Origin: Candidatus Didemnitutus sp.
GTDB lineage: Bacteria; Verrucomicrobiota; Verrucomicrobiia; Opitutales; Opitutaceae
NCBI GenBank assembly: GCA_023701285.1
Contig: JAMPXH010000021.1
Location: 1 to 45,338, forward strand
Direction: 5' to 3'
DNA: 45,338 nt
Shown here: positions 1 through 45,338 of the stretch, piece by piece
How the letters are laid out: the number at the start of each line of letters is the position of its first letter
Position numbering within the stretch: the first letter of the stretch is position 1
Program-made: the position numbers and the translations under genes
Notes under the pieces: generated by a model
What the model saw: the letters and a program-made list of their open reading frames with translations, nothing else
Database searches by the model: none
Told to the model about the DNA's origin: nothing

Positions 1-81
1 CGCTGGGACAGCGGCGACCACCCAATTTTCAGGAGCTCATCAGTCGGGGAATCGCGTCCAACTGCATGAGTCCGGCTGAGC
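1..81 (+). repeat. Dispersed intergenic repeat, copy 1 (left end cut by window edge)
   Basis: Three copies of this element occur in the window in the same orientation (also near 3,805 and 30,234). This copy opens with the hairpin CGCTG-gga-CAGCG, then GGCGACCACC, a variable 12-15 bp, and a well conserved core at 35-80 that starts GCTCATCAGTCGGG and ends CATGAGTCCGGCTGAG. The core has short inverted arms (CTCAT/ATGAG). It lies downstream of the tRNA-Ser gene, outside any gene. It looks like a REP-type or small non-autonomous element; no transposase is nearby. The left boundary is beyond the window. Confidence 0.75.
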
Positions 82-130
82 CGCTGGTCGGCAGGGCCGC
101 GGTGCAGGTGTCGCCGTCTTCCCGGACGGT

Positions 131-154
131 GGTCGCAGAGGCTTGGCTGCGACC
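131..154. other. Intergenic hairpin in the tRNA-Ser downstream region
   Basis: GGTCGCAG (131-138) and CTGCGACC (147-154) form a perfect 8-bp stem around an 8-nt loop. It sits between repeat copy 1 and the tRNA gene. The surrounding bases, CCGGACTC at 154-161 and TCGATTCC at 169-176, loosely resemble the reverse complement of the repeat core, so this may be a decayed inverted partner of copy 1. No T-run follows on either strand. Confidence 0.4.
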
Positions 155-188
155 GGACTCGATGGCGTCGATTCCGAATCCCGGCAGC

Positions 189-218
189 GACCCTTGCACT
201 GAATATACTGCAAGGGTC
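189..218 (-). terminator. Stem-loop just downstream of tRNA-Ser (3'-end structure)
   Basis: GACCCTTGCA (189-198) pairs perfectly with TGCAAGGGTC (209-218) across a 10-nt A/T-rich loop. It begins 20 nt past the encoded CCA of the minus-strand tRNA-Ser, where a terminator or 3'-processing hairpin is expected. There is no T-run after it, so it is not a classical intrinsic terminator. Confidence 0.5.
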
Positions 219-237
219 TCGCAAGTCGTTGATAGAA

Positions 238-327
238 TGGCGGAGAGAGAGGGATTCGAACCCTCGATAGAGTTTCCCCTATGCAGCTTTAGCAAAGCTG
301 TGCCTTCAGCCACTCGGCCATCTCTCC
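238..327 (-). tRNA. tRNA-Ser(GCT)
   Basis: Reading the minus strand, the acceptor GGAGAGA (327-321) pairs with TCTCTCC (248-242). The discriminator is G (241) and CCA is encoded at 240-238. The anticodon arm is CAGCT-TTGCTAA-AGCTG, which gives anticodon GCT and reads AGC/AGU serine codons. The T-arm contains GGTTCGAATCC. The variable arm is long (class II), as expected for serine, and the total length of 90 nt fits. The gene lies in the same direction as hpt, about 75 nt downstream of its stop. Confidence 0.95.
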
Positions 328-401
328 GGAACTAAGGCTTCCGAGCAAACGCGCACGGCAGGCGAGCGCAAGGCATTTTCCTTCGCGAAGCGCGGCAAAT
401 C

Positions 402-971
402 TCAGATCTTGCCGGCGTAGTATTTGGATTTCAGCACACCGATGCAGGGGATGTTGCGGTAGCGCTCGTTGAAATCCAAGCCGTAGCCGACGACGAACTC
501 GTTGGGAATCTCGAAGCCGACGTATTCGGCCTCGAAGGGGACGATGCGGCGCTCCTTTTTGTCCAGCAGCACGCAGGTGCGCACGGAGGCGGCCTGCTTG
601 GCGCGCAGCAGCTCGTGCACGGCGGAGAGGGTGTTGCCGGTGTCGAGGATGTCGTCGACCAGCAGCACGTGGTGGCCCTTGATGTCGAGCTTGAGGTTGT
701 CGACGATCACGGGCTTGCCGGTCGAGTGCGTGCCGGAGTGGTAGCTGGAGGCGCGGATGCAGTCCAGGCGCAGCGGGGAGCGGAGCTGGCGGAGGAGGTC
801 GGAGGTGAAGATGATGGCGCCGTTGACGATGGCGATGACCGTGAGATCCTTGCCGCGGTAGGCGCGGTTGATCTGCTCGGCGAGGGCGGCGACGCGCCGT
901 TTGATGGCCGTCTCGCTGACGAGGACGTGATCGAGGTGCTTGAGTTCCGGGACCGATTTTTTCTGCGCCAT
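402..971 (-). CDS. hpt: Hypoxanthine(-guanine) phosphoribosyltransferase
   Basis: This cytoplasmic purine-salvage enzyme transfers phosphoribose from PRPP to hypoxanthine or guanine. The 189-aa product has the PRPP-binding signature VLLVDDILDTGNTL and the family motif AIVNGAIIFTSDLL near the N-terminus; length matches the family. I chose the ATG at 971 (MAQKKSVPELK), because an upstream TTG at 1007 would add 12 residues with no family resemblance. It is divergent from the ABC ATPase gene, with a 120-bp gap that must hold both promoters. Nothing unusual is seen in the protein. Confidence 0.93.
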   Translation of the reverse strand: MAQKKSVPELKHLDHVLVSETAIKRRVAALAEQINRAYRGKDLTVIAIVNGAIIFTSDLLRQLRSPLRLDCIRASSYHSGTHSTGKPVIVDNLKLDIKGHHVLLVDDILDTGNTLSAVHELLRAKQAASVRTCVLLDKKERRIVPFEAEYVGFEIPNEFVVGYGLDFNERYRNIPCIGVLKSKYYAGKI

Positions 972-1091
972 GCCGCGGTTAAACACGCAATCGCCCCGGC
1001 TTGGCAACCTGTTACCGGCGAGGGCGGAAGCCTTTGTTTTTGACTTCGCCGCGGGCGGCCGGTTGCCTGCGGGGGACGCGCGCCTCTCCCG

Positions 1092-2168
1092 ATGATTTCA
1101 ATCCAGGTCAAGCAACTCACCAAGCGATTCGGCAATGTGGTGGCGCTGCACGGTCTCGACCTGACCATCCGCCCCGGCGAGCTGTTTTTCCTGCTCGGCC
1201 CGAGCGGTTGCGGCAAGACGACCCTGCTGCGCAGCCTCGCCGGTTTCTACATCCCCGAGGAAGGGCAGATCCTGTTCGGCACCGAGGACGTCACCCGGCT
1301 GGAGCCGCACAAGCGGAACACCGGCATGATGTTTCAGAGCTACGCGCTCTGGCCGCACATGACTGTGGCTGAAAACGTCGCCTTCGGCCTGCACGAGCGC
1401 AAGGTGCCCGCGGCGGAGGTGAAGAAACGCGTCGATGACGCGCTCTGCTCGGTGCGGATGGAAAAATACGCCGACCGCAAACCGAACATGCTCTCCGGCG
1501 GCCAGCAGCAGCGCATCGCGCTCGCCCGCGCCCTCGTCATCCGCCCGCGTTGTCTCCTGCTCGACGAGCCGCTGTCGAACCTCGACGCCAAGCTGCGCCT
1601 GGAGATGCGCACGGAGATCCGCCGCGTCTGCAAGGAGTTCAAACTCACGACGGTCTACGTCACGCACGACCAGAAGGAAGCCCTCTCCATCGCCGACCGC
1701 ATGGCGATCCTCGATCACGGCTACATCCTGCAGGTCGGTTCGCCGCGCGATGTCTACAAGCGCCCCACGCGCAAGATCGTGGCGAACTTCATCGGCGAGA
1801 CGGACTTCATCCCCGGCAAGGTGATCGGCATCGCGGCTGGTTTCGTGACGGTCGAGACGCCCGTGGGCCGCTTCGACGGCATCTTCGGCGAGCCCGAGCA
1901 CATCCCGGACGTCGGTGCCGAGGTCACTGTCTCGATCCGCCCGGAGTGCTGGGAGCTGCACCGCGACGCCGAATCGCGTAACGTCGTGCGCGGCCGCATC
2001 GGCGATTCCGTGTATCTCGGCGAGGTCGCCCAATACGATTTCGTGACCTCCAACAACGGCACGAAGCTGAAGATCTTCGAGCGCAACCCGCGCTTCGTCG
2101 ACGGCTCCGCGCGCGGCGAGCTCTACGCCACGGTCGCGCCGGAAGACGTGATCGTGCTCACCAACTGA
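1092..2168 (+). CDS. ABC transporter ATP-binding protein (PotA/FbpC/UgpC type)
   Basis: The 358-aa product is the ATPase subunit of a binding-protein-dependent importer. It shows Walker A GPSGCGKT (36-43), a Q-loop near 82 (MFQSYALWPHM), signature LSGGQQQR (134-141), Walker B LLLDEP (155-160) and the switch His192 in YVTHD. A C-terminal region from about 240 has the TOBE-like regulatory domain typical of the spermidine/iron/sugar subgroup (RPECWELH, GDSVYLGE). The substrate-binding protein gene starts 19 bp downstream, so the two form an operon. No permease is encoded on either side, so the transported solute cannot be assigned. The start is preceded by a C/T-rich tract, not a Shine-Dalgarno sequence. 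Confidence 0.92.
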   Translation: MISIQVKQLTKRFGNVVALHGLDLTIRPGELFFLLGPSGCGKTTLLRSLAGFYIPEEGQILFGTEDVTRLEPHKRNTGMMFQSYALWPHMTVAENVAFGLHERKVPAAEVKKRVDDALCSVRMEKYADRKPNMLSGGQQQRIALARALVIRPRCLLLDEPLSNLDAKLRLEMRTEIRRVCKEFKLTTVYVTHDQKEALSIADRMAILDHGYILQVGSPRDVYKRPTRKIVANFIGETDFIPGKVIGIAAGFVTVETPVGRFDGIFGEPEHIPDVGAEVTVSIRPECWELHRDAESRNVVRGRIGDSVYLGEVAQYDFVTSNNGTKLKIFERNPRFVDGSARGELYATVAPEDVIVLTN

Positions 2169-2187
2169 GCCCGCACCGGCGCCGACC

Positions 2188-3807
2188 ATGCAGCGGGCAC
2201 TGATTATCCTCTCGTTGATCACCGTGGTGGCGCTGCCGTTCGTGCTGCGCACCAAGGAGCACACCACCATCGGCAAGGCGGACGACACCGTCGTCATCAT
2301 CACGCCGCACAACGAGGCCATCCGCCACGAATACTCGCAGGGCTTCGCCGAGTGGTATCAGCGGCGCACCGGCCGCACCGTCACCATCGACTGGCGCGTC
2401 ATCGGCGGCACGAGCGAGATCACCCGCTTCCTCGAGTCGGAATACGTTTCCTCCTTCCAGCATCACTGGACGCAGACGCTGGACCGGCCGTGGAGCATCG
2501 ACGTGCAGGCGGCCTTCGCCAATCACCGGCTGCCGAAGGATGCCGCGCCCGAGGCGCGCGCCGCGCGTCAGGCCTTCCTGGAGTCGGACGTGAGCTGCGG
2601 CATCGACGTGTTCTTCGGCGGCGGCAGTTTCGACTTCATCCGGCAGGCGAACGCCGGCCGCATCGTCGACTCCGGGCTCATGCGCCGCCACCCCGAGTGG
2701 TTCAACGACCAGGTCATCCCCGCCGAGTTCACCGGCGAGCCCTACCTCGACAAGCAGGGGCGCTGGCTCGGCGCCGTGCTGAGCAGCTACGGCATGCTCT
2801 ACAATTTCGACTCGTTGCGCCGCCTCGGCATCGAGCAGCCTCCGCGGCAATGGGACGACATCACCGATCCGCGCTACGAGGGCGAGGTCGCGCTGTGCGA
2901 TCCCACCAAGAGCAGCTCGATCGCGAAGGCCTTCGAAAACGTCATCCAGCAGAACATGTATCGCGAGTGGGACCGCCTCGTCCGCGAGACCGGCCGCCCC
3001 CGCGCCGAACTGGAAAAGGAGGCGGTGCGCGCCGGCTGGGAGCGCGGCCTGCGCCTGCTCCAGCGCATCGGCGCCAACGCCCGCTATTTCACGGACTCCT
3101 CGCAGAAGCCGCCGATCGACGTTCTGCACGGCAACTCGGCCGTGGGCATGTGCATCGATTTCTACGGCCGTTACCAGGAGGAGAGCGCCAGCCAGCGCAG
3201 CGGCGAGAAGCGCCTCGGCTATTTTTCGCCTCCGGACGGCACGGTGCTCTCGCCGGACCCGATTGCGCTGCTCCGTGGCGCGCCGAATCGCGAGGTGGCC
3301 ATCGCGTTCATGGAATATGTGCTCTCGATGGACGGCCAGAAGCTGTGGAACTTCAAGGTCGGCACCGAGGGCGGCCCGGGGCGCTTCGCACTGCGCCGGC
3401 TGCCGATCCGCCGCGATTTCTACGCGCAGGAAGAGTGGAAGACGCTGCGCTCCGACCCCGAAGTCTCGCCGTATGCCGGCGACAATCCCCTCATCTACAA
3501 TCAGGCGTGGACCAGCGGCGACACCTTCCGCGCCATGGCTTTCGTCATCCGCGTGATGTGCCTCGACACGCACCCGGAACTCGTCGCCGCCTGGCGCGAG
3601 ATCATCAAGGCCGGCATGCCGGAAGACGCGCTCGCGGTGATGGGGGATCTCAGCTCGGTGAGCTACGACAACGTGCAGGGCCGCATCCGGCAGGCGCTGA
3701 CGTCGAAGAACAAGGTGGACGAGATCCGCATGGCCAACGAACTGGCGAACCAGTTCCGCCGCCAATACGACCGCGCTGCGGAGATGGCGCGGCAAAGCCG
3801 CCGTTGA
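2188..3807 (+). CDS. Extracellular solute-binding protein of an ABC importer (family 1-like)
   Basis: The 539-aa product is a periplasmic or membrane-tethered binding protein for the importer whose ATPase lies just upstream. The N-terminus has a hydrophobic segment (ALIILSLITVVALPFVL, about residues 4-20) without a clear cleavage site, so it may stay anchored. The body has the bilobal binding-protein pattern, with VVIITPHNEAI at the start, a central YGMLYNFDSLRRLGI and WDDITDPRYEGEVAL, resembling Fe3+/putrescine-type binding proteins. It is much longer than the usual 330-430 aa. The stop codon lies inside the hairpin of dispersed repeat copy 2, so the last residues may derive from the repeat. 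Solute unknown. Confidence 0.8.
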   Translation: MQRALIILSLITVVALPFVLRTKEHTTIGKADDTVVIITPHNEAIRHEYSQGFAEWYQRRTGRTVTIDWRVIGGTSEITRFLESEYVSSFQHHWTQTLDRPWSIDVQAAFANHRLPKDAAPEARAARQAFLESDVSCGIDVFFGGGSFDFIRQANAGRIVDSGLMRRHPEWFNDQVIPAEFTGEPYLDKQGRWLGAVLSSYGMLYNFDSLRRLGIEQPPRQWDDITDPRYEGEVALCDPTKSSSIAKAFENVIQQNMYREWDRLVRETGRPRAELEKEAVRAGWERGLRLLQRIGANARYFTDSSQKPPIDVLHGNSAVGMCIDFYGRYQEESASQRSGEKRLGYFSPPDGTVLSPDPIALLRGAPNREVAIAFMEYVLSMDGQKLWNFKVGTEGGPGRFALRRLPIRRDFYAQEEWKTLRSDPEVSPYAGDNPLIYNQAWTSGDTFRAMAFVIRVMCLDTHPELVAAWREIIKAGMPEDALAVMGDLSSVSYDNVQGRIRQALTSKNKVDEIRMANELANQFRRQYDRAAEMARQSRR

Positions 3808-3877
3808 GACAGTGGCGACCACCAATTGTAGGGAGCTCATCAGTCGGGAATCGCGTTCAACGGCATGAGTCCGGCTG
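3794..3877 (+). repeat. Dispersed intergenic repeat, copy 2
   Basis: This is the same element as at the window start and near 30,234. The hairpin arms are degenerate here (GCCGCCGTTG and CAGTGGCGAC), and the left arm lies inside the last codons of the substrate-binding protein gene. GGCGACCACC then follows at 3814, and the core at 3835-3877 runs GCTCATCAGTCGGGAATCGC through GCATGAGTCCGGCTG. About 70 bp further on is a related hairpin (3950-3968). Confidence 0.75.
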
Positions 3878-3949
3878 CGGCGTTTGGGAACCTCCCGGCG
3901 CCCAATGAGGCGACGGCCGTAGCTCTCGAAAGCTGGCGCGCACGTGTGT

Positions 3950-3968
3950 GGCGGTCGGGACGACCGCC
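3950..3968. terminator. Strong hairpin between convergent genes (substrate-binding protein / rpe)
   Basis: GGCGGTCG (3950-3957) and CGACCGCC (3961-3968) form a perfect 8-bp stem with a GGA loop, 32 bp beyond the rpe stop. A smaller GTGG...CCAC stem sits at 3985-3998. Neither has a T-run. The sequence resembles the hairpin at 30,210-30,233 near repeat copy 3, so it may belong to the repeat family as well as ending the rpe transcript. Confidence 0.45.
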
Positions 3969-4000
3969 GCTACCTTTCGCTTCGGTGGCTCCAGCCACGC

Positions 4001-4657
4001 TTACCAACCGGCGATCGTGCGGGCGAACGCGGCGCGATCCGGCGCCTTGAAGAAGGCCGTGCCGGCGACGAAGGTGTCGGCTCCGGCGGCATGGCATTCC
4101 TTGCCGGTGTTGAGGTCGACGCCGCCGTCGACCTCGAGGCGGAAGGAGAGCTGCTGTTCGCGGCGCCACTGGTCGATGAGCGCGATCTTCGCGAGCATGT
4201 CGCGGCGGAAGGACTGGCCGCCGAAGCCCGGTTGCACGGTCATCACGAGCACGAGGTCGACTTGGGCGAGGAAAGGACGGATCGCCGCGGCTGGTGTGCC
4301 GGGATTGAGCACGAGGCCATTTTGCACGCCGAGTTCGCGGATGCGCGCGAGCGTCGCAGCATGGTCGTAGGCGGGCTCGATGTGGATGCTGATCAGATCG
4401 GCGCCGGCCTTGGCGAAGGCCTCGATGTAGCGATGGGGCTCGCTGAGCATCAGGTGCGTGTCGAAGAAAGTCTTCAACCCCGCGCGGCGCAGGGCGGCGA
4501 GCGTCTCGGGGCCGAAAGTGAGGTTCGGCACGAAGTGGCCGTCCATCAGGTCGAGATGCAGCCAAGGCGCGCCGGCGATGGCGGCGGCGCGGGCGCTGTC
4601 GCCGAGGGCGGCGTGGTCACCGGCAAGCAGGGAAGGGGCGAGGATCGGCGCGTGCAT
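4001..4657 (-). CDS. rpe: Ribulose-phosphate 3-epimerase
   Basis: This cytoplasmic (beta/alpha)8 enzyme interconverts ribulose 5-phosphate and xylulose 5-phosphate in the pentose phosphate pathway. The 218-aa product has the metal site motifs LHLDLMDGHFVPN (His34, Asp36) and DTHLM (His68), the loop VQPGFGGQSF and LEVDGGV near the C-terminus, with the phosphate-binding GADTFVAGTAFF. I chose the ATG at 4657 (MHAPILAPSLLAGD), because a TTG at 4693 would add 12 unlike residues. It is the last gene of the minus-strand run rpmF-plsX-fabH-bamD-lptE, about 50 bp after lptE. Confidence 0.93.
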   Translation of the reverse strand: MHAPILAPSLLAGDHAALGDSARAAAIAGAPWLHLDLMDGHFVPNLTFGPETLAALRRAGLKTFFDTHLMLSEPHRYIEAFAKAGADLISIHIEPAYDHAATLARIRELGVQNGLVLNPGTPAAAIRPFLAQVDLVLVMTVQPGFGGQSFRRDMLAKIALIDQWRREQQLSFRLEVDGGVDLNTGKECHAAGADTFVAGTAFFKAPDRAAFARTIAGW

Positions 4658-4708
4658 CGCGCTCGAATCAACGGAATCCGGGCGCGCGGGCAATCCGCGA
4701 AATCCGTC

Positions 4709-5233
4709 TCACCACGGTTCGAGGACCGTGCGGACGGCATCGTCCGCGAGCTTCTGCGCGAGCAGCGCGAGCGTCTGGTATTCGGCTTGGATCTGGCCGC
4801 TGTCGGCGAAGACGCCGCGCTGGGCGGAGAGGGGGCGCGCGGTGAAGACCGGCTTCTGCGTGCGATTGTCGACGAGGTCGGCCCGGGCGCGCAGCGTGAC
4901 GTCGAAGCGGCGGGCGAGCCCGGTGTCGTCGGGGCGCACGACGGCGACGTCGCGGCGGTAATCTTGCAGCGTGAGCGTCAGGGTGACGTCGGCGTCCTCG
5001 CTGGCGTTCACGAGGCGGACGCGGCCGTCCTTGAGGAAGGCTTCGCGCACCTGTGTGGTGACGAGCGCCTGGGCCTGCGGGACGAGCACTTCACTCTGCA
5101 CCACGGCGACGTGCAGGGTGGCGAAGCCGGGCTGGGCGGAGGAGCCGAGGCGGTAATGCGTGCAGGACGCGAGGCCGGCGCACAGCGCGAGCAGGCCGAG
5201 CAGCAGTCCGGAAGGGAGAAGGCGGGAGCGCAC
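4709..5233 (-). CDS. lptE: LptE-like LPS-assembly lipoprotein
   Basis: The 174-aa product has a lipoprotein signal ending in the lipobox LASC (Cys near residue 24) followed by THYRLGSSA, the usual LptE-family start after the lipid cysteine. The middle carries the expected pattern of strands (VALVTTQVREAFLKDGRVRLV, then DADVTLTLTLQDYRRDVAV). Family role: outer-membrane partner of LptD in inserting lipopolysaccharide. The start is GTG at 5233, only 5 bp after the bamD stop, so the two are co-translated or co-transcribed. LptE sequences are poorly conserved and the assignment rests on lipobox, size and the bamD neighbour. Confidence 0.72.
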   Translation of the reverse strand: MRSRLLPSGLLLGLLALCAGLASCTHYRLGSSAQPGFATLHVAVVQSEVLVPQAQALVTTQVREAFLKDGRVRLVNASEDADVTLTLTLQDYRRDVAVVRPDDTGLARRFDVTLRARADLVDNRTQKPVFTARPLSAQRGVFADSGQIQAEYQTLALLAQKLADDAVRTVLEPW

Positions 5234-5238
5234 CGGAG

Positions 5239-6288
5239 TTAGAACAGCCAGAAGCGCTTCTTGCGCTTGGGTTGCTCGGACTTGGGCGCATCGGGAACGC
5301 CGGGAGGATTCTGGCCGGCGAGGCGGGCATCGACGTCGGCGAGCATCACGCGGGCGCGCTCGGCCACGGGCGAGTCGGGATAGGTGGTGATGGCCTCGTT
5401 GTAGAAGACGCGGGCGGCTTTGTAGTTCCGGCGGTGTTTGTAGTAGTAATCCGCCATGAGCATCTTGCTCTGGGCGAGCATGGTCTTCATCTCGGCGCGG
5501 CCCTTCTCGGCGCTGCCGGCGCCGGCGTCACCGGGGAATTGGATGAGATAATCCTCGAAGTAGGTGATGGATGACTTGGTGGAGGCCTGGTCGTAATACG
5601 GGCCGTCGACGAGCGAGGCGTGGGTCTGCGCGAGCTTCAGGTAGGCGTCGGGCGTGAGGAGATTCTGCGGGTAGCTGTTGATCATGCGGTCGAGGGCGTC
5701 GATGGCCTCTTCCGTGGACTTCAGCTTCTGGTGGCCGCGCGCGATGTTCATGAGCGAGAGCGGCGCGTAGTCGCTGTAGGGGGCGTTGGCGACGATCTGC
5801 TCGAAATACTCGATGGCGCGCTCGCGGTTCTTCAGGCCGGGGATCATGCCCCACATGTAGGAGCGGGAGCCGTCGAGCAGGAGCGAGGCGATGCGGTATT
5901 GCTCGGCGATGACCTGGGAGAACTTCTCGCTGTTCGGGTAGCGCTGGAGCATGTTCTGGTAGGCTTCGAAGGCCTTGTAATACTCCTTGCGCTGCATGCG
6001 GATCATGCCGGTGCGGTAAAGGGCCTCGGCGGCGTAGACGGAATTCGGGTAGCGGTCGGCGACGCGCTTGTATTGCTTCAGGGCCTTGCGGACGCCGCCG
6101 TTCTCCTCGGCGCTGCGCGCCTCGTTCATCAGTTCGAGGGCGTTGCGCGCTTCGTCGCCGACGAGGCCGGCGAGGGCGCCGCCTTCGATGCGCCAGCCCT
6201 GGCCGGGCGTCCAGACGAGTTCGGCGTGCAGGCGCGCGGTGCCCGCGAGGGCGAGAATCAGGGCAAGAAAGAGGGCGAAGGGGCGCAT
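5239..6288 (-). CDS. bamD: BamD-like outer membrane assembly TPR protein
   Basis: The 349-aa exported protein starts with a cleavable signal (ALFLALILALAGTARLHA). A series of TPR-like helix pairs follows, for example AEALYRTGMIRMQRKEYYKAF and FEAYQNMLQRYPNSEKFSQV, the pattern of the BamD/ComL family that helps the BamA complex insert beta-barrel proteins. It is longer than E. coli BamD (about 245 aa) and has no clear lipobox, so it may be a related tol-pal/YbgF-like TPR protein. The tail is strongly basic (KSEQPKRKKRFWLF). It is packed between fabH (8-bp gap) and lptE (5-bp gap). The leader just before ATG is CTCCTCTC, pyrimidine-rich. Confidence 0.75.
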   Translation of the reverse strand: MRPFALFLALILALAGTARLHAELVWTPGQGWRIEGGALAGLVGDEARNALELMNEARSAEENGGVRKALKQYKRVADRYPNSVYAAEALYRTGMIRMQRKEYYKAFEAYQNMLQRYPNSEKFSQVIAEQYRIASLLLDGSRSYMWGMIPGLKNRERAIEYFEQIVANAPYSDYAPLSLMNIARGHQKLKSTEEAIDALDRMINSYPQNLLTPDAYLKLAQTHASLVDGPYYDQASTKSSITYFEDYLIQFPGDAGAGSAEKGRAEMKTMLAQSKMLMADYYYKHRRNYKAARVFYNEAITTYPDSPVAERARVMLADVDARLAGQNPPGVPDAPKSEQPKRKKRFWLF

Positions 6289-6296
6289 GAGAGGAG

Positions 6297-7283
6297 TTAC
6301 CAGCGAATGAGGGTGGAACCGTAGGTGAAGCCGGCGCCGAAGGCAACCAGCAGCGTGTAGTCGCCGGGCTTGATGCGGCCGGCGCGGCGCGCTTCGTCGA
6401 GGGCGATCGGGATCGAGGCGGACGAGGTGTTGCCGAAGCGGTCGATGTTCACGTAGAAGCGCTCCAGCGGCACACCGAGGTTGCCGGCCAGGGCCTCGAC
6501 GATGCGCACGTTCGCCTGATGGGGGATCACGAGGTTGATTTGGTCAAACGTGAGGTGGTGTTGTTCCACCATTTCACGGGCGACGGTCTCCATGACGCGC
6601 ACGGCGTTCTTGAAGATTTCCTTGCCCTTCATGCGGAGGAACTGGCTCTTCTCGGCGACGGTCTTGGCCGAGGAGGGGCAGCGGGAGCCGCCGGCGGGGA
6701 TGTAGAGGTATTCGGCCAGCTCGCCGTCGGCGCCGAGGTCGGAGCCGATGATGCCGATGCCGTCCTGGTCGACTTTCTTCAGCACGGCGGCCCCGGCACC
6801 GTCGCCGAAGAGCACGCAGGTGGTGCGGTCGGACCAGTCGACGATGGAGGAGAGTTTCTCCGCGCCGATGATGAGGGCGCACTTGTAGCGGCCGGTGAGG
6901 AGCTGGCCGTAGGCGATCTCAAGGGCGTAGACGAAGCCGGAGCAGGCGGCGGCAATGTCGAAGGCGGTGGCGTGCGGCGGGATGCCGAGCTTGTGCTGGA
7001 CGACGCAGGCGGTCGAGGGCAGCGGGTAGTCCGGCGTCGCGGTGGCGACGATGAGCAGGTCGACCTCGGAGGCGGAGATGTTGGCGTCCTTGAGCGCGGC
7101 GGCGGCGGCCTTGAGGGCGAGGTCGGAGGTCGCTTCGTCGGGGCCGGCGATGTGCCGCTCGCTGATGCCCGAGCGGGTGCGGATCCACTCGTCGGAGGTA
7201 TCGACCATCTTGCAGAGGTCGGCGTTGGTGAGGATGCGTTCGGGCGTGTAGGCGCCGACTCCGGCGATGATCACGGAGGCCAT
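6297..7283 (-). CDS. fabH: 3-oxoacyl-[ACP] synthase III
   Basis: KAS III condenses acetyl-CoA with malonyl-ACP to begin fatty acid synthesis in the cytoplasm. The 328-aa product has the full catalytic triad: Cys114 in AAACSGFVYAL, His255 in VIPHQANVR and Asn285 in RFGNTSSAS, plus the glycine-rich end FGAGFTYGSTLIRW. Length is normal. It follows plsX by 12 bp, the common plsX-fabH pairing. The ATG is preceded by CCCTCCCTTTTT, a C/T tract with no Shine-Dalgarno. Confidence 0.96.
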   Translation of the reverse strand: MASVIIAGVGAYTPERILTNADLCKMVDTSDEWIRTRSGISERHIAGPDEATSDLALKAAAAALKDANISASEVDLLIVATATPDYPLPSTACVVQHKLGIPPHATAFDIAAACSGFVYALEIAYGQLLTGRYKCALIIGAEKLSSIVDWSDRTTCVLFGDGAGAAVLKKVDQDGIGIIGSDLGADGELAEYLYIPAGGSRCPSSAKTVAEKSQFLRMKGKEIFKNAVRVMETVAREMVEQHHLTFDQINLVIPHQANVRIVEALAGNLGVPLERFYVNIDRFGNTSSASIPIALDEARRAGRIKPGDYTLLVAFGAGFTYGSTLIRW

Positions 7284-7295
7284 AAAAAGGGAGGG

Positions 7296-8324
7296 CTAGT
7301 TGTTCGCTGCGGGGGCGGGCGCCGGGGCCTGCGTGAGTGCGTTGGCTTGGGCGATGTCGTCCTCGATGCGATGATTAAGGTCGTGGCGGATGATCTTGCC
7401 GGCGGCGCGGATGGCGCTGGCCCAGGCGTGACGGTTGCTCGAACCGTGGGCCTTCAGGATGTTGCCGCGCACGCCGAGCAGGGGCGCACCGCCGTAGCGG
7501 TCGGGATTCATGCGGCTCTTGAGCGAGTCGAAGGCGCCTTTGGCGAGCAGCGCGCCGGCCATGCGCAGAGGGCTGGCCTTGAGCTCGTCCTTGAGCATGC
7601 CGGTGATGAATTTGGCGAGCGATTCCCAGGTCTTGAGCAGGGTGTTGCCGACGAATCCGTCGCACACGACCACGTCGACGTGGTTGCGGAAAACCTGGAA
7701 GCCTTCGATCGGGCCGACGTAGGTGATGACGCCGTTGATCTTCTTCAACAGCTCGTGCGTCTCGGCGATGAGGGCGTTGCCCTTGCCTTCCTCGGTGCCG
7801 ATGGTGAGCAAGCCGACACGCGGGGACTCGAGCCCGAGGATGACGCGGGCGTAGTCGGAGCCGAGGATGGCGTTGTGCATCAGGTGCGCGGGCTCGGCTT
7901 GGGGATTGGCGCCGGCATCGATCAGGACAAAGTGGCCGCCTTCGCGCGGGATGACGGCGGCGAGGGCAGGGCGGGCGACGCCGGCCATGGTGCGCAGGCG
8001 CAGGGTGCCGCCGGCCATGAGCGCGCCGGTGTTGCCGGAGCTGACGGCGACGCGGGCCTCGCCGGTCTTCACCAGCTCGAGCGCGCGGACCATGGAGGCA
8101 TCCTTCTTGGTCTTGAGCGCCTTGAGCGGCTTGTCGTCCATCGTGATCACCTCGCTGGCGTGCACGACGGAAAGCCGCGGGTTGCCTTGCAAGCCCGCGG
8201 CGGAGAGGAGCGGAGTCAGCGCTTCCAGCTGGCCCACCAGCACGATGGGTGCGAGGTCGGCGTCCTCTTGGAGGACGAGTTGCACCGCGGCGACGACTTC
8301 GGCGGGACCGAGGTCACCGCCCAT
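7296..8324 (-). CDS. plsX: Phosphate acyltransferase PlsX (true start upstream, no canonical start codon)
   Basis: PlsX makes acyl-phosphate from acyl-ACP for phospholipid synthesis. The product carries family features such as MGGDLGPAEVV at its start, SSGNTGALMAGG, LIDAGANPQ and FVGNTLLKTWE. The first in-frame ATG (8324) is the Met inside the conserved IAVDAMGGD strand, and the in-frame codons before it still read A-R-I-A-V-D-A. The true start must therefore lie upstream, yet there is no ATG, GTG or TTG in frame back to the rpmF stop. The ATC at 8339 or at 8381 would have to serve, or there is a base-calling indel. A TTG at 8407 overlaps the rpmF stop but is out of frame. Coordinates given are a minimum. 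Confidence 0.88.
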   Translation of the reverse strand: MGGDLGPAEVVAAVQLVLQEDADLAPIVLVGQLEALTPLLSAAGLQGNPRLSVVHASEVITMDDKPLKALKTKKDASMVRALELVKTGEARVAVSSGNTGALMAGGTLRLRTMAGVARPALAAVIPREGGHFVLIDAGANPQAEPAHLMHNAILGSDYARVILGLESPRVGLLTIGTEEGKGNALIAETHELLKKINGVITYVGPIEGFQVFRNHVDVVVCDGFVGNTLLKTWESLAKFITGMLKDELKASPLRMAGALLAKGAFDSLKSRMNPDRYGGAPLLGVRGNILKAHGSSNRHAWASAIRAAGKIIRHDLNHRIEDDIAQANALTQAPAPAPAANN

Positions 8325-8403
8325 GGCATCTACCGCGATGCGGGCCGGAGGAGGCGTGGAACTGGCGGCTTCGGGTTCGATGGCGTGAAGCTGCCGGGGA
8401 AAC

Positions 8404-8583
8404 TCAAACCGTGACGTCGAGCACCTGGCGACCGCGATACATGCCGGTCTTCGGGTTGACGCGGTGCGGACGGAAGGCGCTGCCGTCGACCGGGTCCTTG
8501 GCGAGTTCGGGCGCCTTGAACTTGTTGGCGGCGCGGCGGTTGGCGCTGCGGCGCTTGGATTGTTTGCGTTTCGGATTGGCCAT
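8404..8583 (-). CDS. rpmF: 50S ribosomal protein L32
   Basis: The 59-aa basic protein MANPKRKQSKRRSANRRAANKF... matches L32, with the conserved PHRVNPKTGMYRGRQV end. I chose the ATG at 8583, because an upstream start at 8676 would add 31 unlike residues. The zinc-ribbon cysteines of many L32 proteins are absent (a Cys-minus form), so it should not bind zinc. It heads the rpmF-plsX-fabH run, the classic lipid/ribosome pairing. The 120 bp before it contains a -35-like TTGACG (minus strand, 8676-8671) but no convincing -10. The leader is CTCGTCTCTTCAC. Confidence 0.95.
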   Translation of the reverse strand: MANPKRKQSKRRSANRRAANKFKAPELAKDPVDGSAFRPHRVNPKTGMYRGRQVLDVTV

Positions 8584-8705
8584 GTGAAGAGACGAGTAGT
8601 GCAGCCGCCGTTGCGGGCGGACCGCTCTGTGGATTGGAAGGTTGAGGAGGTAAGGTTCGCGGCCAGAGGCCGTCAAGACGTTTAACCGGCCGTATTAGCG
8701 GGGGC

Positions 8706-9725
8706 TTAGAACAGGTAAAAGCCGGCCAGCAACAACGCCAGTGCCAGACGATAGTAGGCGAAGAGCGCCAGCCCGTTGCGCGAGAGAAACGTCACGAGGA
8801 AGCGCACCGCCAGCGCCGCCGAGACCGCCGCCACCGCACCACCGAGCAACACGCTCGACCAGCCGAAGACCTCGATCATGGCGCCGCCTGACTTGTAACC
8901 CTTATACACGGCCGCGCCGGCGAGGGTCGGCAGGCCGACGAGGAAACTGAATTCCGCCGCCTTCACTGGCGAGAGGCCGGCGAGGTAGCCGCCGACGATG
9001 GTCACCATCGAGCGGCTCGTGCCCGGCCAAAGCGCGAGGCACTGCGCGAGGCCGATGCCGAGCGCCTTGCGCGGCGACAGGTCTTCGGGCGTGCCCTTCG
9101 AGTAGCCGATGCCGGCGTTCTGGCGCCGCCAGCGCTCCGCCCAGAGCATCAGGAACGCCCCCGCGACCAGCGCCGCGATCACGGCCTCGACGGAGAAAAG
9201 ATACCGATCGATCAAATCGTGCAGCGTGAAGCCGAGCACGCCCACGGGCAGGAACGCCAGCAGCACGTTCCGCAAGAGCCGGAAACCGGCGCTGCTGCGC
9301 CCGAAGAGACCGAGCAGCATGTTCACGAACTGCGGCCAATACATCAGCACCACCGCGGCGATCGCGCCGATCTGGATGACCACCGCGTAGGTGTCGGCGG
9401 CGATTTTCAACGTCAGCGGCACACCGGCGGGATGCTCCGGCGACGGTTGCTTATACCAGAGCGGCGCGCCCGCTGCGTCGGTCAATGGTGCCTCCGATTC
9501 CAGCCCGAGCACCTCGTTGGCGATGATGAGGTGGCCGGTCGACGAGATGGGCAGGAACTCCGTCACGCCCTCGACGACGCCGAGCACGATGGCGTCGGTC
9601 AGGCTCAGCTCCGCCGCCGGCGCGGCTGCGCGGGGCTTGGCCGGGCCCGGCTCCGCCGCGACGGCGGCGAGCGCGGCGAAGGCGGCTATGACAGAAATGG
9701 AACGACACAGAAAACCGGAATGCAC
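8706..9725 (-). CDS. uppP: Undecaprenyl-diphosphatase with an N-terminal extension
   Basis: This multi-pass inner-membrane enzyme (BacA/UppP family) recycles undecaprenyl pyrophosphate to the lipid carrier for peptidoglycan and LPS, and confers bacitracin tolerance. Signature motifs are EGVTEFLPISSTGHLI (about 52-67) and PGTSRSM. The 339-aa product is longer than the usual 265-280 aa. About 40 residues precede the first family helix and look like a signal peptide (SVIAAFAALAAVAA, then EPGPAKPRAAAP), which is unusual for UppP. There is also an insertion after the first motif (about 75-105). The start is GTG at 9725. It is divergent from trpD with an 82-bp gap and lies 120 bp upstream of rpmF in the same direction. 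Confidence 0.94.
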   Translation of the reverse strand: MHSGFLCRSISVIAAFAALAAVAAEPGPAKPRAAAPAAELSLTDAIVLGVVEGVTEFLPISSTGHLIIANEVLGLESEAPLTDAAGAPLWYKQPSPEHPAGVPLTLKIAADTYAVVIQIGAIAAVVLMYWPQFVNMLLGLFGRSSAGFRLLRNVLLAFLPVGVLGFTLHDLIDRYLFSVEAVIAALVAGAFLMLWAERWRRQNAGIGYSKGTPEDLSPRKALGIGLAQCLALWPGTSRSMVTIVGGYLAGLSPVKAAEFSFLVGLPTLAGAAVYKGYKSGGAMIEVFGWSSVLLGGAVAAVSAALAVRFLVTFLSRNGLALFAYYRLALALLLAGFYLF

Positions 9726-9807
9726 AGGGCGAAGCGTTCCGAACCGGCGCGGCCTGTCGAGAATTATGCTGGCGGCAGCGCGGGGCCGTCCGTTCCTTCA
9801 CGGTTCC

Positions 9808-10848
9808 ATGCTGGAGCCCTTGACCGCCCAACTCCGCGCCCCGCGCGATCTCACTCCGGAGCAGGCCCGCCTCGCGGCGCAACTGCTCGCGTCGGCCGAC
9901 GTCGCCGAGACGGCGAAGGTCGATTTCCTCGCCGCGCTCGCCGCCAAGGGCGAGACCACGGCCGAGATCGCCGCCTTCGCCGAGACTTACCGTGCCTCCG
10001 CGCGCGATCCCGGCGTGCAGGAGTGGGCGCCGCAGGCGCTCGACATCGTCGGCACCGGCGGCGATCACGCGGGCGGCTTCAACGTCTCCACGCTCGTCAC
10101 GCTCGTGCTCGCCAGCGCCGGCGTGCCGGTGATGAAGCACGGCAACGCCGGCATCACCTCCAAGTGCGGCAGCGCCGACCTCATGGCCGCGTTCGGCGTC
10201 GATCTCCAAGCTCCGCCCGAGAAGGCGCGTGCCGCCCTGCGCGAGCTGGGCTACTGTTTCTTCTTCGCCCCGGCGTATCACCCGACCTTCAAGCACATCG
10301 CCCCGGCCCGGAAGGCGCTCGCGGCGCGCGGTCAGCGCACGATCTTCAACATCCTCGGCCCGCTCATCAACCCGGGCCGCCCTGCGCACGTCATGCTCGG
10401 CGTTTATGCCCCGGCGCTCGTCGCGAAATTCGCCGAGACACTCGAGACGCTCCGCTGCCCCGCCGGCATCGTCGCGCACGGCATCCTCGGGCCGGATCGC
10501 GGCATCGACGAGTGGACCACGGCCACGGACAACCTCGTCGCGGGCGTGGGGCGTTTGCGCGAGACGGCAGCCAACTGGACCGCGGCCGACTTCGGGATGG
10601 AACGCGGACCGTTTTCCGACCTCGTCGGCGGCGATGTCGCCACCAACCTCGCGCTCACGGACGCGCTCCTCGCCGACCGCGCGCCGCGCGGCTTGACTGA
10701 CACGATCGTGGCCGTCGCCTCGATGGGCCTGTGGGTCGCCGGCCGCACCACGCAGGTGGCCGACGGCGTGCCGCTCGTGCGCGACCTGCTGCACGGCGGC
10801 GCTGTCGCCAAAAAGATTGCGGCGACCCGCGAATTCTATCGTTCGTAA
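9808..10848 (+). CDS. trpD: Anthranilate phosphoribosyltransferase
   Basis: The enzyme joins anthranilate to PRPP in the second step of tryptophan synthesis. The 346-aa product has the PRPP motif VGTGGDHAGGFNVST (81-95), the KHGNAGITSKCGSAD segment (110-124) and FNILGPLINPGRP. Length is normal. I chose the ATG at 9808 because the frame is open much further upstream but that part is antisense to uppP. No other trp genes are in the window and no leader-peptide attenuator is visible in the 82-bp gap. glmM begins 3 bp after its stop, so they share a transcript. Confidence 0.94.
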   Translation: MLEPLTAQLRAPRDLTPEQARLAAQLLASADVAETAKVDFLAALAAKGETTAEIAAFAETYRASARDPGVQEWAPQALDIVGTGGDHAGGFNVSTLVTLVLASAGVPVMKHGNAGITSKCGSADLMAAFGVDLQAPPEKARAALRELGYCFFFAPAYHPTFKHIAPARKALAARGQRTIFNILGPLINPGRPAHVMLGVYAPALVAKFAETLETLRCPAGIVAHGILGPDRGIDEWTTATDNLVAGVGRLRETAANWTAADFGMERGPFSDLVGGDVATNLALTDALLADRAPRGLTDTIVAVASMGLWVAGRTTQVADGVPLVRDLLHGGAVAKKIAATREFYRS

Positions 10849-10851
10849 GCC

Positions 10852-12192
10852 ATGTCCTCCCGCAGGTATTTCGGCACCGACGGCGTCCGCGGCGCCTACG
10901 GCAGCGAGATCATGAACGAGTCCTTCGCCTGGCGGCTGGGCGCGGCGGCGGCGCGCTTCGCCCTCGAACGCGGCGCCCGGGCCGGCGACCTCGTCTATCT
11001 CGGCCGCGACACCCGCGCCTCCGGTCCCGCGCTGGAACTCGCCCTCGCCGGCGGTCTCGCCTCCGCCGGCTTGCGGCCGACCTCGCTGGGCATCGTGCCG
11101 ACTCCCGCCGTGAGTCTCGCGCTCAAGTCCACGCCCGCCGCGCTCGGCGTCGTCATCACCGCCTCGCACAATCCCGCGGCGGACAACGGCATCAAATTCT
11201 TCGGACCGCACGGCATCAAACTCACCGATGCCGACGAGGCGCGCATCGAGGCGCTGTTGCCCAGGGAAGCCGGCGCCGCCGCGGACGCACTGCCGGTCGC
11301 CGATGCCGCCGGGCTCTACGTGCGCCGCGCGGTCGGGCTGCTCCCGGAGGGCGCGTTGCGCGGTTGGAAGATCGTGCTCGATACCGCCCACGGCGCCGCC
11401 TGCGCCACCAGTCGCGCCGTGCTGGAACAGTTGGGCGGGCAACTCGTCCTGCTCGGCAACACGCCCGACGGCACCAACATCAACGCCGGTGTCGGCAGCC
11501 AGCATCCGGAGGCGATGTGCGCCGCGGTGCAGGCGCACGGTGCGCGCCTCGGCATCGCGCACGACGGCGATGCGGACCGCTGCATCCTTTGCGACGAGCA
11601 CGGCGTGGTGCTCGATGGCGACGAGATGCTGACCCTGCTCGCCTTGGACGCGCTGGGCCGCGACGCACTCGCGCAGCGCACGCTCGTCGTCACCGTGCAA
11701 AGCAATCTCGGCGTGGACGCCGCCGTCGCCGCCGCGGGCGGGCGCGTCCTGCGCACCCCGGTGGGCGACCGCTACGTCATCGAGCGCATGCTGGCCGAAG
11801 GCGCGCAACTCGGCGGCGAGTCCTCGGGTCATGTGATTTGCGCGGAGATTTCGCCGACCGGCGACGGCCTTATCGCCGCGCTGAAGGTGATTGCGGTCAT
11901 GCGTGCGACCGGCCGACCGCTCTCGGAATTGCGCCGCGGGCTGCGGAAGTTTCCGCAGGTCACCGCAGCCATGACGGTGCGCGAGAAGAAGCCGCTCGCC
12001 GGCCTGCGACAGTTGTCCGCGGAGATCGCCGCCATCGAGGCCGAGCTGGGCGCGCAGGGTCGCGTGCTCGTGCGCTACTCCGGCACGGAGCCGAAGCTGC
12101 GCCTGCTGGTCGAGGGACCGAGTGACGACGTGGTGGGCGCCGCGCTCGAGCGCCTGTCGGCCGCGGTGCGGGCGGAACTCGAGGTCCTTTGA
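10852..12192 (+). CDS. glmM: Phosphoglucosamine mutase
   Basis: The enzyme converts glucosamine 6-phosphate to glucosamine 1-phosphate on the way to UDP-GlcNAc. The 446-aa product has the N-terminal FGTDGVRG (7-14), the phosphoserine loop TASHNP with Ser105, the Mg-binding DGDADR (238-243), the sugar loop GGESSGH and the C-terminal phosphate-binding RYSGTEPKLR. It starts 3 bp after trpD, a tight operon. Nothing is missing from the active site. Confidence 0.96.
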   Translation: MSSRRYFGTDGVRGAYGSEIMNESFAWRLGAAAARFALERGARAGDLVYLGRDTRASGPALELALAGGLASAGLRPTSLGIVPTPAVSLALKSTPAALGVVITASHNPAADNGIKFFGPHGIKLTDADEARIEALLPREAGAAADALPVADAAGLYVRRAVGLLPEGALRGWKIVLDTAHGAACATSRAVLEQLGGQLVLLGNTPDGTNINAGVGSQHPEAMCAAVQAHGARLGIAHDGDADRCILCDEHGVVLDGDEMLTLLALDALGRDALAQRTLVVTVQSNLGVDAAVAAAGGRVLRTPVGDRYVIERMLAEGAQLGGESSGHVICAEISPTGDGLIAALKVIAVMRATGRPLSELRRGLRKFPQVTAAMTVREKKPLAGLRQLSAEIAAIEAELGAQGRVLVRYSGTEPKLRLLVEGPSDDVVGAALERLSAAVRAELEVL

Positions 12193-12276
12193 CGCGTCGA
12201 CCGGCGCCCCGGTATCTCCCGCGCGCCGGCAACCGGCGGCTTTACGCGGCGCGACGATTCGCTTAGCCACCTGCGC

Positions 12277-12915
12277 ATGCCCGAACAATCCGTCGCCTCC
12301 CTCGAACCGCGCCTGCAAAAGCAGGTGGAGAGTGCGCGCACGGCGTTCGAACGCGGCAACTTCGCCTACACCGTCGAACTCTGCGGCGCCGTCCTCACGG
12401 CGGCGCCCGGGTGTCTGCCGGTGCGCAAGCTCCAGCGCACGGCGCAACTCAAGGGCGCCGGGGCACGCAGCGGTTTTCTGGCCCAGGCGCTCGGGCGCGT
12501 GTCGAGTGCGCCCTTTCTCCTCACGGGCCGCGCGGCGCTGGCGAAGGAGCCGTTGAAGGCGGTCGCGAGCGCCGAGCGGATGCTGGCCGCCGATCCGCGT
12601 GACGCGGCGGGTCTGCGTCTGCTCGGTGAAGCGGCGCTGGCACTGATGTGGCCGGAAACAGCGGTGTTCGCCTTCGAGGCTTTGCGCGAACTCGCGCCGG
12701 ACGACGTGGCCACGCTCGTTGCGCTCGGGCGCGCGCAGCTGGCGGCGGGCCGAGCGGCGCAGGCGGTGCAGTGTGCCGAGGCGGCTTTGCGGCTGGAACC
12801 GATCCACGGCGCGGCGCAGGCGTTGCTGAAGGATGCGTCGGTCGCGGAAAGCCTGCGGCAGGGACGTTGGGAAGAGGGCGGCGATTTTCGCGCCAAGGTG
12901 CGCCCGACGTCGTGA
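12277..12915 (+). CDS. Tetratricopeptide-repeat protein, unknown role
   Basis: The 212-aa, probably cytoplasmic protein has no signal peptide. Helix pairs typical of TPRs are visible, such as ARTAFERGNFAYTVELCGAVL near the start and LVALGRAQLAAGRAAQAVQ in the C-terminal half, ending with AEAALRLEPIHGAAQALL. TPRs mediate protein-protein contacts, and the partner is unknown. It lies 84 bp after glmM, and its TGA stop overlaps a GTG start of the MFS gene (GTGA), which suggests translational coupling. Confidence 0.7.
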   Translation: MPEQSVASLEPRLQKQVESARTAFERGNFAYTVELCGAVLTAAPGCLPVRKLQRTAQLKGAGARSGFLAQALGRVSSAPFLLTGRAALAKEPLKAVASAERMLAADPRDAAGLRLLGEAALALMWPETAVFAFEALRELAPDDVATLVALGRAQLAAGRAAQAVQCAEAALRLEPIHGAAQALLKDASVAESLRQGRWEEGGDFRAKVRPTS

Positions 12916-14078
12916 CGACGCGAGCGATGCCCGGGGCGGCGGCGATCTATTGGACGGCCTTCGTCGGGTTGTTCTTCGATTACTACGACCTCTACCTCTT
13001 CGTCTATCTGGAGCGCGCGCTGGTGGCGCATTTCGGCCTGAGTGCGGCGGAGAGCAACTGGCTGCAATTCACCGGGCTGGCGGGCGTGGGCGTGGGGGCG
13101 CTGGCCTTCGGCTTCCTCGCGGATCGCTTCGGGCGGGGCCGGGTGATGTTGGTGGTGTTCGGCGTTTATTTCGCGGGCATCGCGGGCATCAGCCTCGCGT
13201 GGGATCTGCCGAGCCTGCTGGTGGCGCGGCTGGTGGCGTCGCTCGCGCTCGGCGCGGAGTGGGGCATCAGTCACACGTATCTGGCGGAGCGCGTGACGGG
13301 TGCGGCGCGTTACCGATTCTCGGCGTGGCTGCAATTCTCCATCCTCGGCGGACTGCTCGCGGCCTTCGCGGCGCGCTATGCGCTGCCGGTGCTCGGCTGG
13401 CGCGCGCTGTTCGCGCTGTCGATCGTGCCGGTGGCGGTGCTGTCGGTGTTGCGCTGGCGCGCGCTCGCGGAAGGGGACGGTGCCGTCGCGCGGAGCGTCA
13501 GCGGAGCGGGCTGGCGCCTGTGGCGCGCGAATCTGCCGGCGTTCCTCGCCTGTCTCGGGCTCGCGAGCCTGACGATCGCGAGTGGCACGGTGAACGTCTA
13601 TTACGCGAAGGAGCTGCCGCAATCGCCGCTCTACACGGCGCTGTTCTGGCTCGCGGTGGCGCCGGGCATGCTGCTCGGCGCGTGGCTGGTGGCGTGCTGC
13701 GGTGTGCGCCGGGCGCTGTTGCTCTATGCGGTGGCGTTGACCGCGCTGTCGCTGGTCTGCTGGAGCCTCGCGTGGAGCGGGCGCAACCTGCTGTTCGCGC
13801 TCTGCCTGCCGCTACTGAACGGCATCCCGTTCGGGCTGATGGGCGCGTTTTTCAACGAGGTGTTCGCCGAGTATCGCACCATGCTCTCGGGCGCGGCCTA
13901 CAACCTCGGACGCATCCTGGCGGGCTTCTCACCGGTGCTCATCACGGCGCTGGGACTCAACGCGGGCGGGAACTACTTCGTGTTCACCGCGCTCGTGGGC
14001 CTGGGGGTGGCGCTGTTGGCGGGTGGGCTGACGGCGTTCACGCCGGCGGCGTCCGTGGCGGTGCGGCGCGAGGACTGA
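12912..14078 (+). CDS. MFS transporter
   Basis: The 388-aa inner-membrane protein has about 11-12 hydrophobic helices and MFS motif A in the first cytoplasmic loop (FLADRFGRGRVML). The early segment WTAFVGLFFDYYDLYLFVYL resembles the first helix of sugar/organic-acid symporters. I place the start at the GTG at 12912, which overlaps the TPR gene stop as GTGA. An ATG at 12927 (MPGAAAIYW) is a reasonable alternative. The substrate cannot be told. It is the last gene of the trpD-glmM-TPR-MFS run and converges with the beta-helix gene, 36 bp away. Confidence 0.85.
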   Translation: MTTRAMPGAAAIYWTAFVGLFFDYYDLYLFVYLERALVAHFGLSAAESNWLQFTGLAGVGVGALAFGFLADRFGRGRVMLVVFGVYFAGIAGISLAWDLPSLLVARLVASLALGAEWGISHTYLAERVTGAARYRFSAWLQFSILGGLLAAFAARYALPVLGWRALFALSIVPVAVLSVLRWRALAEGDGAVARSVSGAGWRLWRANLPAFLACLGLASLTIASGTVNVYYAKELPQSPLYTALFWLAVAPGMLLGAWLVACCGVRRALLLYAVALTALSLVCWSLAWSGRNLLFALCLPLLNGIPFGLMGAFFNEVFAEYRTMLSGAAYNLGRILAGFSPVLITALGLNAGGNYFVFTALVGLGVALLAGGLTAFTPAASVAVRRED

Positions 14079-14114
14079 GGCGAATCGCTCCGAGGTAAGT
14101 CAGGCAGCGGCGCT

Positions 14115-16196
14115 TCAAGGCTCGCGGTTACCGCGCACGGTGTTCGACGGCTCGGGGTCTACGCGCAGGAGCGAGGTGACGGGACGGCGTTCGCCGCGGA
14201 GGTCGTTGTCCTCAATGCGCGTGCGACGGACGTTGTCGGTGTAGATTGCGTGGTGCGCGCCTTTGCCGGTGAAAGGGAACCCGGCGAGCGTGGCGCCGAT
14301 GGTGTTGCGCGCGATCGTGCTGTCCTCGGCGTTCTGCACGGAGATGGCGCGCTGGCTCCAGTCAGTGATCGTGTTGCCGGTGATGGCGAGATCGGTGAAC
14401 GCGCGCGCAGCTGCAGGAGCGCCGCCGAGCTTGCGGAGGAGGACGTGGATGCTGCCGACGTCGGTCGAGGAACCGTCGAAGGCGCAGCGCTCGATCGTGT
14501 TGCCGGAGATGACGACGCGCTGGCTGGCGAGGCCGTTGTGCCAGGAGTCGGGCTCGTTGAGCGTGGCGATGGCGGCGTTGGAGACGCCGGTGTAGCGGTT
14601 GTCCTTCACGACGCCGTCGGGCGAGCGGAAGACGGTGCCGTAGCGGCGGATGCCGGTGAAACGGTTGCCGCGCACCATGAAGAGGGCGTTGCGCTTGCTG
14701 AGGGTGAAGAGTTGGTCGCTGTGCGTCTTCTTCGCCGCGTCCGTGTGCAGCGTGACGCCGGCGGGCAGCGCGGGGCTGAAAACGAGGGCGACCTCCGCGC
14801 CTTGGCGTGTGGCGCTCGTGACGGTGTAGGTCCCGCCGATGAAGGTGCCTTCGCGCGGATTGAAGATGCGGAAGGATTCGCCGGCTTCGAGGTCCGAGAA
14901 CTCGCGTGCCACCGTGATGGCGTCGGGCGCGCGCTGCGCGGTGACGAAGATGCCCTTGTTGTAGAGCGCGATGGCGTCGTCGCCGACCGCCTCGAAGGTG
15001 CAGCCCTCGACCCACGGGCCGATGACGTTGGCGCGCACGTGCACGCCGTCCGCGTTGCCCGCATACCAGCGCGTGCCGTCGCGCAGCCGCGAGCCGGACG
15101 AGAGAATCTTGAGTTGCGAGCCGCCGACGTGGCTGAAGTGCCCGGCGGGGCAGGCGTAGGCGATGACGCGGTCAAAGGTCGTGTCGACCGAGCGCGAAAC
15201 CGAGGCAAAGCCGCGCGTGCCGTTGCGGGCGAAGATGATCAGGCGGTCGCCGACCTCGAGCGTGGCGGCCTGTGCCTTGGAACTGACGGGCAGGCGGAAA
15301 AGTCCGTCGGTGGTGCGCGTGACGCGCGGGGCCTCGACGCGGAAGACGAGCGGGCTGCCGGTCTTCATCCAGCCGCGGCGCTCGGGAGCGGGATCGAGCA
15401 CCACGCCCCAGATCGAGCTGCTCTTGACGTGCGGCGCGTCGAAATCCGGATAGCCCGGCTCGCTGCGCAGGATCGCGGCCGAGGTTTTGTCGGTGAGGTC
15501 GATTGACTCAACGCGGCCGACGGCGTGGGGCAGGGGATCGTAGTCCACGCGGAAGCCGCGCACGGTGATCCGCGCGCACTCGTCGAAGCGGATGAAACCG
15601 GCGGCGGGATTCTCGATCACAATGAGGGCGTCTTGGCCGTCGATGATGAGGTCGCGGGCCTTCACGAGCGACAGGACGGCGTCGTCGGGCTTCACGCGGT
15701 AGGTGGCCCCGGCGGCGAATTGCACCCGCGCGGGCGTGGCGGCGGCCGCGGCGGTCAGCACGCGGCGGATACCGGCCAGGTCGGCGTCGGCCGGCACGGT
15801 GAAGACACTTTCGGGAGTGCGGAGTTGATAAACTTGCGGCGCGGTCCACGCGCCGGTGGTGCCGTCCGCCGCGAGGCTGCGCACGCGCCAGAAATGGTTG
15901 CCCGGTGCCAGCGGTTGCAGCGGCACGAAGCGCGCGATCTCCACGCGGTCGGTCAGAGTGGGGGACGCGAAGGTGACGTCGGGCGCGACTTGGATTTCGT
16001 AGGCGGCGGCGCCGGCGACGGGGCTCCAGAGAAAATCCGGGTGTTCGACGCAGGCAGGTGTTTCAGCCGCTGGCGCCAGCAAGGCCGGTGCCGGCAGCGC
16101 CGCGCGCAGCACGGCGGCGCTGGCGAGCGCCATCAGACTCAAGACGAGGCGCATCTTCGCGCGCCCCGGACGGGGAAGGGTAACAGCAGGGGACAT
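14115..16196 (-). CDS. Secreted protein: fibronectin-III-like domain plus right-handed parallel beta-helix
   Basis: The 693-aa product has a signal peptide (about 15-33, MRLVLSLMALASAAVLRAA). A fibronectin-III-like domain spans about 45-127 (DFLWSPVAGAAAYEIQV, NHFWRVRSLAADG). A long run of beta-helix rungs follows (ITVRGFRVDYD, FMVRGNRFTGI, VVISGNTIERCAF). A D-G-V-H motif (383-386) followed by FEAVGDDAIAL (Asp406, Asp407) aligns with the catalytic-region pattern of the GH110-like protein at 41,903, so this is probably a glycoside hydrolase- or lyase-like enzyme of unknown substrate. It starts 9 bp after the SGNH hydrolase stop, so they form an operon under the operator at 17,024. An internal ATG at 16154 is an alternative start. 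Confidence 0.78.
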   Translation of the reverse strand: MSPAVTLPRPGRAKMRLVLSLMALASAAVLRAALPAPALLAPAAETPACVEHPDFLWSPVAGAAAYEIQVAPDVTFASPTLTDRVEIARFVPLQPLAPGNHFWRVRSLAADGTTGAWTAPQVYQLRTPESVFTVPADADLAGIRRVLTAAAAATPARVQFAAGATYRVKPDDAVLSLVKARDLIIDGQDALIVIENPAAGFIRFDECARITVRGFRVDYDPLPHAVGRVESIDLTDKTSAAILRSEPGYPDFDAPHVKSSSIWGVVLDPAPERRGWMKTGSPLVFRVEAPRVTRTTDGLFRLPVSSKAQAATLEVGDRLIIFARNGTRGFASVSRSVDTTFDRVIAYACPAGHFSHVGGSQLKILSSGSRLRDGTRWYAGNADGVHVRANVIGPWVEGCTFEAVGDDAIALYNKGIFVTAQRAPDAITVAREFSDLEAGESFRIFNPREGTFIGGTYTVTSATRQGAEVALVFSPALPAGVTLHTDAAKKTHSDQLFTLSKRNALFMVRGNRFTGIRRYGTVFRSPDGVVKDNRYTGVSNAAIATLNEPDSWHNGLASQRVVISGNTIERCAFDGSSTDVGSIHVLLRKLGGAPAAARAFTDLAITGNTITDWSQRAISVQNAEDSTIARNTIGATLAGFPFTGKGAHHAIYTDNVRRTRIEDNDLRGERRPVTSLLRVDPEPSNTVRGNREP

Positions 16197-16205
16197 GACG
16201 AAAAA

Positions 16206-16988
16206 CTATTCGGGTTCCACCGGGGCGACGCCGAACGCACGCAGCATGGCCGGCAGGATCAGGCGCCGGCTGATCTCGGGGTCCGGATGCACGCCGTCCG
16301 GGACGTGCCGATCGAAGAGCTCCGGGCTCTCCGCCCGCAGGCGCAGCCAAGCGGCATGATGGTCGACGAGCACCAGACCCTGCTCCGCCGCGACCTCGCG
16401 CACCATCGCGTAGTGTGCGTCGAGTTCCGCGCGGCTGAACGGATGTTCGGCGGGGCGGGCGAGCACGGCGGCGCCGAGCGGGTTCATGGTGAGGAGGATG
16501 ATGCGCGTCGCGGGGTTGGCCGCGCGGAGGCGGGCGATGAGGGTCTCGAGGTTGCGGCGGGCGCCGGCGACGGTGAGCGCGGATTTGCGCGCGGCGTCGT
16601 TCATCGCAAATTCGATCGTCACGACGTCCGGCCGGTGCACGAGCACGCGCCCCTCGAGCTGGGCGAGGCCCCAAGTGGAATTTTCCCCGCCCTTGGCGGC
16701 GTTGACGATGGTGATGAGGTCACCGTGACGCTGCTTCAACAGCGCGTGCGACTGCGCCACCCAGCCCTCGCGCGCCGCGGTCAGGCTCGTGCCGTAGCAG
16801 ACGAGGGTCTGGGGGCGGCCGGCCGCCAGCTCGGCACCCAGCGGGTCCGTCTGCGGCGCGGCGGCGGCGAGGGCCAGCGGCGCGGCGAGGAGGATCGTCG
16901 CGAGAGCCACGCCCGCGCTCCGCGCGGCCTGCCGGAGCCGACCCGCGCCGGAAAGGAGCATGCGCAAGGGATTCACGCCCGGGAGCAT
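16206..16988 (-). CDS. Secreted SGNH/GDSL-type esterase
   Basis: The 260-aa exported hydrolase probably removes acyl groups from a carbohydrate. Block I is CYGTSLT with the nucleophile Ser68 (GTS in place of GDS), block III is EFAMNDA with Asn130, and block V is DGVHPD with Asp231 and His234, giving a complete triad. The signal peptide is long (about 10-44, with AGVALATILLAAPLALAAAA). I chose the ATG at 16988; a frame extension to 17078 would cross the operator, and an ATG at 16961 is possible. It is first in the operon with the beta-helix gene and divergent from the PEP-CTERM gene. Confidence 0.82.
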   Translation of the reverse strand: MLPGVNPLRMLLSGAGRLRQAARSAGVALATILLAAPLALAAAAPQTDPLGAELAAGRPQTLVCYGTSLTAAREGWVAQSHALLKQRHGDLITIVNAAKGGENSTWGLAQLEGRVLVHRPDVVTIEFAMNDAARKSALTVAGARRNLETLIARLRAANPATRIILLTMNPLGAAVLARPAEHPFSRAELDAHYAMVREVAAEQGLVLVDHHAAWLRLRAESPELFDRHVPDGVHPDPEISRRLILPAMLRAFGVAPVEPE

Positions 16989-17023
16989 GGGCGCGCCTGT
17001 GCCGCGCGGCCAATGGGTGTGGC

Positions 17024-17038
17024 GGTCAATCGTTGAGC
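17024..17038 (-). promoter_or_regulatory. Palindromic operator, SGNH/beta-helix side
   Basis: GGTCAATCGTTGAGC fits the consensus GGTnnACnGTnnACC with two deviations. It lies 36 bp before the SGNH gene start. Together with the site at 17,073 it forms 17-bp inverted arms with one mismatch. Confidence 0.65.
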
Positions 17039-17072
17039 CTGCGCGAGGGGCCTCCGGCCCCGATCGCCGAAG

Positions 17073-17087
17073 GCTCAACGGTTGACC
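17073..17087 (+). promoter_or_regulatory. Palindromic operator, PEP-CTERM/giant-protein side
   Basis: GCTCAACGGTTGACC fits GGTnnACnGTnnACC with one deviation. It lies 90 bp before the PEP-CTERM start. TTCTAG begins 10 nt after it, as at the related site 35,614. Confidence 0.7.
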
Positions 17088-17177
17088 GGAGCCGCGCTTC
17101 TAGCTCCGCGCCCGCTCTGCAAACTAGCCACCGCTGGTTCACCTCTCCCCGTTGGCTCTCCTCTGCATCCCCCTCTG

Positions 17178-18098
17178 ATGAATACCCCACGTTCGCTCTT
17201 GGCGCTCTGTCTCGCCGCCGTGCTTGGCGCGGCTTCGCTCCCGGCCCAGGTCAACCTCTCCAGCCTGACGCCCGTCGACGACACCTACACCTACACTCAA
17301 AATTTCAACGTCATCGGCGTGCCGAACACGACCACCATCGCCGGCACGTGGACGAACAATTCCCAGTTCGCCTACACGGCCAACGCGACGCCCTACACCA
17401 AGTCGATGACCGGTTGGTTCCTCAGCATGGTCTCGGATCCGACCGCGCCCACTTACGACACCTCGGGCACGGTGCGCATCGGCTCGGGCGGCGGCGGCAG
17501 CACCGCCGTCACCGGTCTCCTCGGCACCATCTTCGCCCATTCCTCCGGCGGACTCAACGAGACGGCCCTCACGCTCCGCAACACCGCCGCCACGCAGTCC
17601 GCGCTCGGCTTCGCCATCAAGAACGACACCGCCTCGGCGGTCGACACCATCACGCTCGCCTACACCGGCGAGCAATGGCGCCGGGAAAACAGCGCGCAGG
17701 CCAACACGCTCGAATTCCAATACAAGGTGGTCTCCAGCTTCACCGCCGCCGGCTATAACGTCTGGGCCGAGACCGGTTGGAGCGATCTCAACACGCTCGA
17801 CTTCACCAGTCCGATCGTCGGCGCGACGACGGGTGCCAATCTGGACGGCAACCTGACGGTGAACCGCTCGCTCAAGAGCGCCGCGCTGCCCGTGACGCTC
17901 GATAGCGGTGACTACCTGCTCGTGCGCTGGGTCTACAGCGACGCCGACACGCAGAACCTGCCCGGTCACGGCCTCGGCATCGACGACCTCTCGCTCAGCA
18001 TGGTCGCCGCGATTCCCGAGCCGTCCACGTATGCAGTCATTTTCGGGGCGCTCGCGCTGGGTGCGGTGGCGGTCATCCGCCGCCGTGGCCAACGCTGA
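17178..18098 (+). CDS. PEP-CTERM-sorted secreted protein
   Basis: The 306-aa protein begins with a signal peptide (SLLALCLAAVLGAASLPAQ) and ends with a PEP-CTERM sorting signal: IPEPSTYAVIFG, a hydrophobic helix and the basic tail RRRGQR. Family knowledge: such tails are cut by an exosortase/archaeosortase system linked with exopolysaccharide export; no exosortase is in this window. The middle is rich in Thr, Asn, Gly and beta strands, with no recognised catalytic domain. I chose the ATG at 17178 (MNTPRSLLAL), preceded by CCCCCTCTG. It is under the operator at 17,073, and a hairpin separates it from the giant gene 86 bp downstream. Confidence 0.85.
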   Translation: MNTPRSLLALCLAAVLGAASLPAQVNLSSLTPVDDTYTYTQNFNVIGVPNTTTIAGTWTNNSQFAYTANATPYTKSMTGWFLSMVSDPTAPTYDTSGTVRIGSGGGGSTAVTGLLGTIFAHSSGGLNETALTLRNTAATQSALGFAIKNDTASAVDTITLAYTGEQWRRENSAQANTLEFQYKVVSSFTAAGYNVWAETGWSDLNTLDFTSPIVGATTGANLDGNLTVNRSLKSAALPVTLDSGDYLLVRWVYSDADTQNLPGHGLGIDDLSLSMVAAIPEPSTYAVIFGALALGAVAVIRRRGQR

Positions 18099-18119
18099 GT
18101 TCCCTTTTTCGCCGTCACT

Positions 18120-18176
18120 TCACCCGCTGAGCCCGTGCGCATGGTGCGTCACGTCGTTCAGCGGGTGATTTCTTTT
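18120..18176 (+). terminator. Terminator-like hairpin directly before the giant gene start
   Basis: TCACCCGCTGA (18120-18130) pairs perfectly with TCAGCGGGTGA (18158-18168), followed by TTTCTTTT. The loop is 27 nt. It could end the PEP-CTERM transcript or act as an attenuator, because the next gene starts only 9 bp beyond and no operator of its own is seen. Confidence 0.65.
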
Positions 18177-18184
18177 CCCGCCGC

Positions 18185-21100
18185 ATGATCCGCCTCCTGT
18201 CCCGTCTCGCTGCGCTGGCGCTCTTCGCCTCGCTCCCGCCAGCGCTTTCCGCCGCGCCGTCGGTCGTGGCGGATTTCAACGACTGCACCACCGGCATCAT
18301 GCGGTCTGGCTATCAGCCGGCGGGCACCGGCATCGGTTTCAGCGCCCCTTATTGGGAGGGTGGCACGGCCGCCGTGCAGGTCGTCGCCGGCGATCTCACG
18401 GCTCCGACCGCGACCCGCTACGTCGCGACGCAGACGGCACCGGCGCGCAGCGTGCAGGCGCGCGGCGTATCGAGCACGACCCGCCGCCAGCAGTATCGCG
18501 AGATCGAGCAACCGCTCGTCGGCACGATTTGGGGCAGCTTCCTCGTGCAGCAGCTGGACGCCGCCACGCACAACACGGGCCTGACCTTCAACGTCGCGCA
18601 CATCGACCCGCTGAACCGCGTCAACGGCCAGGGCCGGCTTTACGTCGCGGGCTCGTCGCTGCTCGTGCACGGTTCCGGCAGCGCAGCCCCCACGCTCGTG
18701 CCCGGCCAGTTCGCCACCGGCCAGACCGCGCTCGTGCTCTTCCGCTACGTCAGCGAGACGCGCCAACTCACGGTCTGGGTCAACCCGGTGCTCCCGGACA
18801 CGCCGGCCGGGCTCACCGCTTTGCCGCCGGCCTTCGACGGTCTCTGCGACCTTCCCGGCGTCGGCGGAAACATCACGACGCTGGGCATCGGCGGTTATCC
18901 GGACACCTCCACTTCGACCAACTGCGGGCTCATCGATGCGGTGCGGCTGAGCGATCAGCCCTCGGGCTATTACGATGTGACGGGATTGCCCGTGGTGCCG
19001 ACGATCGTCGCCCAGCCGTCCGATCGCACCGTGGCTCGCGGCACGCAGGTCGTCCTCAGCGTCACCGCTTCCGGTCAGGGCGAACTCACTTACCAGTGGC
19101 AGAAGGACGGCGCCGATCTGCCCGGCGCCACGACGCCCCAGCTCACGCTCGCCGACGTGCAGGCGGCCGACGCCGCTGGCTATCGTGTGCAGGTGCGCGA
19201 TCCGCAGACGGGCGGCACAGTCTGGTCGCTGACCGCGACCTTGACCGTGCTGGAATCCATCGCGCCCGTCACGATCACCGCGCAGCCCCAGTCGCTTGCG
19301 CTCACCGCTGGACAGGATGCGACGTTGTCCGTCACCGCCACCGGCACGGCTCCGCTGACTTATCAATGGCAGCGCAACGGCGTCGACCTCGCCGGCGCGA
19401 CCGCGGCTCAGCTGAGCTTCGCTGCCGTGCAGCCCGGGCAGGCCGGACAATATCGGGTCATCGTCACCAACCCCGCGGGCAGCGTCGTTTCCGCCACGGT
19501 CGCCGTTGCGGTCGATGTCGCACCCGAGTTGATCGCGGTGCCTCAATCGACCGAGAGCTACGTCGGCGGCGCGGCGACATTCTACGTCGAGGCGCGCGGC
19601 ACGGCGCTGCACTATGAGTGGCGGCGCGGCAGCGTGCCGGTCGGAGGCGATGCGCCGCAGCTCACGCTCACCGCTTTGCAGTCCGGCGATGCCGGCAGCT
19701 ACACCGTCACCGTGCGCAACGCGCTCGGCAGCATCACTACGCCGGCGGCGACGCTCACGCTGGTGGCGGAAACGCCGGCGCCGGCCGGCAGCGTTGGCGC
19801 GGTCGCCGACAGTTTCGTGGAAAACGGCACGCAAGCCGCGCAACCGCGCAACGGGCTCGGCCTGCGCGTCGCCGCGCGCGGCACCGTGGCCGCGACCTAC
19901 AAGACCTATGTCGATTTTGCGCTGCCGCTCGCCGTGAAGGCGCGCGATGCCGGCACCGCCGCGGTGCGCTTCACGCTCGATCCGGTCGAGCCCGTGTTCA
20001 GCGGCGCCGATACGCCCGCGGCCGCGCTGCTGCCCTCGGCGGCGGCGATGCGGATCCGCTTCGGCTCCACCTCTAATTCGCAGACCTATCTCTCCGCCGG
20101 TCCGACGACGGCGGGCGCCGACATCTACCGCGGCCTGCTCACCTTCGACCTCTCCTCGCTCGCCTTCGTGCCCGATACGATGAGCCTGCGCCTGACCGTC
20201 GCCGCCAAGGCGAGCGGCGCCGTTGCCGGTGCGCGCACGCTGCGGCTGCACCGCGTGACGCGTCCGTGGGTGCAAGGGCAGGCGACCTGGACCCAGGCTT
20301 CGAACACGGTCGCATGGACGACGCCGGGCGGAGACTTCGATCCCGTGCCGCTGGCCGAGCTCGTGGCCGATCCCTCGACGGTGACGGTGGGGCAGGTCTT
20401 GGAATTCGCCGAGACCCCCGCACTGCGCCAAGCCTTGCTCGAGGTGCTCGACACCAGCGGCCTGCTTCAACTCGTGCTGGTCGTCGACGGCGAGGAGACG
20501 CTGAGCAACCGCGTCTTTCATTTTCATCCGCGCGGCACGGTCGGGCTCGAGCCCGCGCTCGTGTTGCCGTCCGGTGCGCTCGCCGGCAAGGCGCCGCGGA
20601 ATCCGCTGCGCGTTCGCTTGCACGGCGTGGTGAACAATGCCGCCGCGTGGAGCGAGGACACACTCACGTGGAACGCCGCGCCGGCCCGCGCCGATGCGAT
20701 CAGCAGTCCCGGTCCCGGAGCGGTGCCGCTGGCGGAGCTCACGCTCGACACCGCCACGCTCGCCGCCGGCGGCAACGTCACCTTCGCCGACCCGCGCATC
20801 GCGCAATTCCTCAACTGGGCCGCCGGCCGCCGCGGCGACCTCTACGACACCGGCCAGGCCTCCGACCTCGACCGCCGCGTGACCTTCATCCTCACCGCGC
20901 TCGATGGCGGCGAGTTCTTCGCCGGCGTGAAGTTCCGCGACCGCGAGAGCGGCGCCGGTCCGGTCCTCTGGTTCGACACAGCCGCGGTTGCGCCGGCCGC
21001 GGCCACGACGCTCGAGAACGACCGCTACCGCGTCGTGTTGCAGGAAGATCTCTCGCTCGCCGTGACCGACAAGCGCGATGGCGCCACCGCGCGGTTCGAA

Positions 21101-24100
21101 GCGGCCTTCGAGGTCGTGAGCCAGAGCGCCAACCCCGGCTTCTCGCGCCATTCCTACGACGTGAGCCCCACGCCGCTCTCGCTCGCCACGTGGAACACGA
21201 ATTTCAACTACAGCGCCGCCCCCGGCGAGCGGCTCACGCTCCGGCCCGTGGCGGTCCGCGCGCGCGACGGCGCGCTCAGCTGGAGCTATGCGCCGGGCAC
21301 CGCGGCTTTCGCTTTCCGCGCCGAACTCGATCTGCCGGCCGGCACCGCGTTCCCGCGCATGCGCTGGACGCTCACGCCCGGCGCGACGCGCTACTTCGGC
21401 GTCGCCTTCCAGCCGGTCGTCGCCGTGCCGAATTCCTCCGTCGACGCCTTCTACCTGCCCTGCGTGTGGAACGGCCGGCGTTTCCCCGACAACCAGTATC
21501 TCATCGACGAGACGCGCGCGACTTTGCCGGCAGCGTTCCGCGAGAGCGGCGGCGTGGTCAGCGGCGTGGCGGCGGACGCCTTCGAGGTGCCGCAGCGCGT
21601 CTCGACCTTCGTCAACTCCCTCTTCGGTCTCATCGCCAACGACGCCACGGCGGCCGCCAGCCGCCCGGCATTCGCCGCACCGATCTACGGGAGCGTGGGC
21701 TCGCGCACCGACGGCCTCCAGAGTTACGCCGCGCGCCTGATCGTCGGCGGCGCGGGGTTGGATCAGGCGTTTCGCGACGTCGCCACGGGCGTCTTTGGCT
21801 TCCACGATTACCGCGAGAATCTTCCCGCGGGCTCGCTCAATACCGCTCTCGATAACCTCGTCGACTTCATCCTCAACACCAGCGGACAGAACTACAGTTA
21901 CTGGCGCGCGAATGAGAAGGCCAACGAATATGTGAACGACAATCCCGACTACGTGCGCTTCCAGTCCGCCGCCGCCGCGCTCGGCCTCGCAATGGTGCGC
22001 GACGACGCCGGGCTCTACGAAGAGCGCGCCCGGCCGGCGATGGAGTATTTCCTCTCGCGACGCGGCTCGATGTTGAAGTTCACCGGCTACGATCCGGCCT
22101 ACGGCATGGGCGGTCCCGTGGCTGCGTATTACGGCACGGATTTCTACGCCCTGTTCGGCCTCACCGGTGGACGCACCTGGGGTTTCCTGCCGCTCGCGCA
22201 CGAAGCCCGTGTCGTCAGCGGATCGACCACGCTGCTCGGTGACATCATCACGCCCGGCCAGTCGCTGGCGCGCGGCGAGGCCTACGATCGTGTCTTCGAC
22301 ACGCTGCTCTCGCTCATCGAGGCCTATCGCGCGACGGGCGTGCCCGAATACCTCGCCGACGCGCGCTGGCTCACCGACGAATACGTGCGCCATCGCTACG
22401 ACAGCGGCCCGCCCCTGGATTTCCGCGACGCGAAGAGCAGTTTCTGGAGTCAGCTCGGCGGTCGTTGGGACGTCTTGCTCGAGATGGAGGAACTCACTGG
22501 CGATCCGCGCTACGCCGCGGCGGCGGCGCGGGCGATGAACGAATTCGCCCGGCACGTGAACTTCGGGCCGGCGGTCGGCGACTTCACGGTCGACGGTCTC
22601 GGCGTTCCGGTGAAGGCAGCCGCGGTGTCCGAGGTCGGCCTGACTTGCGAGGCGACCGCCACGTCCGTGAGCCATCGCGGCATCTTCATGAGCGCGTATG
22701 CGTCGGCGTCGTTCCTGCGGGCGGCGCGCTTGCACGCGGACCCGTTCTTCAAGGCCGTGGGTCGCTCCGGCATCGTCGGCCGCTGGATGAATTACCCGGG
22801 CTACACCATCCGCAACAACTACAACTCCGTGCTGCTGCGCTCCGATTACCCGCTGCGCTGGTATGCGACGTATGCCAACACCGCGCACATGAACCACCCG
22901 CTGCCGCTCGCGGGCATGGCGATCGATTTCCTCATGGCCGACACCGAACTGCGCTCCGCCGCGGCGGTGAAGTTCCCGCACCATTACACGGATTCGCGCG
23001 GCTATTTCCGCGGACGCCTCTACGGCGGCGAGCCGGGCGTGTTCTACGGCGACACCGAGGTCTGGCCCTGGCTGCCGCGTGCGCTGGTCTCGTTCGCCGG
23101 CCCCGATGCGGCCCAGCTCAACTACGTCGCCGGGCACGGCAACGGCCGGCTTTATCTCGCGTTCTCCAACCAGGCGAAGCGCGCGGTCGAGGTCACCGTT
23201 ACCGTCGACCCGGCGCGCGTCACGCTCACGCCTGGCGCGCGGCTGCGCGTGTGGCGCGACAATGTCGCGCAGCCGGACACGACCTTCGTCAACGGCGTCA
23301 CCACGATCAGCGTGCCCGCGGACGGCTTTGTGGCGTGGGCGATCGACGGGGCGACGCCCGCGCTGGGCCTGCAATCCGATTACATCGCCCGCACCGGCGC
23401 GCCGCTGGGCGAAGGGAGTTATCAGACGCAGACCGCGTCCTTCGGGCGCGTCGTCGGCGTGGTGCTCTCGCTGTCGCCCACGCGGCAGAATGCCTACGTC
23501 TACACCGATGCCGATCCGACCAAGCTCGCCTCGGCGCGCCTGCGCTACCGCGTGGACGGCGGCGCGGAGCAGACACTCACGAAGGCGGTTTTCCCGTTCG
23601 AGTTCAGTGTCACGCTCCCGGCCGGCACTCGCAGTTTCAGCTATGTCGTCGAGGGCACGCCGGCGGCCGGCGGCAGCGCGACGGTGAGCGAACAACGCAC
23701 GTTGCAGGTCGACATCGCGCCGGTCATCACCGCGGCGCCGGCGGCGCAGACGGTTTACGCCGGCCGCGCGGTGACGCTCTCCGTCACCGTGCAAGGCGAG
23801 GGACCTTTCACTTACCAATGGCGGCGCAACGGCATCGCGATTCCCGGCGCGACCGCCGCCACGCTGGAGCTGGCCGGCGCTCCCGGCGAGGCCGGCAGCT
23901 ACGATGTGATCGTCGGCAACGGTGCCGGCACTGTCACGAGTCCCGCGGCGCTCGTCACCGTGCAACTGGGCGACCTGCTGGCCTACGCGCTCGGCGGCAC
24001 CGGGGACGCGGCGCCCGTGGGACCGTTGATGGCGCTGGACGCTGCATCGGGCCGTCTGGCGTTGTCCTTTCACCGTGCGCGCGCCGAGGTGGATTACGCC

Positions 24101-24244
24101 GTGCAGGCCAGCGGCGATCTGATTTCCTGGACCGAGCTGGCGCGCAATCCCGGCGCCGTGGGCCAGACGGTGACGGTGGAGGACTCGGTGGCGTTGACTG
24201 CGGCCGCGCGGCGCTTCCTCCGCCTGCAAGTCGAGTTGCCCTGA
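18185..24244 (+). CDS. Giant secreted multidomain protein 1 (lectin-like, Ig, putative alpha/alpha-barrel)
   Basis: The 2,019-aa exported protein has a signal peptide at 1-22. A lectin-like module (about 24-268: ADFNDC, VVAGDLTAP, RRQQYR, IWGSFLV, VWVNPVL) is followed by three Ig-like domains (about 271-355, 358-443, 445-530; TYQWQKDG, TYQWQRNG). A DNRLRE/CBM96-like region runs about 535-935 and includes DPRIAQFLNWAAGRRG. A beta-rich part (about 940-1200) precedes an alpha-helical core (about 1200-1610; SGQNYSYW, NTAHMNHP). A further beta domain and a fourth Ig (about 1847-1925) lead to a C-terminal module (1927-2019) ending RRFLRLQVELP. The core may be a carbohydrate-active alpha/alpha toroid, but I do not recognise the family. 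It is a paralogue of the next gene and is probably expressed by read-through from 17,073. Confidence 0.75.
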   Translation: MIRLLSRLAALALFASLPPALSAAPSVVADFNDCTTGIMRSGYQPAGTGIGFSAPYWEGGTAAVQVVAGDLTAPTATRYVATQTAPARSVQARGVSSTTRRQQYREIEQPLVGTIWGSFLVQQLDAATHNTGLTFNVAHIDPLNRVNGQGRLYVAGSSLLVHGSGSAAPTLVPGQFATGQTALVLFRYVSETRQLTVWVNPVLPDTPAGLTALPPAFDGLCDLPGVGGNITTLGIGGYPDTSTSTNCGLIDAVRLSDQPSGYYDVTGLPVVPTIVAQPSDRTVARGTQVVLSVTASGQGELTYQWQKDGADLPGATTPQLTLADVQAADAAGYRVQVRDPQTGGTVWSLTATLTVLESIAPVTITAQPQSLALTAGQDATLSVTATGTAPLTYQWQRNGVDLAGATAAQLSFAAVQPGQAGQYRVIVTNPAGSVVSATVAVAVDVAPELIAVPQSTESYVGGAATFYVEARGTALHYEWRRGSVPVGGDAPQLTLTALQSGDAGSYTVTVRNALGSITTPAATLTLVAETPAPAGSVGAVADSFVENGTQAAQPRNGLGLRVAARGTVAATYKTYVDFALPLAVKARDAGTAAVRFTLDPVEPVFSGADTPAAALLPSAAAMRIRFGSTSNSQTYLSAGPTTAGADIYRGLLTFDLSSLAFVPDTMSLRLTVAAKASGAVAGARTLRLHRVTRPWVQGQATWTQASNTVAWTTPGGDFDPVPLAELVADPSTVTVGQVLEFAETPALRQALLEVLDTSGLLQLVLVVDGEETLSNRVFHFHPRGTVGLEPALVLPSGALAGKAPRNPLRVRLHGVVNNAAAWSEDTLTWNAAPARADAISSPGPGAVPLAELTLDTATLAAGGNVTFADPRIAQFLNWAAGRRGDLYDTGQASDLDRRVTFILTALDGGEFFAGVKFRDRESGAGPVLWFDTAAVAPAAATTLENDRYRVVLQEDLSLAVTDKRDGATARFEAAFEVVSQSANPGFSRHSYDVSPTPLSLATWNTNFNYSAAPGERLTLRPVAVRARDGALSWSYAPGTAAFAFRAELDLPAGTAFPRMRWTLTPGATRYFGVAFQPVVAVPNSSVDAFYLPCVWNGRRFPDNQYLIDETRATLPAAFRESGGVVSGVAADAFEVPQRVSTFVNSLFGLIANDATAAASRPAFAAPIYGSVGSRTDGLQSYAARLIVGGAGLDQAFRDVATGVFGFHDYRENLPAGSLNTALDNLVDFILNTSGQNYSYWRANEKANEYVNDNPDYVRFQSAAAALGLAMVRDDAGLYEERARPAMEYFLSRRGSMLKFTGYDPAYGMGGPVAAYYGTDFYALFGLTGGRTWGFLPLAHEARVVSGSTTLLGDIITPGQSLARGEAYDRVFDTLLSLIEAYRATGVPEYLADARWLTDEYVRHRYDSGPPLDFRDAKSSFWSQLGGRWDVLLEMEELTGDPRYAAAAARAMNEFARHVNFGPAVGDFTVDGLGVPVKAAAVSEVGLTCEATATSVSHRGIFMSAYASASFLRAARLHADPFFKAVGRSGIVGRWMNYPGYTIRNNYNSVLLRSDYPLRWYATYANTAHMNHPLPLAGMAIDFLMADTELRSAAAVKFPHHYTDSRGYFRGRLYGGEPGVFYGDTEVWPWLPRALVSFAGPDAAQLNYVAGHGNGRLYLAFSNQAKRAVEVTVTVDPARVTLTPGARLRVWRDNVAQPDTTFVNGVTTISVPADGFVAWAIDGATPALGLQSDYIARTGAPLGEGSYQTQTASFGRVVGVVLSLSPTRQNAYVYTDADPTKLASARLRYRVDGGAEQTLTKAVFPFEFSVTLPAGTRSFSYVVEGTPAAGGSATVSEQRTLQVDIAPVITAAPAAQTVYAGRAVTLSVTVQGEGPFTYQWRRNGIAIPGATAATLELAGAPGEAGSYDVIVGNGAGTVTSPAALVTVQLGDLLAYALGGTGDAAPVGPLMALDAASGRLALSFHRARAEVDYAVQASGDLISWTELARNPGAVGQTVTVEDSVALTAAARRFLRLQVELP

Positions 24245-24279
24245 GGTCCCGCAAGAGGCGAGCGGGGTAGGGCGCGGCG

Positions 24280-24294
24280 GGTCAACCGTATACC
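24280..24294 (+). promoter_or_regulatory. Palindromic operator before giant protein 2
   Basis: GGTCAACCGTATACC matches the consensus GGTnnACnGTnnACC fully. It lies 72 bp before the start of giant protein 2. TTAACG begins 10 nt after it, in the same relative position as TTCTAG or TTCAAT at the other plus-strand sites. Confidence 0.72.
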
Positions 24295-24365
24295 GTCCCG
24301 TCGCTTAACGGTCGCTGTCTGGCCTGCCATGGGTGATGACGCTGGCTCACCCCTTTTCTTACCCC

Positions 24366-27300
24366 ATGAAATCCATCCCCGGAATCGTCCGTTGGGCGGC
24401 TCTCCTCCTTTGGGCGGCTTGCGCCTGGCTTCGCGCGGAGGCGCAGACCGCTGCGGCGGATTTCAACGATTGCAAACCCGGCACACTGCAGGCCGCGGGC
24501 GGACAGACGGCCAACACGGGCACCGGGTTTCTGGACGCGCATTGGCTGGGTAACACCAGCCTCGTCCGGGTCATCGCCGGCGATCTCGCTGCGCCGGCCG
24601 CGACGGGTTACGCCATCGTGCCGGCGGGCACGGCGCAGAGCCTGCAGGCGCAGACGGTCAGCTCCGGCACGCGCCGGCAGCAATACCGCGGGCTGGCCAC
24701 GCCGCTGAGCGGCGAGATCTGGGGCACGTTCCTGATTCGCCAGAGCGCCGCCGATCAACTCACCGGGCTGACGTTCAACGTGGTGTCGATCGACCCTGCG
24801 CTCAATTCGAGCGGCGCGGGCCGGCTCTACGCGCAGGGCGCGGCGCTGCTGCTGCACCCGGTCGGAGGCAGTCCCGTGCTCGTGCCGGATGTCTTCACGC
24901 TCGGTGAAACCGCGCTCGTGGTCTTCCGCCTCGACACGTCCGTCGACCAAGTGGAGGTCTGGATCAATCCCGTCCTCGGCGGAACGCCTGCGGCGACGCG
25001 CGGAGTCACGCCGGCCTACCGCGGCACGCTCGATCTGCTCGGGACCACGAACCAGATCGGCACGGTCGGCCTCGGCGGCTACCTGACGACGACCACCGCG
25101 GGCAGCGCCGGCGTGCTCGATGCGTTGCGTCTCGGTGGCGGCGCGGCTGGCTATTACTTCGTCACCGGCGTCACCATCCCCTTGCTCCCGGAGATCGTCA
25201 CCCAGCCCGTCAGCCAGACCGCCACGCTCGGTGGCTCGGTCACGTTCACGGCCGCCGCCACCGGCGCGGCGCCGCTCACCTACCAATGGCAGAAGGACGG
25301 CGTCGATCTGCCCGGCGCCACGGCACCGCAGCTCACGCTCGCCGGCCTCACCGCCGGCGACGCGGGTAGCTATCGCCTCGTGGTCAGCAACGCCGGCGGC
25401 TCCGTCCAGTCCGCCGCGGCCACGCTCACGCTCGTGGCGCCGCCACCACCGGAGATCGTCACTCAGCCCATCAGCCAGACGGCCGCGCTCGGCGGCTCGG
25501 TCACGTTCACGGCCGCCGCCACCGGCGCCGCGCCGCTCGCCTACCAATGGCAGAAGGACGGCGTCGATCTGCCCGGCGCCACGGCACCGCAGTTGACGCT
25601 CGCCGGCCTCACCGCCGGCGACGCGGGCAGCTATCGCGTCGTCGTCGGCAACGCCGGTGGCTCCGTCCCGTCCGCCGCGGCCACGCTCACGCTCGTGGCG
25701 CCGCCGAGCGAACTCGCCGGTTCCATCGCACCGCGGGCCGACGCCACCGTGCAGAACGGCGATCAAGCCGCGCTCAATCTCAACGGCAACGGCCTCGTCG
25801 TCTCGGCGCGCGGCACCACGTCGGCGGCGCGCAAGAGCTGGCTCAGTTTCGACCTGCCGCCGGCGGCGGTCTTGCGCGAGGTCGGCCGGGCCTCGCTGCG
25901 CCTGACCCTCTCGCCGCAGAATCCCTTCATCGGCGCCGCCGTGAGCACCGTCGAGACGTCCGTGGTCGCCTCGGCCGACGTGCGCGCGCGCAGCACCAGC
26001 GCGAACAACCAGGGCGCGACCAACGACCTCGCGGTCGGCCCGATCGGCGCCAACGACGTGTTCCGCTCGCTCCTGAGCTTCGACCTATCCGAGCTGACCA
26101 CGCCGCCGGCCGAGGTCGCGTTCAAGATCCGCATCGGCAACAAGGACCCGACCTCCGGCGCGGGCACGCAGACGCTGCGGCTCTACCGGCTCACGCGTCC
26201 GATCGACGAGGCGACGGCCAGCTGGATCCATGTCTCGGAGCTCGAGGATTGGCTGACCCCCGGCGGCGATTACGAGCTGACGCTCCTGTCCGAGGCCAGC
26301 GCCGATCCGACGACCGTCACCGTCGGGCAGGAGCTCACGTTCCCTTCCACGCCCGCGCTCGTGGCGGCGGTCGGCCAGGCGTTGACGAGCGAAGGCGTGC
26401 TGCACCTCGTGCTCCTGTCGTCGGCCGAAAATCTCGGGCAGCGCAGTTTCTTCTTCTTCGATTCCCGCGAGGATACCGGCAAGGAGCCGCGGCTGGTCGT
26501 CGGCGCGCAGGGCCAGTCCTCGCTCGACACCGGCAATCCGGTGCGCCTCCAGCTCCACGCGATCGTCGACGGTCAGGATGTGTGGACCGAGACCGGTCTC
26601 ACTTGGAACAACGCCCCGAAGAACGCGACCGCCTCCGCCACCGGCGTGAAATCCGGCACGGCGTTGGTGGCCACCGCGACGGTGGAGAGCGGCGTGCTCG
26701 CGGGCGGCGCGTCGGTCGTGTTCGACGATCCGCGCATCGCGCAATTTCTCAACTGGGCCGCCGGCCGCCGCGGCAATCTTTACGGGACGGGGCAGACCGC
26801 CGATCCCGATCAGCGGGTGACGTTCATCGTCACGGCGATCGATGCGGGTCTCTCGTTCCCCGGGCTGCGCTTCGTCGACCGCGAGGCGGCGGCGGCCGAG
26901 CAGCGTCCGGCGCTGCTGTTCGACACGGTCGCCACAGCGCCTGCCGGCACCACGTTGGAAAACGAGCGCTACCGCGTCACGCTGCGCGAGGACCTCCGGT
27001 TCGAGGTGACGGACAAGCTGGCCGACGCGACCGCGGTCTTCGCCGCGCAATTCGAGGTGGTGCACCAGGGAACGAATCCCGGGCTCGGCCTCTCCGGGGC
27101 GATCCAAGGCGCGTTGCAGGGCGGCACCACGAACCAGGTCGGTTTCCGCATCCCCAGCTGGGGCGCGGTGACGGATTTCGCCAGCGCACCCGGCACGCGC
27201 GCGACCCTGTTGCCGGAGGCCGCCGCGTTGCGCGATGGCGTCGTGGCGTGGAGCTACGCACCGCGCTCCGCCTTCGGTCTGCGGGCGATGCTCGATCTGC

Positions 27301-30188
27301 CGGCCGGCACTGCCGCGCCGCGGCTGCACTGGACGCTGTCGCCCACCGCCGCCCAATATTGGACCGTCGGCTACACCGGAGCGCCCAGCGCGACCGACGC
27401 GGAGGTCGCCGAGTTCTACGTGCCCGGCATCTGGAACGGCCGGCGCTTCATGGCCGCGGTCTATCTCATCGACGAGATGCGCGCCATGCTGCCCGCCGCG
27501 CTGCAGGAGCGCGCCGGCGTCGTCAGCGGCGTGGTGGTCGATCCCTTTGAGATGCCGCGCCGCCTCGCCACCGCGGGCAACTCCGCCTTCGCCCTGACGG
27601 GCCGGACGAGCGACGCGCGCAACCGCCCGGCGGCCTACGCGCCGCTCTACGGCGGCACCGGCTCGCTCGCCGACACGACCTTGCATTTCACCGTGCGCCC
27701 CGTCGTGCGCGGCGGCGCGCTCCCCGCCGCCTTCCGCGAGGTCGCGCAGACGATCTACGGCTTCCGCGACTACCGCGAGAACCTCGCCAGCGGCTCGTTG
27801 AACACCGCGCTGGAGAACCTCGTCGACTTCACGCTCAACACCACCGGGCAGAATTACAGCTACTGGAACACCAACGTGAAGGCCAACGAGTATGTGAACG
27901 ACAAGCCCGGCTACTCGCGTTTCCAGTCCGCGCCGACCGTGCTCGCGCTCGCGATGATGGTCGACGACGCCAACCTCTACGAGCAGCGCGCGCGGCCCTC
28001 GATCGAGTATTTCATCTCGCGCCAGCGCCAGCTGATGAAGAGCTCGGGCTACGACCCCGAATACCCGATGGGCGGCCCGGTCACCGGCTACCGCGCGACC
28101 GATTGGTTCGCGCTCGCGAGCCTGACCGGCGGCCGCACCTACGCGTTCCAGCCGCTCGCGCGCGAGGCGTTGAACAGCAGCAAGAGCCTGCTCGACCAGG
28201 TCAACCACACCGTCCCGCTCACGCGCAACGAGGCGCTCGACCTGGGTTTCAATTGGCTGCGCTCGCTCATCGAGGCTTATCGTTTCACGCAGGATCCGGC
28301 CTACCTCGTCGACGCGCGCCATGTGGCCGACGCCTACATCACCGAGCGCATCGACGTGCCGCCGGTGGATTTCCGCGACGTGCGCAGCAGCTTCTGGAGC
28401 CTGCTCACGCCCGCGTGGGAGACGCTGCTCGAACTGCACGACCTCACCGGCGAAGCGCGCTACGCCAACGCGGCGGCGCGTGCCGCGGAGGAGTTCACGC
28501 GCCACCTGCATTACGGGCCGGCGCTCGCCGGCGGCGCGATCCGCACGATCGACACCACGTTGCCCGCGTGGCAACTGTCCGAGGTGGGGCTGCCCAGCGA
28601 GGCCGCCGGCACGTCCGACAGCCACCGCGCGATCTACATGCCGTATGCCTCCGCCAGCCTCCTGCGCATCGCGCGCCGGCAGCAGGACCCGTGGTTCGTG
28701 GCCACGGCGCGCTCCGGCATCATCGGCCGTTTCCTCAACTACCCGGGCTACACGCTGCGCAACCGCTACAACGCGGAGTTCCTCAAGGCGTCCTATCCGC
28801 TCCGCTTCTACAGCACCTACCAGAACACCGCGCACATGAACCATCCGATGCCGATGGCCGCGATGATCATCGACTACCTGATGGCCGACGCGGAATATCG
28901 CTCGGGCGGCGCGATCGAATTTCCCCACGCCTTCACCGACTCCGGCGCGTATTTCCGCGGCCGGCTCTTCGGGCACGCGGCGGGCACGTTCTACGGCGAC
29001 ACCGGCGTGCGTCCCTGGCTGCCGAAGGGACTCGTGACTCTCACGGGCCTCGACGCGAGCCAGCTCAACTGGATCGCGGGCTACGGCAACGGCCGGCTCT
29101 ACCTCGCCTTCGCCAATCAGGCGCCGCGTGCGGTGCAAGTCACGCTCACGCTCAACGGCGCACGCGTCGCCGTCCCGCCCGGCGCGCGGATGCGCGTGTG
29201 GCGCGAGAACGTCGCGCAGGCGGATTTGGGCTTCGTCAACGGCGCCACGACCGTGGCGGTTTCGCCCGGAGGCTTCACGGTCTTCGCCATCGACAACGCG
29301 ACGCCGGTGCTGCGCCTGCAGGCGGATTACGCGAACGGCTTCGGTGCGCCGCTGAGCGCCACGAGTTACGTGAAAGGCATGGCCACGTTCGGCGAAGTCG
29401 TGGGCACGGTCGTGTCGCTGTCGCCGACGCGCCAGCACGCCTACGTCTATACCACGGCCACGCCCGACGTCGTGAGCACCGCGCGGCTGCGCTACCGCAT
29501 CGACGGCGGAGCGGAGCAGATCGCTACCAAGTCGGAATATCCCTTCGAGTTCACCGTCGCCCTCGCGGAAGACACGCGCTCGTTAACCTACGTGGTCGAG
29601 ACGACCGCGGTGTCCGGCGGCGCGGTGCAGGTGAGCAGCGAGTATGCGCTGCAGCTCTCCGTGCCGCCCGCGATCGCCACGGCGCCGGCGGCGCAGACGG
29701 TCACGGCCGGCAGTGAGGTGACGTTGAGCGTCACCGCCGCGGGCACGGGGCCGTTCACGTATCAGTGGCGGAAAAACGGCGTCGCGCTTCCCGGTGCCAC
29801 GTCGGCCACGCTGGTGCTCAGCGGTGCGCCCGGTGACGCGGGCAGCTACGACGTCATCGTCTCCAACGGCTCCGGCAGCGTCACGTCCGCCGCCGCGGTC
29901 GTAACCGTGCAGCTGGTCGACCTGCTCGCTTACGCGCTCGGTGCCACGGGTTCGGTGCCGGCGTCAACTCCGGTGCCCGGACACGGAGCCGGCGGACAAC
30001 TCTCCCTGACCTTCGTGCGCGCGCGCGCCGATGTGACCTACACGGTGCAAGCGAGCGCCGATCTCCAGCAGTGGACGGATCTCGCGGTGAATCCCGGGCA
30101 GGTCGGCGAGATGGTGACCGTGACGGATTCCGTCGCGTTATCCGGGGCAGGGCGCCGCTTCCTGCGCTTGCAGGTCGCGCTGCCCTGA
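24366..30188 (+). CDS. Giant secreted multidomain protein 2 (paralogue of protein 1)
   Basis: The 1,940-aa exported protein has a signal peptide (about 1-25, IVRWAALLLWAACAWLRAEA). The order repeats that of the preceding gene: lectin-like module (about 28-272, with ADFNDC and VIAGDLAAPAATGY), two near-identical Ig-like domains (about 276-445), DNRLRE/CBM96-like region (about 446-860, with DPRIAQFLNWAAGRRG) and a beta-rich part from about 861. The helical core (about 1130-1540; TGQNYSYW, NTAHMNHP), a beta domain, a last Ig (about 1765-1842) and the C-terminal module ending RRFLRLQVALP follow. It has one fewer N-terminal Ig than its neighbour. I chose the ATG at 24366 because 11 residues upstream (from 24333) precede the signal. 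Function is inferred as polysaccharide binding or degradation; the family is not recognised. Confidence 0.75.
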   Translation: MKSIPGIVRWAALLLWAACAWLRAEAQTAAADFNDCKPGTLQAAGGQTANTGTGFLDAHWLGNTSLVRVIAGDLAAPAATGYAIVPAGTAQSLQAQTVSSGTRRQQYRGLATPLSGEIWGTFLIRQSAADQLTGLTFNVVSIDPALNSSGAGRLYAQGAALLLHPVGGSPVLVPDVFTLGETALVVFRLDTSVDQVEVWINPVLGGTPAATRGVTPAYRGTLDLLGTTNQIGTVGLGGYLTTTTAGSAGVLDALRLGGGAAGYYFVTGVTIPLLPEIVTQPVSQTATLGGSVTFTAAATGAAPLTYQWQKDGVDLPGATAPQLTLAGLTAGDAGSYRLVVSNAGGSVQSAAATLTLVAPPPPEIVTQPISQTAALGGSVTFTAAATGAAPLAYQWQKDGVDLPGATAPQLTLAGLTAGDAGSYRVVVGNAGGSVPSAAATLTLVAPPSELAGSIAPRADATVQNGDQAALNLNGNGLVVSARGTTSAARKSWLSFDLPPAAVLREVGRASLRLTLSPQNPFIGAAVSTVETSVVASADVRARSTSANNQGATNDLAVGPIGANDVFRSLLSFDLSELTTPPAEVAFKIRIGNKDPTSGAGTQTLRLYRLTRPIDEATASWIHVSELEDWLTPGGDYELTLLSEASADPTTVTVGQELTFPSTPALVAAVGQALTSEGVLHLVLLSSAENLGQRSFFFFDSREDTGKEPRLVVGAQGQSSLDTGNPVRLQLHAIVDGQDVWTETGLTWNNAPKNATASATGVKSGTALVATATVESGVLAGGASVVFDDPRIAQFLNWAAGRRGNLYGTGQTADPDQRVTFIVTAIDAGLSFPGLRFVDREAAAAEQRPALLFDTVATAPAGTTLENERYRVTLREDLRFEVTDKLADATAVFAAQFEVVHQGTNPGLGLSGAIQGALQGGTTNQVGFRIPSWGAVTDFASAPGTRATLLPEAAALRDGVVAWSYAPRSAFGLRAMLDLPAGTAAPRLHWTLSPTAAQYWTVGYTGAPSATDAEVAEFYVPGIWNGRRFMAAVYLIDEMRAMLPAALQERAGVVSGVVVDPFEMPRRLATAGNSAFALTGRTSDARNRPAAYAPLYGGTGSLADTTLHFTVRPVVRGGALPAAFREVAQTIYGFRDYRENLASGSLNTALENLVDFTLNTTGQNYSYWNTNVKANEYVNDKPGYSRFQSAPTVLALAMMVDDANLYEQRARPSIEYFISRQRQLMKSSGYDPEYPMGGPVTGYRATDWFALASLTGGRTYAFQPLAREALNSSKSLLDQVNHTVPLTRNEALDLGFNWLRSLIEAYRFTQDPAYLVDARHVADAYITERIDVPPVDFRDVRSSFWSLLTPAWETLLELHDLTGEARYANAAARAAEEFTRHLHYGPALAGGAIRTIDTTLPAWQLSEVGLPSEAAGTSDSHRAIYMPYASASLLRIARRQQDPWFVATARSGIIGRFLNYPGYTLRNRYNAEFLKASYPLRFYSTYQNTAHMNHPMPMAAMIIDYLMADAEYRSGGAIEFPHAFTDSGAYFRGRLFGHAAGTFYGDTGVRPWLPKGLVTLTGLDASQLNWIAGYGNGRLYLAFANQAPRAVQVTLTLNGARVAVPPGARMRVWRENVAQADLGFVNGATTVAVSPGGFTVFAIDNATPVLRLQADYANGFGAPLSATSYVKGMATFGEVVGTVVSLSPTRQHAYVYTTATPDVVSTARLRYRIDGGAEQIATKSEYPFEFTVALAEDTRSLTYVVETTAVSGGAVQVSSEYALQLSVPPAIATAPAAQTVTAGSEVTLSVTAAGTGPFTYQWRKNGVALPGATSATLVLSGAPGDAGSYDVIVSNGSGSVTSAAAVVTVQLVDLLAYALGATGSVPASTPVPGHGAGGQLSLTFVRARADVTYTVQASADLQQWTDLAVNPGQVGEMVTVTDSVALSGAGRRFLRLQVALP
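25191..25712 (+). repeat. Tandem duplication of one Ig-domain unit (2 x 261 bp)
   Basis: The segments 25191-25451 and 25452-25712 are about 93% identical by eye and in frame (87 codons each). Each encodes a full Ig-like domain (EIVTQP...TYQWQKDG or AYQWQKDG...). The near identity, including at third codon positions, points to a recent duplication inside the giant gene. Confidence 0.9.
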
Positions 30189-30209
30189 GCCGGGATCGTG
30201 CAGGAGGTG

Positions 30210-30233
30210 GGCGTCGGTGTCCCGACCGACGCC
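30210..30233 (+). terminator. Hairpin after giant protein 2
   Basis: GGCGTCGGT (30210-30218) pairs perfectly with ACCGACGCC (30225-30233) around a 6-nt loop, 21 bp after the stop codon. No T-run follows. Similarity to the hairpin at 3950 suggests it also belongs to the repeat cluster. Confidence 0.45.
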
Positions 30234-30319
30234 TGTCGCCGCTGGAACAGCGGCGACCACCTCATGGTCAGGCGCTCATCAGTCGGGAATCGCGTCCACC
30301 TGCATGAGTCCGGCTGAGC
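30234..30319 (+). repeat. Dispersed intergenic repeat, copy 3 (complete)
   Basis: This is the best-preserved copy. It opens with a perfect 10-bp hairpin, GTCGCCGCTG-gaa-CAGCGGCGAC (30235-30257), then CACC, a variable spacer, and the core at 30274-30318 (GCTCATCAGTCGGGAATCGC to GCATGAGTCCGGCTGAG). It lies in the 385-bp gap between giant protein 2 and the convergent beta-helix gene. Confidence 0.8.
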
Positions 30320-30345
30320 GGCGGCGCGGAAGAGCGTGGTGCAGC

Positions 30346-30380
30346 AAAAAGGCCGGTCTTCGGACCGGCCCTTCGTTTTT
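30346..30380. terminator. Bidirectional intrinsic terminator
   Basis: GGCCGGTC-TTCG-GACCGGCC (30351-30370) is a perfect 8-bp stem with a UUCG tetraloop. An A-run lies on the left (30346-30350) and CTTCGTTTTT on the right. It therefore has a T-run in both directions and can end both giant gene 2 (plus) and the beta-helix gene (minus). The rest of the gap, 30381-30573, shows no gene I can support. Confidence 0.85.
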
Positions 30381-30573
30381 CGCGACGCGATGCCGCGCCG
30401 GCTGTGTGCAAGGTGGAGCGTGAGGTTGAACCGGTCGGGCAGGGCGAGGAGCCACGTCGGCACTCGGTTCGCGTGGAGCGTTTGCCCCGTCGACAGGTTC
30501 ACGCAGGTGCGGTGAGTTTGGCCGCACCCGCGGCCCGACTGGCGGCATTTTCGAACGTCGCCGGGGGAACACG

Positions 30574-32658
30574 TCAGAGCTGCATCAGCATCACCGCGTC
30601 GGTGCGGAGGTAGCCGTTGGAGCGCTCGTTGCTGATGATGTAATCGGTGCCGCCGGTGAAGGTGTAGGTGCCGACCTTGTGCCAGCCCGAGGTGCCGGTG
30701 GTGTAGTTCACGTAGGTCACGCCGGTGCCGCCGCTGTGGGTGACGCTGATCTTGGCGTTGGTGTCGGAGGTGCTGTGGACGATCTTGTAGACGTAGACGT
30801 CGTAACTGCCCGTGCGCGGCGGCGTGACAGTCCAGGTCGCCTTGGCGCCGGTGCTGCTGCTGAAGCGGGTCTTGGAGGCGTTGTAGCCTGTGATACCGCT
30901 GTTGCCGAAGGAGCCGGTGACCTCCGCGTGCGTGACGGTGTTGTTGTCGTTGTCGACGATGACGTCGCTGGTGGCGACGCTGTCGCCGGTCACCGAGGTG
31001 GCGGCGATGAGGACGGGCTGGCGCACGTTCTCGAAGACGTTGTCGGTGAGCGCGAGGCCGTCGGTGTCGAAGGCGTTGACGGCGGGATTCGTCGTGCTGG
31101 CGAGGTGGGTGCGGAAGATGTTCGCCTCGATCGTGACGTCGCGCAGCTTCGGCGTGGTGAAGGTGTCGTTGATCGCGGCGAGCGTGATGACGCCGGGGAT
31201 GCCGGACTCGGGTTTCGGCATCCAGCCGCAACGGTCGAAGGTCGAGTTGCGGATGGTGATGCCGTAGCCGCAGACGCCGGAGCCGGAGTTGTCGCCGAGA
31301 TGGATGGCGGGGAACATGACCTTGGTCGCGGTGAGGTGGTCGACGGTGATGTCGTCGGTGAAGAGGATGAGGGCGGAGCCGGCGATGTTCTTGAAGGTGC
31401 TGTCGGTGATGGAGACGCTGGCGGGCATGAGGCCGCCGAGCTTCATCTCGGTGCCGACGGCGGCGAAGGAGGGCAGGTCGGTCTGCGTCGTGACCGTGTA
31501 GGAGCTGCGGCCGCCACTGTCACCGTTGTAGGTCGCGGCGGCGACGAGGCGGACGTAGGGGTTGCCGGTGGCGCTGAAGAAGGTGACGCTCGAGCCGACG
31601 GGGATCGTCTGGCCCGAGGTGGCGAGTTCGGTGAGGAGGTTGAATTGCGTCGCACTGGCGATCGAGGCGATGTCGGCATAGGGCGTGCGGACGACCAACC
31701 CGTCCATGCGCACGCCGGTGATCTCGAGGTCGCTGATGCTCACGGTGCCGGTGCAGCGGGAGATGTGGATGCCGTCGCGCGGGCCGACGGGGAGCTGGGC
31801 GCCCTCGGGTTTCATCACGATCCGCGACAGCGTGAGGTCGTGGGTGGAGCCGATGAGCAGGGCCATGTTGATGGCGTTGCGGACGACGAGGTTGTCGAGC
31901 GTGACGGTGGTCGACTTCGCGACCTCGAGCTGGGAGCGGCCGTTCCAGCCGTAGTGCCAGGAGAGGCGGTCGCCGACGGCGGTATTGGCGAGGAAGGTGA
32001 GGCCGGTGCTCTTGTTGAGTTCCATGATGCGGTTGGTCGCGTCGTGGATGGTCCAGTTGGCGGGCGAGGAATTGGCGCTGACGTTCGCGACGGATTTCAA
32101 CTCGGCGACGGCGGGCTCCCAGAGGTTGGCGGCGTAGCAGGGCTGGCCGGCTTCCATGGGCAGGCCGGCGGGGATCTGCACGCGCACGTATTTGCCGGCG
32201 GAGTCGATGGCGGTGACGGTGCCCGTGGTGCAGAGGTGCGGGGTGTTGTCGAAGATGAAGCCGCTGATCGTCACGCGCGTGCTGTTGAAGAGATAGAAAA
32301 TGCGCGGCGGGCTCGCCATCGCCTCGACGGTCACGTGGCGGAGCAGCTTGGTCGCCGGCACGCCGCCGCTGGTGGCTCCCTGCAGGGTGATGCCGGTCTT
32401 GGTGCTGATCTTCAGGTAGCGCTCGTCGTCGAAGCGCGTCTTCAGGTCGTAGGTGCCGGCGGCGAAGGTGACGATGTCGCCGTCCTGCGCGGCCGTGATG
32501 GCGTTGTTGATGCCGGCGGTGTCGTCGATGCCGTCGTCAGGATAGGCGAAGTAATCGGAGACCGGACGGGTGACGCCCAGGGCGAGGGTTGGCACGAAGG
32601 CCAAAAAAAGTCCGACCCGAAGCAGGCCGGACGACAGGGGATGACGGGTGTTTTTCAT
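30574..32658 (-). CDS. Secreted right-handed beta-helix protein with golvesin-like C-terminal domain
   Basis: The 694-aa product has a signal peptide (about 9-29, SSGLLRVGLFLAFVPTLALG). A pectate-lyase-like N-terminal rung follows (DYFAYPDDGIDDTAGINNAI, TFAAGTYDL), then beta-helix rungs. GPRDGIHIS (Asp295, His298) and VRMDGLVV (Asp319) sit where the GH110-like relative has DATH and LDDAINVHG. The last about 100 residues (TWTVTPPRTGSYDVYVY...GWHKVGTYTF...LRTDAVMLMQL) resemble the golvesin/Xly carbohydrate-binding domain. I chose the ATG at 32658, because upstream in-frame codons are low-complexity. A perfect hairpin abuts the start. It is downstream of the lectin-like gene in one operon. Confidence 0.8.
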   Translation of the reverse strand: MKNTRHPLSSGLLRVGLFLAFVPTLALGVTRPVSDYFAYPDDGIDDTAGINNAITAAQDGDIVTFAAGTYDLKTRFDDERYLKISTKTGITLQGATSGGVPATKLLRHVTVEAMASPPRIFYLFNSTRVTISGFIFDNTPHLCTTGTVTAIDSAGKYVRVQIPAGLPMEAGQPCYAANLWEPAVAELKSVANVSANSSPANWTIHDATNRIMELNKSTGLTFLANTAVGDRLSWHYGWNGRSQLEVAKSTTVTLDNLVVRNAINMALLIGSTHDLTLSRIVMKPEGAQLPVGPRDGIHISRCTGTVSISDLEITGVRMDGLVVRTPYADIASIASATQFNLLTELATSGQTIPVGSSVTFFSATGNPYVRLVAAATYNGDSGGRSSYTVTTQTDLPSFAAVGTEMKLGGLMPASVSITDSTFKNIAGSALILFTDDITVDHLTATKVMFPAIHLGDNSGSGVCGYGITIRNSTFDRCGWMPKPESGIPGVITLAAINDTFTTPKLRDVTIEANIFRTHLASTTNPAVNAFDTDGLALTDNVFENVRQPVLIAATSVTGDSVATSDVIVDNDNNTVTHAEVTGSFGNSGITGYNASKTRFSSSTGAKATWTVTPPRTGSYDVYVYKIVHSTSDTNAKISVTHSGGTGVTYVNYTTGTSGWHKVGTYTFTGGTDYIISNERSNGYLRTDAVMLMQL

Positions 32659-32659
32659 G

Positions 32660-32684
32660 GGGAGGATCGCCGGACGATCCTCCC
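32660..32684 (-). promoter_or_regulatory. Perfect hairpin abutting the start codon of the beta-helix gene
   Basis: GGGAGGATCG and CGATCCTCCC form a 10-bp perfect stem with a 5-nt loop, ending one base before the ATG at 32658. It would put the ribosome-binding region in a stable stem, so it may control translation of the second gene of the operon. Confidence 0.6.
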
Positions 32685-32821
32685 GGGCGGGCGCGCCGCC
32701 GTCCGATTGCGCATCGGCGCGGAGGCGCGGCGAGCCAAGAGTGCCGGACGGCGGGGGAGACAGCTTGACGGACGGGGAAGGGGATGGCCGCGGTCGCGCG
32801 GCCCGGGTGCAGCGCGGCGGC

Positions 32822-33655
32822 TTACGGCGTGCCGAGGCCGGTGACGGCGGCGTAGGCGCCCTCGCCGTCGGCAAGCGTCACGGCGTCGAGGATGCCGCCG
32901 ACCTGGCCTGCGCCGGTGCGCAGATCGTAGCTCTGGAGGCCGAGCGTCGCGATGGCCAGCGTCGAACCGATGAAGCCGGTGTTGCCGAGCGCGAAGGCCG
33001 GCTTCGGCAGGTCGGCGGGATTCGCCGTGAGCTGCGGGTTGACCCAGAGTTGGAGCTTGTCGTTCTTGCCGTTCGGGGCGGCGCCGATGTCGAGGCGCAC
33101 GAGGATGAGCGCGGCCTGGCCGAGTGGGACGGCGTCGATGGCCTCGCCGGCTTTCACGTTGCCGGCGTTGAACACGCGGACGGTTCCGCCTTCGACGACG
33201 ATGCGCGTGCCGACGACGCTGTTGGCGATCTGCGGGCGACCGTTGAAGTCGATGCCCGCGGCTTGGTTGGCGTCGGCGTTCTTCACGAGGAAGGAAATCC
33301 ACACCGTGCCGGTGAGTTTCTGCGCGAGCGGGCGGCACTGGCGGCGGTCGGTGGCGTCGTCGAGCTTGTAGGCGGGGGCCTGGTAGCTGCGCGGGTTGCC
33401 GCTTTGGGCGAGACCGTAGCCGGTGGCGGCCGGAGCGGCGAGATCGCCGGCGACGATGCGCGGCACGCCGGTGTCGGTCGCCCAATACGGCGCACCGAAG
33501 CCGCGGCCCGTGTCGGCGGGTTGCTGGTTCTTCTGTTTGCCGCGCGGATCGCCGAGGGCGAGATCGTTGAAATTCGCGGAGACGACGGCGCCGTGCAGGG
33601 CGGTGGCCGCGCCGAGCGCGGCGAGGGAGAACAGGCAGGAGGAGACGTTTTTCAT
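32822..33655 (-). CDS. Stand-alone lectin-like secreted protein (same module as the giant proteins' N-terminus)
   Basis: The 277-aa product is a signal peptide (FSLAALGAATALHGA) followed by one domain. The domain shares its landmarks with residues about 25-270 of both giant proteins: ANFNDL, IVAGDLAAPAATGYG, DRRQCRPL, VWISFLV, LQLWVNPQL and GILDAVTLADG, in the same order. The string AGDLAAPAATGY is identical to giant protein 2. The fold is probably a concanavalin-like beta sandwich, but this is inference. I chose the ATG at 33655, preceded by CTCTCCCCTCCCC. It is first in the operon with the beta-helix gene, under the operator at 33,746. The spacing to the next start is 163 bp. Confidence 0.8.
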   Translation of the reverse strand: MKNVSSCLFSLAALGAATALHGAVVSANFNDLALGDPRGKQKNQQPADTGRGFGAPYWATDTGVPRIVAGDLAAPAATGYGLAQSGNPRSYQAPAYKLDDATDRRQCRPLAQKLTGTVWISFLVKNADANQAAGIDFNGRPQIANSVVGTRIVVEGGTVRVFNAGNVKAGEAIDAVPLGQAALILVRLDIGAAPNGKNDKLQLWVNPQLTANPADLPKPAFALGNTGFIGSTLAIATLGLQSYDLRTGAGQVGGILDAVTLADGEGAYAAVTGLGTP

Positions 33656-33745
33656 GGGGAGGGGAGAGACCGGGGCCGAGGCGCGCGCGTCCGGGATAAC
33701 GCGCGCCATCCAATTTTTTTCGGTGCGCGACTCAACGCCCGCGCA

Positions 33746-33760
33746 GGTCAAACGTCGACC
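33746..33760 (-). promoter_or_regulatory. Palindromic operator, lectin-like/beta-helix operon side
   Basis: GGTCAAACGTCGACC fits GGTnnACnGTnnACC with one deviation. It lies 90 bp before the lectin-like gene. TTGAGT starts 10 nt after it on the minus strand. Confidence 0.65.
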
Positions 33761-33801
33761 GCCGCCTGGCTCGGCCGTTGCGCGCACGCAGGCGGGCGGA
33801 G

Positions 33802-33816
33802 GGTCAACCGTCTACC
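33802..33816 (+). promoter_or_regulatory. Palindromic operator, beta-helix gene at 33,940
   Basis: GGTCAACCGTCTACC is a full consensus match, identical to the site at 35,614. It lies 123 bp before the start. TTCAAT begins 10 nt after it. Confidence 0.72.
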
Positions 33817-33939
33817 CGCGGCGGCCTTCAATCGCGTCACGCGGGATGCAAACGTGCAGTGTCCTTGCTTTGTCCCACCCCGCGCTGTCCGTGCGATCGT
33901 CCGTCTTCGCGCCGCGGCGCCCACTCAGTTGCTCTCTCC

Positions 33940-35595
33940 ATGAAACGTTCCCTGCTTCCTTTCCTGCTCGCGCTCGCTCCGTTGACGCTTTGCGCCGGAG
34001 TCACCCGTCTGCATGTGGCGGATTTTGGCGCGCGGCCTGACGACGGCCGCTGCGACACCGAGGCGCTGGTAGCGGCGTTCGCCGCCGCGAAGCGCCAGGC
34101 ACCGGCCGAGCTGCATTTCGCCGCCGGCACCTACACGTTGACCAAGCCCGGCGCGAAGGAGCATTACCTCGCGCTGATCGAGGCCCGCGATGTCGCGCTC
34201 ATCGGCGCCGTCGATGCGCAGGGCGGTCCGGCCACGCGGCTGGAGCGGGTCTTCGCGCTCGATAACGACACCACGCTGCCGAACCAGCTCGCGATCGCGC
34301 GCTCCGAGCGCATCACGGTGCGCAATCTCGTCCTCGCGAACAATCCGCCGCTCGGCAGCACCGCGCGCGTGCTCGCGGTCGACCGCGAGAAGGACGAGGT
34401 GCTCGTCGAGGTCTTGCCCGGCCTGCCCGCCTATGACGGCATGCGCTGCGCCTCGGCGCATGCGTGGGACCTTGCCACGGGCAAGCTGAAGCGCTTCGGC
34501 ACCACGCCCGAATCCGCCACGCTTACGATCGGGCTCAACATCAAGGCATTCTGGCGCGCCGTGCCCGGCACCGATGCGCGCCGCCTCACCATGACGGGTG
34601 CGGGCTTCAGCAAGAAGGTCGAGGTCGGCGACGGCATCTCGTGGCATCACAAGTCGGCCGAGATGCCGAACCAGACTTCGGTGATGTATTCGCGCGACAT
34701 CGTGTTCGAGAACGTCTTTTTCCCCAACGTCGGCAACATGGGCATGATCGCCGGCTACAACCACAACCTCACGTTCCGCCGCGTGCGCTTCGAGCCGGAG
34801 AACGGCAACCTCGCCATCGGCGGCCGCGACGGCCTGCACCTGAGCATGAACTCCGGCGAACTCCTCGTGGAGGACTGCGTGTTCAAGGGTCTGCGCATGG
34901 ACCCGCTCGTGATCCGCCGCTCGTTCGGCATCGTGAAGGAAGTGCGCGGCACCGACACGCTCTTCATTTCGCCGGGCTACGATGTGCCTGCGGGCGACCG
35001 CATCCGCTTCTGGGTCGGCGAGCAGCCGGTCGATCTCGTCGTCAAGCAGGCCAAGCGCCAGAAGGGCGGCTACGCCTACGTCTTCACGGGCGCCGTGCCG
35101 GCCGGCACCGCCGTGGGCACCGCGGTGAGCTTCCAGACCTACAGCCTCACGCAGGGCGTGATCCGCCGCACGCTCTTCGCCGAGAATTTCGGCAGCGCGA
35201 TCGTGAACTTCGAGGAGAACATCACCGTCGAAGACTGCACCTTCGACAACAACTCCTACCAGGTGAAATACGGCCCCAACGCCGTCTCCGGCGGCTTCGT
35301 GCGCAACAACGTCGTCCGCCACAATGTGTTTTTGAACTCCAGCTGGATCGACATCGCACGCCGCGGTCAGCCCGCGGCCATCGTCATCCACTCGCTCAGC
35401 CGCTTCTTCAAGGAGCCGCGCTACAACGCCAACATCCTCATCACGGGAAACGTCTTCAAGAATCCCCACGGCCAGGCCGAGGCCGCCGCCATCGACGTGC
35501 GCCACGCCGAGGCCGTCGAGATTCGCGACAACGTCTACGAGGGCTACACGCGCGAGGTCGTGCGCGACGGCGTCGTGGTCGCCCCGACGCGCTGA
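33940..35595 (+). CDS. Secreted right-handed beta-helix protein
   Basis: The 551-aa product has a signal peptide (LLPFLLALAPLTLCAG). The pectate-lyase-superfamily opening is VADFGARPDDGRCDTEAL with LHFAAGTYTL, and beta-helix rungs follow. VGDGISWHHKS (about 229-239) is mirrored by VGDRLSWHYG in the protein at 30,574, showing that these two are close relatives. GGRDGLHLS (Asp297, His300) and LRMDPLVI (Asp321) occupy the motif positions of the GH110-like enzyme, but the double Asp is replaced by Met-Asp. It is likely a carbohydrate-active enzyme or binding protein. The start has CTCTCTCC before ATG. It is divergent from the lectin-like operon. Confidence 0.8.
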   Translation: MKRSLLPFLLALAPLTLCAGVTRLHVADFGARPDDGRCDTEALVAAFAAAKRQAPAELHFAAGTYTLTKPGAKEHYLALIEARDVALIGAVDAQGGPATRLERVFALDNDTTLPNQLAIARSERITVRNLVLANNPPLGSTARVLAVDREKDEVLVEVLPGLPAYDGMRCASAHAWDLATGKLKRFGTTPESATLTIGLNIKAFWRAVPGTDARRLTMTGAGFSKKVEVGDGISWHHKSAEMPNQTSVMYSRDIVFENVFFPNVGNMGMIAGYNHNLTFRRVRFEPENGNLAIGGRDGLHLSMNSGELLVEDCVFKGLRMDPLVIRRSFGIVKEVRGTDTLFISPGYDVPAGDRIRFWVGEQPVDLVVKQAKRQKGGYAYVFTGAVPAGTAVGTAVSFQTYSLTQGVIRRTLFAENFGSAIVNFEENITVEDCTFDNNSYQVKYGPNAVSGGFVRNNVVRHNVFLNSSWIDIARRGQPAAIVIHSLSRFFKEPRYNANILITGNVFKNPHGQAEAAAIDVRHAEAVEIRDNVYEGYTREVVRDGVVVAPTR

Positions 35596-35613
35596 GCCGC
35601 GTCGCGTTGGCCG

Positions 35614-35628
35614 GGTCAACCGTCTACC
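35614..35628 (+). promoter_or_regulatory. Palindromic operator before the autotransporter
   Basis: GGTCAACCGTCTACC is a full consensus match. It lies 108 bp before the autotransporter start and 19 bp after the stop of the upstream beta-helix gene. TTCTAG begins 11 nt after it. Confidence 0.72.
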
Positions 35629-35735
35629 GCGGCGAGGGTTTCTAGTTCCCCGCCGCGGGCCTAAAAAATCATCAAGCTGTCCTGTTCTTCCCGCTGCTCC
35701 GGCCCGGGAAGTCTCTCCCTGTCACACCCCTCCCC

Positions 35736-38700
35736 ATGAAGATGCCTCGTTGCTTCGTCTCCTCCGGCGCGTTCGCCGGTCTCGTCTCGTCCCGCGCTTC
35801 GCGTCGCCTGGCCCTTGCGGCCGCCTTGCTCGCCCTGTTGCCCGCGACCGGTCGCGCCGTCGACATCATCGTGGATTCCTCGCTGGCGTCCTCCGTCAGC
35901 GCCGCGGGCAACGGCGACACACTGATCCTCCAGTCCGACCTCTCGCCGCCGACGGTCGTCGCGCTCGCCGGCAAGAACCTCAACTTCCGCTCCGCCGGCG
36001 ACGTCCCCGTCACGATCAACGCTCCGGCCACCAGCGCCTCGCGCGTTTTCACCGTCACGGTCGGCAATACGCTTAATTTTCAGAACATCATCCTCAAGGG
36101 CAGCGAGGCCGGCACCAGCGCCATCGGCATGGCCATCAACGTCAGCGGCACGCCCACGCAGGAGAACGGCGCCTACGTTCCGACGACCTTTGGCGGTTCT
36201 TTCACCGTCACAGGCTTCCGGACGCTCACGACCGGTTCCAATTACGGTGCCATTTACGGTGGCACCACCAACACCATCCTCAAGCTCGGCAGCACCGGCG
36301 GCACCGTCACGGTCAGCGACAACACCGCCCTCAACGGCGGCGGCGCCGGCATTCGCGGATTCACCATTGAATTCGACGCCGACGCCGTTCTCTCCGGCAA
36401 CGTCAGTGGTGCCACCGCCGGCGGCGGCGGCATCTACGCCGCGGGTCTCGTCACCTTCAATGCCGACGCCACCATCGCCGGCAACCAGGCGACCAACGAC
36501 ACCAGCACCAGCGGCACGCACGGCGCGGGCATCTTCTCCAGCAACACTGTCCGCTTCAAGGGCGACGCGCTGATCGAGAACAACGTCAACGCCAACGGCA
36601 ACGGCGCCGGCGTCCGCTCCGCCACCAACGTTATCTTCGACGGCGCTTCCATCCTCCGCGGCAACGCCGCCAACAAGACGGTCGCCACCGCCGGCGCCAA
36701 CGGCGGCGCTGTCTGGACCGGCACCGACCTTACCATTAACGGTGCGATGAACGCCACCGACAACACCGCCGCCAGCAACGGTGGCGCACTCTTCGTCACC
36801 AACGGCAACCTCACCGTCGGCGCCGGCTCCACCTTCGAGCGCAACCACGCCGTCGCCGGCACCGGCGGCGCCATCTACGTCGCCGCGCCCACCGCCGCCA
36901 AGACTCACCAGTTCAACGCCACCACGGGCGACATCATCTTCCGCGACAACACCGGCGTCGACGGTCGCAACGCCGTCCACTTCGTCCTCACCGCCGCCGC
37001 CGCGCAGACCATCGACTTCGCGGCCGATGCGGGTCGCACGATCTCCTTCTACGATCCCATCACGAGCACCAACGCCGCCCTCGCCACCGTCAACAAGACC
37101 GGCACCGGCACGCTCCTCTTCGACACCTACACGACCACGCTGCACGCCGCCACCAACGTCGCGGCCGGCACGCTCCAGGTCGCCAACAACGCCACCTACG
37201 GCTCCGCCGATGCGGGCACGAGCGTCACCGTCGCCTCCGGCGCCACGCTCGCGGGTGCGGGCACCATCCGCGCCGAGACCATCACGCTGGCCGCCGATTC
37301 CACGCTGCGCGCCACCGACGGCGGCACGCTCACGCTTGCCGGCAACGTCACCGGCACCGGCGTCGCGCTCACGGGCAACGGCACCTTCGCTGCCGGCAGC
37401 GCCCTCGGAGCGAAGTCCATCACCGTCGACAGCGGCGGCACGCTGACTTTGCAGCAGACGGCCACGCTGGCCGACGGCGGCACGCTCGGCGCCACGGGCG
37501 CCGGCGGCACGATCGCTGCGGGCGAGGGCATCGCCCTCGCGGGCAACGCCCCGCTCACCGCCGACGCCGGCCAGTCCGTCGCCGTCAGCGCCGCACTCTC
37601 CGGCGCCTCCGGCTCTGTCACCAAGTCCGGCGCGGGCACCGCCACGCTCTCCGGCAGCAATTCCTACTCGGGCGGCACCACCGTCTCCGCCGGCACCCTG
37701 CAAGTCACCGGTGCCTCCGCGCTCGGCACGGGCGCCGTCACCAATAACGCCACGCTCGACGTCGCGCTCGCCGCCGACGGCACCGTGGCCAACGCCATCG
37801 CCGGCACCGGCACGCTCATCAAGAGCGGTGCGACCGTGACGACGCTCACTGGCGCCAACACCTACACTGGCGCGACGACGATCGCCGAAGGCACGCTGCG
37901 CCTCGGCTCCTCCGCTGCGGCCACCGGCCTCGCGGCGTCGTCCGGCGTGACGATCGCCGACAATGCCACGGCCACCCTCGATTTCGCCGGTCAGGACGCC
38001 ACCGTTTCCTCTCTCACCGGCGCGGGTCGCGTCGCGCTGGGCGATGGCCAGCTCACCGTCGCCGCGGCCAGCTCCGCTGCCTATGCCGGCACCGTCAGCG
38101 GTGCGGCCGGTTCCGCGCTGGTCAAATCCGGCACCGGCACGCTCGAGCTGAGCGGCGCCCAGCCGCTGGCCGCCGGCTTCGCCGGCGATGTCGCGGTCAA
38201 CGGCGGCACGCTCAACGTCACGGGCGGCACGCTCGCGACCACCGGCTCGTTCACTCTCGGCGCCGGCACCACCCTCGGCCTTGCCGCCGGCACGGGTGCG
38301 ATCGATGCGGGCAGCGTCGCGTTCGGCGCCAATTCCATCCTCAACATCACCGGCTACAACGCCTCCACGCTCGGCTCCGTCACGCTGATCACGTCCGACA
38401 CCGCCATCGCCAACTCCACCAACGCCACGCTGCGCTTCGACGGCGCCGCGGTGACGCCCTCGCTCGACCAATACCTCGCGCTCGAGCTCAATCGCTCGGT
38501 CGACGGTCGCACCATCAGCCTCGTTTCCGACCTCGCGTGGAACAGCCAGTCCGCCGCGCACGGCACCTTCGCCCTCGGAGCCGGCGCCACCTTCACCTCG
38601 CCGGTCGCGCTGGCGAACAACACCGCCTTCACCGGCACGCTCGGCAATTGGGACGGCCGCACGCTGACCAAGACCGGCGCCGGCACGCTCGTGTTCAACC

Positions 38701-41700
38701 AAGCCAACACCTACACCGGCGCGACGCAGGTGCAGGGCGGCACGCTCCAACTCGCGACCGCCAACGCCATCGCCGCCAGCCAGTCCGTCACCGTCGCGTC
38801 GGGCGCCACGCTCGACCTCGCGGACAACAACCAGAGCCTCCGCAATCTCTCCGGCGCCGGCGCCATCGCACTCGGCAGCGCGACACTCACCGCCAACCAA
38901 TCCTCCGATCTCGCGCTCTCCGGCGTCATTTCCGGCACCGGCGGACGCCTCGTCAAGGACGGCACCGGCACGCTCACGCTCAGCGGCGCCAACACCCACA
39001 CGGGCGGCACGGCCATCATGGCCGGCAAGCTCAGCGTCACGCAGACCGCCGCGCTCGGCGCCGGTGGCGTCACCAATCAAGGCACGTTGGAATTCGCCAC
39101 CGGCGCCGACGGCGCCTACGCCGGCGCGATCTCGGGCACCGGCGCGCTGAACAAGCTCGGCACCGGCTCCGTCGCCCTCACCGCTGCGACCGGCAGCGCC
39201 GGTGCGGTCAGCATCCAGGGTGGCACGCTCGCGCTCGGCGACGGCATGGCCGCCACCGCGTTCACTGCCACCAGCGCTTCGGTTGCTTCCGGCGCCGCGC
39301 TCACCGTCGATCGCAATTCGACCCTCGGTCTCACGGGCGCTCTCTCGCTCGCCAACGGCAGCACGCTCAACCTCGTCGTCGGCAGCAACGCCCCCATCAT
39401 CAGCGCCGCCTCGGCCAGCATCGGCACCACCGGCACGACGCTCAACGTCAACGGCATCTCCGATTCCACCGCCATGCCCTTCACGCTGCTCGCCACCACG
39501 TCGGGCATCACCGGCGATTTCGCCGCCGTGAACGTCGGCGGCAGCGGTGGCAGCGCGACGGATTACCTCGTCGTCACCGCCGCCAAGTCGGGCAACAACT
39601 ACGTCGTCAACACCTCGCTCTCGTGGAACAGTCCGGCGGCGAACCCGAACGGCGTCTTCACTCTCGCCAGCGCAGCCGAGACCTTTGATCTCGGCGCCGT
39701 TCTCGCGAACCAGGCCGCCAATCCCGCCACGGGCTGGGATGGTCGCAGCCTTACCAAGGCTGGCGACGGCACACTGACCCTCTCCGCCGCCAATACCTAC
39801 ACCGGCACCACCACGCTCAACGGTGGCACGCTGCGCTTCGGCATCGCCAACGCCATTGCCCCGAGCAGCGCGGTCACGCTCGCGGCCGGCACGACGCTCG
39901 ATCTCAACGGCTTCAACCAGACGCTCACGGGGCTCTCCGGCGCGGGTAACATCGCCCTCGGCAGCGCGACGCTCACCGCTGCCACCGCGGCCAACGCCAC
40001 GCTCTCCGGCGTCATCTCCGGCACCGGCGCCCTCGTCAAGCAGGGCGCGGGCACACTCACGCTCACCGGCACCAACACCTACAGCGGCGGCACGACGATC
40101 TCGGCCGGCCGCCTCAGCGTCGGCAGCTTGGGCGCCCTCGGCACAGGCGGCATCCTCAACAACGCCGCGCTCGAATTCGGCAGCACAGTCGCCGGCACCT
40201 TCGCCGGCACGCTCGGCGGCAACGGCACCGTGACCAAGCTCGGCACGGGCACGCTCGCGCTCACCGGCAACAGCGGCGCGTTCACCGGCAGCACTTCCGT
40301 CCTCGGCGGCGTGCTCGCCGTCAACGGCACGCTCGGCGGTGCGCTCACCATCGGCTCCGGTGCGCGCCTGCAGGGCACCGGCACGGTCGGCACCACCACC
40401 ATCGCCTCCGGCGGCCGTTTTGCGCCCGGCAATTCCATCGGCACCACCAACGTCGCGGGCAACCTCACCTTCGCCAACGGCTCCATCTTCGAGGTCGAAA
40501 TCGACAACACCGGCGCGGCCGACCGCGTGAACGTTTCCGGCACCGCCACCATCCAGGCCGGCGCGGGCGTCAACGTCACCAAGGCCGGCGGCACCTACGT
40601 CTACGGCACCCGCTACACCATCCTCACCGCCGCGGGCGGCATCACCGGCAACTTCACCACGCTCGAGCAGAACCTGCCGCTCATCGACCTGATGCTGACC
40701 AAGGACGCCAACAGCCTCTACCTCGACGTCTCGCGCAACACCATCGCTTTCGACGAATACGCCCGCACGCCCAACGAGCGCGCGACCGCCGCCGCGATCG
40801 AAGCCTTCGGGCACCTGCATCCGCTCTACATCGCGATCACCAACCTCACCGACGAGAATGCCATCGCGGTTTCCTACGCCCATCTCTCCGGCGAGATCCA
40901 CGCTTCCATCCTCAGCGCCTTGATCGACGACTCTCGCTTCATCCGCGAGGTGCCGCTCGAGCGCGGCAGCGGCCTCGCCGCCGCCACCGAGGAGAATTCC
41001 GAGCGCGCGCCCGGCTCCGCCCTCTGGATCCAGACCATCGGCGGCGCGGGCAACAGCGACGGCAACGACGAGATTCACGCCGTCGAGCGCTCCAAGTTCG
41101 GCGTCCTCGCCGGCATCGACGGCGCGATGTCCGACCATCTCCGCGGCGGCCTCGTGTTCGGCGTCTCCCGCGGTTCCATCGACGCGCCCGAGACGGGCTC
41201 CAGCGCCACCGCCTCGCACGCGCATGTCGGCACCTATGCCAACCTCCGCGCCGGCGCGTTCGGCCTGAGCGCGGGCGCCACCTACACGCGCAGCTTCGTC
41301 GACACCACCCGCATCGTCACCTTCTCCGGCTTCGGCGACGAGACCGACGTGCGCCGCGAGGCCACGACGATGCAGGCTTTCGGCGAAGCCGCCTGGCAGC
41401 TCCGCTACGGCAGCGTCAATCTCGAGCCCTACGTCAACGCCGCCTTCGTGCGCGTCGAGTCCGACGAGTTCAGCGAGCACGGTGACGACGCGGTGCTCTC
41501 CGGCGCCAAGGCCGTGCACAACGTGCCGCTCACCACCGCCGGCCTGCGCGCCTCCTACATCATGCAGAACTCCCGTCCGCACCTGCGCTTCCTCGGCAGC
41601 CTCGGCTGGCAGATGAGCCACGGCGACCGCGCCGTGACGCAGGACCTGGCCTTCTTCAACGGCAACACCTTCACCGTCGCCGGCGAGCCGGTCAGTCGCG

Positions 41701-41834
41701 AGATGATCGTCGCGGAAGGCAGCGTCGGCTTCTTCCTCGGCAGCGCCACGCGCCTCGACCTCGGCTACAGCGGTCGCTTCGCATCCGCCAAGCAGGACCA
41801 CGCGCTGCGCGCGATCATCACGCGCTCGTTCTGA
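35736..41834 (+). CDS. Autotransporter with Pmp-like and autotransporter-associated repeats
   Basis: The 2,032-aa product is a predicted self-exported surface protein. It has a long signal region (about 1-43, with RLALAAALLALLPATGRA). An N-terminal passenger at about 225-385 has GGxI/GAGI...N-x-N repeats (GGGIYA, GGALFV, GGAIYV, FERNHA), like chlamydial polymorphic membrane proteins. About ten autotransporter-associated repeats follow (about 450-1530; for example LVKDGTGTLTLSGANTHTGG and LTKAGDGTLTLSAANTYTG). A beta-barrel domain from about 1760 to the end carries SALWIQTIGG and the terminal Phe in RAIITRSF. It is under the operator at 35,614. The GH110-like gene starts 68 bp after it, so they probably share transcription. 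Confidence 0.9.
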   Translation: MKMPRCFVSSGAFAGLVSSRASRRLALAAALLALLPATGRAVDIIVDSSLASSVSAAGNGDTLILQSDLSPPTVVALAGKNLNFRSAGDVPVTINAPATSASRVFTVTVGNTLNFQNIILKGSEAGTSAIGMAINVSGTPTQENGAYVPTTFGGSFTVTGFRTLTTGSNYGAIYGGTTNTILKLGSTGGTVTVSDNTALNGGGAGIRGFTIEFDADAVLSGNVSGATAGGGGIYAAGLVTFNADATIAGNQATNDTSTSGTHGAGIFSSNTVRFKGDALIENNVNANGNGAGVRSATNVIFDGASILRGNAANKTVATAGANGGAVWTGTDLTINGAMNATDNTAASNGGALFVTNGNLTVGAGSTFERNHAVAGTGGAIYVAAPTAAKTHQFNATTGDIIFRDNTGVDGRNAVHFVLTAAAAQTIDFAADAGRTISFYDPITSTNAALATVNKTGTGTLLFDTYTTTLHAATNVAAGTLQVANNATYGSADAGTSVTVASGATLAGAGTIRAETITLAADSTLRATDGGTLTLAGNVTGTGVALTGNGTFAAGSALGAKSITVDSGGTLTLQQTATLADGGTLGATGAGGTIAAGEGIALAGNAPLTADAGQSVAVSAALSGASGSVTKSGAGTATLSGSNSYSGGTTVSAGTLQVTGASALGTGAVTNNATLDVALAADGTVANAIAGTGTLIKSGATVTTLTGANTYTGATTIAEGTLRLGSSAAATGLAASSGVTIADNATATLDFAGQDATVSSLTGAGRVALGDGQLTVAAASSAAYAGTVSGAAGSALVKSGTGTLELSGAQPLAAGFAGDVAVNGGTLNVTGGTLATTGSFTLGAGTTLGLAAGTGAIDAGSVAFGANSILNITGYNASTLGSVTLITSDTAIANSTNATLRFDGAAVTPSLDQYLALELNRSVDGRTISLVSDLAWNSQSAAHGTFALGAGATFTSPVALANNTAFTGTLGNWDGRTLTKTGAGTLVFNQANTYTGATQVQGGTLQLATANAIAASQSVTVASGATLDLADNNQSLRNLSGAGAIALGSATLTANQSSDLALSGVISGTGGRLVKDGTGTLTLSGANTHTGGTAIMAGKLSVTQTAALGAGGVTNQGTLEFATGADGAYAGAISGTGALNKLGTGSVALTAATGSAGAVSIQGGTLALGDGMAATAFTATSASVASGAALTVDRNSTLGLTGALSLANGSTLNLVVGSNAPIISAASASIGTTGTTLNVNGISDSTAMPFTLLATTSGITGDFAAVNVGGSGGSATDYLVVTAAKSGNNYVVNTSLSWNSPAANPNGVFTLASAAETFDLGAVLANQAANPATGWDGRSLTKAGDGTLTLSAANTYTGTTTLNGGTLRFGIANAIAPSSAVTLAAGTTLDLNGFNQTLTGLSGAGNIALGSATLTAATAANATLSGVISGTGALVKQGAGTLTLTGTNTYSGGTTISAGRLSVGSLGALGTGGILNNAALEFGSTVAGTFAGTLGGNGTVTKLGTGTLALTGNSGAFTGSTSVLGGVLAVNGTLGGALTIGSGARLQGTGTVGTTTIASGGRFAPGNSIGTTNVAGNLTFANGSIFEVEIDNTGAADRVNVSGTATIQAGAGVNVTKAGGTYVYGTRYTILTAAGGITGNFTTLEQNLPLIDLMLTKDANSLYLDVSRNTIAFDEYARTPNERATAAAIEAFGHLHPLYIAITNLTDENAIAVSYAHLSGEIHASILSALIDDSRFIREVPLERGSGLAAATEENSERAPGSALWIQTIGGAGNSDGNDEIHAVERSKFGVLAGIDGAMSDHLRGGLVFGVSRGSIDAPETGSSATASHAHVGTYANLRAGAFGLSAGATYTRSFVDTTRIVTFSGFGDETDVRREATTMQAFGEAAWQLRYGSVNLEPYVNAAFVRVESDEFSEHGDDAVLSGAKAVHNVPLTTAGLRASYIMQNSRPHLRFLGSLGWQMSHGDRAVTQDLAFFNGNTFTVAGEPVSREMIVAEGSVGFFLGSATRLDLGYSGRFASAKQDHALRAIITRSF

Positions 41835-41902
41835 GTTTTTGCCTGCGTCCCGATCCGTGCGCCCGGCGCGCCGCGGTCGGGTCCCGCCGGATTGCTCTGC
41901 CC

Positions 41903-43735
41903 ATGTCCGCCGCACTCCGTCGCCTCACCTGGTTACTCTTCCTCGGTTTCGTCGCCGCGGCGGCTTCCGGCGAAGTCGTCGTGCGCGCGCCGGCGGCAGG
42001 TGCCGACGCCGTGCCCGTGATCCGCGCCGCGCTCGCGCAGGCGGCACGGGATGGCGCGAAGATCATCCGCTTCGCGGCAGGCGATTATCACCTGTTCCGC
42101 GCGCAGTCGGACGAGCAGTTCCTCCATATCGCCAACCACGACGATGGCCTGCGCCGCATCGCGATCCCGTTGCGCGGCTGGCAGGGGCTCCGCGTCGAGG
42201 GCGGCGGCGCGCGCTTCATCGCGCACGGGCATCTGATCCCGTTTTCCCTCGAAGATTGCCGCGACGTCGTGCTGCGGGACTTCCGCATCGACTGGGCCGA
42301 GCCGTTCTTCCTTCAGGCCACGGTGACGACGGTCGATGCCGCGGCCGATGCCTTCGAGGTCGAGCCGCGTCCCGAGAGCCGGGCGCAACTCGTCGACGGC
42401 CAGCTGCTCTTCGGCGCAGGCGACCGGCGCAATCGCGAGGGCTGGTGGCAGAACATCGAGTGGAGCTACTGGATCGATCCCGCCACCGGCGCGGCTGCGG
42501 CCGTGCAGCCGGTCGTCGCGCTGTGGAACGCGCGGCGCCAGGTCGCGGCACGCGCCGAGGCGGCGGGCGAGGGGAGGTTCCGCCTCACGCATGCCGCGGT
42601 TCCGCTCCCCGCGCCGGGCTCGGTGCTGATCAGCAAGGGCAACCGCGAGGACAACCGCATCTCGCCCGCGATCCGCGTGCGCCGCGTCGCGGACCTCGTG
42701 GTGGAGGATGTCGCGGTGCACCATGCCGGTGGGATGGGCCTGATCGTCGAACGCACGGAAAATGTCACGCTGCGGCGCTTCCACGTCACGCCGCCGCCCG
42801 GGAGCACGCGGCTCGTCAGCACGACGGCGGACGCGACGCACTTCGTCGACTGCCGCGGCGAGATCCTCGTCGAGGATTGCCGCTTCGAGGCCATGCTCGA
42901 CGACGCCATCAACGTGCACGGCGTCTACGGCCTCGTGGAGGAGCTCATCGCGCCCGACACCGTCGCGGTGCGCCTGCATCACTTCCAGCAGCTCGGGCTC
43001 GATTTCGCGGAGCCGGGCGACGTGCTGCGCTTCGCGCGCCGCGACACGCTGCTGGCCTATGGCGAGCGCACCGTGCGCGCCGTGCGGCGGGTGAATGCGC
43101 AGCGGCTCGAAATCGCATTCACGGAGCCGCTCGACGGCTTTCTCCAACCCGGCAGCTGCATCGACAACGCCTCCTGGCAGGCCCGGCTCGTCTTCCGGCG
43201 CAACGTCGTGCGCAACAACCGCGCGCGTTCGGTGCTCGTCACGACCGGGGCGCCGGTGCTGATCGAGGACAACGTGTTCGAGCGTCCGTCGATGAGCAGC
43301 ATCCTCGTCGAAGGCGACACGCACTTCTGGCACGAGTCCGGCGCGGTCGCGAACCTCACGATCCGGCGCAACGTGTTCACCGGCCTGCATCCCTCCGCCG
43401 CGCTCTTGCGCCTGCGGCCGATGCAGCCGGGCGAGACGCGCGTGCTGCCGCCTTACCACCGCCACGTCACGATCGAGGACAACACGTTCCGGGTCGCGCA
43501 GCCGCTGGTGCTCGAGGCCGCGCGCGTCGGCGGCCTCATCTTCGCGCGCAACCGCATCGAGCCGCTCGCGGACGCGACGCTCCGCGAGGCTCCGGCCGTG
43601 CTCCTGCACGCCTGCGAGGACGTGACGTTGAGCGACAACCGCTTCAGCTATCCGACCGAGGCCGCGCTGCGCGTGACGCCCGATGCCTCAGCGGTGCGCA
43701 GCGCGGACAACGCCGGCCTCGCGGCTCCGCGCTGA
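41903..43735 (+). CDS. GH110-like (alpha-1,3-galactosidase-type) beta-helix glycosidase
   Basis: The 610-aa exported protein has a signal region (about 5-25, LTWLLFLGFVAAAASG). Beta-helix rungs carry DATHF (Asp310, His313) followed by FEAMLDDAINVHGVY (Asp333, Asp334, His339). The later pattern CIDNASWQARLVFRRN, then NRARSVLVTTGAPVLIEDN, then GDTHFWHESGAV resembles what I recall of GH110 enzymes, which cleave terminal alpha-1,3-linked galactose. No alignment was run. It sits between the autotransporter (68-bp gap) and the sulfatase (47-bp gap), fitting a sulfated galactose-containing substrate. The start at 41903 is followed directly by the signal sequence. Confidence 0.72.
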   Translation: MSAALRRLTWLLFLGFVAAAASGEVVVRAPAAGADAVPVIRAALAQAARDGAKIIRFAAGDYHLFRAQSDEQFLHIANHDDGLRRIAIPLRGWQGLRVEGGGARFIAHGHLIPFSLEDCRDVVLRDFRIDWAEPFFLQATVTTVDAAADAFEVEPRPESRAQLVDGQLLFGAGDRRNREGWWQNIEWSYWIDPATGAAAAVQPVVALWNARRQVAARAEAAGEGRFRLTHAAVPLPAPGSVLISKGNREDNRISPAIRVRRVADLVVEDVAVHHAGGMGLIVERTENVTLRRFHVTPPPGSTRLVSTTADATHFVDCRGEILVEDCRFEAMLDDAINVHGVYGLVEELIAPDTVAVRLHHFQQLGLDFAEPGDVLRFARRDTLLAYGERTVRAVRRVNAQRLEIAFTEPLDGFLQPGSCIDNASWQARLVFRRNVVRNNRARSVLVTTGAPVLIEDNVFERPSMSSILVEGDTHFWHESGAVANLTIRRNVFTGLHPSAALLRLRPMQPGETRVLPPYHRHVTIEDNTFRVAQPLVLEAARVGGLIFARNRIEPLADATLREAPAVLLHACEDVTLSDNRFSYPTEAALRVTPDASAVRSADNAGLAAPR

Positions 43736-43782
43736 GTGCGCGTCTTCCCATCGTTTTCCCGGTTCCTTTCGTCGATCGCCCC

Positions 43783-45264
43783 ATGCACCTGCCCGCATCC
43801 GCCCCGCGGCCGGCACTCGGCCGCCGCCCGTTCCTGCCTCTGCTCACCGCCGGTGTGGCGGGTGTCCTGTGCGTGTCATCCGCGCGGGCGGGCACTTTGT
43901 CCGCTCCGCCGGCGCCGCGACCGAACGTCGTGTGGATCATCGCCGACGATCTGGGGCTCGCCCTCGGGTGTTATGGTCAGTCGCAGGTGCGGACCCCGCA
44001 CCTCGACCGGCTCGCCGCCGAGGGACGGCGTTACACGCACTGCTTCACGACGGCTCCGGTGTGTTCGCCCAGCCGCTCCGCTCTGTTCACCGGCCGCTAC
44101 CAGACCGCGATTCACGCGCACAACCACCGCACGGCCCGGCCGCAGCCGCTCCCTGCCGGCGTGCGCACGCTGACGGATCATTTCCGGGCAGCCGGCTACT
44201 ATACCGTGAATCTCGAGGCGCCCGCGATGTCGCGCGGCATGCGCGATCCGCGCGCCGGCGCCGGCGGCTCGGGCAAGACGGATTTCAACTTCGCCGTCGA
44301 GCGTCCCTACGACGGCCGCGACTGGCAGGAGCGCGCTCCCGATCAGCCGTTCTTCGCGCACGTCAATCTCTACGCCCCGCATCGCGGCACCGTGTGGGAT
44401 GAGTTGAGGCATCGCCCCGATCATTTCGACCGCGCGACACTGCCCTTGCCGGCCTACATGCCGGATCATCCGGTGATGCGGGACGATTACGCGAATTACC
44501 TGCAGGCCGTGGAGCTGCTCGACGAACATGTCGGTCTCGTGCTGGCGCGCCTCGAGCGCGAGGGCCGGCTCAAGGATTCGATCGTCGTCTTCATGGGGGA
44601 CAATGGCGAGCCGCTCTACCGCTCGAAGCAGTTCCTCTACGACGGCGGGTTGCGCGTGCCGCTGCTGATCCGCTGGCCCGATGGCCGGCACGCGGGCACC
44701 GTCGACGATCAACTCATCTCGGGCATCGATGTGACGGCGGCGGTGCTCGGACTCGCCGGTCTGCCCGCCGATCCAAGCATGCACGGATGCGATTTCCTCG
44801 CGGCGGACGCGAAGCCCCGCGACCACCTCATCGCCGCCCGCGATCGCATGGGGCTCGGCTCAGATCGCATGCGTGCCGTCCGCACCGCGCGCTACAAATA
44901 CATCCGGAACTACCTGCCCGGCATTCCCTACATGCAGCTCAATCCCTACAAGGAGCAGTCGTATCCTCCTTGGAACCTGCTGAAGCAGCTCGCGCATGAC
45001 GGAAAGCTCACCCCCGCGCAGGCGCTTTTTGCCGCGCCCAGCAAGCCCTTCGAGGAGCTCTACGATGTCACGACCGATCCCGACGAGGTGCGCAACCTCG
45101 CACAGGATCCCGCGCATGTCGGCGCCTTGCGCGAGCTCCGTGCGCATCTCGATCGCTGGTTGGCCGACTATCCCGACCACGGTGCGGTGATGGAGGAGCC
45201 GTTGGATGTCCTGCGCGCCAACGCCGCCATGGCCCGCAAAAGCGGCCTGACACCGCTGGAGTGA
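43783..45264 (+). CDS. Secreted formylglycine-dependent sulfatase (S1 type)
   Basis: The 493-aa product hydrolyses sulfate esters, probably on a polysaccharide. The signature CSPSR (Cys94-Arg98) is the site where a maturase converts Cys to formylglycine. Metal ligands are present in IIADDLG (Asp55, Asp56) and FMGDNGE. The signal is Tat-like (GRRPFLPLLTAGVAG, ending SSARAG), which fits export of a folded enzyme. The C-terminal domain has LYDVTTDPDEVRNLAQDP, typical of the S1 family. I chose the ATG at 43783 (MHLPASAPRP). The maturase is not in the window. The last 74 bp of the window hold nothing I recognise. Confidence 0.92.
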   Translation: MHLPASAPRPALGRRPFLPLLTAGVAGVLCVSSARAGTLSAPPAPRPNVVWIIADDLGLALGCYGQSQVRTPHLDRLAAEGRRYTHCFTTAPVCSPSRSALFTGRYQTAIHAHNHRTARPQPLPAGVRTLTDHFRAAGYYTVNLEAPAMSRGMRDPRAGAGGSGKTDFNFAVERPYDGRDWQERAPDQPFFAHVNLYAPHRGTVWDELRHRPDHFDRATLPLPAYMPDHPVMRDDYANYLQAVELLDEHVGLVLARLEREGRLKDSIVVFMGDNGEPLYRSKQFLYDGGLRVPLLIRWPDGRHAGTVDDQLISGIDVTAAVLGLAGLPADPSMHGCDFLAADAKPRDHLIAARDRMGLGSDRMRAVRTARYKYIRNYLPGIPYMQLNPYKEQSYPPWNLLKQLAHDGKLTPAQALFAAPSKPFEELYDVTTDPDEVRNLAQDPAHVGALRELRAHLDRWLADYPDHGAVMEEPLDVLRANAAMARKSGLTPLE

Positions 45265-45338
45265 ACGAGCGGCAGGCGTGCGTTGTCCGGCGGGGCAATC
45301 GGCCGCGAAAGGATAGGGAAGGGCGAGGATGATTCAGC

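Follow-up and report, generated by a model that had tools for sequence, protein, structure and literature searches.

A palindrome at a recurring promoter position and a candidate LacI-family regulator of rhamnose-polysaccharide genes in Candidatus Didemnitutus

Proteins of the LacI family mostly act as repressors. Among the members linked with activation is CcpA, a LacI/GalR protein whose cre sites at ackA, pta and ilvB of Bacillus subtilis activate from upstream of the -35 element in a helix-face-dependent manner (PMC3463425) and which has been described bound 14 bp upstream of the -35 (PMC6882875). It is a global, HPr-Ser-P-dependent regulator that mainly represses, and its even-palindromic cre spans 14 bp around a CG centre. 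In Bifidobacterium breve, sites of the LacI-type proteins AraQ and MalR1 that lie 15-16 or 33-35 bp upstream of the -35 have been read as activating; their motif is 20 bp long, keeps no single distance and serves central carbon genes, and a mutant showed no significant expression change at the genes of predicted AraQ-type activation (PMC6882875), a point against reading such a position as activating. In Corynebacterium, the LacI-type activator IpsA has sites upstream of the -35 at the genes it activates and sites overlapping the -35 or -10 at those it represses (PMC3899939). Rhamnose or rhamno-oligosaccharide genes are controlled by RhaR, RhiR and RhmR, likewise of the LacI family, whose 20-bp palindromic motifs fall into four consensus types (PMC3870299); the term Verrucomicrobi is absent from the main text of that paper.

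The palindrome described here comes from a 45,338-nt stretch of Candidatus Didemnitutus sp., which is called the window. Its consensus is GGTCAAC-n-GTTGACC, a 15-bp core with an odd centre and a variable position 8. This does not match the majority form of LacI operator, an even palindrome with a central CG. Odd palindromes make up about 4% of the family's motifs, with 1251 of 1303 being even (PMC4052901), so an odd palindrome is atypical of the family, contrary to a preliminary description of this DNA. Unlike cre, the core is odd, stands 10 bp from the predicted -35 and keeps nearly one position; it is also shorter than the motifs of RhaR, RhiR and RhmR. The likeness to IpsA, an inositol regulator of cell-wall precursors, is one of site position. 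A literature search on the motif, covering titles and the beginnings of abstracts and few subscription papers, returned nothing on it, and a search with the exact operator strings gave unrelated papers only.

All six palindromes claimed in the preliminary description are present (Table 1). Compared with GGTNNACNGTNNACC, operators 3, 5 and 6 are exact, operators 2 and 4 carry one mismatch and operator 1 carries two. Background frequency, the outcome named earlier as one that would count against the motif, is what the loose pattern gives at up to three mismatches (115 observed versus 141.9 expected in the window), and that pattern on its own would not convince. It is not what GGTNNACNGTNNACC gives at up to one mismatch, where there are five window matches, each among the six sites, and shuffles have a mean of 0.78 and a maximum of 3. 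Since the loose pattern is not enriched and operator 1 is one of several window matches at exactly two mismatches, operator 1 rests on a refined, oriented pattern, GSTCRACNNTNNACC-N10-TT. This reflects the presence of TT exactly 10 nt downstream of every site when it is read towards its gene. The refined pattern has six window matches and none in 100 shuffles; this count is only descriptive because the pattern was derived from these same sites, and independent testing comes from other species and from the genome outside the window.

Table 1. Candidate operators with their predicted promoter elements, genes of the accessory block, and the candidate regulator gene (window positions unless a contig is given)
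Feature	Position	Strand	Adjoining elements or setting	Basis
Operator 1 GCTCAACGATTGACC	17024..17038	-	towards GDSL gene; TT 17013-17012; -10 window 16990-16985; palindrome kept in G012	
Operator 2 GCTCAACGGTTGACC	17073..17087	+	-35 window 17098-17103 (TTCTAG); -10 window 17121-17126	
Operator 3 GGTCAACCGTATACC	24280..24294	+	-35 window 24305-24310 (TTAACG); -10 window 24328-24333	
Operator 4 GGTCGACGTTTGACC	33746..33760	-	-35 window 33735-33730 (TTGAGT); -10 window 33712-33707	
Operator 5 GGTCAACCGTCTACC	33802..33816	+	-35 window 33827-33832 (TTCAAT); -10 window 33850-33855	
Operator 6 GGTCAACCGTCTACC	35614..35628	+	-35 window 35639-35644 (TTTCTA); -10 window 35662-35667 (TAAAAA)	
Beta-helix gene	14115-16196		9 bp beyond GDSL esterase-type gene	
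GDSL esterase-type gene	16206..16961	-	target, operator 1	ORF and Pfam; start predicted
Secreted-type protein, no Pfam match	17178..18098	+	target, operator 2	ORF; start predicted
Giant Ig/DNRLRE gene	18185-24244		after 17178..18098 gene	
Giant Ig/CBM96 protein	24366..30188	+	target, operator 3	ORF and Pfam; start predicted
Pectate-lyase-like/Golvesin_C gene	30574 to about 32658		after 32822..33655 gene	
Secreted-type protein, no Pfam match	32822..33655	-	target, operator 4	ORF; start predicted
Pectate-lyase-like/beta-helix protein	33940..35595	+	target, operator 5	ORF and Pfam; start predicted
PATR autotransporter	35736..41834	+	target, operator 6	ORF and domain evidence
GLAA-B-domain gene	41903-43735		after PATR autotransporter gene	
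Sulfatase	ORF to 45264		after GLAA-B-domain gene	
Candidate LacI-family regulator gene	C115:23350-24447	-	same genome, outside window	

Each of the six sites lies upstream of a gene of the accessory block, and no further site exceeded the threshold when the window was scanned with a matrix, in agreement with the earlier statement that the sites occur only before the secreted and surface genes. The two divergent pairs (operators 1 and 2, and 4 and 5) have one site per gene, as had been described, each oriented towards its own gene. The order of the genes and the shortness of the gaps suggest that the six promoters could serve the whole block from 14115 to 45264. The longest ORF of the GDSL esterase-type gene reaches 17078, through operator 1. 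The minus-strand region from 30574 to 33787 was suspected of holding a single broken gene, but this was rejected because two separate genes are present in the sister species as well.

The target sites appear to be part of an oriented sigma70-type promoter, predicted to consist of the palindrome, 10 bp, a TT(G) -35, 17 bp and a TAnnnT-like -10. The operator would thus be centred near -53 and, with the elements as predicted, overlaps neither the -35 nor the -10. Counted against this model are the presence of TTG in only two of the six window sites and the weakness of the individual -10 matches. Placing the -35 within the palindrome itself (TTGACC) was rejected, as no -10 was seen by eye at 17 bp from it. 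Between this genome (G000) and the sister species G012, the best-conserved promoter parts are the palindrome (98.8% identity), the -35 (95.1%) and the -10 (94.1%), compared to 80.3% for the 17-bp spacer and 83.6% for the upstream sequence; no conserved extension upstream of the 15-bp core is present in the two. One could also consider an ECF sigma-factor promoter with accidental palindromy, since the AAC-to-TT distance of 21 nt is comparable to the spacing of ECF promoters. However, the palindrome is conserved in both arms, and the -10-like element recurring at +33 to +38 is sigma70-like in standing 17 bp beyond the hexamer that starts with TT(G), which makes an ECF promoter very improbable indeed.

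The same geometry is found in other species, where gene-site pairs were chosen mechanically by taking the nearest site for each gene. TT stands at +10 in 15 of 29 such pairs, against a background of 7.9% (p = 8e-10), and T at +38 in 17 of 29. For TT at +10, the figure is 14/22 when restricted to genes of at least 250 aa and 16/35 over all pairs. Pairing by hand gave 17/25 but omitted some pairs without TT, and the mechanical figure is the one used. Absent from the mechanical table are the sites at L146 5994 (no called gene) and L144 8159 (where the ORF is lacI), both followed by TTG. Among the 14 pairs without TT at +10, which count against the layout, are the GH106 gene of L140 and others from G048, L145, L157 and L159.

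A genome scan for further sites had been proposed, and a pattern search extends the regulon. In the 4.02-Mb genome, GSTCRACNNTNNACC-N10-TT has ten exact matches; beyond the six in the window, the four new ones fall on contigs C115 (three) and C164 (one). Both contigs encode alpha-rhamnosidases, and C115 also encodes RhaT and a LacI-family gene with a site upstream. The regulon reaches a second locus, the one encoding rhamnosidases and RhaT, and this locus and the oriented promoter layout go beyond the preliminary description. At up to one mismatch there are 23 matches genome-wide versus 3 for a reversed-pattern control. The eight one-mismatch matches outside the three site-bearing contigs each fall within an ORF from a simple caller, although the case is weak for L025, L026 and L028. 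They are taken to be chance matches, which agrees with the 3 of the control.

The regulator was expected to be an unlinked LacI-type protein, and the best candidate is indeed the product of the LacI-family gene on C115. It has an N-terminal LacI HTH (PF00356, 52.9 bits, cut-off 27) and a possible C-terminal periplasmic-binding-protein-like sensor domain whose match scores just under the cut-off (PF13377, 25.5 bits versus 26.5), and full-length orthologues exist. Pelagicoccus mobilis KCTC 13126 has two orthologues, L152 and L158. No NCBIfam model matched at its cut-off, and a PDB sequence search gave three generic LacI regulators (best E 9.5e-9). Of 75 other relatives, only 4 have an orthologue; identity in these is 51-98%, the next-best match drops to 36%, and in each of the 4 a site precedes the gene. 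A site of at least 11 bits lies within 250 bp upstream in 16 of 27 lacI orthologue genes; the 11 without one count against the assignment. In 23 loci, 30 sites lie near lacI orthologues, while a permuted-matrix control has a mean of 3.1 and a maximum of 6. This locus count leaves out L137, L142, L149 and L155 (the same records as G012, G023, G048 and G055) and includes the partial match L163, which is excluded from the 27 genes.

Across 273 genomes, the palindrome is present in all 10 that bear an orthologue versus 55 of the 263 that do not (Fisher p = 3e-7; 1.4e-6 leaving out the own genome). The C115 protein is thus well supported as the best candidate, with binding predicted from these associations. 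A different regulator, be it another LacI paralogue or a protein of another family, could bind the palindrome and have the C115 gene merely as a target, a reading encouraged by the 10 LacI HTH matches in the genome and by the palindromes, at least one each, in those 55 genomes. The rate in the 263 resembles what the reversed control gives, which by eye matches 63 of the 273 genomes, two of them among the ten with an orthologue; together with the presence of the palindrome in all ten and the lacI-linked sites, this leaves a different regulator improbable. In the 12 matched genomes besides G000 and G012 there are 16 matches in total, compared to 26 for the reversed control over all 76 (by eye), so little weight is given to lone matches in them; G055 keeps its two because its lacI orthologue carries a site too. 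A broader pattern at one mismatch gave mostly background across five genomes.

From the computed sites, extent of the regulon, co-occurrence, geometry and conservation, we infer that the palindrome is probably the operator of the C115 LacI-family regulator within a sigma70-type promoter, with activation as its most likely effect. In this mechanism, the signal would be a sugar from a rhamnose-containing polysaccharide. A LacI dimer would occupy roughly -60 to -46, immediately upstream of the RNA polymerase, which it would recruit or stabilise at each regulon promoter. The site at the regulator's own gene is mostly placed otherwise and probably serves autoregulation. A fixed operator position, as part of an oriented promoter, predicts an activator. 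With the same protein and operator, classical repression that a sugar relieves is also conceivable; contact with, or trapping of, the adjacent RNA polymerase would then explain the fixed distance. Repression is the common mode of the family, and at lev a cre that lies upstream of the promoter has a repressing effect because it blocks an activator (PMC3463425). Still, the operator overlaps neither predicted promoter element, and its distance to the elements on the gene side is constant. Also, divergent genes in the window, L138 and L162 tend towards one oriented site each, with no constant spacing of the looping kind between paired sites. Repression is therefore the less likely mode, though it deserves some weight, and the regulator probably switches a programme of rhamnose-polysaccharide digestion on and not off.

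In other polysaccharide degraders, the role of activator is filled by SusR, HTCS or AraC proteins. The present work gives a candidate regulator, operator and regulon for a group for which no mapped LacI regulon was found in the literature searched, and the resulting matrix can be used to find further targets. A further outcome is a link between the use of rhamnose polysaccharides and giant surface proteins whose role is unknown. If activation is true, most target promoters of this LacI-family regulon would have the same rigid layout of activator type, and the activation of RNA polymerase by a LacI-fold protein could be tested at many natural promoters. More tentatively, this LacI branch of Opitutales-type Verrucomicrobiota might be a dedicated, position-locked activator that uses an odd 15-bp operator 10 bp from a weak -35 at most targets to switch on whole rhamnose-polysaccharide loci as a unit, giant surface proteins and the autotransporter included. 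In that case, the order's many LacI paralogues may include other activators as well.

The six palindromes reported in the preliminary description are all present in the window at the coordinates listed in the table. A search for GGTNNACNGTNNACC with at most one mismatch returned five matches, every one belonging to these six, compared to a mean of 0.78 and a largest count of 3 in shuffled windows. The site at 17024 has two mismatches, so it needs outside support. When the sites are read towards the gene, a TT lies exactly 10 bases past the palindrome edge (+10) in all six, and the longer TTG in only two of the six. Since this spacing was first noticed on these same sites, it was tested elsewhere.

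Features of the candidate regulon and their locations
Feature	Location	Strand	Remark
Window palindrome	17024 (start)
Window palindrome	17073 (start)
Window palindrome	24280 (start)
Window palindrome	33746 (start)
Window palindrome	33802 (start)
Window palindrome	35614 (start)
LacI-family gene	C115:23350-24447	minus	PF00356
Single palindrome between divergent genes	C164:428-442		TTG at +10 on both sides
C115- and C164-type sites, sister species (G012)	C8:153779-210187		together on one contig
Window-type sites, sister species (G012)	C7:315537-333758		separate contig
First gene of operon	ends 18098 (window)
Hairpin	18120-18168 (window)		-35.1 kcal/mol; z -4.0 vs shuffles; then AUUUCUUUU
Giant gene	from 18185 (window)

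The genome comprises 4.02 Mb in 220 contigs, and the window is the entire contig C137. The genome-wide check suggested earlier was run as a pattern search, which found the motif above background. The exact pattern GSTCRACNNTNNACC-N10-TT has 10 matches: the six in the window, three on contig C115 and one on C164. With one mismatch allowed there are 23, compared to 3 for the reversed pattern; of the 13 extra matches, C115 holds four and C164 one, and the other eight are scattered over further contigs, all within ORFs (three of them weakly called). The regulator and site set occurs in this genome and the sister species, two of the 13 listed for the genus, of which some are incomplete.

The regulator had been predicted to be unlinked, and a candidate LacI-family gene does lie outside the window, on C115, with the palindrome GGTCCACCGTTGACT upstream, its centre 36 bp before the match start. 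No NCBIfam model matched its protein at the model's cut-off. Among 76 genomes, this one included, close matches were found in G012 (98%), G023 (63%), G048 (61%) and G055 (51%), and beyond these the next best match was 36% or less; the palindrome precedes lacI in all five genomes. A scan of public genomes gave 27 orthologue loci, including Opitutaceae, Puniceicoccales, Ereboglobus, Lacunisphaera and Pelagicoccus mobilis. A palindrome-only matrix found 30 sites over the 23 non-duplicate loci (at least one in 19 of 23), compared to a mean of 3.1 and a maximum of 6 for symmetric permutations of the matrix. A site of at least 11 bits lies within 250 bp upstream of lacI in 16 of the 27 genes, and 11 have none of that strength there. 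Pelagicoccus mobilis KCTC 13126 carries two regulator orthologues on separate scaffolds (L152 and L158), with upstream palindromes of 24.4 and 9.4 bits, respectively. For a 7.4-Mb relative of the same family (G017), the LacI query gave 190 first-look candidates and 25 matches with E of 1e-40 or lower, so that the LacI family is very strongly expanded in this single genome.

Palindrome and regulator also occur together. In 273 genomes of the order, the palindrome (at most one mismatch) was present in 10 of 10 bearing the orthologue (E 1e-90 or better) compared to 55 of 263 without it (Fisher p 3e-7; 1.4e-6 with the own genome left out). The reversed control occurred in 63 of 273, two of these among the 10 bearing the orthologue (counted by eye), so the 55 are about what background would give.

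In other species, sites were selected on the palindrome alone and paired mechanically, nearest site per gene, with lacI genes excluded. Of the resulting 29 pairs, 21 have T at +10, 15 have TT and 11 have TTG, compared to a TT background of 7.9% at other positions (p 8e-10). A hand-made choice of sites, more favourable to the model, gave TT in 17 of 25. In the own genome 15 of 18 pairs have TT and all 18 have T, part of these sites having been selected by TT. Before lacI itself, TT occurs at only 5 of 13 sites, which are thus mostly positioned differently. The next conserved block runs from +33 to +38 (T33 in 14 of the 29 pairs, A35 in 13, T38 in 17) and, judged by sequence, resembles a -10 element, with 17 bp separating it from the -35-like hexamer. 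When 17 regions, some of which overlap, are aligned with the sister species, the palindrome is 98.8% identical, the -35 hexamer 95.1% and the -10 hexamer 94.1%, compared to 89.4% for the 10-bp gap, 80.3% for the 17-bp spacer, 83.6% for the sequence upstream and 89.9% for that downstream. The single palindrome on C164 may be one operator serving two promoters.

With the -10 element set at -12 to -7, the palindrome would span about -60 to -46, and a dimer on it would leave -35 and -10 uncovered and adjoin RNA polymerase with constant spacing. Where genes diverge, each tends to have its own oriented site. A fixed site beside the polymerase, clear of both elements and oriented per gene, is the layout of an activator and not one that a roadblock repressor would need, which suggests that the candidate operator works through activation. 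In the passages available from the cited reports, sites upstream of -35 accompany activation for CcpA, with exceptions such as lev (PMC3463425), and for IpsA (PMC3899939); those of AraQ were read as activating, yet the mutant had no significant change (PMC6882875). The odd palindrome had been called typical of LacI-family operators, a view not borne out by the part of a survey that makes odd forms a minority (PMC4052901); the rhamnose LacI motifs described in part of another differ in being 20-bp (PMC3870299). Searches with the operator strings and of LacI literature on Verrucomicrobia/Opitut found no published account of this operator. The LacI family is known, as is the principle of activation from upstream of -35; what would be new is an odd palindrome set at a single rigid distance over much of a regulon.

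The genes of C115, including some without their own site, encode two GH106 alpha-L-rhamnosidases, RhaT, galactokinase, GH97, GH16-like, GDSL and SASA esterase-type proteins, an MFS transporter and an FAD oxidoreductase, and a GH78-type rhamnosidase lies downstream of the C164 site. The window block codes for a GDSL esterase and a sulfatase, for a PATR autotransporter and a GLAA-B-domain protein, and for pectate-lyase-like, beta-helix and giant Ig/CBM96 proteins. Between its operon's first gene and giant gene sits a hairpin, a terminator-like element within the presumed transcription unit that may perhaps set the ratio of both proteins. Genes behind sites in other species match the polysaccharide theme in part: GH106 (L139, L147, L161), FAD oxidoreductases (L138, L144), TonB receptors (G055, L145, L162) and beta-helix or pectate-lyase-like proteins (L144, L145). 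Others (PSD1/PSCyt and DUF1552 proteins, an SSF transporter, GH43 and an fn3 protein) are less telling, and 5 of 20 scanned proteins had no Pfam match. The loci of the candidate regulator and the site set look accessory and were perhaps gained horizontally. From its protein families, the regulon would fit a target polysaccharide containing rhamnose and galactose, acetylated and rhamnogalacturonan-like, and perhaps sulfated.
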